Shown one piece after another: positions 1-40,323 of a stretch of 40,323 bases of DNA. Numbering within the stretch: position 1 is the first letter of the stretch; each line of letters opens with the position of its first letter. The translations under genes and the position numbers were made by a program. The stretch spans positions 1 to 40,323 of the forward strand of contig CANONT010000013.1 in assembly GCA_947567695.1 (NCBI GenBank), read 5' to 3'. The notes under the pieces were generated by a model. That model saw only the letters and a program-made list of their open reading frames with translations. It had not been told where the DNA came from and ran no database searches. This DNA comes from an uncultured Clostridium sp. GTDB lineage: Bacteria; Bacillota; Clostridia; TANB77; CAG-508.

Positions 1-17
1 CACCTTGCTTTTTTAAT

Positions 18-206
18 TTAGCACTTAACCCGAGCTAATTTTAATTGCTCATCTAACTGGGCTTCTTCTGTTTTTATTTTTGCTTCTTGTGCCTTGGTTA
101 TAATGCCATTTTCTCCTGTTAGTGTGGCAATCGTTATGGATGCCAATATTAGCAAAATAATAATGGTGATTACCAATGCTATTAATGTGATACCTTTTTG
201 TTTCAT
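18..206 (-). CDS. Short type IV prepilin-like protein (N-terminal methylation motif)
   Basis: A 62-residue protein. The N-terminus MKQKGITLIALVIT matches a class III (type IV pilin or pseudopilin) leader: a short basic leader, Gly before the cleavage site, then a hydrophobic helix (about residues 6-29). The usual Glu at mature position 5 is absent, as in many clostridial members. After the helix comes the segment TGENGIITKAQEAK, common in these clostridial proteins, and then a charged helix that ends abruptly in ARVKC. Typical relatives are longer and carry a C-terminal globular domain, so this is either a minimal stub or a gene truncated at its 3' end. The ATG at 206 follows an AGAGGGAG ribosome site. 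It would need a prepilin peptidase, and none is in the window. The family call is fairly safe; the function is unknown. Confidence 0.7.
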   Translation of the reverse strand: MKQKGITLIALVITIIILLILASITIATLTGENGIITKAQEAKIKTEEAQLDEQLKLARVKC

Positions 207-429
207 CTAAAACTCCCTCTTTTCCTAATTAAATATCTTATGGTTAAAGTTACATTACGTCCCTTTGTTATAAGTTTCACAAATAGAATATCACTTTTAC
301 TTTTCTTTGTAAATAGTTTTTATATTTCATTTTTATTACAATTGCAAAATTAGAGTTCAAAAAATTTATTTTAATTAGTAAATTCCATAAATATTAACTC
401 TAAATTTTTATAAAAATCAATTGTATTCT

Positions 430-467
430 AAAAGTAGTTGATATATAAAAATATATCAACTACTTTT
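430..467 (-). terminator. Intrinsic terminator overlapping the stop codon of the coiled-coil gene
   Basis: A perfect 17-bp inverted repeat (430-446 with 451-467) around a 4-nt loop. T-rich ends on both sides could let it work in either direction. The TGA stop of the upstream gene (458-456) lies inside the stem. The remaining intergenic sequence, about 207-429, is AT-rich and I see no gene or convincing promoter in it. Confidence 0.75.
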
Positions 468-896
468 TAACAATTTTTCTTCCATATAGCTCTGTGTTAA
501 TTCAATTTTATGCAATCTCGAATCATATGATTCATGCTCTGCTCTGTTTCTATCTAACTCTCTTAATATTTCATTCTGTACTTTTATTGAGCCCGTTATC
601 AATTCTTTTAATTCATTATCTCTTTTTTCTAGAAATACTACTACATTGCTTAGTTCTTCTCCTATTTCTTTGCTTTGTTGCGTAAATCTCTCATCCATCT
701 CAGTGCGTAATTCTGACTTCATTTCTTGCAATTCTTCACGTAATTCTGTCTTCATATCTTGCATCTCTTCACGTAATTCTGTCTTCATATCTTGCATCTC
801 TTCACGTAATTCTATCTTCATCTCCTGCATTTCATTTCGTACTTCTTCCTTGACACCTTTAATTTCTCCAAGGATTGTCTCTAATATTTTTTCCAT
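456..896 (-). CDS. Coiled-coil protein with 11-residue repeats, function unknown
   Basis: 146 residues, almost entirely predicted helix. Residues 26-69 are four near-identical 11-residue (hendecad) units of the form MKxELREEMQD, rich in Glu, Met and Lys, preceded by a diverged fifth (15-25). A second charged helical stretch with regular leucine spacing follows (about 75-145). There is no signal peptide, membrane segment or enzyme motif. Hendecad repeats usually form right-handed or nearly straight coiled coils, so an oligomeric cytoplasmic protein is likely. A longer frame continues upstream to 938, but the ATG at 896 has a GGAGGTGA ribosome site at good spacing and the promoter -10 lies just upstream, so the shorter start is right. 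It is monocistronic, with its own promoter and terminator. I do not recognise a named family. Confidence 0.8.
   Translation of the reverse strand: MEKILETILGEIKGVKEEVRNEMQEMKIELREEMQDMKTELREEMQDMKTELREELQEMKSELRTEMDERFTQQSKEIGEELSNVVVFLEKRDNELKELITGSIKVQNEILRELDRNRAEHESYDSRLHKIELTQSYMEEKLLKSS
690..821 (-). repeat. Four tandem 33-bp coding repeats
   Basis: Four 33-bp units encode the 11-residue repeats of the coiled-coil gene. The two middle units are nearly identical at DNA level. Repeats of this kind can gain or lose units by slippage without changing the reading frame. Confidence 0.85.
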
Positions 897-917
897 CCTC
901 TCACCTCCACTAAAGCA

Positions 918-946
918 ATTATACAGTAATAAAAGCAAGGTGTCAA
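918..946 (-). promoter_or_regulatory. Consensus sigma-A promoter of the coiled-coil gene
   Basis: TTGACA (946-941), a 17-nt spacer and TATAAT (923-918) on the minus strand form an exact consensus housekeeping promoter. It sits about 20 nt upstream of the ATG at 896, so the leader is very short. It predicts strong constitutive expression. Confidence 0.85.
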
Positions 947-959
947 CCCCATAAGTAAA

Positions 960-979
960 ATTTTATTCAAAAATAAAAT
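960..979 (-). terminator. Possible weak terminator after the GtrB-like gene
   Basis: An 8-bp A/T-only hairpin (960-967 with 972-979) is followed on the minus strand by TTTAC. It lies between the GT2 gene ending at 1034 and the promoter at 946. The position is right but the stem is weak. Confidence 0.35.
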
Positions 980-1033
980 CGAATTTTCGAGTCCCTAGCA
1001 AAAGTCAAAACTTGAAACAATATAACCTTTACA

Positions 1034-1969
1034 CTATTCAATATTTATTTTCTGATCAATAATATATTCTGGTCTATGCCTAGTCTCATCATAGATCCTT
1101 GCCATATACTCAGAAATAATCCAAATAGACACCAATTGCACTCCACTGAACAACGTAATCGCAACCATAATAGATGTCCAACCTGGTGTCAAATGATTTA
1201 ACTCAAAAGCATAGGAAACCAAAGAATAAATCAAAATCACAATAGAAAAGATAATGGTAATAAAACCTAATCCACCTACTATCTTCAATGGTTTCGTAGA
1301 AAAGCTAATAATCCCATCGGAAGCTAATTTCCACATTTTTTGAAAAGGATATTTTGTTTTACCTGCTTTTCTTTCTTCTCTCTCATAAGAATATGCTTTT
1401 TGTTGAAAACCAACCCAACTAAATAAACCTCTTAAAAATTTATTATGTTCTGGCATCGCATTGATCACATCAATTACTCTCTTATCGACTAATCTAAAAT
1501 CTCCTGTATCTTTTGGAATTTCTACATCTGACAATGCATTTAAAGTATGGTAAAACATTTTGGCCGTTAATAATTTAAAAGCAGATTCGCCTTTTCTTGA
1601 CCTTCGTTGTCCATAAATTACTTCATTTCCTTCTTCCCACAAAGCTATCATTTCTGGTATTAGTTCAGGAGGATCCTGAAGATCAGCATCTATAATAATC
1701 ACAGCATCTCCTGTCACATATTGAATTCCCGCTGTTACAGCTGCTTGATGTCCAAAATTTCTAGAAAAAGACAAAACTTTCACCTTTTCATTTTCATGTG
1801 CTATGTCTCGTAACAAATCCAATGTTTTGTCTTTTGATCCATCATCAATTATAATCATTTCATAATCATATTGTTTCAGCTCTTTTAATACTTTTTCAAC
1901 TCTTAAATAAGAGGTCTTTACGACCTCTTCTTCATTGTACATTGGGATAACAACTGATATCTTTTTCAT
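1034..1969 (-). CDS. Polyprenyl-phosphate glycosyltransferase, GtrB/DPM1-like GT2
   Basis: 311 residues. An N-terminal GT-A domain starts KISVVIPMYNEE, with the metal-binding DAD at 94-96 in the context DADLQDPPE that is typical of the GtrB/YkcC/dolichol-phosphate-mannose-synthase branch of GT2. A downstream RGLFSWVGF segment (180-188) is also characteristic. Two C-terminal membrane helices (about 231-254 and 263-287) anchor it. The family moves a sugar from a nucleotide donor to undecaprenyl phosphate on the inner leaflet. The lipid-linked sugar is then flipped (often by GtrA) and used by GT-C transferases outside. It lies 24 bp behind the PRPP synthetase gene and is probably co-transcribed with it. 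A gtrA-like gene is nearby (6856-7278). The sugar cannot be predicted. Confidence 0.9.
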   Translation of the reverse strand: MKKISVVIPMYNEEEVVKTSYLRVEKVLKELKQYDYEMIIIDDGSKDKTLDLLRDIAHENEKVKVLSFSRNFGHQAAVTAGIQYVTGDAVIIIDADLQDPPELIPEMIALWEEGNEVIYGQRRSRKGESAFKLLTAKMFYHTLNALSDVEIPKDTGDFRLVDKRVIDVINAMPEHNKFLRGLFSWVGFQQKAYSYEREERKAGKTKYPFQKMWKLASDGIISFSTKPLKIVGGLGFITIIFSIVILIYSLVSYAFELNHLTPGWTSIMVAITLFSGVQLVSIWIISEYMARIYDETRHRPEYIIDQKINIE

Positions 1970-1993
1970 GCTAACACTTCCTTATTCCACTTT

Positions 1994-2944
1994 TTATGCT
2001 TTATAATATAATTCCCCTAATGGTTTTTCTTCATTAATTCTTCTAATCGCCTCTGCAAATAGTGGTGCTATGGATAAAACAGTTATATTATCAATTCTTT
2101 TTTCCTCTGGTATAGGAACTGTATTGGTTACTACCATTTCTTTAATTCCTGAATTTCTAATTCTTTCAATGGCTGGTCCTGATAAAACACCATGTGTTCC
2201 ACCTGCATAAATAGCCTTAGCTCCAAATTGTTGCAATACTTTTACCGTTTCCATCATAGATCCAGCTGTTGCGATCTCATCATCAAATATAACAGCATTT
2301 TTATCTTTTACATCTCCAATGATGGTTCCAGCAATGGCTCTATCATCATTGGCATCTCTTCTTTTATCCACTAAAGCAATGGGACAATTAAAAAATTCAG
2401 AATATTTATAAGCTTTTTTGGAACTTCCAGCATCTGTTGCCACAATTACCATATCTTCTAATTTCTTCTCTTTAAAATAATCCTCTAATAAATATTCTGC
2501 TGTTAGTCTATCACAATTCACATTAAAATATGCTTGTATCGCTGGATTATGTAAGTCACAAGTAATCACTCTTGTCGCACCAGCAGCCTCCAAAATTTCT
2601 GCCATTAATTTAGCTGTTACAGGTACACGAGGTTGATCCTTTTTATCAGACCTAGAATAAGGGAAATATGGTAATATCACATTGATGTTTTTAGCAGATG
2701 CTCTTTTAATAGCATCAATGGTGATTAACAACTCCATAATTCTCTCATTGACTGGCGGCTTAGTTGTTTGTATAATGTATACATCTTTTTGTCTTACTGT
2801 TTCTAAAATTTGTACAAAATTATTATCATTTGAAAACTTTTGATGGTTAATCTTTCCCATCTCTAATCCTAAGCAATCACAAATCTCTTGCGTAAATTCT
2901 TCTGCGGTTGGACAAGCAAATATTTTAATATTATTCATCTTCAT
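1994..2944 (-). CDS. prs: Ribose-phosphate pyrophosphokinase (PRPP synthetase)
   Basis: 316 residues, the usual length for this cytoplasmic enzyme, which makes PRPP from ribose 5-phosphate and ATP for nucleotide, His and Trp synthesis. Visible motifs are the catalytic flexible-loop region YFPYSRSDKKDQPR (93-106), DLH (130-132), ATDAGSSKKA (169-178) and the PRPP-binding loop VIFDDEIATAGS (218-229). Several are divergent. FSNDNN stands where FSDGE is usual, and DDEIATAGS stands in place of DDxIDTAGT. This places it in a less-studied branch of the family, still with the essential Asp pair of the loop. The first ATG (2944) has a GAAGGGA ribosome site; an in-frame ATG two codons later is a weaker alternative. 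It has its own extended -10 promoter and heads a two-gene unit with the GT2 gene. Confidence 0.92.
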   Translation of the reverse strand: MKMNNIKIFACPTAEEFTQEICDCLGLEMGKINHQKFSNDNNFVQILETVRQKDVYIIQTTKPPVNERIMELLITIDAIKRASAKNINVILPYFPYSRSDKKDQPRVPVTAKLMAEILEAAGATRVITCDLHNPAIQAYFNVNCDRLTAEYLLEDYFKEKKLEDMVIVATDAGSSKKAYKYSEFFNCPIALVDKRRDANDDRAIAGTIIGDVKDKNAVIFDDEIATAGSMMETVKVLQQFGAKAIYAGGTHGVLSGPAIERIRNSGIKEMVVTNTVPIPEEKRIDNITVLSIAPLFAEAIRRINEEKPLGELYYKA

Positions 2945-2972
2945 CGATTCCCTTCTAACAAAATTCTACATC

Positions 2973-3000
2973 ATTATACCACAAAATATAAAAAAGTGAA
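2973..3000 (-). promoter_or_regulatory. Promoter of prs, extended -10 type
   Basis: TGGTATAAT (-10 at 2978-2973 with the TGn extension) is preceded 16 nt upstream by TTCACT (3000-2995), a 4/6 match to the -35. The -35 lies inside the hairpin that ends the upstream transcript. Confidence 0.6.
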
Positions 3001-3007
3001 CTTTTTT
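2990..3007 (-). terminator. Probable terminator after the 3012-3734 gene
   Basis: A short A/T-rich hairpin (AAAAAAG with CTTTTTT around TGAA) starts 5 bp past the stop codon. It is followed on the minus strand by ATATTTTG. The weak stem keeps confidence modest. Confidence 0.45.
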
Positions 3008-3011
3008 TACA

Positions 3012-3734
3012 TTATTTTTTTAAATTTAATACTATATCTTCTAAAATCTCTTGCTTAGTCAATATTTGCTTTTCATTGTTTGTCACCTCTAAAATAACAG
3101 TATCACCCTCTTGATAAACATCTACTGCCTGATGAGGATCCATCTTCTCAAAAGGATACTCTACAATTTCCCCAGAAAAGTCATCCCTTGTATAAGAAAT
3201 ACCAGAAATATCCACCATACATAAGCCATTTGATTGAATCGCATCCTTTAATTTCTTAGCCTCCTCCTTATCATTTTTCTCCAGCTCATACAAAAAACCA
3301 TCTTCCCTAATTGCAAATCCATTGATACTATTATCTTTCAATAGATTTAAAAAGGAATCTCTGGACTGTTTAGCAATCCAGATTCCTTTTCCTGTTGGTT
3401 TATTTTTTAGCAAATCTTGTATCTCATTTTCAAAAGGTTTCCCATTTTTCAAAATCCCTGCTAGCACTGTCTCAAACTGAATACTTGGTTTAATTTGTAA
3501 AATCTGTCTCCCATCATATTCTTCTTCAATCTCATACATATCTGCATCTGCAGTAGCATTCATTTCCTCTTTTATTTTATGAATTACTTCTTGATCGTTA
3601 ACATCAATTTTATTTTCTGTTTGATTGTCCGTTTCACCATTTGGAGGATTCCCAAAATTCAGTTTAATTCCCCATACTGTTATTGCTGTAACCATTATTA
3701 CTATCATTATAAAAAAGATATATCTTTTCTTCAT
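3012..3734 (-). CDS. Membrane-anchored extracellular protein, function unknown
   Basis: 240 residues. A basic start (MKKR) and one hydrophobic helix (about residues 5-24) suggest an uncleaved signal anchor. No lipobox Cys follows, so it does not look like a lipoprotein. The rest is a charged, soluble domain, presumably outside the cell, that starts with an Asn/Asp/Glu-rich linker. I recognise no catalytic motif or domain. Its start is 6 bp from the stop of the M14 peptidase gene and its ribosome site (AGGGAG) lies inside that gene's end, so the two are co-transcribed. A partner or modulator role in wall turnover is possible but only by association. Confidence 0.75.
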   Translation of the reverse strand: MKKRYIFFIMIVIMVTAITVWGIKLNFGNPPNGETDNQTENKIDVNDQEVIHKIKEEMNATADADMYEIEEEYDGRQILQIKPSIQFETVLAGILKNGKPFENEIQDLLKNKPTGKGIWIAKQSRDSFLNLLKDNSINGFAIREDGFLYELEKNDKEEAKKLKDAIQSNGLCMVDISGISYTRDDFSGEIVEYPFEKMDPHQAVDVYQEGDTVILEVTNNEKQILTKQEILEDIVLNLKK

Positions 3735-3740
3735 ACTCTT

Positions 3741-6700
3741 TTAATTCTCCCTTAACATTTGCATAGTTGCGCTAATATATTTAGAAGCATAATTTCTACT
3801 TACCACTTGACTATGATTACTTACTTGAGGCAATTCCACCAACACAGACCTTCCATTTCTTAAGGTTCTTGCCCAATTAACTAAATAGCCAGAGCCATAA
3901 GAATTAATGTGAGTTGGTAATCCAAAATAAGTCCTATAATAAGATCCCAATCCATTATCACCTATTGTCTCATTTAACCAACCATGTGTATCTACTGTAA
4001 TCGTTTTTGTCGTTCCTTGATGGCTTAGCATGAAGTCTCTCAAACTACTTGCTTCATAAGCTTGGAAAGGTGCTGTCCCATTATAATTTCTATCACTTGC
4101 TTCCCTTTTATAACCAACTGACCAATTTCGATTCATATCAATTCCTTTATGCCCAGGTGCTGCACTAAATAAGGTATTTCTTCCTGGTCCATTATTCGTA
4201 TAACCATGGGTTTGTCCATCTGGATTTAAATTTGGGAAAATATAAATCGTCCAGTTATTGATAAGCCATTCATCACTATGATTATCTAAATATTTTTTAA
4301 ATTCTTCTGCTATATATGTCAATTCTTTTCCATCCTGTGCATAAGAATCCTCAAATCCATGAATGGAGAAAGTAGCAAAAAGAACTTTTGGACCTTTTCC
4401 ATATTTATAATATTTCAAATTAGATCCTCTACCATCTTTTGCAACAGCTAAACCAGATTTTCCATAGTTTCCTTGTTCTTTAAATTTTCTAACTCCTGTT
4501 ACAAATTTGAATTGTTGTGCATTACTATAATTGGGTTTATAGCCCTGTATATTTTGACCATTTTTAGCAACTGATGCTGTGATATCTAAAGCTTTTCCTG
4601 TTGCTTTTGAAATAATACTATAATATCCATTTCCTATTTCTCTTAATTGCCATTTTTGATCATCTGCACCAATATAAGTAATTTGATATACATTATTTGA
4701 TTTTCTATCAAGAGTTAAGGCTTTATTAGAATGTTTTGCTATAATTTTATAAGTATCAGTAGAAAGAGCCGTTAATACAAATTTTTGTTGATTTACATTA
4801 TCAGCTGTCCATAATTGTATATTACCACCATCTGCATGTGAACCACCTGCAACATCTACTACCATATTAGCATTCAATTTAGTTTCTATTTCATAAGTAC
4901 CATTATTGATTATATGAATCGGTGTCAATTTAAATTTTTGTGCATCTGATCCATTCTCATAATATAGTTGAATATTAGCACCATTACGAGAAATATTACC
5001 AGATTGCACATCTAGGCACAAGCCATTTGCTTTAGAAACAATATTGTAATAACCATTTCCACAATCTTTTAATAACCACTTTTGAGCATCTGTTCCATTG
5101 GATGAATACTGATTAACATTAGCTCCACAATTTGAACTTCCTCCTTGTACATCTAAAACTTTGGCAGAATGTACTGCTGTGATCTTATAATAATTCGTAT
5201 TATTAATTCTTTCTAGGCGAAATTTTTGTTGTTGCACTTTTGCATTGTCCCAGATTTGTACATTGGCTCCATTATTACGACTACCGCCTGAAACATCTAC
5301 TACTTTATTATTTTTCAAAGTAATTTGATAAATTCCATTACTTACTTGTTTTATATTTTTCGTTGGTGTCTCATTTACTAATACAAATTGTTGGTTTTTT
5401 AAATCTGTCTGATTTCTTAATTGTAAAGCTTGACCATTTTTTGTATTAGATCCTCCTAAATCAATATATAAATTGCCACATTTTGAAACAATAGCATATA
5501 CACCTTCAGAATATTTTTTCAAAATCCATTTTTGTCTATCTGAATTTTCATCATTTTGTTGTATTATGCCACTTCCTATTCTTGGATTTTTGCTTTCTAC
5601 TGTTAAAACCTTATTAGAATGTTTTGCTTTTATCTTATAATATCCATCTCCTACATATTGAATTTCAAATTTTTGTTGTTTTACATTCGCAGAATCCCAC
5701 ATTTGAACTTTAGTGTAGCTAGCCATAGAGCCTGATGGTATATCAAATCCCTTCGTATTATTTACTTTACTCAAAATTCGATAGGTTCCATCTTCTGCTG
5801 ATTGTGTTCCCTTTTCTGCACTACAAGCTTTAAAAGTGAATTTTTGTGCCTTGGTACCATTAAAACGATAAGTCTGTAAACCTGCCCCAACCGATTTACT
5901 TCCTCCACAAATATCCAATGCCAAACCATTACATTTTGAAATGATAGAATAAGTATTGTCTGCATTTTTTAGAATGATCCACTTTTGTGCAATCGTATGA
6001 TTACTATTATATTGTTGCACTGCTGTTCCATTCTTTCCACTCGCTCCTGCCACATCCATTGCTTTTTGTGTATGTACTACTTTTATGGTATAAGTTCCAT
6101 CTTGATTATAGGTAAGCTGGAACTTTTGATTCGCCTTATTATTGATACTGGCTGTCCTTAAAACAACACCATTATTCGTGTCACTATTTGGTACTTCTAA
6201 TACTCGATTACTAGCCACTTGTGAATAAATATGATAAGTACCATTTTCTATTGTTTTTTTACCTTCTATATTTTGTACTTCTGAAAACTTGAATTTTTGT
6301 GCCTTGCTTCCATTTCCTTTATAGACTTGTAAATTCGCTCCATTGGCTGAACTACCTCTTGCAATGTCTAAATATAAACCATTACATTTAGATACGATGT
6401 AATAAGTTCCATCTCCGCAAGATTTCAAATACCATTTCTGTGCATCGGTTCCATTGGATTGATACTGATCTACATTCGTTCCCTTTTTCTTTCCAGCTCC
6501 TGCTACGTCTAATACTTTATTGGAATGCAAAGCAAAAAAAGTATAGGTTCCATCTGCATTTAATTTAACTTTAAACTTTTGATTACTTCTATTTTCTCTT
6601 TCATAAATATTGACATTAGCTCCATTATTTTTGCTACCAGCTTCTATATTAATTACTTTTGAACCACTAATGCCAGTATATATTTCATAAATTCCTTCTT

Positions 6701-6800
6701 TTAAATCTGTTGTTCTAGTATTAGCCATAACCTTATTATTACTATTTAGAACAACTAAAAAGCCTAATATTAAACTAATTGTAATAAAAATTTTTTTCAT
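3741..6800 (-). CDS. Secreted M14 zinc peptidase with five ricin-type lectin trefoils
   Basis: 1019 residues. A signal peptide (about 1-26, ending VMANT) is followed by five beta-trefoil lectin modules at about 34-173, 184-323, 335-474, 486-627 and 631-766. Each has three subrepeats with the AQKW or QQKF signature. The C-terminal domain (about 772-1019) is an M14 carboxypeptidase fold: zinc ligands H814 and E817 (HGFE), NPDG (859-862), the substrate-site NRN (890-892), third zinc ligand H939 (DTHG) and catalytic E989 (LVELP). All key residues are present, so it should be active. M14 enzymes with wall-binding modules commonly trim stem peptides of peptidoglycan; the exact bond cannot be predicted. 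The lectins probably hold it on wall carbohydrate. It is first in a two-gene unit behind a TATAAT box and a GGGGG-type ribosome site. The call is strong; the substrate is inference. Confidence 0.93.
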   Translation of the reverse strand: MKKIFITISLILGFLVVLNSNNKVMANTRTTDLKEGIYEIYTGISGSKVINIEAGSKNNGANVNIYERENRSNQKFKVKLNADGTYTFFALHSNKVLDVAGAGKKKGTNVDQYQSNGTDAQKWYLKSCGDGTYYIVSKCNGLYLDIARGSSANGANLQVYKGNGSKAQKFKFSEVQNIEGKKTIENGTYHIYSQVASNRVLEVPNSDTNNGVVLRTASINNKANQKFQLTYNQDGTYTIKVVHTQKAMDVAGASGKNGTAVQQYNSNHTIAQKWIILKNADNTYSIISKCNGLALDICGGSKSVGAGLQTYRFNGTKAQKFTFKACSAEKGTQSAEDGTYRILSKVNNTKGFDIPSGSMASYTKVQMWDSANVKQQKFEIQYVGDGYYKIKAKHSNKVLTVESKNPRIGSGIIQQNDENSDRQKWILKKYSEGVYAIVSKCGNLYIDLGGSNTKNGQALQLRNQTDLKNQQFVLVNETPTKNIKQVSNGIYQITLKNNKVVDVSGGSRNNGANVQIWDNAKVQQQKFRLERINNTNYYKITAVHSAKVLDVQGGSSNCGANVNQYSSNGTDAQKWLLKDCGNGYYNIVSKANGLCLDVQSGNISRNGANIQLYYENGSDAQKFKLTPIHIINNGTYEIETKLNANMVVDVAGGSHADGGNIQLWTADNVNQQKFVLTALSTDTYKIIAKHSNKALTLDRKSNNVYQITYIGADDQKWQLREIGNGYYSIISKATGKALDITASVAKNGQNIQGYKPNYSNAQQFKFVTGVRKFKEQGNYGKSGLAVAKDGRGSNLKYYKYGKGPKVLFATFSIHGFEDSYAQDGKELTYIAEEFKKYLDNHSDEWLINNWTIYIFPNLNPDGQTHGYTNNGPGRNTLFSAAPGHKGIDMNRNWSVGYKREASDRNYNGTAPFQAYEASSLRDFMLSHQGTTKTITVDTHGWLNETIGDNGLGSYYRTYFGLPTHINSYGSGYLVNWARTLRNGRSVLVELPQVSNHSQVVSRNYASKYISATMQMLREN
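4503..6701 (-). repeat. Array of five ricin-type trefoil modules (M14 protein)
   Basis: Five protein repeats of about 140 residues (residues 34-766), each made of three subrepeats of about 45. They are clearly homologous to the eight modules in the two other hydrolases of the window but more diverged from one another. Confidence 0.85.
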
Positions 6801-6819
6801 GATATATCCCCCTTAAAAT

Positions 6820-6848
6820 ATTATACAACAAAAACAGTAAAAGATAAA
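6820..6848 (-). promoter_or_regulatory. Probable promoter of the M14 peptidase gene
   Basis: A perfect TATAAT (6825-6820) lies 19 nt before the ATG. The element 17 nt upstream, TTTATC (6848-6843), is a poor -35 and falls in the terminator loop of the preceding operon. The -10 is good and the -35 doubtful. Confidence 0.5.
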
Positions 6849-6861
6849 TAAACTTTTACTG
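6835..6861 (-). terminator. Terminator of the rhamnose operon, overlapping the gtrA stop codon
   Basis: CAGTAAAAG (6861-6853) pairs with CTTTTACTG (6843-6835) around a 9-nt loop, followed on the minus strand by TTTTTG. The TAA stop of the GtrA-like gene lies inside the 5' arm of the stem. Confidence 0.75.
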
Positions 6862-7278
6862 CCTTTTTTTGTTAAAAGCAAAAAATTTACTAATAAAGAA
6901 ATTCAAAATAATGACAAGAACTGTAATAAAAGCTTTACTAATCATTTCTGGAATTAGTGTTTGGAATAATAAAAATCCTCCTAAGAATTCCACGATCATG
7001 GTAAATGCTCTTCCTACTATAAATTTAAAAAATTCTTGCAATTTTTCCTTTCCTGTTTTTGCTTCTGAATGAAATACTAAATCCTTATTGGTGATATAAG
7101 CAACTAGTACTGCTAAGATAATAGCGATCAAATTAGATAGATTTTCATTCCATTGCCATAGATCATGAAAAACAAAGAAAGAACCTAAATTAATAACAGT
7201 TGTGAGTAATCCAAATACAATGTATAGAATTACTTCTTTGGTTAGTACTTTTTCCATTACTTTTTTAATTTTCTCCAT
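6856..7278 (-). CDS. GtrA-like membrane protein (lipid-linked sugar flippase family)
   Basis: 140 residues with four membrane helices (about 15-35, 41-62, 83-103 and 108-130). The N-terminal YIVFGLLTTVINLGSF and the internal NLIAIILAVLVAYITNKDLVF are typical of the GtrA/DPMS-flippase family. Such proteins are thought to flip undecaprenyl-phosphate sugars made by GtrB-type GT2 enzymes; two such enzymes are in this window (1034-1969 and 19126-20064). The open frame extends 16 codons upstream to a TTG at 7326, but the ATG at 7278 has a GAGGAAGAG ribosome site and fits the family length better. It is the last gene of the rhamnose operon, 73 bp after rmlB. The family call is firm; the substrate is unknown. 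Confidence 0.88.
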   Translation of the reverse strand: MEKIKKVMEKVLTKEVILYIVFGLLTTVINLGSFFVFHDLWQWNENLSNLIAIILAVLVAYITNKDLVFHSEAKTGKEKLQEFFKFIVGRAFTMIVEFLGGFLLFQTLIPEMISKAFITVLVIILNFFISKFFAFNKKRQ

Positions 7279-7350
7279 TAGCTCTTCCTCTTTATCCTTT
7301 CTAATTTTGACAATAATGATTTTCAACTTAAGTGAATAACCAATATTATT

Positions 7351-8319
7351 TTATTGTAACCAATCAGGATTTTCCAAATACCAATCAATTGTCTTTACAA
7401 TACCATCTTCAAACTTTGTTTTTGGGTACCATCCCAATTCGTTCTTTATTTTGGTTGGATCAATTGCATAGCGATAATCATGTCCTTTACGATCCGTAAC
7501 ATGTTCAATCAAATCTTCTGACTTACCTAAACGTTGTAAAATCAATTTAACAATTTCAATATTTCTCTTTTCATTATGTCCACCAATATTATATCTTTCA
7601 CCAGAAACTCCTTTATGGAATACCAAATCAATTGCTTCGCAATGGTCTTCTACATATAGCCAATCTCTAATATTCATTCCTTCGCCATAAACTGGTAATT
7701 TTTCATCTTTTAAAGCTAGTTTAATCATATGTGGTATTAATTTTTCATTGTGTTGATATGGGCCATAGTTATTAGAGCAATTCGTTACATTAACATTCAT
7801 TTTATAAGTTTCTTTATAGGCTAATGCAATTAAGTCTGAACTTGCTTTAGAAGAAGAATAAGGGCTACTTGGTTGAATTGGTGATTTTTCTGTAAAATAT
7901 CCTTCCTCCCCTAATGAACCATAAACCTCATCAGTAGAGATATGAACAAACTTATTGTCACTTCCTTCTCCCCATTTTTGTTTTGCTGTTTCTAATAAAG
8001 TATGTGTTCCAATTACATTGGTTTGTGTAAATACAAATGGATTTTTAATACTATTATCAACATGTGATTCTGCTGCAAAATGAATCACTCCATTAATATC
8101 ATATTGATCAAAAATTTCCTTCATTTTCTCAAAATCGCATATATCTGCTTGTACAAAAGTGATTTTGTCTTGCACCTTCTTTAAATTATCCATATTTCCT
8201 GCATAAGTTAATTTATCTACTACAATCACCTTGTAGTCTGGATGTTTATTAACAAAATATTCTGCAAAATTGGCTCCTATAAATCCTGCTGCTCCTGTTA
8301 CTAATACATTTTTACTCAT
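7351..8319 (-). CDS. rmlB: dTDP-glucose 4,6-dehydratase
   Basis: 322 residues, normal family length. It is an extended short-chain dehydrogenase: TGAAGFIG (8-15) binds NAD, TDE (129-131) holds the catalytic Asp-Glu that is specific to dehydratases of this class, and Y154-x3-K158 (YSSSK) is the catalytic pair. It converts dTDP-glucose to dTDP-4-keto-6-deoxyglucose, the second step of dTDP-L-rhamnose synthesis in the cytoplasm. rmlA, rmlC and rmlD are all in the same operon, though interrupted by other genes. Its ATG follows the stop of the HD-domain gene with no gap, so translation is probably coupled. The assignment is secure. Confidence 0.96.
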   Translation of the reverse strand: MSKNVLVTGAAGFIGANFAEYFVNKHPDYKVIVVDKLTYAGNMDNLKKVQDKITFVQADICDFEKMKEIFDQYDINGVIHFAAESHVDNSIKNPFVFTQTNVIGTHTLLETAKQKWGEGSDNKFVHISTDEVYGSLGEEGYFTEKSPIQPSSPYSSSKASSDLIALAYKETYKMNVNVTNCSNNYGPYQHNEKLIPHMIKLALKDEKLPVYGEGMNIRDWLYVEDHCEAIDLVFHKGVSGERYNIGGHNEKRNIEIVKLILQRLGKSEDLIEHVTDRKGHDYRYAIDPTKIKNELGWYPKTKFEDGIVKTIDWYLENPDWLQ

Positions 8320-9108
8320 TTAATTTTCCTCTCTTTCTATTCTTTTATTGATATAATTCATTGCGATGGAAGCAATTTCATTCATCTTTTCTTTGGTATA
8401 TGAATCTTGACAATTCAATCTATGAATAAATTGAACAATAAAATCATTTTCTTTTATAATCTTTAAACTTTCTTTAAAGTTCAAAGCATAAATATGTGCG
8501 ATAATGGCAACCATAATGTCCATGTCACTTTTTGCATTTGCGTATTTTAAAAGTTGTTCTTTCTTAAACTCTTCTAAAAATTCTGGGCTTAACACTTCTT
8601 TGGAAATATCCTCACACCCTAAATGACCAAATTCTTCTATTCTTTTACCTGCTAATATAGCTCTATAAATATCAATATTATCAGCATCTCGTACAATTTG
8701 ACAATACAGCAATTCTTGTTCAGACAATCCCTTCTCTATTTCAAATTTATTATGGTTATGAATCGCTTTATAAATAATAGCATCATACGTATTGTCTTGT
8801 ATAAAATCTCTAATTAATTGATTTGCAAATAATACTTCTACCCCTTTTTGTCCATGATCTATACTGACTTTATCAGAATATGTATGATATAGTCGAACTT
8901 GCTCAAATCTTCCAATGTCATGCAATAAGCCAATTAATTCAGCTAAATCTTGTTCTTCTTCAGATAAGTTAAGTGATTTCGCAATTTTTCTAGCATTTTC
9001 AGCTACATGGTACATATGAATTATCTTGATATGTATTTTGGGTTCATGGATATCATAATTTGAAATGTATTCTTTAAATGCCGTTTTCGCTTTTAGTAGG
9101 TCTATCAT
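8320..9108 (-). CDS. HD-domain phosphohydrolase inside the rhamnose operon
   Basis: 262 residues. The HD-superfamily metal site is visible: H34 in HMYHVAENAR, H63-D64 in LLHDIGRFEQ, H85 in DHGQKG, the HNH of IHNHNKFE, and a late Asp in VRDADNID. Proteins of this kind cleave phosphoesters in nucleotides or similar small molecules. The substrate cannot be deduced. Its position between rmlC and rmlB, abutting rmlB, is notable because it is not a rhamnose-pathway enzyme. It might act on nucleotide by-products of sugar activation or on a signalling nucleotide. The ATG at 9108 is backed by an AAGGTGAG ribosome site. The family is sure and the role is unknown. Confidence 0.85.
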   Translation of the reverse strand: MIDLLKAKTAFKEYISNYDIHEPKIHIKIIHMYHVAENARKIAKSLNLSEEEQDLAELIGLLHDIGRFEQVRLYHTYSDKVSIDHGQKGVEVLFANQLIRDFIQDNTYDAIIYKAIHNHNKFEIEKGLSEQELLYCQIVRDADNIDIYRAILAGKRIEEFGHLGCEDISKEVLSPEFLEEFKKEQLLKYANAKSDMDIMVAIIAHIYALNFKESLKIIKENDFIVQFIHRLNCQDSYTKEKMNEIASIAMNYINKRIEREEN

Positions 9109-9124
9109 TCAAAACTCACCTTCC

Positions 9125-9187
9125 AATTTCTTATGGTTTTCTCGTCATATATTTTAACGACGCAAGATGACGATTATTTTAGAAATT
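9125..9187 (-). repeat. Diverged relative of the 124-bp intergenic element, rmlC/HD junction
   Basis: A 63-bp sequence with outer complementary ends (9125-9131 with 9181-9187) and an inner stem CGTCAT/ATGACG (9143-9148 with 9167-9172). Read on the minus strand, its 5' arm closely resembles that of the full copies: an AAAATAATCG run, then GCGTCGTTA where the full copies have GCGTTGTT. Like the others it starts at the 3' end of a gene and overlaps the rmlC stop codon. Relatedness is probable but not certain. Confidence 0.4.
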
Positions 9188-9755
9188 CAAATAACCTCAT
9201 TTCTTTTAACTCTTGTAAAGAAGGCCACTTTCCATCCTTTTCCGAAGTCAACAAATCCGATTCCTTCATATCTCCTAAAGGCCACTCAATTCCTACCTCT
9301 GGATCATTCCAAGCCAAGCCACCTTCTGCCTCATGATTATAAATATCATCACATTTATAAGTAAACTCTGCCTCCTCTGACAAAACTAGAAAACCATGTG
9401 CAAACCCCTTTGGGATCATAAACATCTTCTTATTTTCTTCAGAAAGAATTACACCTTCCCATTTGCCATAGGTTTTACTTCCTGGTCTTAAATCTACCGC
9501 TACATCAAATACTTCACCTTTAATCACTCTTACCAACTTAGCTTGTGTATTTTCTTTTTGAAAATGTAATCCTCTTAAAACACCTTTACTTGATTTCGAT
9601 TGATTATCTTGTACAAAATCATAATATAAACCAATCTCTTCAAATTCTGCTTTACTATAAGTTTCCATGAAATAACCTCGGCTGTCTCCAAAAACACTTG
9701 GTTCTATAATGCATACGCCATCAATAGAAGTTTCTATCTTTTTAAATTTTCCCAT
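9174..9755 (-). CDS. rmlC: dTDP-4-dehydrorhamnose 3,5-epimerase
   Basis: 193 residues, a cupin-fold epimerase that turns dTDP-4-keto-6-deoxyglucose into dTDP-4-keto-L-rhamnose. The family signature GVLRGLHFQ contains the catalytic His (H64). DLRPGSKTYGKW and IPKGFAHGF are the conserved core strands, and the YKCDDIY region carries the partner Tyr. The ATG overlaps the stop of the upstream membrane-protein gene by one base (TAATG), so translation is likely coupled. The ribosome site GGAAGGAAG lies within that gene. The 3' end merges into a diverged intergenic element. The assignment is secure. Confidence 0.95.
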   Translation of the reverse strand: MGKFKKIETSIDGVCIIEPSVFGDSRGYFMETYSKAEFEEIGLYYDFVQDNQSKSSKGVLRGLHFQKENTQAKLVRVIKGEVFDVAVDLRPGSKTYGKWEGVILSEENKKMFMIPKGFAHGFLVLSEEAEFTYKCDDIYNHEAEGGLAWNDPEVGIEWPLGDMKESDLLTSEKDGKWPSLQELKEMRLFEFLK

Positions 9756-11008
9756 TATTCTTCCTTCCTTTCTTCTATTTGCTCTTTGGTAAACATCTTT
9801 TGTATCACTAGTAAATTAATAATACTAACAGAAATATACCAAAACAAGCAGGTTCGTTCTTCTGATGCATATATAGTTGGTGAAAATGCCATAATGTATC
9901 TACTGATCACTCCTACACAAAATAAATAGGCTGGCATAAATCTTTTTAATCTATTTTTTTCTTTCTTAAAAATTTGATATAAACAAATGGTTATTGTAAT
10001 TAAAATCATCGCATATACTACTATTTTAAATATCGTATAAATTTTCATAGTTTCCAGTACTTGCATCTTTCTAAACCCTATTATCAATGATATGTATTCA
10101 TGATAAAACGCATAAATAGCAATTGGTGCAATCCCTAATATTTTTAATCTTATATCATTATTTTGCTTAACCATGGCATATGCTATTAGTACCAATAGTA
10201 CAACAAATAAAATTCTCCATCGTTCCATAACATAATACATCATGGAAGTTAGTCCTTGCTCCAACTTTGTTATTAAGGAAACTTCCTCAAAATTTTGATA
10301 ATATCTACTAGCTTCTTCTATTGTTCTGGCTGTATTACCAGGGCATGTAAGAATAAAAACCAAATTTACTATTATGATGGCATACATAATAAATAACAAT
10401 GGTTTCACTTTTTTAATTTTTAGCATATATAGAATCATTGGAGTATAAATTAGGAATAAAATACCAGCCATCTGTTCTTGATTAGCAGCATATATAATAG
10501 CTAATATAAATGTTATCGCTTGCCAAATTGGTGTTTTTTTATCCTTCATCATATTTTGAATACCTATAAAAGAATACATTCCTAATGCTACTACCCATAA
10601 ATAATTATTAAAAGTTGCTATCCAACCAGCTTCATGAAATATGCTAAATGGTAATAGTAAGACAAATATGCATATAATTGCATTTCCCATCTTTTTATTT
10701 TGACTCACAAATAATTTTTGCATGGAATAAATCAATAAAGCATACATTCCTAAATTCGCTATTTTCCATATTACCATTGGCAAAAAATTAGAAAATGTAA
10801 CTAAAATAGCTTCTATTACAATTCTCGATGTCCAAGTATGGTATCGTTCTAATAAATAATTAATCAGTCCTTTATTATTACATGCACTAGAAAAGAAGAT
10901 ATCGTCTCCTTCTTTGGTCATAAACATTTCAATACATAGCATTAAGGCTAAAAATAGAAACATTGGGAATAAGTCAGATTGATAGACTTTTTTTACTTTT
11001 TCTTTCAT
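9755..11008 (-). CDS. Polytopic membrane protein, DUF6056-like, probable envelope glycosyltransferase
   Basis: 417 residues with about ten to eleven membrane helices. The first loop carries an Asp pair (KEGDDIFF) followed by WTSR, and later there is LTCPGNTAR; both resemble the DUF6056 family, whose large-membrane-enzyme layout (acidic pair in loop 1) is shared with GT-C glycosyltransferases. The likely role is transfer of a lipid-linked sugar outside the membrane, or a related polysaccharide step; this is inference. The frame extends to a TTG at 11038, but the ATG at 11008, 12 nt after AAGGA, matches the leader arrangement of four other genes here. An ATG at 11020 touches the ribosome site directly and is less likely. 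It lies between rmlA and rmlC in the rhamnose operon. Confidence 0.75.
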   Translation of the reverse strand: MKEKVKKVYQSDLFPMFLFLALMLCIEMFMTKEGDDIFFSSACNNKGLINYLLERYHTWTSRIVIEAILVTFSNFLPMVIWKIANLGMYALLIYSMQKLFVSQNKKMGNAIICIFVLLLPFSIFHEAGWIATFNNYLWVVALGMYSFIGIQNMMKDKKTPIWQAITFILAIIYAANQEQMAGILFLIYTPMILYMLKIKKVKPLLFIMYAIIIVNLVFILTCPGNTARTIEEASRYYQNFEEVSLITKLEQGLTSMMYYVMERWRILFVVLLVLIAYAMVKQNNDIRLKILGIAPIAIYAFYHEYISLIIGFRKMQVLETMKIYTIFKIVVYAMILITITICLYQIFKKEKNRLKRFMPAYLFCVGVISRYIMAFSPTIYASEERTCLFWYISVSIINLLVIQKMFTKEQIEERKEE

Positions 11009-11043
11009 TTGTAATCTCATTCCTTCCTTAATCCACAATTCTA

Positions 11044-11095
11044 GTTGAAAAAGAATTAAATTTTAACACAGTCAAAATTGTAATTATTTTTCAAC
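11044..11095 (-). repeat. Shortened copy of the intergenic element, rmlA/DUF6056 junction
   Basis: A 52-bp imperfect palindrome. The outer arm GTTGAAAAATAATT pairs with AATTCTTTTTCAAC and is nearly identical to the outer arms of the full copies, but the central ~70 bp with the conserved blocks are gone. It begins within the last codons of rmlA (the GTT-GAA-AAA-TAA end forms the stem) and stops before the ribosome site of the next gene. Confidence 0.6.
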
Positions 11096-11974
11096 CCTAC
11101 TACTTTCAGCTAAATCTTTTAAATATCTACCATAGGCTGTTTTCATATATTTATCTGCCAAACTTGACAATTGTTCTGCTGTAATCCAACCTTTTTGATA
11201 AGCAATCTCTTCTGGACAACAAACTTGCATTCCTTGTCTTTTTTCAATCGTTTGAACAAAACTTGCTGTCTCCAATAAAGCATCATGTGTTCCTGTATCA
11301 AACCAAGTCATGCCCCTTCCAAAAGTTTCTACATATAATTGATTTTTTTTCATATATACTTCATTAATAGAAGTAATCTCCAATTCTCCTCTAGCAGAAG
11401 GCTGAATATTTTTAGCAATTTCTACTACATCATTGGTATAAAAATATAACCCAGGTACAGCATAATTTGATTTAGGATTCTCAGGTTTCTCTTCAATGGA
11501 TATAGCTTTCCCATTCTCATCTATTTCAACCACTCCATAGGCTCTTGGATCTTTTACTTGATAGCCAAAAATGGTAGATTCATTTTCTCTCTCATTTGCA
11601 TTTCTCAACATCTCGGCTAAATGAGAACCATAGAACATGTTATCTCCCAAAATCATAGCCACATTATCTTCTCCTATAAATTCCTCTCCGATAATAAAAG
11701 CTTCGGCTAGTCCATTTGGCTTTTCTTGTACTTTATAAGCAAAATGCATACCCCATTTTGAGCCATCTCCTAATAATTCTTGAAAAGTGACAATATCTCT
11801 TGGTGTTGATATAATTAAAATTTCTTGTATTCCTGCCTCCATTAAAACAGAGATTGGATAATAAATCATCGGCTTATCATAAACTGGCATAATTTGTTTT
11901 GAAATTGCATGAGTTAAGGGATACAATCTAGTTCCACTTCCCCCTGCTAAAATAATTCCTTTTCTATTTTTCAT
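11084..11974 (-). CDS. rmlA: Glucose-1-phosphate thymidylyltransferase
   Basis: 296 residues. The nucleotidyltransferase signature [11 protein letters not shown] (11-21) is followed by [15 protein letters not shown], the specific pattern of RmlA. It catalyses glucose 1-phosphate + dTTP to dTDP-glucose, the committed first step of dTDP-rhamnose synthesis, and is usually feedback-inhibited by the end product. The length is that of the short, Gram-negative/Gram-positive RmlA type. The ATG at 11974 has a GGAAGAAGG ribosome site. It follows rmlD, separated by the full 124-bp intergenic element, and its own last codons form part of a shortened element. The assignment is secure. Confidence 0.96.
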
Positions 11975-11998
11975 TTACCTTCTTCCTTTCTATCAGTC

Positions 11999-12122
11999 GA
12001 TTTGAAAAAGAATTGTTATTTGGCTAGGCACACGAGTTTGAAATCTATGAGGCGTACGAGTGTACGTTGATTAGATTTCAAATGAAGTGTAACAACGCCA
12101 AATAGCGATTATTTTTCAAATC
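11999..12122 (-). repeat. Full 124-bp structured intergenic element, copy 1 (rmlD/rmlA)
   Basis: Read on the minus strand it folds into one long irregular hairpin. The outer stem is about 26 bp with three mismatches (GATTTG pairs with CAAATC at the ends). The conserved GCGTTGTT faces GCCTAGCC, then come a 4-bp stem ACAC/GTGT, an 11-bp stem ending ATCTA/TAGAT, the conserved internal loop ATCAA/CCTCA, and a CGTAC/GTACG cap with loop ACTC. It begins inside the last codons of rmlD (the TGA stop is in the stem) and ends 24 bp before rmlA. It aligns without gaps to the copies at 23027 and 30980. Confidence 0.9.
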
Positions 12123-12973
12123 TCCTTCTTTAAATATCTTCTCAAAGCATCTCTCCATTCAGGCACTGTAATCCCTTGAGCCAATAGCTTTTCCTTTGAC
12201 AATTGTGAATTCTTAGGTCTCTTAGCCTGCGTAATTTTCATCATTTCAATATATTCCTCTGTTGTAACTGGATTCACCTTACAATGAATTCCTGCCTGTT
12301 CAAAAATCGCCTTTGTAAACTCATACCAAGTAGTATAACCTTGATTGGTTGTATGATAAACACCATAAGGTATCTTTTTCTCCATTGCTTCCGCAATCAT
12401 ATTAGCTAAATCCTCTGCATAAGTAGGTGAACCATGTTGATCCGCTACCACACTAATCTCATCTTTTGTCTCTCCCAATTTTAGCATAGTTCTAACAAAG
12501 TTATTACCATTACCATATAGCCACGCTGTTCTAAAAATATAATATTGGTCTGTATTAGCTTGAATTTGTTCTTCTCCCTGTAATTTGGTAACACCATAAA
12601 CTGTCACAGGAGCTTTGCTATCTTCTTCTTTGTAATCTTTTTCTACCTCTAAATCTCCGCCAAACACATAATCTGTACTAATATGAACTAATATACTATT
12701 ATTTTCTTTGGCAGCCTTTGCTAAGTTTCCTGGTCCATCGGCATTGATTTTTTCTACAATTTTCCCTGCTGTCTCTGCTTGATCCACTGCTGTATATGCT
12801 GCACAATTAATAATATATTCTGGTTTGCAATCTGCAACAAATTTTAAAACTGCTTCTTGATTGGTAATATCTAAATCTGCTACATCTGTACAAATCAATT
12901 CATTTCCCTTTTCTAGCCTTTTTCTAACTGACTTAGCAAGCATTCCATTTGCCCCTGTTATTAATATTTTCAT
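12116..12973 (-). CDS. rmlD: dTDP-4-dehydrorhamnose reductase
   Basis: 285 residues. TGANGMLA (6-13) binds the nicotinamide cofactor, STDYVFGG (99-106) is the RmlD signature, and Y126-x3-K130 (YGVTK) is the catalytic pair. It performs the last step, reducing dTDP-4-keto-L-rhamnose to dTDP-L-rhamnose. It is the first gene of the rhamnose operon, behind an extended -10 promoter, with a GGAAGTG-type ribosome site before the ATG at 12973. Its final codons (GAG-ATT-TGA) form the outer arm of an intergenic element, so this coding end is under a second constraint. The assignment is secure. Confidence 0.95.
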   Translation of the reverse strand: MKILITGANGMLAKSVRKRLEKGNELICTDVADLDITNQEAVLKFVADCKPEYIINCAAYTAVDQAETAGKIVEKINADGPGNLAKAAKENNSILVHISTDYVFGGDLEVEKDYKEEDSKAPVTVYGVTKLQGEEQIQANTDQYYIFRTAWLYGNGNNFVRTMLKLGETKDEISVVADQHGSPTYAEDLANMIAEAMEKKIPYGVYHTTNQGYTTWYEFTKAIFEQAGIHCKVNPVTTEEYIEMMKITQAKRPKNSQLSKEKLLAQGITVPEWRDALRRYLKKEI

Positions 12974-13005
12974 TCTTGCACTTCCTTTCGATTTTTTACA
13001 TGTCT

Positions 13006-13034
13006 ATCATATCATTTAACACAAAAAAGTACAA
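13006..13034 (-). promoter_or_regulatory. Promoter of the rhamnose operon, extended -10
   Basis: TGATATGAT gives an extended -10 (TATGAT at 13011-13006). The position 17 nt upstream, TTGTAC (13034-13029), is a 3/6 -35 that coincides with the terminator stem of the upstream gene. It is the only promoter-like sequence before rmlD. Confidence 0.55.
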
Positions 13035-13053
13035 GAGTTTCTTGTACTTTTTT
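13023..13053 (-). terminator. Terminator after the GH73-like gene
   Basis: A 14-bp perfect stem (13023-13036 with 13040-13053) with a 3-nt loop and A/T runs on both sides. It lies 7 bp past the stop codon at 13060 and could work in both directions. Confidence 0.85.
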
Positions 13054-13059
13054 AGTTTT

Positions 13060-16000
13060 TTATCTAACTGGACATGAACAAGCCTTTGATGGCATATTCT
13101 CATAAACAGGAATCACGAACTCAAAACGCAAATTTAATAAGCCATTCCTTTTATAATCATCTGAAATCCTTTTTCCTTCATCATTAGCAGCTCTAATATT
13201 TTGCATATACTGATGATTATATAAATTATTTTTATCTACCACATTATACTTTTGGAAATACAAAGTAGTTTGTCCTTTCTTAAAATACTCATTATTTAAA
13301 AATTTAACACTTCCATTTATACATAATTCAGGACTAAACCATTTTTCCTGATAAGCCTTAGCAGCTCCATTTCTTATAATCTCTGCATCCGAATTCCCCG
13401 TCGCTCCTATGTTAAACAAATTATACACCTTTCTACCATTATACATATAACCATTTAAAGTACTTCCTCTTGTTCCTTGTTCTTGCAATATCCTTGATAC
13501 AATGTGATAAGGGCTAACGCCATAAGTTTTTGAACTAGACAATATAGTATTAATAATACTATCTGTACTAGAAGTAGTGTATTTGGTCAAAAAAGAACCT
13601 GCTATCATTTTTGAAAGTTCAGAACGCGTTCCCATCGTTGACGTCAAATCCTGAAATTGGAAAATATAACCTTCATCTAAACTATTCCTTGGATCCATCA
13701 TATAAGCAATCGCAGCTTTAGAAGCTCGGTACCAACCTGTTCCATATTGTGTATTACCATTTTTCCATTGGTTACCATACTGTGTTAAACTTTTTGGGCT
13801 TCCACCTATTAATTGGTCTTCTTGATTAACAGCAGTATTCCAATCCAGACCTGTATATTTTACCGTTATAATCCAATTAGGATGTTGATTTTGTACTTTT
13901 TGCAATAATGCCTTATAACCGGGATACTTGGACTCATTTAAAGTTGAAAAATTAGAAGTTCCCACTGCTGTAGTTTTCACAAACCTAAATTTTTGTGAAG
14001 CTGTATTATTCCCTTTATACATCTGTACATTGGTTCCATCTTTCGTTGAGGCACCTGCTACATCTAAATACAAACCATTGCATTTCGAGATAATGGAATA
14101 ATAACCATCCCCTAAATCTTTTATCAACCATTTTTGAGCATCCGAATTATTGCTTGCATATTGTTGTATATTGGTTCCATTTGTTTTTCCTGCCCCTGCT
14201 ACATCTAATGATTTTTTAGAATGTACTGCTTGTATGGTATAATAATTATTTCCTACATGTGTCACATTAAACTTCTGTTGATTTACTTCTGACCTTCCCC
14301 AAATTTGTATATTAGCAGAATTGGCTGTACTTCCACCAGACACATCTAACAGTTTGTTAGAACTTAGAGCTGTTTGAATTTCGTACATACCATTCTCAAT
14401 AGATTGTGCTGTGGTTGCCTCAAAAATAAATTTCTGAGCATCACTGCCATTTCCTTTATACATCTGTACATTCGTCCCATCTGCTGTTGAACCACCATTA
14501 ATGTCCAAATACAAGCCATTACATTTAGACATAATCGAATACTTACCATTTCCCCAATCTTTAATTGCCCATTTCTGAGCATTAGAACCATTGTATTGGT
14601 ATTGTTGCACATTCGTTCCATTTGTAGTTCCAGCTCCTGCTACATCTAAAGATGATTTGGAATGTACCATTCGGATAGAATAATATCCACCACCTAAATA
14701 AGTAACATGAAATTTTTGATGATTTTTATTGGTATCTGACCATAAAGCTACATTCACATTATTCTTAACAGAACCTCCTGAAACATCCAATACCTTTTTC
14801 GTATTCTTGACAGGCTTAATTTTATACATACCATCTTTTATTGTTTGTTTCAACTCTTCTGTTGCTTCAAATACAAACAATTGAGAATTCGTTCCATTCC
14901 CTTTATACATTTGTATATTCTTTCCATCAGTCGCTCTACCGCCTGCGACATCTAAATACAAACCATTACATTTAGAAATAATCGAATAATAACCTTTTTT
15001 TACTTCTTTAATAATCCATTTTTGAGCATTAGAACCATTATATTGATATTGTTGTACATTGGTTCCATTTGCCGTTCCAGCCCCTGCCACATCGAAAGAT
15101 TTCTTAGCATGCACAGATTGAATCGTATAATAGCCATCTCCTAAATAAGTTATATTGAATTTTTGGGCATTGGTATTATTTGCCTTGTAAATTTGTAGAT
15201 TAGCACCATTATTTACAGAACCGCTTGCGATATCTAATACTTTATTGGTATTCAAAGCTGATTTAATCGTATACGTCCCATTTTTTATAGTTTGTTTTAT
15301 TTCTTCCGTCTTTTCAAAAACAAATAACTGTGATTTTGTCCCATTACCTTTAAACATTTGTACATTGGTACCATCTTTCGTTGAAGCTCCTGCTACATCT
15401 AAATATAGGCCATTACATTTAGATTGAATCGAATAGTAACCATTTTTATTTTTTCGTATCACCCATTGTTGTGCATCTGAATGATTACTTGTATATTGTT
15501 GTACATTGGTTCCATTTGTCTTTCCTGCCCCTGCTACATCTAATACTTTTTTGGTATGTACTGATTGAATCGTATAATAGCCATTTCCTAAATAGGTTAC
15601 ATTAAATTTTTGTGCATTGGTCGTATTTTGCTTATAGATTTGCACATTAGCACCATTATTTTTGGAACCTCCCGCTATATCCAAAACCTTATTCGTATTT
15701 AATAATGATTTAATGGTATACGTTCCATTGGCTATTGCTTGTTTACCTCCTGTTGCCAATGGCATAATCCCTTCATCTTGCATTGACATTGGCATAATGC
15801 CAGTATCGTCATTTTGCTGAACTTTATTTTTAGTGTTATTATCTATTGTCTTACTTTTGGTATTAGTATCTGTTGTTTCTTTTTGTTTTGTGCTAGTAGT
15901 ATTTTCTTTACTACTAGCACTTGACGTTTCATTTTCTTTTTTTTGATTGGTCTGATTCCCAGTTATATTATTTTGATTATTAGAAGATTTGGTTGTAGTT

Positions 16001-16104
16001 TTATTGGTATTTACCTCATTATAACTCGCATTGGCTACTGGCAATGCCAGATAAATCAATGCAACAGCTATCATTATCATACTAATTTTCTTGTTCATCT
16101 TCAT
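13060..16104 (-). CDS. Secreted GH73-like N-acetylglucosaminidase with four ricin-type trefoils
   Basis: 1014 residues. A signal peptide (about 1-26, ending ANAS) leads into a Thr/Asn/Lys-rich linker (28-100) with the doublet GIMPMS...GIMPLA (103-116). Four beta-trefoil lectin modules follow (about 124-264, 272-413, 421-562 and 568-709). The C-terminal domain (about 720-1014) has the layout of LytD-type endo-beta-N-acetylglucosaminidases (GH73-related): AYMMDPRN, SPYHIVSRILQEQG with a likely catalytic Glu (E875), YNLFNIGATG, and a late YFQKYNVV. It should cleave glycan strands of peptidoglycan, with the lectins anchoring it to wall carbohydrate. It lies 39 bp downstream of the GH25 gene with no promoter visible between them, so co-transcription is likely. 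The ribosome site GGAGG is 6 nt from the ATG. Confidence 0.92.
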   Translation of the reverse strand: MKMNKKISMIMIAVALIYLALPVANASYNEVNTNKTTTKSSNNQNNITGNQTNQKKENETSSASSKENTTSTKQKETTDTNTKSKTIDNNTKNKVQQNDDTGIMPMSMQDEGIMPLATGGKQAIANGTYTIKSLLNTNKVLDIAGGSKNNGANVQIYKQNTTNAQKFNVTYLGNGYYTIQSVHTKKVLDVAGAGKTNGTNVQQYTSNHSDAQQWVIRKNKNGYYSIQSKCNGLYLDVAGASTKDGTNVQMFKGNGTKSQLFVFEKTEEIKQTIKNGTYTIKSALNTNKVLDIASGSVNNGANLQIYKANNTNAQKFNITYLGDGYYTIQSVHAKKSFDVAGAGTANGTNVQQYQYNGSNAQKWIIKEVKKGYYSIISKCNGLYLDVAGGRATDGKNIQMYKGNGTNSQLFVFEATEELKQTIKDGMYKIKPVKNTKKVLDVSGGSVKNNVNVALWSDTNKNHQKFHVTYLGGGYYSIRMVHSKSSLDVAGAGTTNGTNVQQYQYNGSNAQKWAIKDWGNGKYSIMSKCNGLYLDINGGSTADGTNVQMYKGNGSDAQKFIFEATTAQSIENGMYEIQTALSSNKLLDVSGGSTANSANIQIWGRSEVNQQKFNVTHVGNNYYTIQAVHSKKSLDVAGAGKTNGTNIQQYASNNSDAQKWLIKDLGDGYYSIISKCNGLYLDVAGASTKDGTNVQMYKGNNTASQKFRFVKTTAVGTSNFSTLNESKYPGYKALLQKVQNQHPNWIITVKYTGLDWNTAVNQEDQLIGGSPKSLTQYGNQWKNGNTQYGTGWYRASKAAIAYMMDPRNSLDEGYIFQFQDLTSTMGTRSELSKMIAGSFLTKYTTSSTDSIINTILSSSKTYGVSPYHIVSRILQEQGTRGSTLNGYMYNGRKVYNLFNIGATGNSDAEIIRNGAAKAYQEKWFSPELCINGSVKFLNNEYFKKGQTTLYFQKYNVVDKNNLYNHQYMQNIRAANDEGKRISDDYKRNGLLNLRFEFVIPVYENMPSKACSCPVR
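13978..15735 (-). repeat. Array of four highly similar ricin-type trefoil modules (GH73 protein)
   Basis: Four protein repeats of about 140-148 residues (124-709). Stretches such as YLDVAGAS, GTNVQMYKGN and VQQYQYNGSNAQKW recur almost unchanged, and similarity extends to the DNA, so the array could recombine within itself or with the GH25 array next door. Confidence 0.88.
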
Positions 16105-16143
16105 TTTTATCCTCCATCCATTATCCCCTGTGTTTGTCCTAAT

Positions 16144-19041
16144 TTAATAATTTTTATAAGAAACATTTAAATCTACATTTCCTACAATTCCATTCACTTT
16201 TCCTGAACTTGTATATTGCCACATATCATAATTATATTTATAATCTGTTTTATGAGAAGTACTTCCTGTATAATGCGCTACCCAAATATCATAACCCTTT
16301 AATTGATTCATATCTAAATTGTTATAGAACCAATCTCTACTAGCGTAAATAGCTGGTGTATAACCTGCCTTTCTTATCGTATCACAAAAGGCTTTACATA
16401 CGGCTGTTCTTGTTGCCACATCTAATCGATCTGCTCTTCCAGCACCGCCATTGGCTGTTTCAGTGTCAATGGCAATTGGATAAGTAATATTAACACCATA
16501 TGTTTTAGCTAATTGTACTAAGTTCAATACATAATTTGCTTCTTGTACCGCTTCTTTTGTATTCACTGCTTGTGTAAAGAAATACAAGCCAACTGGAATT
16601 CCATTTGCTTTGGCACCTCTAATATTATTAATAAATTGTGGATCTGTATTTAGTGTTCCCGTTGCTCCATATCCTCTAAATCCAGCTCTTATCATAGCAA
16701 AATCTGAATAACCTGTCTTACTTACTTCGTTCCAGTTAATTAAATTTTGAAAATAACTGACATCAATGCCACTTTTCTCAAATACTTGATAAAGTTTAAA
16801 CATTTGTCCTGTGGAATTATTGGCTTTATAAACTTGTACATTCGTTCCATTTGCTGTACCATTTCCATAAATATCCAAATAACGTCCTGTTGATTTTGAT
16901 TTTATTTTATAATAACCATTTCCTATACTTTCAAAAATCCATTTTTGATTATTGGTATTATTATCTGTAGCTTGTACTACATTATTGTCACTTGTTACTG
17001 TCAATACTTTTTTAGAATGTTTTGCTATGATTTTATAATCCGTATGATTAATTGCCTTTACTTGGAATATTTGTTGATTAACATTTTCTCTATCCCAAAT
17101 TTGTAAATTAGCATTCTCCTCATAAGAGCCACCAGAAATATCTAGTACCTTATTAGCACTTTTCCCGATCACTATTTGATAGTTATTACTATCTATCGTT
17201 GTTGTTTTTACAAATTTAAATTTTTGTGCCTTTGTGCCGTTTCCTGTATACAATTGTACATTGGTTCCATTTGCAGTACTTGCTCCTGCCACATCTAAGT
17301 ATAATCCTGAATAGACTGCTACTATGTAAAAATAGCCATTTCCTGCATCCTTTAGCACCCATTTTTGAGCATTGGAATGATTACTTGCATGTTGCCATAC
17401 ATTGGTACCATCTGTTTTGCCATTTCCAACTACATCAAGTGCTTTGTTAGAATGAATCGCTTTTATTTCATAATATTTTTCATTACTATTATAGGTAATT
17501 TGAAATTTCTGTTGTTGTACATTCTCAGAATTCCATAATTGAAGATTTGCACCATTACTAGAAGAACCTCCCGCAATATCGAATACCTTGTTACCCTGTA
17601 AAGCAGAAGATATTTTATAAACGCCATCATTTAATACCTTATCACATGTATCTTTACTTATTTTCTGAAACTTAAACTTTTGTGCCTTAGTTCCATTTGG
17701 TTCATATACTTGCAAATTAGTTCCTGTTTTCGTAGAAGCACCATTTAAGTCCAAAAATAAATAATTACATTTTGAAATTATATAATAAAAACCATCGTCT
17801 GTCTTTTGTATAATCCATTGTTGGGCAGCTGATTTATTTCCTTTATATTGTTGTACATTGGTTCCATTTGTTTGACCAGCACCTGCTACATCCAATACTT
17901 TATCAGAATGAAAAGCTTGAATGGTATAAGCTTTTAAATTCTTATCATAAGATACTTGAAATTTTTGATATTGTTTTCCTTTATCTCCTAATTGTAAATT
18001 AGCTGCATTATTTGTCTTTCCTTTGTCTATGGTTAAAACTTTATGATAAGATAAAGCAGAAGAAATATAATACAATCCTTCCTCTATTGTTTTCTCTGAT
18101 TTAACAGGCTCTACCTTTTCAAATTTAAACTTTTGAGCATCTGTATTATTTCCTTTATATAATTGAAGATTAGCTCCTTTTACAGCTTTCCCAGCAGGAA
18201 CATCTACATATAATCCATTACACCTAGAAATAATAGAATAATATCCATTTCCATCTGCCTTTAAAATCCACTGTTGAGCTAGTGAATTATTACTTTTATA
18301 TTGTTGGATAGCAGTTCCTAGTTTTTTACTAGCTCCTGGAACATCTAACACTTTTTTTGAATTTTCAAATGTCAAAGAATAATAGCCATTGTTAAGATAT
18401 TTTACAATTACATTTTGGCTCGTGCTAACAGATAATTGATTCGCTAATTTTACTTTTTTACCATTGTGTGTAGATTTTCCCTCCACTTGAAATACCATTT
18501 TTTGATTTAACTTACTTTGTATTCTATAAGTTCCATTTTCTAATCTGGCTGACGTTTCATTGGTAAGAGCATAACTCATAATACCATCGTTTTCTGCCTC
18601 TGTTGCTTCCTCTTCTTGCTTTTCTAAAGCTTCCTTTTGTTTGATTTGTTTTGATTTGCTCTCCTCTGTTTCCGTCTCCTTCTTTTTGTCATCTGGTACT
18701 TTTTCTGTTGTTACTGGTTTACTACTATCAACCTCTGTTTTCGTACCATTGTTTGTTGGATTCGTCTGACTTGTTGCATTGGTATTATTTTTATCTGTTT
18801 TATGATTCGTTGAATCTACCTGATCGTTCTTGCCTGTTTCCCCTTTATTTGTCTGATTGTTCTTACTTGTGTTATTCGTGTTTGTTGTTTTTTCTGTTTC
18901 TTTTTGATTTGTTATTTTATTACTTACTACTTTATCTTTTTCATTGGTACTAGTTGCTCCATATGCTAAATTAATTGTTGTAAAACAAATTGGAAATATC
19001 ATCACAAAAACTAGCATAATGACTATTATCTTTCTTCTCAT
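16144..19041 (-). CDS. Secreted GH25 lysozyme (muramidase) with four ricin-type trefoils
   Basis: 965 residues. A signal peptide (about 1-28, ending AYGA) precedes a long charged, Asn/Thr/Lys/Glu-rich linker (29-150) and a GIMSYA motif like the one in the GH73 protein. Four trefoils follow (about 166-308, 318-459, 469-611 and 618-751). The C-terminal GH25 domain (756-963) shows all landmarks: GIDVSYFQ with D760, FAMIRAGFRGYG, GLYFFTQA, PIAIDTE with D859 and E861, IWVAHY, DMWQY and GNVDLN. GH25 enzymes hydrolyse the MurNAc-GlcNAc bond. The protein is therefore an intact exported muramidase targeted by lectin modules. It has its own TTGATT-17-TATAAT promoter and a GGGGG ribosome site. Confidence 0.95.
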   Translation of the reverse strand: MRRKIIVIMLVFVMIFPICFTTINLAYGATSTNEKDKVVSNKITNQKETEKTTNTNNTSKNNQTNKGETGKNDQVDSTNHKTDKNNTNATSQTNPTNNGTKTEVDSSKPVTTEKVPDDKKKETETEESKSKQIKQKEALEKQEEEATEAENDGIMSYALTNETSARLENGTYRIQSKLNQKMVFQVEGKSTHNGKKVKLANQLSVSTSQNVIVKYLNNGYYSLTFENSKKVLDVPGASKKLGTAIQQYKSNNSLAQQWILKADGNGYYSIISRCNGLYVDVPAGKAVKGANLQLYKGNNTDAQKFKFEKVEPVKSEKTIEEGLYYISSALSYHKVLTIDKGKTNNAANLQLGDKGKQYQKFQVSYDKNLKAYTIQAFHSDKVLDVAGAGQTNGTNVQQYKGNKSAAQQWIIQKTDDGFYYIISKCNYLFLDLNGASTKTGTNLQVYEPNGTKAQKFKFQKISKDTCDKVLNDGVYKISSALQGNKVFDIAGGSSSNGANLQLWNSENVQQQKFQITYNSNEKYYEIKAIHSNKALDVVGNGKTDGTNVWQHASNHSNAQKWVLKDAGNGYFYIVAVYSGLYLDVAGASTANGTNVQLYTGNGTKAQKFKFVKTTTIDSNNYQIVIGKSANKVLDISGGSYEENANLQIWDRENVNQQIFQVKAINHTDYKIIAKHSKKVLTVTSDNNVVQATDNNTNNQKWIFESIGNGYYKIKSKSTGRYLDIYGNGTANGTNVQVYKANNSTGQMFKLYQVFEKSGIDVSYFQNLINWNEVSKTGYSDFAMIRAGFRGYGATGTLNTDPQFINNIRGAKANGIPVGLYFFTQAVNTKEAVQEANYVLNLVQLAKTYGVNITYPIAIDTETANGGAGRADRLDVATRTAVCKAFCDTIRKAGYTPAIYASRDWFYNNLDMNQLKGYDIWVAHYTGSTSHKTDYKYNYDMWQYTSSGKVNGIVGNVDLNVSYKNY
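16789..18546 (-). repeat. Array of four ricin-type trefoil modules (GH25 protein)
   Basis: Four modules of about 140 residues (166-751). The first and last are the most diverged; modules two and three resemble those of the neighbouring GH73 protein most closely. Confidence 0.85.
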
Positions 19042-19076
19042 ATTTCTACCCCCATTATCTGTATTTTTCCACTATC

Positions 19077-19105
19077 ATTATATCGAATACTAACTACTTA
19101 ATCAA
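19077..19105 (-). promoter_or_regulatory. Promoter of the GH25/GH73 hydrolase unit
   Basis: TTGATT (19105-19100), a 17-nt spacer and TATAAT (19082-19077), 36 nt before the ATG. Confidence 0.75.
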
Positions 19106-19125
19106 TTCATAAATTTTGGTAATAC

Positions 19126-20064
19126 TTACATTTTTTTCAAATCTTCTATTTGTGCATATCTTAATAATTCTAACTCATATTTTTCTCTATGTTGTTTAAC
19201 AACCGTATCTAAAATCACTCCACACTGAGCTATGATAATAGCAAAAATCATAATGCCAGTCGCTAATATCGCAGAAGGCATTTTCGTAATATATCCTGTT
19301 TTGATAAACTCTGCTACAACAGGTAGTCCAACAATTAAACCTAGTAATACAAACAACAATGAAAAAGCCCAAAAAAATTGACGTGGTTTAAAATCTTTAA
19401 ACATTTTCACAATCGTTTTAATTACTTTCATACCATCACTAACCGTATTTAACTTAGATTCACTACCTTCTGGTCGATCACGATAAACAATTGGAATTTC
19501 TTTTATAATAAACTTTTTATCCAAAGCATGTAATGACATTTCTGTTTCAATCTCAAATTTAGGACTTAAAACAGGCATATTTTTAACAAATATCTTATTA
19601 AATACGCGATAACCTGTCATAATATCTTTTAAATTTGTTTTAAAAGCTACATTAATGGCTTTTTTTACTAAATTATTTCCAAACTCATGAAAATGTCTTT
19701 TATTTTCTTTTTGATAAGTTCCATTGGTTAGCCTATCCCCTATGGCCATATCAGCTTCTCCCTTTACCACTGGTTCAATTAACTTATGAACTTCTTCAGC
19801 TGGATACGTATCATCGCCATCTGCCATAACATAAATATCAGCATCAATGTCTCGGAACATGCTCCTTACCACATTTCCTTTTCCTTGTCTATATTCATGT
19901 CTTACAATTGCACCATTCTCTTCTGCAATTTGTGCTGTTTTATCTTTTGAATTATTGTCATAGACATAAATATCTGCTTCTGGTAATTCTCGTTTGAAAT
20001 CTTTGATTACTTTTTCTATGGTTAATTCTTCATTATAACATGGTATTAATACAGCTGTTTTCAT
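19126..20064 (-). CDS. Membrane-anchored GT2, dolichol-phosphate-mannose-synthase-like
   Basis: 312 residues. The GT-A domain opens AVLIPCYNEELTI. It carries YDNNSKDKT (nucleotide site) and ADGDDTYPAE with the metal-binding Asp residues at 82-85, and ends with two membrane helices (about 229-251 and 263-285) and a basic/acidic tail. This is the polyprenyl-phosphate glycosyltransferase type, related to but distinct from the GT2 at 1034-1969: the acceptor-site motif here is GYRVFNK rather than DFRLVDK. It is monocistronic with its own promoter and sits between the hydrolases and the polysaccharide operon. It probably makes a second lipid-linked sugar for decorating the wall polymer. Confidence 0.88.
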   Translation of the reverse strand: MKTAVLIPCYNEELTIEKVIKDFKRELPEADIYVYDNNSKDKTAQIAEENGAIVRHEYRQGKGNVVRSMFRDIDADIYVMADGDDTYPAEEVHKLIEPVVKGEADMAIGDRLTNGTYQKENKRHFHEFGNNLVKKAINVAFKTNLKDIMTGYRVFNKIFVKNMPVLSPKFEIETEMSLHALDKKFIIKEIPIVYRDRPEGSESKLNTVSDGMKVIKTIVKMFKDFKPRQFFWAFSLLFVLLGLIVGLPVVAEFIKTGYITKMPSAILATGIMIFAIIIAQCGVILDTVVKQHREKYELELLRYAQIEDLKKM

Positions 20065-20105
20065 CTTTTCTTCTTTCCCTTCTTTTTCTTTTTTACTATG
20101 GTTCT

Positions 20106-20134
20106 ATTATATTATTAACTTGTCGAAATAGCAA
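20106..20134 (-). promoter_or_regulatory. Promoter of the GT2 gene at 19126-20064
   Basis: TTGCTA (20134-20129, 4/6), a 17-nt spacer and a perfect TATAAT (20111-20106), 42 nt before the ATG. Confidence 0.65.
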
Positions 20135-20230
20135 CATTTTTTGGTGAGTTTCTATATTTTTTTGTAATAAAGGTGTTACTGTTCAGCTTAACTAATATTA
20201 TACATATATTAACGTGCATTATTTAGCTAT

Positions 20231-20265
20231 TAGAGACATTCCCAATGGGAATGTCTCTACTTTTT
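20231..20265 (+). terminator. Perfect 13-bp hairpin with a plus-strand T-run
   Basis: Positions 20231-20243 pair perfectly with 20247-20259 around a 3-nt loop. On the plus strand it is followed by CTTTTT, the classic terminator shape. On the minus strand it is followed by AATAGC, with no T-run. It lies 40 bp past the stop of the 20299-20928 gene, so it may still end that transcript, but the orientation fits plus-strand transcription better. Confidence 0.6.
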
Positions 20266-20298
20266 AATAATTTTCTTTACCTTAAATTTTATTTATCA

Positions 20299-20928
20299 TT
20301 ATTTTGATAATATTGTAAAACCTTCCAAATTAGGTTCTTTTAACTCCTCTTCTGAGATTTCATTTATCTTATACTCAATTATTCCTGTATCAGTAAGATC
20401 AGTAATTTCTCTCACTAATAAAAAGTTGTCTTTATTGATAAAGAATTGTTCTCTATCTGATATATAAAACTTATAACAATCCGTTTCCCCTAATTTTTCA
20501 GTTGTTATTTTATAAAAATTAGCAAAACGAATGATTTCCCATAAATTTTCAGCATAGAAAGGACTAGCTACTAATGGTTGTAAAACTGTCTCTTCCCTAG
20601 GCGTTTTAGTTGCTGTTTTTATAACATTACCATTTTCATCTTTCGTATCGAGAATAATCCAACTATATTCATCACAAACATAAATTCCTTTTGTTCCATC
20701 ATTAGATGTCATCTGATAAAAAGCTATATTTCCATTTCTCCAAATCTCAGTAGAATATTTCTCATCAATTGCTAATTTCTTGTAAAAATTTGTTATATTA
20801 TTATATTCTTTCGTTTTATTAACAAAAGCAGTAATAATATATACCTTTCTTCCTAAATTAATTAGAAAAAATGCTAAAATTAGGCACATTACAATTATAA
20901 TTACTTGTATAATTCTTTTCCTATTCAT
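20299..20928 (-). CDS. Membrane-anchored extracellular protein, function unknown
   Basis: 209 residues. A basic start (MNRKR) and a hydrophobic helix (about 7-25) give a signal anchor without a lipobox. The outer part, about 180 residues, has alternating strands with phrases such as GNIAFYQMTSNDGTKG and TDCYKFYISDREQFFINKDNFLLVREI. This reads like a beta-sheet domain of the LolA/MucB-like or lipoprotein-sensor kind, but I do not recognise a family with confidence. It is monocistronic, with its own extended -10 promoter and a 15-bp palindrome in the leader. The start ATG has a GGGGGAG ribosome site. Confidence 0.75.
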   Translation of the reverse strand: MNRKRIIQVIIIVMCLILAFFLINLGRKVYIITAFVNKTKEYNNITNFYKKLAIDEKYSTEIWRNGNIAFYQMTSNDGTKGIYVCDEYSWIILDTKDENGNVIKTATKTPREETVLQPLVASPFYAENLWEIIRFANFYKITTEKLGETDCYKFYISDREQFFINKDNFLLVREITDLTDTGIIEYKINEISEEELKEPNLEGFTILSK

Positions 20929-20954
20929 AAAACTCCCCCTTATATATTTTTATA

Positions 20955-20969
20955 GTATAAACTTTATAC
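20955..20969 (-). promoter_or_regulatory. Perfect palindrome in the leader of the 20299-20928 gene
   Basis: GTATAAA-C-TTTATAC, 7+1+7 bp and perfectly symmetric, lies between the -10 (20987) and the ribosome site. That is where a repressor operator would sit. No regulator gene is adjacent. Confidence 0.35.
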
Positions 20970-20986
20970 ATACAATATCTAGTCTA

Positions 20987-21014
20987 ATTATAGCATCTCT
21001 TGCATTTTAGTTAA
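20987..21014 (-). promoter_or_regulatory. Extended -10 promoter of the 20299-20928 gene
   Basis: TGCTATAAT (-10 at 20992-20987 plus the TGn extension), with TTAACT (21014-21009) 16 nt upstream matching the -35 in 4 of 6 positions. Confidence 0.6.
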
Positions 21015-21097
21015 GTTATTTAGACATATCTCCAGAATAATTTACTGCTAGATAATTATAAATTTAAATTCAATCATAAAGCTATGAATGGTAACAA

Positions 21098-22993
21098 CTA
21101 TTTACTTTTTCCCCTTTTTATCGTATAAGCTGTCCAACCAATCACAAAAGGTAATGTCATCATAACAGGTAGCATATACCTAACAAAAGCATTCACTGGA
21201 GAAGCCACACACACTAGTAAAATCACATATAAAGGAACCAAAATAGCCATTTCTCTTTTTCTTTTAAAATACCACAATACCAAAGTAACAATTATTAAAA
21301 TCCAAGTATATAAGCCACAGCTAAACAAAAGGCCTATAAGAGGCATACTTCTTAATGTGTAAGTAGCACGTTCTATCATATTTCTATAAACCTCTGTACT
21401 CTCCAAAAGATGAATATCGAAATGACTTACATTACGATGTGGTGGTGCATCAATCAGATAGAAAGCAACACCATCTTTATATTCTTTTCGATCTGGATAA
21501 AAATATCCATACGTAGAATTGATCGTTGCTTTTAAATAAGCATTTGGATGTTTAAAAAACATTTTAAACCACACCCTAAAATACGCCTTTAAATCGTCTT
21601 TCGTAGCAGATGACTTATATTGTGCCTTTACAAAATCAACCGTTTCCGCAAAATAATTTTTCTTAATATCCTCAATATCTACTAATTTACTAATAATCTC
21701 CTCTTCCTCTTGTGTTAATTCATATTCCATAATATATCTTGAAGTTTGTTGCAAGGGAATAGAAAGAGTTTCTCTAACACTTCCATTCACAATATGATTA
21801 GCCTTCATATAAAATTGTGTAAAACCAAAACAAAAAACAACCACTAACAAAGTACTAGCCATTACTTTTATCTTTTCCTTTTTCTTGACAATGACAACAA
21901 AAAAAGGAAGTGAAAGTAATAAAATATAAACACCATTATTTCTAAACAAATACACAAAAATCATAGAAAGCACATAAATAATCCATTCTTTTTTGCTTAA
22001 TTGACCATTCGCCACTATAAATTTCATACTAAATATCACATATAAAAGGATAGACATAGAAAAATAAATATCTTTTACCTCTGTATAAAAATGAATTGGC
22101 CAAGTAGGAAAAAATGCAAAAAATAGGAATATCCCATATTTTATCTTCTTATTTTTCGTTAATTGGTAAATATACTTCATGCCATAACTCAATAGAAAAG
22201 CCCCCAACAATACTTGGGAAATATTATTTAAGAACACCCCTAAATTATCATTAGATAACCAAAATGCACCTATTTTCATAAAACCACCAAAAATAATGGT
22301 TGGAAAAATCGGATGATGAGTTGTCCATTCCACAGCTCCTACATATTGCTCTATTTCTAACAAAGAGTCTCGATTCATAGTTCCTGGATAAAAAATAATA
22401 ATATAGGGTAACCAACAAATCAAAAAACAAATCATATAGAACAATATAGGATGTGCTTTCTCCACCTCTTTAACTCGATTCCAAACTTTACTTTTATTCA
22501 TTCTACTCGTTTCTTCTTGCTTATTTTCTTTCTTTAACTTTTCTTTTATCGTAGTTATTAAAAAAGTAAATAAATACTTAAATAAAAACACATAACCAAT
22601 ATAATTGATGCAAGAAATGAACATTTGAAAATTGCTTTTAAAAATCAAATCCCAATTATTCATATGAATAAAACTATTTCCAAACACCATAAAAACCGCA
22701 AAAATGAGTCCACCCATAAGAGTGACTTTTGGAAGCCTTTTGTCCTTCTTATCCTCCTTTTTGCCTATGTGATAGTAAAAATAAGCAAGTAAAATAAAGA
22801 TAATAGCATTGTTGGCACCATAAGCATTTTCATAATTTAGTCCTAATTTAACAATAAAAATGGTAAAAGAGCTCCCCGTCTGGATAACCTCTAATGCCTC
22901 TTCATGCGTAATTGGTTGCGTTGCCGTCGAAAATGCTAACACAGTAAAGAAAGCAGCTATGATACAAATTACAACATTTCGATTAATTTTCAT
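21098..22993 (-). CDS. Large polytopic membrane protein, DUF6020-like, probable GT-C type enzyme
   Basis: 631 residues with about thirteen membrane helices and a sizeable extracytoplasmic loop before the last ones. IIFYPGTMNRDSLLEIEQ followed by WTTHHPIFPT matches the pattern I associate with DUF6020 proteins, which resemble GT-C transferases that use lipid-linked sugars outside the membrane. The function is inferred. The open frame runs on to 23059 through the adjacent intergenic element and starts there with TTG. The ATG at 22993, 12 nt after AAGGA, is preferred, and an ATG at 23005 directly abuts the ribosome site. It is the last gene of the long polysaccharide operon, preceded by the full intergenic element copy 2. 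Confidence 0.78.
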   Translation of the reverse strand: MKINRNVVICIIAAFFTVLAFSTATQPITHEEALEVIQTGSSFTIFIVKLGLNYENAYGANNAIIFILLAYFYYHIGKKEDKKDKRLPKVTLMGGLIFAVFMVFGNSFIHMNNWDLIFKSNFQMFISCINYIGYVFLFKYLFTFLITTIKEKLKKENKQEETSRMNKSKVWNRVKEVEKAHPILFYMICFLICWLPYIIIFYPGTMNRDSLLEIEQYVGAVEWTTHHPIFPTIIFGGFMKIGAFWLSNDNLGVFLNNISQVLLGAFLLSYGMKYIYQLTKNKKIKYGIFLFFAFFPTWPIHFYTEVKDIYFSMSILLYVIFSMKFIVANGQLSKKEWIIYVLSMIFVYLFRNNGVYILLLSLPFFVVIVKKKEKIKVMASTLLVVVFCFGFTQFYMKANHIVNGSVRETLSIPLQQTSRYIMEYELTQEEEEIISKLVDIEDIKKNYFAETVDFVKAQYKSSATKDDLKAYFRVWFKMFFKHPNAYLKATINSTYGYFYPDRKEYKDGVAFYLIDAPPHRNVSHFDIHLLESTEVYRNMIERATYTLRSMPLIGLLFSCGLYTWILIIVTLVLWYFKRKREMAILVPLYVILLVCVASPVNAFVRYMLPVMMTLPFVIGWTAYTIKRGKSK

Positions 22994-23026
22994 CTTTAAT
23001 CTCATTCCTTCCCAAGGCACAAACCG

Positions 23027-23150
23027 AGGTTGGAAAAGAATTGTTATTTGGCTAGGCAAACAAGGTTGAAATCAATGAGGCGTACTTTTGTACGTTGATT
23101 TGATTTCAATCGAAGTTTAACAACGCCAAATGGCAATTCTTTTTCAACCT
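23027..23150 (-). repeat. Full 124-bp structured intergenic element, copy 2
   Basis: Same length and fold as copy 1. The outer ends are AGGTTG/CAACCT, the short stem is AAAC/GTTT, and the inner stem TTGAAATCAA pairs with TTGATTTCAA. The cap is CGTAC/GTACG with loop AAAA. The blocks GCGTTGTT, ATCAACGTAC, GTACGCCTCAT and GCCTAGCCAAATAAC are unchanged. It starts 15 bp after the stop of the DUF2142 gene and ends 22 bp before the ribosome-site ATG of the next gene. Confidence 0.9.
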
Positions 23151-23164
23151 TACTCTATGGCACC

Positions 23165-24694
23165 CTATTTAAAAAACTCATAAATCGAATTTAAAGCAGA
23201 TAAATTCAACAAGCATAATATAATTGGCAATATCAATTGTATATTTTTAACCTTGATATAATTTTCTTTTCTACTCAAAATCAATACCAGTAAAAATGCA
23301 ACTGGTATAAAATATCTACCTTGTACCCCTTCTACTACATTAGCACCAACCCCTGTCCAATGCAAATATAATCCTGTTATTACTAATAAAATCGTTCCTA
23401 TACTTATTAACATAGCAAAAACTTTCTGTCCTAGAGAAAATGCCACTTTATTTTTTTCGATAAAACAAGAAGCCAAAATAACTATTATATAAGTAATAAT
23501 CGTAAGAGAAGGTACATGGATTTCTAACCAACCTAAATGTGTTCCTATCATCATCCCAATCCATTCTTCCCCTTTTAGATACAAAGTATTCCCAATCGTT
23601 CCCATAAATTTAATAGGATGGCTTACCACTTCTTTAACTTGACCTGACATATTAACATGATTTTGCTCTAAATACTCTTTATGAGGACTTTCATAAATAC
23701 CACTAAAAACAAAATAAGCTATCACTAATAAAATAGAAATACCAAATGTTATAGAAAGCATAACCATGGTTCTCTTTTTATCAACATTTTTGGAAAATAC
23801 CAAAAGAATACCTAGGAATATAATTGGTAAATACACATATTTTGAAAGTGCCAACAAAACACTCAAAACAAAGAAACCTACTTCCTCTTTTTTCGTCATT
23901 TTTTCTTCTTTAAATAGCAAAGCTACTACAAAAGAAATAAATAATAAGCTTAAAATATTCATGATACTATCTGCTGATGTTGAAGTAGCTTGATGTAAAA
24001 ACATTGGCATAAAAACAATACTCGTAATTGTCCATTTGCCAAATGGTATGATTTTAATCGCATAATAAACCGTTAGCAATAATACAATAAAATTCATTAA
24101 ACATGCCAAATAGCATCCCAATAAAATATTGAGATGTAATATTCTAGCTATCAAAAATCCAATCGCTCCAAAGATATAAAGAAAAAATGGATAAGTTTTA
24201 AAAGTATTATTCACTTCTACTTTGTCATGATAATCAGTTGTATCAGAAAGTACTGTATTAAATTCTTGATAGTTATTGACGTAGCTTTTCACATGATATA
24301 CTAAATCAGCTGGCACTGTGGTTGCTTCTTTACTACTAATAAATTTCCCTTCTGATATTTCATAAGTTCTCCACAAATGTCCCAATTCATCTGGAATTTG
24401 GGATGGAAGCATAAATATAGTATATAACATACCAATTGGGATTAAAAAACTAATTACGATTTTTTCTATTTTTTCTTTATTTTTTCCATAATTATAAATC
24501 ATTAGTAATAGCAACAGGATTCCTGCTATTGCTATATAAATAATGTGTTTTACAGATGTTATACCTACATAATTTTTTAAAACTACAAATCTAAATACGC
24601 TATATGTCATACATAATGATACTATAAATTCTATTGGAAAAATTAATTTTAATAGAATCGTTTTAACTTTATTAACTAATATTTCTCTTTCCAT
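23165..24694 (-). CDS. DUF2142-family membrane protein, probable envelope glycosyltransferase
   Basis: 509 residues and about twelve membrane helices. The first outside loop contains PSQIPDELGHLWRTYEISEGKF, the PDExxHxxR signature of DUF2142, and a late segment VEGVQGRYFIP is also diagnostic. The family is found in polysaccharide and teichoic-acid clusters and has a GT-C-like layout with an acidic catalytic-type loop, but its biochemistry is largely unproven. An ATG at 24706 is possible, but the ATG at 24694 has GGAG six nucleotides upstream. It follows the split membrane gene by a few bases and is followed by intergenic element copy 2. Confidence 0.85.
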   Translation of the reverse strand: MEREILVNKVKTILLKLIFPIEFIVSLCMTYSVFRFVVLKNYVGITSVKHIIYIAIAGILLLLLMIYNYGKNKEKIEKIVISFLIPIGMLYTIFMLPSQIPDELGHLWRTYEISEGKFISSKEATTVPADLVYHVKSYVNNYQEFNTVLSDTTDYHDKVEVNNTFKTYPFFLYIFGAIGFLIARILHLNILLGCYLACLMNFIVLLLTVYYAIKIIPFGKWTITSIVFMPMFLHQATSTSADSIMNILSLLFISFVVALLFKEEKMTKKEEVGFFVLSVLLALSKYVYLPIIFLGILLVFSKNVDKKRTMVMLSITFGISILLVIAYFVFSGIYESPHKEYLEQNHVNMSGQVKEVVSHPIKFMGTIGNTLYLKGEEWIGMMIGTHLGWLEIHVPSLTIITYIIVILASCFIEKNKVAFSLGQKVFAMLISIGTILLVITGLYLHWTGVGANVVEGVQGRYFIPVAFLLVLILSRKENYIKVKNIQLILPIILCLLNLSALNSIYEFFK

Positions 24695-24712
24695 TGGTTT
24701 CTCCATTCTTTG

Positions 24713-25342
24713 TTAATGATTGATTTGATATATATTATATTGATTATACTCATATATATTTTCAAATATGATTTGATCAGTATTAAATTTTTCTAATTCA
24801 TTAACTGTAAAAATGTATTTCACATCTAATTTTTCTAATTCTTCTGGCATAATATATACATCAAATGCATCTGCATTGGTAAGTTTAAACTTTTCTTCAT
24901 ATTCGCTTTGATCTTTTCTAATTTTAATGCCAATATGAGCATATCGATTGTACACATCTTCGTATTTATTTTCTTGATCAATTTCTTGCCATCTTTCCAT
25001 ATTAGGATACGTATTGGTACAATTGATGACTGGTACCCCTGCCATTAACAAATAATTAGCAATCGGAAAGCCTAACTCTTCTGTAATCCATTTTCCTTCT
25101 TCTTTCGCATTAATCTCTTGTACTTTTTTTATAATATTACTATCATAAATGACACCAATTCCTCTTCTAACTGGATTGACAGTAGCACCTGCCATAATCA
25201 TAACAAATATCATACCACCAGCTAATAAATATTTGGCATATTTTGCTTGATAGCATAAGGCAAAATAGCATAAGTATAAGCACATAATTCCCATACAGAT
25301 ACACATCATAAAATTAACATATCCGAGCATTCCATCTCTCAC
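24713..25342 (-). pseudogene. C-terminal fragment of a frameshift-split membrane protein
   Basis: 209 residues from a GTG start without a good ribosome site. It opens with a short sequence and two membrane helices (about 9-28 and 35-54), followed by an extracytoplasmic domain: TVNPVRRGIGVIYDSN, CTNTYPNMERWQEID and YNRYAHIGIKI. This looks like the C-terminal third of the protein encoded at 25314-26678, in a different frame. The coding-like sequence of this frame continues upstream (Ser-Ile-Tyr before the GTG) until three stop codons, exactly where the other frame is still open. I read it as a one-base indel (real or from assembly), although translation as a separate overlapping subunit cannot be excluded. 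Confidence 0.6.
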
Positions 25343-26678
25343 ATAAATCGACTACTATTAAAGTAATGATTGTTGCTATCATAAATGCACTTTTTCGGCT
25401 GATAACTGGTTTCTTTATCATAGCTAAACTTCTTAACAAAAGAAGAACCTCAATAAATCCTACTGCTAGCATGGCTCTTTTCGATTGTGATTTACTAAGC
25501 AAAGTCAATTTGGCAACCACCTCTGGAAAACCAAATACACAATATAATGATAAAAATACATAAGCCACCAATAAGCAAATCAGAAAAACATCTTTTTTCT
25601 TTTCTTTTATTAACTGATAGCCTGCCAATAAAATACCGATGGGAAATAGTGTAAACATGACAGCAGCTTCACAAGTATTGGCTTCTATTCCACTTTCTTT
25701 AAAAGCTAAAAATGGATTCATAAGATAACTCACATACTTTTTAAGCATCTCCCCTCCTGTCACTGCCCTAGATCCTGGATATACTGTATTCATAACCGTT
25801 TTTATCGTCTCCATCGATTGGGAGAAAATATATCCCATACAACCAGCAAAAACAAGAATTGCCACTATGATTGAAATAATATCTTTGTAATTAATTTTGC
25901 AATTCTTTCTATTTTCTACCATTACCCAAATAGCCAATGCTAAAAAGACATAAGCCATCGGAATTTGCCAAGCAGGATATAATACCATAATATATCCACC
26001 TGCACAGATCACCAATCCTAATAAATACAAACATCTCTTCTTCAAACTGTCTGTATTCATATATTTGTGTAATAGTAAAATCGCTAATTCTCCAAATACA
26101 AATATTTCTACAATTCCGTTAACGGCAAACCACCACTGTACAATAGGTGCTAAGGTAATCATAAAAGCACCAATAAGAGAAAGTAACTTATTTTTCTTGG
26201 TAAACAACATACTAAATTCAAAAGTAACCATAAATAAGGCTATGAATCTTCCACACCAAAAGAAAGAAAGTCCTTTTGCCATTCCTAACAATAAAAATCC
26301 TAATTGAAATGGTCTAAAGATTTGCATAATATTTAAAATAGGTAATCCATACACCATAAATACATCTGTCTGATCTCCTCGTAAAACATCACTAAAATAG
26401 TGGAATCCATCAAAAAACTGGGAAAGTGTCATAGGTGTTAAAACTGCCCATTCATCACTTCTAATGCCTCTTGATTTTCCCAATACAACACCCTCATCTG
26501 TAACATTAGAGCCAACAAAGTTGTTCCAACAACCAATGGATGAACCACTAATTTCTAATACAACACATAAAAGAAATAGCACAATTGCTATATAGTATCG
26601 GTAACGATATAGCCATTCTCCTATTTTGTTTATGAATGCAATTGCTTGATCAATTTTATTGGTTAAGTTTTCTAACAT
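25314..26678 (-). pseudogene. N-terminal part of a frameshift-split polytopic membrane protein
   Basis: 454 residues, about eleven membrane helices. The segment LGKSRGIRSDEWAVLTPMTLSQ (about 66-88) is typical of a family of large, uncharacterised envelope membrane proteins in Firmicutes with a GT-C-like plan, normally about 650-700 residues. Here the frame ends in the unnatural tail DLCERWNARIC, while the expected continuation lies in the next frame (24713-25342, 29-bp overlap). A good ribosome site (AAGGAGGATATA) precedes the ATG at 26678. If intact it would act in the same outside-the-membrane sugar-transfer step as its DUF2142 and DUF6020 neighbours. It is probably disrupted; a sequencing or assembly error is the alternative. 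Confidence 0.65.
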
Positions 26679-26725
26679 TATATCCTCCTTTAATTTGTAA
26701 AATATTCTTAAGTTTATTAATAGTA

Positions 26726-28249
26726 TTAGATAAAACTTAATTGTTCTTGATTTATATAAGTATTTTTATATTTTCTATAATCATCTTCTGTTATAATTTT
26801 TCCTATATGATATTGATCTACCATATCTTTAAAACTATTAAAATCAGTATTTGTAATAATTTTCGATAAATTTATCCTCATCAAAACTTCTTTTGTATAT
26901 GGTCTTTTCTTATCTAAAAACGCTATAGAATACAAAAAGTCTTGAACTTGTGGAGAATTTAATAAAGTCATTGTTATGATAGCATTTTTTTCTTCTTCAA
27001 ACCCAATAAAATAACAGGTATCGTCTAACATAATTGATTTTTCGTTGGAAGATAATACTACAAAATTAGGTTTTTTATAAAAGCCTGATACTGCTACTTT
27101 ATATTTATAAAAAGAATAATCTCCAATTCCAAATATTGAAAAAGCAGGAGCATTATTATATATAGATGATTTCCTTGCATCCAGAATTTTTCTATTTTTG
27201 TTTAAATAATTCCATAATTTAGGGCTATCCTTCGCAATGTACTTTGTATCCTGTTTCACTTTACTTTGTGTAACAATTACAAATTTATCGCTTTGACTGA
27301 TATAATTTTCTTTTAAATCACTACTTTTTAATAAGGGATACACTAAATTTGATTCCACTTCTACTACTTCTTTTAAACCATTAAAATATTTGTGATCCAT
27401 TCGTTTTAGTTCCATTATTTTAGAACAATCATGTTTGATCCCTTGTCTCCACTCAATGGGAAATTTACCGTCCATATTACTATCAACCATATTAAAGTTT
27501 GAATAAAACTTATTTTGTTTCCAACCAAATTTATATATTAAATGATTCGGCTTTTCTATATTGTACACATTAACTGTTTTTTCACCTATTTTATCAAGTT
27601 TAGCAAAAAATAAACAAGCTTCACAATTTACGCCAAATACTTTTTTGGCATCTAATAAATACATTTTTATATTTGAAATTTTAAAATCATATTTATGAAT
27701 TTCTTTAATAATATTAGTAACAACCGATGTCTTACATAACATTGCTATATTTGCATTTATATCTTTATATTGATTTAATAAGTCAAGTATAATATATTCG
27801 CAAATATCAAAATTACTTGCCCCTGTAATTGATGCCAATCCTTTTAATTTTTTAAAATTATTTTTCTTTGGTAAATTCTCTAGTTCATTTAACATCAATT
27901 GAGAATTCGTCACCCAAGGGGGATTTCCAATAATTAACAAGTTATCATCACTCGTTATGTTTTTAATGATTTTCTTATGATTAAATTCAAATATATTTTC
28001 GTTGTATCCAACAAATTTATTTGTTATCGCTTTGGCTTCTTCAAAATATTTTTTATTAATTTCAATGCCATATATATTTTTTACTTTTTTAAATTTTTGA
28101 TTGGTTGCTTTGATAAAATTTCCAATTCCAAAAGTAGGCTCTAGTATGATAGTTGGATTTATTTCCTTTTGGATAATATTTACTACTTTTTCACAAAAAT
28201 TGAAAGGTGTCTGATAATCGCCATATTCTAATTTATTTAAAGTTGACAT
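26726..28249 (-). CDS. N6-adenine DNA methyltransferase of a Type II R-M system
   Basis: 507 residues. Motif I is ILEPTFGIGNF (about 35-45, SAM binding), motif II GIEIN (61-65), and the catalytic motif IV is NPPW (109-112), the signature of N6-adenine methyltransferases of the gamma (TaqI/Eco57I-like) type. The C-terminal half (about 260-480) presumably recognises the target. It would protect the host site from the partner endonuclease. The ATG at 28249 has AAGGTG six bases upstream and overlaps the endonuclease gene by 17 bp, a tight coupling that makes co-translation likely; GTG at 28258 is a weaker alternative start. The gene is foreign to the surrounding polysaccharide functions and looks like an inserted module. 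The recognition sequence cannot be predicted. Confidence 0.9.
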   Translation of the reverse strand: MSTLNKLEYGDYQTPFNFCEKVVNIIQKEINPTIILEPTFGIGNFIKATNQKFKKVKNIYGIEINKKYFEEAKAITNKFVGYNENIFEFNHKKIIKNITSDDNLLIIGNPPWVTNSQLMLNELENLPKKNNFKKLKGLASITGASNFDICEYIILDLLNQYKDINANIAMLCKTSVVTNIIKEIHKYDFKISNIKMYLLDAKKVFGVNCEACLFFAKLDKIGEKTVNVYNIEKPNHLIYKFGWKQNKFYSNFNMVDSNMDGKFPIEWRQGIKHDCSKIMELKRMDHKYFNGLKEVVEVESNLVYPLLKSSDLKENYISQSDKFVIVTQSKVKQDTKYIAKDSPKLWNYLNKNRKILDARKSSIYNNAPAFSIFGIGDYSFYKYKVAVSGFYKKPNFVVLSSNEKSIMLDDTCYFIGFEEEKNAIITMTLLNSPQVQDFLYSIAFLDKKRPYTKEVLMRINLSKIITNTDFNSFKDMVDQYHIGKIITEDDYRKYKNTYINQEQLSFI

Positions 28250-28898
28250 TAACAACACCTTCTATCTCATTATTTAAAGAAATAACTCTCGCATATTGTA
28301 ATCTCCATTGTAAAGCATTCGATATTGTCAAATATCCTTGATTTGGTTTATTTTTTATCACTAAATCAGCTAAATTCGATAATGTTATTTCATCTCCTGG
28401 AATAGCTCTATCCATAAAATATCCGATTAGATCTTCTTTATTCGCTCCATCTTGAATCATTTCATTAATTCTCTTAGTTATTGTATAATCAGCTGTTCTA
28501 TTAGCATTGATAAAAGTACAATTTATAAAATGCAATTTACATTCACTTTCAAAATCCACCTTATCATATATAAATACTAGCAAATTATATCCTAAACCAA
28601 ATATTTTTTGTTTAGAATCTTTATAAGGACAAGAAGATTGAGGTTGCTTAATAGATGTTACTTTAATATCTGTATTAATATGATCATCTGGTAAATCTAT
28701 TCCTGATGCTGAATTACCTATTGTAAACTCATATTTTTCCTTTAAATATTGCTTAAATTTGTGTTCAACATAGGTACCTACAGCTTTTCCATCTGTAATT
28801 CCTCTTAATTGAATATGATTCTTTTTTGTTTCTATTTCACAAAATATCTTTGCTTCTTTTATAAGCCTATTTAATTCTAGCTTTTGTTTCATTATCAT
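28233..28898 (-). CDS. Type II restriction endonuclease, PD-(D/E)XK type
   Basis: 221 residues. A nuclease core can be read as E45 (YVEHKF), D68 (SGIDLP) and D77-I-K79 (INTDIKVTS), followed by QPQSSCPY. This D...DxK pattern with an upstream Glu fits PD-(D/E)XK restriction enzymes, and SGIDLP...DIKxTS with QPQSS is a pattern I associate with annotated Type II enzymes. It is directly upstream of, and overlaps, an adenine methyltransferase gene. Own promoter; ribosome site GGAGGGG before the ATG at 28898 (an in-frame ATG follows at 28892). The order endonuclease-then-methyltransferase from one promoter is unusual for safety reasons, so there may be an internal methyltransferase promoter. I see none. 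Confidence 0.82.
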   Translation of the reverse strand: MIMKQKLELNRLIKEAKIFCEIETKKNHIQLRGITDGKAVGTYVEHKFKQYLKEKYEFTIGNSASGIDLPDDHINTDIKVTSIKQPQSSCPYKDSKQKIFGLGYNLLVFIYDKVDFESECKLHFINCTFINANRTADYTITKRINEMIQDGANKEDLIGYFMDRAIPGDEITLSNLADLVIKNKPNQGYLTISNALQWRLQYARVISLNNEIEGVVNVNFK

Positions 28899-28918
28899 AT
28901 TCCCCTCCTATATCGCAT

Positions 28919-28947
28919 AATATATCACATTTTATTTATTTTTGCTA
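28919..28947 (-). promoter_or_regulatory. Probable promoter of the restriction-modification pair
   Basis: TGATATATT gives an extended -10 (TATATT at 28924-28919). The -35 candidate TAGCAA (28947-28942) is poor (3/6). It supports independent expression of the inserted module. Confidence 0.45.
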
Positions 28948-28994
28948 CATTTATAATTGATAATATTTACCAAATTTCTATTCAATATATTTTT

Positions 28995-30872
28995 TTATTC
29001 TTCTCTTATATCGTAATGACTAGAATTTAGACTAAAATTAGGATTATAATAAGGATCTCCCTCATCATAAATCTTTTTCCACTTCTTTTGGAACTTTTCA
29101 ATTTCAGCCTCAAATCTTGCCACCTTTTCCGGTGTATCTTCATATCCTCTTGTCTTAGACTCATAATGGATTAATGTAACAAATGGGTCATACACAATCA
29201 ATTTTCCAGTCTCTCTAATTTTTAAACAAAAATCCAAATCATTAAAAGCTACAGGCATATTTTCGTCCATATAGCCCACCTCTTCATAGGTTGACCTTTT
29301 AGCCAGCATACACGCTCCTGTTACAGCACTAAAATCCTGAATGGAGCTTTCTCTTGCAAAATAACCAGGTAAATGTCTTGGTAGACCTCTAAACAAATGA
29401 GTTGCCACGCGATCCACACCAAATACGATTCCCGCATGTTGAATGGTATTGTCTGGATAGAATAATTTTACACCAACCGCTCCTACATCATCTCTTGCAC
29501 AAAATCCTAACATATCTTCTAACCAGTCTTCAGTTTCGACTTTTGTATCATTATTTAATTGCATAATAAATTCTCCATCTGAATTCTTAACACCTAAATT
29601 GATAAGTTTAGAATAGTTATATCCTTTTTCTTCATAACGTACCACTTTAATTTTCTCATTTTCTTCTAGTTCTTTATAATAAGCAAAAATCTCCTCTGTC
29701 TCACTATTATTTTCGACAATTACAATCTCATAATTTTCATAGGTTGTCTTTTCCAAAATAGACTCAACACAAGTTTTCAAAGTTTCTTTTTCATCTTTAT
29801 TTGGAATAACAATAGAAACTTTTGGATTTCCTTCAAACTGATAACGAACTCGATATGTTCCCAAACTTGCTCCATGCTCTACCGTTGCCTTTAATCCCAT
29901 TCTGTCTAAATGATCTTGTATGGCTGGAATTCCCGCTTCAAAAGCATATGGTTTTGATTCGACTTCTGCTTGTGCAGTTGAATTTGGGTGAACCCTCCAA
30001 TGATACAATACTTTTGGAATATGTACAATATTTTTCGTTAATTCAGAAACTCTTAAAATAATATCAAAATCTTGAGCTCCATCATACTTTCCTCTTTCTC
30101 CCTCTAACTTGTCCATCAATTCTTTTTTAAATACACTAAAATGACAAATATAATTGTTAGCTCGTAAAAAGTCCAAAGAAAAATCTGGCTTAAAATGAGG
30201 ATTAAATCTTGGTTCTTCCAAAGTTGTAATCTTATCTTCATCGGTGTAGATGAATTCTACTTCTGGATTCTCATTAATACATTTTACCACTTCATATAAA
30301 GAAAAAACAGGTAATAAATCATCATGGTCAAAAAGAGCAATAAAATCTCCTGTTGCCAACTTAATACATTCATTGGTATTTCCTGCAATTCCTTTATTTT
30401 CTCCTAAAAATTTGTATTTAATTCTTGCGTCTTGCTCATAGATTTCTTTTAAAGAATCATCTTGTTCAGGGCTACCATCTGCTAAGCAAAGTTCCCAATT
30501 GCTATACGTTTGATGAATTAAACACTCTACCAATTCTTTAAAAAACTTGTATGGTGTATTATACATTGGAACCAAAATACTAATTTTAGGTTCCAAAGCA
30601 AATTTTGTTTTTCTTTGTTGTTCTAGTTCCTCCTCCGTAGGCTCATTTTTTTCTATCCATTTTTGATAAAGATCATTCGCATCTACAAACTGTGGCTTTC
30701 CCCATATCTTACCATGAATTCTCTTCATCGTTTTAGAAAAGCCTTGTTCTTTCATCATTTGACACATCTTTTTCAAATTGTTTGGGTGTAAACCCTTTAC
30801 AGCCAATGCAATGGCTCGCAACAATTTTCTTATTTTGGTTCCTTCTGGGAACAACTGATCTCTAATCCTCAT
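28995..30872 (-). CDS. Two-domain GT2 glycosyltransferase of polysaccharide synthesis
   Basis: 625 residues. About 90 N-terminal residues without a recognised domain precede a first GT2 domain (about 95-320: ISILVPMYNTP, DHDD metal site near 182-185, YTDEDK) and a second (about 355-600: VSIVIPNKDE, QLNNDTKVE, GAVGVKLFYP, TGACMLAKR, NDLDFCLK). Both have their DxD-type residues, so it may add two sugars or alternate linkages, as in O-antigen and rhamnan polymerising enzymes. No membrane helix, so it is cytoplasmic or peripheral. ATG at 30884 touches the ribosome site; the ATG at 30872, 12 nt after AAGGA, is preferred. Full intergenic element copy 3 lies upstream and the inserted R-M module downstream. 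Confidence 0.9.
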   Translation of the reverse strand: MRIRDQLFPEGTKIRKLLRAIALAVKGLHPNNLKKMCQMMKEQGFSKTMKRIHGKIWGKPQFVDANDLYQKWIEKNEPTEEELEQQRKTKFALEPKISILVPMYNTPYKFFKELVECLIHQTYSNWELCLADGSPEQDDSLKEIYEQDARIKYKFLGENKGIAGNTNECIKLATGDFIALFDHDDLLPVFSLYEVVKCINENPEVEFIYTDEDKITTLEEPRFNPHFKPDFSLDFLRANNYICHFSVFKKELMDKLEGERGKYDGAQDFDIILRVSELTKNIVHIPKVLYHWRVHPNSTAQAEVESKPYAFEAGIPAIQDHLDRMGLKATVEHGASLGTYRVRYQFEGNPKVSIVIPNKDEKETLKTCVESILEKTTYENYEIVIVENNSETEEIFAYYKELEENEKIKVVRYEEKGYNYSKLINLGVKNSDGEFIMQLNNDTKVETEDWLEDMLGFCARDDVGAVGVKLFYPDNTIQHAGIVFGVDRVATHLFRGLPRHLPGYFARESSIQDFSAVTGACMLAKRSTYEEVGYMDENMPVAFNDLDFCLKIRETGKLIVYDPFVTLIHYESKTRGYEDTPEKVARFEAEIEKFQKKWKKIYDEGDPYYNPNFSLNSSHYDIREE

Positions 30873-30919
30873 TTTTAATATCATTCCTTTCTTATGTCAC
30901 AATCTGATTAGAAAAAATA

Positions 30920-30957
30920 CTAATAAATTTAGTTATCACTTATTAAAATTTATTTAG
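30920..30957 (-). repeat. AT-rich hairpin beside intergenic element copy 3
   Basis: CTAATAAATTT pairs with AAATTTATTTAG (one bulge) around a loop of about 15 nt. The sequence between it and copy 3 starts AGTTTGGAAGATAA on the minus strand, echoing the 5' arm of copy 3, so this may be a decayed tandem copy. The evidence is thin. Confidence 0.3.
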
Positions 30958-30979
30958 AAAGTGTTTATCTTCCAAACTT

Positions 30980-31103
30980 AGTTTGGAAAAGAATCGTTAT
31001 TTGGCTAGGCGCACGAGTTTTCAATTTATGAGGCGTACTAAGGTACGTTGATTAAATTGAAAACGATGTGCAACAACGCTAAATGTTGATTATCTTTCAA
31101 ACT
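30980..31103 (-). repeat. Full 124-bp structured intergenic element, copy 3
   Basis: Same length, blocks and fold as copies 1 and 2. The outer ends are AGTTTG/CAAACT (extendable by two more pairs on each side), the short stem is GCAC/GTGC, and the inner stem GTTTTCAATTTA pairs with TAAATTGAAAAC. The cap is CGTAC/GTACG with loop CTTA. It starts at the TAG stop of the methyltransferase-like gene, with AGT-TAG-TTTG inside the stem. Confidence 0.9.
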
Positions 31104-32655
31104 AACTTCCTTTTAGCTTTCGTAATGGCTTGGTAATCCTCCAAGACACGGAATTCTGAATTTGCAATATTTCATTATCCTTTTGTGCTACTTCACTTTC
31201 CCTTTGTCGTAACAACTCAACCGTTGAATCCATATTCTCTTCCAAAAAGCAAATCCTAGCATCCTTTTCATTCAACAACTTCTTACAATCTTCCAACAAC
31301 TTTTCTCTCTCTTGTCTCTCATGTTCAATCTGAGCCTTTAACGATTCAATCGTTTGACCCTGTGTATGACTTTTCCAGACCTCACCATTTCTTATTTTCT
31401 CTTGCAATTTATTATCTAATTGCAAAAACAAATCCAACTGTTGTCTACCAATTCCGAACTGGTTAAAAACCTCTTCAGAAGCCAAAACATCTGTCAATCC
31501 CTTTGTATATTGAATGGAACGATACAAAATATATTCAATAGGAAGACCATCTTCGATCCATTCTTGATCATAGAAAAAGAACTGTCCCTCCTTATAAAAA
31601 GCATTTTGAAAAATCAAATCCCATAATCCATATTTCGTAAATGTCAAATTTTCTATTTGTTCTCTTTCATAAGCTATACCAAATTGATCAAAAACATTTT
31701 CTTGTGTTTTAGCAGTTGCCAACTTGTCCTTAATCTCTTCAAAAAATCGCGTAACTAATTGGATTGCGTCTTCCTTTTTTCCTTGCAATATCTGATTCAC
31801 TAAAATAGCGTCGACTGTTTCGTGTTCCTTTTGATATTCACTTATAATAACATCTTGTTCATAATAATCTATGGTTTCAAAGCTTAATTCTTTTAAGATA
31901 TCAATATTACTTTTTACTTTTTCAATATGCTCTTTTGCCTTTGGATTTTCTGCTGTTTTAAAAACCTTGTCACCTTGAATTACCGTTTTAATACTATATT
32001 CTGGTTTTCTCATATTAGAAAAAGAAACAAACGCTATCTGGTTATCTAAAAATTCTTTTCTACTACATTCCACAAAATAACAATTCGCAAACCATGGAAA
32101 CAAGTTCTTATCTTGTTCCAATAGATGAAACCACACATCATTTTCTGATTGAAATACAAAATCCTCTTCCTCATGTAAAGCAATATTCCTCACAATATTT
32201 TCTTGATTTGGCAAAAATGGATCCGTAAAAATAACATTGGTTGTCTCATAATCTGATAACGGATAATAAAACTTATAATACGACAAACCACAGAAATTTA
32301 GCAATTCTTCTAATTGTCTTCGATTTAACATTTTACGATCTTGGTTCACATATTGTCTCTCACAAGCAGTTTTTATACCAATTTTATTCTGAACAGCAAG
32401 TAATATCTTTCCGTCATCTTTTAAGTGGCTTTTTGCATATTCCATTAACTGTTGTTGTGAATCAGAACCTGAAAATAATTTATGTGCATATTCTAAAGTT
32501 CCAATTAATACTACATAATCATATTGTTGATCCTCCTTCAGATTTTCTAACGAATCTTTTATTTCTAATACGGTAGCATTTGGTGTAAATGGATACCATT
32601 TTACAATGTTTTCTTTCATAGCCATTTTTACATTGGCTTGCTTGTTTGTTTCCAT
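31102..32655 (-). CDS. Degenerate class I methyltransferase-like protein with coiled-coil tail
   Basis: 517 residues. The N-terminal part resembles class I methyltransferases common in polysaccharide clusters: YDYVVLIGTLEYA (45-57), then DGKILLAVQNKIG and NRRQLEELLNFCGL. However, the SAM-binding segment is missing. ATVLEI (27-32), which should lead into GxGxG, jumps directly to KDSLENLKEDQQYDY, a gap of roughly 50-60 residues relative to what the fold requires. It therefore probably cannot bind SAM in the usual way. The middle (about 180-430) is an unassigned helical region. The end is a coiled coil (about 430-500) with the tail SVSWRITKPLRKLKG, often seen at the end of wall-polysaccharide glycosyltransferases. 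The frame is uninterrupted with a strong ribosome site (GGAGGGGAG), so it is expressed. A scaffold role is possible. Confidence 0.75.
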   Translation of the reverse strand: METNKQANVKMAMKENIVKWYPFTPNATVLEIKDSLENLKEDQQYDYVVLIGTLEYAHKLFSGSDSQQQLMEYAKSHLKDDGKILLAVQNKIGIKTACERQYVNQDRKMLNRRQLEELLNFCGLSYYKFYYPLSDYETTNVIFTDPFLPNQENIVRNIALHEEEDFVFQSENDVWFHLLEQDKNLFPWFANCYFVECSRKEFLDNQIAFVSFSNMRKPEYSIKTVIQGDKVFKTAENPKAKEHIEKVKSNIDILKELSFETIDYYEQDVIISEYQKEHETVDAILVNQILQGKKEDAIQLVTRFFEEIKDKLATAKTQENVFDQFGIAYEREQIENLTFTKYGLWDLIFQNAFYKEGQFFFYDQEWIEDGLPIEYILYRSIQYTKGLTDVLASEEVFNQFGIGRQQLDLFLQLDNKLQEKIRNGEVWKSHTQGQTIESLKAQIEHERQEREKLLEDCKKLLNEKDARICFLEENMDSTVELLRQRESEVAQKDNEILQIQNSVSWRITKPLRKLKGS

Positions 32656-32683
32656 TCGCTCCCCTCCATTTTCTAATCCGTGT

Positions 32684-33820
32684 TTACCCTAATTGTTTAA
32701 ATATCTCTATACTATCTAATTGTTCCCAAGAACACTTTATTTTATTTTCTGAATCTAAATATTTTCTTCCAAAATGTCCACCATTGCAAGTTTCAGAATA
32801 AATTGGATTTCGCAATTGTAATTTTTCAATAATGCCTTTTGGTGATAAATCAAAATGATCATAAATGGCATCAATTATTTTCTGTTGTTCTACTTGATTC
32901 GTATTTTTACAATCTACATAAATGGAAATTGGTTGTGCCACTCCTATTGCATAAGATAATTGAATTAAGCATTCTTTTGCTATACCAGAAGCCACAATAT
33001 TTTTAGCTAAATATCTTGCCATATAAGCTGCACTTCTATCTACTTTCGTAGGATCTTTTCCTGAAAAAGCTCCTCCCCCATGTGGAGCATATCCACCATA
33101 AGTATCTACAATAATTTTTCTACCTGTTAGTCCAGCATCTCCCTCTGGTCCACCAATCACAAATTTTCCTGTAGGATTAATTAATATTTTAAAATCTGTG
33201 TTTAGTTGATACTTTTGGGCAATTTTTATCATAATTTCATTTTTAATAAAATCTTTAAAATCTTTTTCTTGATAATCTTCTGTATGTTGAATAGACATTA
33301 GCATCGTGTCAATTTTCGTTGTTTCTCCCTCTTCATAAGCTAAAGTCACTTGTGATTTCATATCTGGTTCAGCATACAAAAATTTACCTTCCTCACGTAA
33401 TTTAGTAGCTAATTTTATTAAATCATGTGCCATCGTAATAGCAAGTGGCATATATTCAGGTGTTTCTGTATTGGCATAACCAAACATAATACCTTGATCG
33501 CCTGCTCCCCCTATGTCAACACCTTGTGCAATATCTGGGGATTGTTTACTTAGTAAATTTAAAACTCTTGGTGTATAGGTATAGCCTATCCTTTTTATCG
33601 TATTCTTTGCTATTTGTTCTACATCAATATGTGCTGTTGTTGAAATTTCTCCTGATAAGATAATAAAATCATCTTTCGCCATGGTCTCACAAGCTACTCT
33701 AGCATTGGCATCCTCTCTTAGACAAGCATCTAAAATACGATCTGATATCATGTCACATACATGATCAGGATGTCCAATTGATACTGCTTCTGATGTAAAT
33801 AAGTTCTTCAATTTCTTCAT
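32684..33820 (-). CDS. metK: S-adenosylmethionine synthetase (methionine adenosyltransferase)
   Basis: 378 residues, normal length. Family signatures are clear: FTSEAVSIGHPD (8-19), ARVACET, GAGDQGIMFGYA, GGPEGDAGLTGRKI and GGGAFSGKDPTKVDRSAAY. It makes SAM from ATP and methionine. One departure stands out: the motif normally GHPDK reads GHPDH (16-20), replacing a Lys that is conserved in the housekeeping enzymes. Its place in the middle of a polysaccharide operon, between the ABC exporter and a methyltransferase-like gene, is unusual and may indicate a specialised second copy. The leader is AAGGA-N12-ATG; an intervening ATG is followed at once by TGA, so the start at 33820 is certain. Confidence 0.93.
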   Translation of the reverse strand: MKKLKNLFTSEAVSIGHPDHVCDMISDRILDACLREDANARVACETMAKDDFIILSGEISTTAHIDVEQIAKNTIKRIGYTYTPRVLNLLSKQSPDIAQGVDIGGAGDQGIMFGYANTETPEYMPLAITMAHDLIKLATKLREEGKFLYAEPDMKSQVTLAYEEGETTKIDTMLMSIQHTEDYQEKDFKDFIKNEIMIKIAQKYQLNTDFKILINPTGKFVIGGPEGDAGLTGRKIIVDTYGGYAPHGGGAFSGKDPTKVDRSAAYMARYLAKNIVASGIAKECLIQLSYAIGVAQPISIYVDCKNTNQVEQQKIIDAIYDHFDLSPKGIIEKLQLRNPIYSETCNGGHFGRKYLDSENKIKCSWEQLDSIEIFKQLG

Positions 33821-33835
33821 TTTTTATCACATTCC

Positions 33836-35173
33836 TTATTCATTGATTTTTTTAAACTTAACTCTCGGATCCATGTCAAAACATCCTACCATTTTCCTTT
33901 GTGATGTCACCTCAAAAATTAAAGCATCATAATTTCTATGCATAATAACTAACTCCCCATTTTCATTAAAACGATTACAACTAACCGATAACGTATATTT
34001 CCCTGGTGCTAGTCTTAATTTTTGTTTAAAATCAAAAATATATTCTTCACCTTTTTTACAACTACCTGTACTAATATTCAGAAAATTGGTATTATTACCA
34101 CACATCTCCTTGCCATGAAAATCTTTAATCGTCACAGAAGCAAAAGGCTCTTCCATATCTTGATTCAATTGTACTTTCAATTTTATATCTACATATTCAT
34201 CATTATCAATCATGGTTAATGGTTGTCCAGCCTCATCAAAAATACCATAATCAAAAATCGATGCTTCATTATTGCCATAGGTCACCATGTCTGGATTAAG
34301 GGAAAAATGCTTTTTCCATTCTGCTTTATCATCTAATGCTTTAACCGTATCTTTGGTTATTTTATTTTTCCCCTTGGTTCCTTCTGTATCCTTCATTTTG
34401 GTAATTAACTTTTTATATTCCTCTACTCCTTCTTTAACTTCTCCATCAAATATCTTTTTCCCCTGTTGTAAAATAATCGTTCTATTACAATTGTTCAACA
34501 CATCACTAATACTATGTGTTACAAACAATATGGTTTTTCCTTTTTTCTTAAATTGTTCAAACTTTTTAAAACATTTTAATTGGAAAGCCATATCGCCAAC
34601 CGATAATACCTCATCAACAATTAAGATGTCTGGATCTACATTAATAGCACAAGCAAAAGCTAAACGAGCAAACATACCAGAAGAATACGTTTTTACTGGC
34701 TGACTTAAATGTTCACCAATATCTGCAAAATCAATAATTTCTTGTTCTTTTGCTTTCACTTCTTCCTGGGTTAAGCCCATAATTTGTCCATGTTGATAAA
34801 TATTTTCATAACCAGTCAATTCAGGATTAAAAGCCGTTCCTAATTCTAGCAGTGAACTAATTCTTCCTTTCATTTTGATAGAACCTGAAGTTGGCGTAAC
34901 CACTCCTGTTATCATCTTTAAAAGGGTAGATTTTCCTGCTCCATTTCTACCTAAAATCCCTAGTATTTCTCCTTTTTTTAATTCTAAATTAAAATCTTCT
35001 AATGCGGTAAAAGTAGAATGTCTTTCATAATGTGGTAACAAGATTTCAAATAAACGATCTTTTTTATGATGATACATTTTATATTTTTTACATAAATCTT
35101 TGATCTCTAAAACATTTTCTTTGTTTTCTGGCTCTTCACTTCGTTGTTCTTCTAAATTGATCTCTTTACTCAT
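33836..35173 (-). CDS. Wzt-type ABC transporter ATPase for polysaccharide export
   Basis: 445 residues. The ATPase domain has Walker A GRNGAGKST (75-83), signature YSSGM (163-167) and Walker B ILIVDE (183-188), plus the LELGTAFNPELTG stretch typical of the Wzt/TagH/RgpD branch. The extra C-terminal domain (about 285-445, rich in beta strands: YVDIKLKVQLN, PGKYTLSVSC) corresponds to the Wzt carbohydrate-binding domain that selects the finished or capped glycan. Together with the permease gene 8 bp upstream it exports the lipid-linked polymer across the membrane. The ATG at 35185 abuts AAGGA; the ATG at 35173, 12 nt after it, is preferred. The assignment is firm; the glycan specificity is unknown. 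Confidence 0.94.
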   Translation of the reverse strand: MSKEINLEEQRSEEPENKENVLEIKDLCKKYKMYHHKKDRLFEILLPHYERHSTFTALEDFNLELKKGEILGILGRNGAGKSTLLKMITGVVTPTSGSIKMKGRISSLLELGTAFNPELTGYENIYQHGQIMGLTQEEVKAKEQEIIDFADIGEHLSQPVKTYSSGMFARLAFACAINVDPDILIVDEVLSVGDMAFQLKCFKKFEQFKKKGKTILFVTHSISDVLNNCNRTIILQQGKKIFDGEVKEGVEEYKKLITKMKDTEGTKGKNKITKDTVKALDDKAEWKKHFSLNPDMVTYGNNEASIFDYGIFDEAGQPLTMIDNDEYVDIKLKVQLNQDMEEPFASVTIKDFHGKEMCGNNTNFLNISTGSCKKGEEYIFDFKQKLRLAPGKYTLSVSCNRFNENGELVIMHRNYDALIFEVTSQRKMVGCFDMDPRVKFKKINE

Positions 35174-35193
35174 TTTAATTATCATTCCTTCCT

Positions 35194-35985
35194 TTATAAC
35201 ACATCAGAAAAATCCTTCTTAGTCTTCTTAAAAATATGGTTCCCCCATACAAATAAAATCAAAGTAATCACCCAAAACACAAGAGTATACAAACCATATC
35301 CCTTCGTAATAATTCGTTCATGAATAAACGCTTCCCTTGCACACCCCACCAAATAAGTAAAAGGAATACACTGTAATAACCTTTGGATTGTTGGATGTGC
35401 TGCTACCATTTGTAAATTCCATACAATTGGAGTAAACCAGAAAAAAATCTGCATCACAATATTAAGTAACTGTGAAAAATCTGGCAATACGGTTGTAATA
35501 GCAGAAGTAAATCTAGTAAATGCAATAATAAAACAATAAGCTGCAAAAAGGGCATACAGTAAAATTAAGAAGTTTGGTACATAACCAAAACATGAACTTA
35601 TGATAATGGATATGATAAATAAAAATAGTGATACAAAGGCAGAAGATATAATCGATATAATGGGAATCGTATCAACTGGAAATACTACTTTTTTTACCAA
35701 ATAACTATAAGCTCTTATCGAATTACTAGCATTAATAATGGTATCATTCACTGTCATCCACATAGACATAGCAGGTAAAAACCACGAAACATAAGGGTAT
35801 TCTCCTGAGCTACCTACTTTTAATATATATTGGAATACAATCACATAAGTAATCATAAACACAAATGGTTGCAAAAATCCCCATACAGTCCCTAAACTTG
35901 TATTAGCAAAACGATTTTTGAAATCATTTTTTCCAATTCCCCATATTATTTTTCTATTTTTGATTACTGTTTTTATAAAATCCAT
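35194..35985 (-). CDS. Wzm-type ABC transporter permease for polysaccharide export
   Basis: 263 residues with six membrane helices in the ABC-2 layout. WGIGKNDFKNRFANTSLGTVWGFLQP at the start is the usual entry of TagG/Wzm/RgpC permeases, with an amphipathic interface helix before the first membrane segment; QIFFWFTPIVWN and PFTYLVGCAREAF in the second half are also typical. It pairs with the Wzt-type ATPase directly downstream (8-bp gap). Ribosome site GGAAGGAG. A shortened intergenic element separates it from the upstream GT2 gene. Confidence 0.93.
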   Translation of the reverse strand: MDFIKTVIKNRKIIWGIGKNDFKNRFANTSLGTVWGFLQPFVFMITYVIVFQYILKVGSSGEYPYVSWFLPAMSMWMTVNDTIINASNSIRAYSYLVKKVVFPVDTIPIISIISSAFVSLFLFIISIIISSCFGYVPNFLILLYALFAAYCFIIAFTRFTSAITTVLPDFSQLLNIVMQIFFWFTPIVWNLQMVAAHPTIQRLLQCIPFTYLVGCAREAFIHERIITKGYGLYTLVFWVITLILFVWGNHIFKKTKKDFSDVL

Positions 35986-36013
35986 TGATTTATGCTCCTT
36001 CCATTGCCAAATT

Positions 36014-36077
36014 GATTGGAAAAATTTTTGTGTTTGGCAAGCAAATTAACAACATCAAACTGTAATAATCTCCAATC
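36014..36077 (-). repeat. Shortened copy of the intergenic element, GT2/permease junction
   Basis: A 64-bp element with outer ends GATTGGA/TCCAATC, complementary but of a different sequence from every other copy. It keeps a GTTGTT block and a CCAAAC arm in the expected places, but the inner arm of about 60 bp is missing. It begins immediately after the TAA stop of the upstream GT2 gene. Confidence 0.6.
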
Positions 36078-37070
36078 TTATCGTTTTTTCATCAGTTTTA
36101 ATAAGCCATATCTAATTTGAAACAATCCTCTTGCCAACCAAGGCAAATTCATAATCATAAAATTTTCTATATAATAAATAAAAGTTTCTCTTTTATACAA
36201 TTTATGAAAAATATGCCAACCTTTAAAATTGAAATTCTTTTTGTTTTCTAACATTCTAAAATAGTCATAAACTTTTTGATTGAACTGTTGTAAGTCTTTG
36301 GGAAACTTTTCTTTTTGTTCTACATAAGTCCCAAAAACACCTAACTTAACTTGCAGAAACAATTCTCTTACTTGTCCTAATTTTTTAAATTGATGTGAAA
36401 TTTTGTCAGTTCCTACTTCATTATCCTCGTGTTGTCTATACTTAATATACTTTTCTGGTAAATAAGCCAATTTTCCTTTCAAACTAATCATTAAACCAAT
36501 CCAGTGATCATGTAAAACATATTTAGAATTGACTGGTAATGGCAAAATTTTGTCAATACAATCTTTTCTTGCCATAATCGTACAACCAGTTACACAATTA
36601 TATAAATAATTTAATTGTTGGGTATTGCCATATTTTTTTATTTTTCTACTTAATTTCATAAAATCATTAAACGAAGGATATAACATTTTGAGCTTGCTAT
36701 CTACCACCTCTAAATCACCAAAAACTAAGTCTGCTTTTTCATCTTCTAACTTCTGATATGTTTTTTCTATCTTTTCTGGCATCCATATGTCATCTTGGTC
36801 AGATAACATATATATTTTGTTTTTTACTTGTTTTAGTAAAAACTCAAAATTCTTAATACACCCTATGTTTTCATCTTGATAATATACTTTTACTCTACGA
36901 TCTTTTTCTTCGTATTGTTTTAAAATATTTCTTGTATCATCTTTTGAGCAATCATCTGATATAATCAATTGTATATTTTCATAAGTTTGATTTAATATGC
37001 TATCTAATTGTTCTCTTAAATACTTTTCTCCATTATAGGTAGCAAGTAAAATATCAATTTGCTCTTCCAT
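36078..37070 (-). CDS. GT2 glycosyltransferase, RgpB-like, probable rhamnosyltransferase
   Basis: 330 residues. IDILLATYNGEKYLREQLDSI opens a GT2 domain; ISDDCSKDDT binds the nucleotide and MLSDQDDIWMPEKI holds the metal-binding DQDD. The middle has VTGCTIMARKD and LHDHWIGL, and RQHEDNEVG follows. This series is characteristic of rhamnosyltransferases of the RgpB kind in streptococcal rhamnose-glucose polysaccharide synthesis, which agrees with the complete rmlABCD set in the window. The frame begins with a TTG at 37094, but the ATG at 37070 has a TAGGTGA ribosome site and fits the domain start. Second gene of the polysaccharide operon. The donor sugar is inference. Confidence 0.85.
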   Translation of the reverse strand: MEEQIDILLATYNGEKYLREQLDSILNQTYENIQLIISDDCSKDDTRNILKQYEEKDRRVKVYYQDENIGCIKNFEFLLKQVKNKIYMLSDQDDIWMPEKIEKTYQKLEDEKADLVFGDLEVVDSKLKMLYPSFNDFMKLSRKIKKYGNTQQLNYLYNCVTGCTIMARKDCIDKILPLPVNSKYVLHDHWIGLMISLKGKLAYLPEKYIKYRQHEDNEVGTDKISHQFKKLGQVRELFLQVKLGVFGTYVEQKEKFPKDLQQFNQKVYDYFRMLENKKNFNFKGWHIFHKLYKRETFIYYIENFMIMNLPWLARGLFQIRYGLLKLMKKR

Positions 37071-37165
37071 ATATTCACCTACATTTTTCAACAACTTTTG
37101 TTCCTGTCTATTCTATCTTCAAATTGGCTTTTTGTCAATTATTTTAACTACATTAAATAAATTAA

Positions 37166-38146
37166 TTAACTAATAAATACCAAGTATCCCAAAATTGGTA
37201 GATGAAAAATGATCATTTCTTTTATCATTTTTTTTGCCAAATTCTTACCAGCTAAAAATCTAAAATATTGAAAGAAATGTATATTAACATACTTGGACGT
37301 TCTTAGGCTTTCATAATATTTTATCATATCTTCTAAAAACTTTTTATTCTCTGTATTTGATGTATAGGATAAACACATTTTTGCACCATCTAGGTATGCC
37401 TTGTCAATTACTTTCTCTTTTCTGTATTTTAAATAAGACTGATAACTTGTCCCATTTTCTTCCTTCCATTTACCTAAATTTTGTACTAAATTTCTTCCAC
37501 CGAACACATTTCTATTATGAAGGCGATAACCAAAAAGTGGTTCTTCTATATAGCTAATCCCTTTTCCCTCATTGGCTATAAATGCTGCCAACCAATCATG
37601 TGCTATTACCACATCTTTAAATGGAAGCATTTTATTCCTAACTGTATCCGTAATAATTTGAGAACAGCCAATTCCAACACATCTTGAAATAGCTAGCTTG
37701 TCCTTGCCCTGAACAAGAGGAACATTTTTATATTGAAAATAATTTCTTTGTATAATTTGACCGTTTTTGTTAATTTGATGAGAATTACAATATACTAAAT
37801 CAACATCTTCTTTTTTTATTTTTTCCAAACTTTTTTCTATTTTTTCTGCATACCAGATGTCATCATGGTCAGCGAACATAATATATTTAGCACTTGCTTG
37901 TTTTAATAGAAATTCAAAATTCTTATTATATCCTAGATTTTTTTCTTGCCTATATAATGTAATTCGATTGTCTTGTTTTTGATATTCTTCTAAAATAGCT
38001 TTTACTTCTTTTTTAGTAGAATCATCATCACTAATTAGTAATCTAAAATTTTGATAAGTTTGGTTTAATATGCTTTCTATTTGCTGTTTTAAGTATTCTA
38101 TTTCTGTATTATAAGTAGTTAATAAAATATCTATTTCTTCTTGCAT
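37166..38146 (-). CDS. GT2 glycosyltransferase, RgpB-like, first gene of the polysaccharide operon
   Basis: 326 residues, a close relative of the next gene: IDILLTTYNTEIEYLKQQIESI, ISDDDSTKKE, MFADHDDIWYAEKI (metal site DHDD), CNSHQINKNG, VGIGCSQIITD, IAHDWLAAF and YRLHNRNVFGG. The two were probably produced by an old duplication. Relatives transfer rhamnose or similar 6-deoxy sugars to the growing wall polysaccharide at the cytoplasmic face. The ATG has an ideal AAAGGAGG ribosome site, and a TTGATT-17-TAAAAT promoter precedes it. The 71-bp gap to the next gene contains only a small 7-bp hairpin (37122-37140). Confidence 0.85.
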   Translation of the reverse strand: MQEEIDILLTTYNTEIEYLKQQIESILNQTYQNFRLLISDDDSTKKEVKAILEEYQKQDNRITLYRQEKNLGYNKNFEFLLKQASAKYIMFADHDDIWYAEKIEKSLEKIKKEDVDLVYCNSHQINKNGQIIQRNYFQYKNVPLVQGKDKLAISRCVGIGCSQIITDTVRNKMLPFKDVVIAHDWLAAFIANEGKGISYIEEPLFGYRLHNRNVFGGRNLVQNLGKWKEENGTSYQSYLKYRKEKVIDKAYLDGAKMCLSYTSNTENKKFLEDMIKYYESLRTSKYVNIHFFQYFRFLAGKNLAKKMIKEMIIFHLPILGYLVFIS

Positions 38147-38179
38147 TTTTTCCTCCTTTTGCTTCTTCTTTATGCCTAA

Positions 38180-38208
38180 ATTTTATCATTTATTCTTCTT
38201 ATAATCAA
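38180..38208 (-). promoter_or_regulatory. Promoter of the polysaccharide operon
   Basis: TTGATT (38208-38203, 4/6), a 17-nt spacer and TAAAAT (38185-38180, 5/6), about 34 nt before the ATG. It follows the terminator of the small upstream gene. Confidence 0.65.
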
Positions 38209-38213
38209 GCTAC

Positions 38214-38246
38214 AACAAAAAAAGAGGGCAATGCCCCCTTTTTGTT
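38214..38246 (-). terminator. Terminator after the small unknown gene, overlapping its stop codon
   Basis: AACAAAAAGGGGGC pairs with GCCCTCTTTTTTTGTT (one mismatch) around ATT, giving a G+C core and a T-run on the minus strand. The TAA stop at 38247-38245 touches the stem base. Confidence 0.85.
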
Positions 38247-38520
38247 AATGAGAATAGTGTTCGCTGAGCCTTCTGCTCAACTGTTCCATCTCTTCTTGTT
38301 TTACGCCCAACCTTTCTTCTGCCAAAGATAGGGCATATTCTAAATTGCGCCATGACTGGCTTTCTTTGTCAAGCTTTAAACTTTTATGAGTCCGAAGAAT
38401 TTTATTGATTCTACTATCAATTCCTTCCAAATCCCTCATTTCTTCGTTTTTTGCCAGTTCACGGGAAAAGTATGAGCAAAACTCCTCCAACTTTTCTTCT
38501 GTCAATATTTCCTCTCTCAT
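38245..38520 (-). CDS. Small helical cytoplasmic protein, function unknown
   Basis: 91 residues, highly charged and apparently all-helical (TEEKLEEFCSYFSRELAKNEEM; SLAEERLGVKQEEMEQLSRRL), with no signal peptide or membrane segment. I do not recognise a family. It is clearly a real gene: a consensus promoter (TTGACA-17-TATAAT), a TAAGGAGG ribosome site before the ATG at 38520, and a good terminator at its stop. The leader of about 60 nt contains a small CATCC/GGATG hairpin upstream of the ribosome site. Its strong monocistronic expression signals suggest an abundant protein. Confidence 0.8.
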   Translation of the reverse strand: MREEILTEEKLEEFCSYFSRELAKNEEMRDLEGIDSRINKILRTHKSLKLDKESQSWRNLEYALSLAEERLGVKQEEMEQLSRRLSEHYSH

Positions 38521-38591
38521 AATTTGTCCTCCTTAGATTGCTATTTCATCCCTATAAATAAGGATGATTTGACCACATAGTATCTAATTAT

Positions 38592-38620
38592 ATTATACCT
38601 AATTTTATGTTAATTGTCAA
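38592..38620 (-). promoter_or_regulatory. Consensus promoter of the small unknown gene
   Basis: TTGACA (38620-38615), a 17-nt spacer and TATAAT (38597-38592), an exact sigma-A consensus. It starts directly after the T-run of the IMP dehydrogenase terminator. Confidence 0.88.
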
Positions 38621-38658
38621 AAAAAAAGACATTTTCCTACAAGTGAAAGAAAATGTCT
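38621..38658 (-). terminator. Terminator of the IMP dehydrogenase gene
   Basis: AGACATTTTC (on the minus strand, 38658-38649) pairs with GAAAATGTCT (38636-38627) around a 12-nt loop, followed by eight or more T residues. It is a classic intrinsic terminator, 10 bp past the stop codon. Confidence 0.9.
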
Positions 38659-38668
38659 CTAATTGTCC

Positions 38669-40177
38669 CTATTTATATTGATTATCAATTTCCTTTAAAA
38701 TAACATCATGTGCTCCACCTTCTGTAATACTAATATCAGACACCAATGTCAATCTTGCCTTTTCATGTAACTCAGGAATCGTAATACAGCCACAATTACA
38801 CATCGTTGACTTTATTTTAGCAACGGTAATGGCTAAATTATCTTTTAAACTACCAGCATATGGAATATAAGAATCGACACCTTCCTCAAAAGACAATTTA
38901 TTTTTAGTTGGATCTTCCAAGTATCTTTGCCAATTTCTTGCTCGATTAGAACCTTCTCCCCAATATTCTTTTACAAAAGCATTTCCCTTTTTGATTACTC
39001 TTGTTGGGCTCTCATCAAATCTTGCAAAATATCTTCCCATCATAACAAAATCTGCTCCTAAAGCCAAAGCGATAGTAATATGATAATCATGTACAATTCC
39101 GCCATCGATACATAATGGAATATAAACTCCCGTTTCTTCAAAATATTCATCACGAGCTACTGCTACATCAATTAAGGCAGAGGCATTTCCACGTCCAATT
39201 CCTTTGGTTTCACGAGTAATACAAATAGAACCTCCTCCTACACCAATTTTAATGAAATCTGCTCCAGCTTTTGCTAGATACATAAAGCCTTCTCTATCAA
39301 CTACATTTCCAGCTCCTATTTTAACATCGTCTCCATATTTTGCTCTAACAAAATCTATGGTGTTTTTTTGCCAAACAGAATAACCATCCGATGAATCCAT
39401 ACAGATTAAGTCTACTCCTGCTTCTACTAAGGCTGGTATTCTTTCCTCATAATCTCTTGTATTAATTCCAGCACCTACAATATATCTCTTATTCTCATCT
39501 AATAAAGAATCTGGGTTATTTTTTCTTTCTTCATAATCTCTTCTAAACACTAAATATTTTAATCTTTCTTCATCGTCTAAAATGGGTAAACAAGCAATTT
39601 TGTTTTCCCAAATCAAATCATTTGCCTCTGATAAACTAATTCCTTTATGAGCCCAAACGACTTTTTCTTTTGGTGTCATAAATTTGTCAATTGGCTCCTC
39701 TAAATTATCTCGAGAAATTCTATAATCTTTATCCGTTACTAATCCAATAAATTTTCCTCTTGCTGTACCATCATCTGTAATAATTACTGTTGAATGACCT
39801 GTTTCTTGTACTAACTCAATCACTTCTTTTAGTGTCGTACCTGACTTAACATTCGAATCACTTACTACAAATCCTGCTTTATGCTTTTTTACATGTCGAA
39901 CCATTCTAGCTTGTGATTCAATCGATTGTGAACCATAAATAAAGGCTACTCCTCCTTCTCTTGCCAATGCAATTCCCATCTCTTCTCCTGAAACAGATTG
40001 CATAACTGCTGATACCATTGGTACATTAGCATAATATTTAGCCTCTTCTCCTTTTTGATATTTTACAAGTGGTGTTTTTAACGAAACATTACTTGGTATA
40101 CACCTTTCATCTGTTAAGTTTGGTAATAATAAATATTCATTTAGCGTTCTTGAAATATCTTCTACAATTTTTGCCAT
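38669..40177 (-). CDS. guaB: IMP dehydrogenase with CBS domains
   Basis: 502 residues, normal length for IMPDH, which oxidises IMP to XMP in guanine nucleotide synthesis. After an N-terminal barrel segment ([22 protein letters not shown]) come two CBS motifs (about 95-215), then [12 protein letters not shown], the catalytic loop with the active Cys in [23 protein letters not shown], and [12 protein letters not shown]. The loop sequence [16 protein letters not shown] is of the type seen in protozoan-like IMPDHs rather than the usual GPGSICTTR bacterial type. A late CNCG cysteine cluster lies near the C-terminus. Own promoter and terminator; ribosome site AAGGGG before the ATG. Confidence 0.93.
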
Positions 40178-40222
40178 TTTATAACCCCTTTCTTTTTCCG
40201 TTTTTCTATTTTATTTCACAAA

Positions 40223-40251
40223 ATTATACTACATAATTTTACATTTGTAAA
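40223..40251 (-). promoter_or_regulatory. Promoter of the IMP dehydrogenase gene
   Basis: TTTACA (40251-40246, 5/6), a 17-nt spacer and a perfect TATAAT (40228-40223), about 45 nt before the ATG. The remaining sequence to the window end (40252-40323) is AT-rich and shows no gene. Confidence 0.8.
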
Positions 40252-40323
40252 TAGTCGAAAACAAAAAATGTAATTAATATATGATAAAATCACCTTGAAA
40301 GTTTATAAACGAATATTTCACCT

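Follow-up and report, generated by a model that had tools for sequence, protein, structure and literature searches.

The window analysed here, 40,323 nt from an uncultured Clostridium sp. (assembly GCA_947567695.1, contig CANONT010000013.1, positions 1-40,323, forward strand), carries three full copies of a 124-nt hairpin at gene junctions, together with a tip-deleted derivative and 3' tails that end near start codons (Table 1). The preliminary description had recognised the three full copies, and their positions, their alignment over 124 columns with zero gaps and the conserved words, short stems and outer ends that it listed were all reproduced; its statement that the inner stem is fully complementary fails for copy 2, which has an A.C mismatch near the stem foot. 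The derivative and the tails are additions to that description. Copies 1 and 3 overlap the stop codon of the upstream gene, and the derivative scores 25.9 bits (E 0.03) with a model built from the three copies and folds as DNA with a z of -5.5.

Table 1. Hairpin copies, derivative and tails in the window
Feature	Position	Strand	Context
Full hairpin copy 1	11999..12122	-	Junction of rfbD (12116-12973) and rfbA (start 11974); rfbD stop codon inside
Full hairpin copy 2	23027..23150	-	Junction of DUF2142 gene (23165-24706) and DUF6020 gene
3' tail of copy 2, CGGTTTGTGCCTTGGGAAGGAATGAGATTAAAG, Shine-Dalgarno included	22994..23026	-	Runs up to ATG at 22993
Full hairpin copy 3	30980..31103	-	Junction of gene with weak methyltransferase match (31102-32655) and two-domain glycosyltransferase gene
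Tail relic, CAGATTGTGACATAAGAAAGGAATGATATTAAAA, without full hairpin	30873..30906	-	ATG at 30872 directly after; by eye
Tip-deleted hairpin derivative	11042..11097	-	Junction of rfbA and DUF6056 gene; model match and DNA fold
3' tail of tip-deleted derivative, with Shine-Dalgarno	11009..11041	-	Up to ATG at 11008; by eye

As RNA, copies 1-3 have minimum free energies of -41.7, -45.1 and -33.2 kcal/mol where shuffled sequences average -13.9 to -16.9 (z of -9.7, -9.6 and -6.8), and none of 200 shuffles was equally stable; as single-stranded DNA the z values are -7.3, -7.8 and -5.8, and in the one copy tested the opposite strand folds equally well as DNA. The three-copy model has matches in 58 of 94 genomes, the window's own among them, and nearly all of these genomes belong to one order of Clostridia; the further copies anticipated in the preliminary description are thus present both in the same genome and in its relatives. 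In the window's own genome the model scores 29 matches (E up to 0.084), which fall at 19 places; the near-palindromic sequence lets some of these places match on both strands. The set of 168 copies used below consists of best-strand hits scoring at least about 55 bits, from which opposite-strand echoes, truncated, short and nested hits and a few others (e.g. L012) were left out by hand. Viral contigs gave two core hits, one of which is a related GC-rich hairpin core, while the other looks like chance. The architecture had been taken for an undescribed one, and a match to a curated RNA family, as expected of a structured cis-regulatory RNA, was not found: Rfam gave no match to the element in the window at gathering scores, nor in four copy-bearing loci at E up to 5. 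The Rfam search also showed a sub-threshold T-box upstream of the L110 copy.

The copies are dispersed, differ in presence between close relatives at a given site, are near-identical at unrelated sites and lie mostly in sense orientation. Filled and empty sites are seen between two genomes that are ~95% identical; at L244, the empty site reads GCAAGGTGGATGATTAAAAAATGG, and the filled site reads GCAAGGTGGAT, followed by an insert ending AGAAAGGAAT and then by GATATAAAAAATGG. The rbfA-nrnA junction is filled in the window's genome, and the model finds a full copy there in 1 of 30 fetched loci. Two pairs of non-orthologous copies, L240/L231 (125 bp) and L244/L241 (120 bp), are 99.2% identical, and one site holds different subfamilies in L032 and L044, where the flanks are 95 and 93% identical. 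Presence or absence in relatives and near-identical dispersed copies are both expected of MITEs. Duplicated target bases are few at L244 and, judged by eye, at L110, and the duplication is neither consistent nor clean. The empty sites were polarised by an outgroup at the nrnA and MBL junctions only, and some of them (L252 and L246) look like deletion remnants. That the copies are dispersed repeats, with sites filled in one genome and empty in another, was a possibility that the preliminary description had not considered.

Copies with a recognisable tail are found more often than not between a Shine-Dalgarno and a start codon. An older Shine-Dalgarno occurs within 24 nt upstream of the hairpin in 32 of 53 tail-bearing copies versus 5 of 53 further upstream (p = 2e-7), or in 24 versus 4 of 43 with one copy per site (p = 6e-6); the 115 of 168 copies without a tail show no such enrichment (16 versus 12 of 114, p = 0.54). 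A first test had used a window picked after the flanks had been viewed, and in it 14-nt windows ending at least 5 nt before the hairpin carry little (13% at best); the counts above come from a repeat with sliding 24-nt windows, in which the signal does not extend beyond the few bases next to the hairpin. The tail motif has 10 hits in ~1.125 Mb of genome G004, versus 0 for the reversed motif, and at all 10 a frame of 88-562 codons starts no more than 12 nt past the motif end. Aligned from the end of the hairpin, the tail shows weak conservation, with no position above 0.4 bits across the 168 copies, and in L240/L231 it is more diverged than the hairpin, though the copies are near-identical. Orientation was scored for the 150 of 168 copies flanked by two genes, the remainder being 5 within reading frames and 13 that lack a neighbour; of the 128 copies whose neighbours share a strand, 122 are sense and 6 antisense, in neighbourhoods that are themselves biased toward the element's direction (303 versus 72 pairs). 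At the 5' end, stops in at least two frames fall within 21 nt in 127 of 168 copies; the corresponding figures are 38% for shuffled element starts and 25% for background windows. A leader peptide from the TTG at this end was rejected, by eye, as not conserved, since its frame is open through the hairpin in one subfamily and closed after ~13 codons in others.

We consider that the copies are probably a non-autonomous mobile DNA element of ~150 bp, of the MITE/REPIN kind and fitted for operon junctions, whose unit seems to comprise an imperfect 124-bp hairpin, conserved in its internal loops and at its tip, and a ~27-nt tail ending in a Shine-Dalgarno. Neither a mobilising enzyme nor an autonomous relative was found in the searches run. 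Of a MITE one would expect terminal inverted repeats in common with an autonomous transposon of its genome; the arms of the element do pair, but the search for a longer autonomous version, which covered ~80% of G004 and 86 named loci, yielded 73 isolated arm matches (E up to 1e-3), none of which, on reading the list by eye, had two arms around a gene. Recurrent mobile genes were likewise not found near the copies, where the 25 largest protein clusters look, by eye, like housekeeping families. It is unlikely that the copies are REP/REPIN-type elements moved by a Y1 HUH transposase of the RAYT or IS200 kind, with a Shine-Dalgarno-like target and tail read by putative guide pairing (e.g. CCTT in the tail). 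REPINs are described as mobile hairpins, mobilised by RAYT transposases, in which compensatory changes are common (PMC3116915), and site choice by guide pairing is described for IS200/IS605 (PMC8266576); Y1 genes occur in 77 of the 94 genomes and, outside the genus, in 13 of 14 genomes with the element versus 13 of 22 without it (p = 0.054). Within the genus, however, the association is absent (p = 1.0), no Y1 shows up in six genomes that have 4-12 element matches (three come from incomplete bins, or all are MAGs), and of the 172 Y1 matches 70 loci were examined, one of which, of IS200 type, has the element next to it. A Y1 transposase is not supported as the mobiliser in the genus, but could be one outside it.

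The covariation alignment holds 74 of the 83 distinct copies; the others, nine in number, have broken arms or nested inserts and were excluded. Both sides have changed in 31 of 43 pairs, and double-change cells number 295 versus 79.7 (sd 10.5) in shuffles, which bears out the earlier observation that the stems change yet stay paired while the loops are conserved. Because the conserved tip pattern, and not the stems, served to locate 70 of the 74 copies, part of the tip's invariance follows from the way the set was assembled. L284 and L042, at one site, differ by four pairs changed with compensation and elsewhere by two unpaired bases only, a pattern equally expected from gene conversion or from selection acting on a fixed site. 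The stem changes replace one Watson-Crick pair by another, and G.U cells (34) do not outnumber A.C cells (84); column pairs 18-116 and 44-93 hold 42 A.C cells, and when both are omitted G.U and A.C are about equal. G.U makes up 1.2% of standard pairs in the element (3.1% counting the constant T-G columns 34-101) versus 6.6% in 22 tRNAs from the fetched loci. The wobble-tolerant covariation expected of a structured cis-regulatory RNA is therefore not seen, and the pairing looks conserved at the DNA level rather than as sense RNA. The preliminary description had proposed a selected RNA or single-stranded DNA fold; the rarity of G.U counts against the first, and the second is the option that we favour.

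These data also bear on two further explanations. An ordinary MITE with an unselected fold, its arms kept complementary by quasi-palindrome template switching alone, appears improbable. The mechanism has been described (PMC8794818), it fits double changes with few wobble intermediates, and the tip loop of L248 has been converted to a perfect palindrome; yet internal loops should then vanish as readily as stems mend, and 21 of 27 model-found copies in G004 and G055 keep the apical loop motif (the model itself favours loop-bearing copies), 4 of the other 6 having a different tip. We regard as very unlikely a cis-acting RNA for processing, stability or translation control, selected at each operon junction after arrival, for which the sense orientation, the strong fold and the compensated changes at the fixed site of L284 speak, but against which stand the pair types, the varying presence in relatives, the existence of tip-deleted and degenerate copies, the equal DNA fold of the opposite strand in the one copy tested and the neighbouring genes, which include no single recurrent family (largest protein cluster in 11 of 86 loci).

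As a mobile DNA element, the hairpin resembles several known repeats. Like REPINs, it is a dispersed, intergenic mobile hairpin with conserved parts and compensated stems; unlike REPINs as that source presents them, it has a hairpin of 124 nt with several loops and a conserved tip, followed by a Shine-Dalgarno tail, and a strong sense orientation (PMC3116915). It is not a 20-50 nt palindrome with a conserved tetranucleotide of the GTAG kind in front, no position in the 40 nt 5' of the 168 copies exceeds 0.2 bits, and no RAYT lies beside it in the loci examined. It shares a length of ~100-160 bp, palindromic ends and intergenic location with ERIC/RU-1, RUP, BOX and Correia repeats, some of which are co-transcribed with their neighbours, and differs from them, as portrayed in these sources, in having no fixed terminal sequence, in arms that change in concert and in inserting after a Shine-Dalgarno and carrying a replacement along (PMC2229807, PMC3049150, PMC10969869). 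The main text of the MITE review nowhere mentions 'ribosome', 'Shine' or 'start codon'. Integron attC sites lie at stop codons in gene orientation, as the element often does, and have end boxes of consensus RYYYAAC and GTTRRRY, which none of the 168 copies has on either strand. In attC sites, too, structure is kept more than sequence and unpaired bases serve as marks; relative to the sites described there, the element differs in its conserved tip (PMC2727003).

For the mobile element that we favour, a trans-acting enzyme may recognise the folded single strand through its loops, so that the stems could drift provided pairing stays, and one-step template-switch correction may be the source of many double changes. 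The early stop codons at the 5' end would close the upstream gene and the tail would restart the downstream gene, and thus insertion inside an operon could be tolerated. More tentatively, and with some doubt, the copies could represent a new mobile class read by its enzyme purely as a folded single strand, with its stems free to change, in which this undescribed enzyme would target ribosome binding sites; the element would then go in between the Shine-Dalgarno and the start codon of a gene and supply its own signal in place of the displaced one.

The element carries a warning that strong covariation alone is no proof of a functional RNA: its double changes avoid wobble pairs, as expected of a DNA hairpin or template switching, and automated metagenome searches for structured RNAs could list such repeats as regulatory RNAs. 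If our reading is right, a selfish element would colonise tight operons without silencing them, since it brings a ribosome binding site and, at its opposite end, early stops.

The element is real, covarying and not in Rfam. The preliminary description had given three copies in the window as equal in length and alignable without a gap, and both points were borne out at the places listed in the table below; the RNA fold z-scores of the three copies are -9.7, -9.6 and -6.8. They lie in a polysaccharide operon on the minus strand that comprises rfb genes, a Wzm/Wzt-type transporter and glycosyltransferases. The same operon includes two genes without a Pfam match, which by eye resemble a DNA methyltransferase and an endonuclease and are a possible restriction-modification insert, and three large proteins whose starts resemble signal peptides and which contain many internal repeats, spaced about 441-456 bp apart with sub-repeats of about 141 bp.

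Features of the window and of one further locus
Feature	Position	Strand	Remark
Element copy	11999-12122	minus	124 bp
Element copy	23027-23150	minus	124 bp
Element copy	30980-31103	minus	124 bp
Junctions of the three copies		minus	rfbD to rfbA; DUF2142 to DUF6020; gene with weak methyltransferase match to glycosyltransferase
Gene without Pfam match	26726-28258		
Gene without Pfam match	28233-28898		
Large repeat protein	3741-6800		
Large repeat protein	13060-16104		
Large repeat protein	16144-19041		
T-box-like leader	5941-6137 of locus L110		59.7 bits (gathering score 93)

Searched with a covariance model built from the three window copies, the genome of the window yielded 29 matches spread over 19 places. 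The model matched 58 of 94 genomes, among them the window's own, with 0 to 22 matches per genome; these per-genome counts include opposite-strand echoes and reflect a stricter filter. In a named genome collection, the conserved tip was present in 86 stretches, whose titles read Clostridia, Clostridium sp., Clostridiaceae or Eubacteriales; a gut origin is suggested by isolate names (Chicken, Lapin, wildmice and the like). Among 391 genomes sampled across the class, model R2 matched 13, 11 in the window's own order and 2, weakly, elsewhere, while the pattern TCAACGTNCN{3,7}GNACGCCTC occurred in nine genomes, eight from that order, and its reversed form in none of the 391. The ninth match, in a genome from another family of the class (G264), shares this architecture, its stems being quite different, and is flanked by genes that we take, from their protein ends, to be rsfS and leuS. 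Variants were also seen among individual loci: five (L258, L251, L253, L257 and L011) carry a subfamily with a different tip, of the GTTACATACAAAAGTATGCGCC type, on a stem of the same kind, and in L010, L119 and L124 another short hairpin (about 50 nt, core GCTGTAACAAGCAAAGCTTTAACAGC) sits nested in the internal loop, always at the same point; it is absent from L117, a relative's counterpart of the L119 site. At L110, 70 bp separate the end of the T-box-like leader from an element copy downstream of it.

Covariation was examined in 74 of 83 distinct copies, representing 73 distinct rows, in which 92.4% of cells are paired. Both sides had changed in 31 of the 43 pairs, totalling 295 cells; shuffled controls gave 79.7 (sd 10.5), and controls with slid partners no more than 68. 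The five tip pairs are invariant across the set, in part because copies were searched for by their tip, and GTGC/GCAC is found at the tip pairs in copies outside it. Departures from the commonest pair, counted without columns 34-101, comprised 294 other Watson-Crick pairs, 84 A.C, 34 G.U and 138 other mismatches; half of the A.C cells (42/84) sit in two column pairs, and A.C roughly equals G.U once both are removed. The G.U share of standard pairs was 1.2% (3.1% with columns 34-101) versus 6.6% in 22 tRNAs encoded at the fetched loci, a rough control since tRNAs are richer in G+C. A selected sense-strand RNA should have G.U well above A.C, and the pattern of change fits DNA-level pairing or one-step double changes. 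An example of a one-step change is locus L248, whose tip loop has turned into a perfect palindrome, and template switching has been described as creating and maintaining hairpins (PMC8794818). At L026 and L040, which share a downstream gene (87% identity) and similar tips with unmatched upstream flanks, an outer arm at least eight pairs long differs on both sides yet still pairs.

Filled and empty sites were compared between two close relatives, G004 and G055 (about 95% identity); in the approximately 80% of G004 that was fetched, a matching flank pair was present for 12 of 15 G055 copies. Four loci (L244, L258, L234 and L252) are apparent insertions directly 5' of a start codon; the empty site for L234 holds about 85 bp of different sequence, and that for L252 is similar to the 5' end of the element and may reflect deletion instead of insertion. 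At L250 an element was apparently gained at the stop codon of the upstream gene, and the remaining comparisons gave shared copies, deletion remnants or complex cases. Among 30 fetched loci for each junction, the model found a full copy in one at the rbfA-nrnA junction, which is filled in the window's genome, and one tip-deleted copy beside a metallo-beta-lactamase-fold gene, with remnants by eye in a few more loci. This last gene is shortened, split or stop-interrupted in several genomes of the genus (L117, L174 and others). Copies at different G004 and G055 loci reach 99.2% identity. One site (L032 and L044, flanks 95 and 93% identical) holds different subfamilies with, by eye, the same right junction, so that elements are replaced or arrive repeatedly; another (L042 and L284, flanks 89%) shows four compensated pair differences, two unpaired-base differences and identical outer arms.

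Many copies are followed by a common 3' sequence, by eye GATTTGTGCCTTAAGAAAGGAATGATATTAAAAATG, that runs up to the downstream gene's start codon; its conservation is only 0.4 bits per position (168 copies, ungapped), and 53 of the 168 meet the tail pattern. With up to 5 substitutions allowed, the motif GATTTGTGCCTTARGAAAGGAATG has 10 hits in about 1.125 Mb of G004 and its reversal none; within 12 nt downstream of each hit a frame of 88 to 562 codons opens, and by eye one hit stands after a full hairpin, about six after a short or partial one and three after none. A strong anti-Shine-Dalgarno match (dG -6 or lower, in 24-nt windows) precedes the hairpin in 32 of the 53 tail-bearing copies, against 2 to 5 of 53 for windows that end between 6 and 80 nt further upstream. 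Counting one copy per site, the values are 24/43 versus 4/43 in the control (p 6e-6), and the 115 tail-less copies have no enrichment (16 versus 12 of 114, p 0.54). Tail-bearing copies thus lie between an old Shine-Dalgarno sequence and the start codon, and supply a new one. At the other end, of 127 copies with a co-directional upstream gene, 74 have that gene's stop codon at or within the element and a further 23 have it no more than 10 nt away. At least two frames are closed within 21 nt of the element's start in 127 of the 168 copies; the same holds for 25% of background windows and for 38% of element starts after shuffling. Between same-strand genes, 122 copies are sense and 6 antisense, a bias explained in part by the neighbourhood, where other gene pairs in the same loci run 303 versus 72 in the element's direction.

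The candidate mobiliser was a Y1 (HUH-type) transposase, with 172 matches in 77 of the 94 genomes, many 250-310 aa long and so RAYT-like by size. The element adjoins one of 70 Y1 loci examined, and 18 of 40 Y1 loci carry a GGGGACGTTTC-like repeat, a count that allows two substitutions and has no control. Y1 and element presence are unassociated within the genus (p 1.0) and weakly associated outside it (p 0.054; all 94 genomes, p 0.096). RAYT-like Y1 genes of this genus (L216-L229, L382-L421) are often adjoined by GTCCC-type repeats, which look like separate REP systems.

In the titles and abstract openings of open-licence papers on REPIN/RAYT, MITEs and ribosome-binding sites, intergenic repeats, quasipalindromes, attC sites and structured RNAs, none was recognised as concerning this element; human microbiomes have been surveyed on a large scale for candidate structured RNAs (PMC8040213), and the element might be among them. 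The element is best read as a mobile DNA hairpin, near REPINs and MITEs in kind, and two of its traits are unusual: its stems are free to change around conserved loops, and its tail allows placement between a ribosome-binding site and its start codon.
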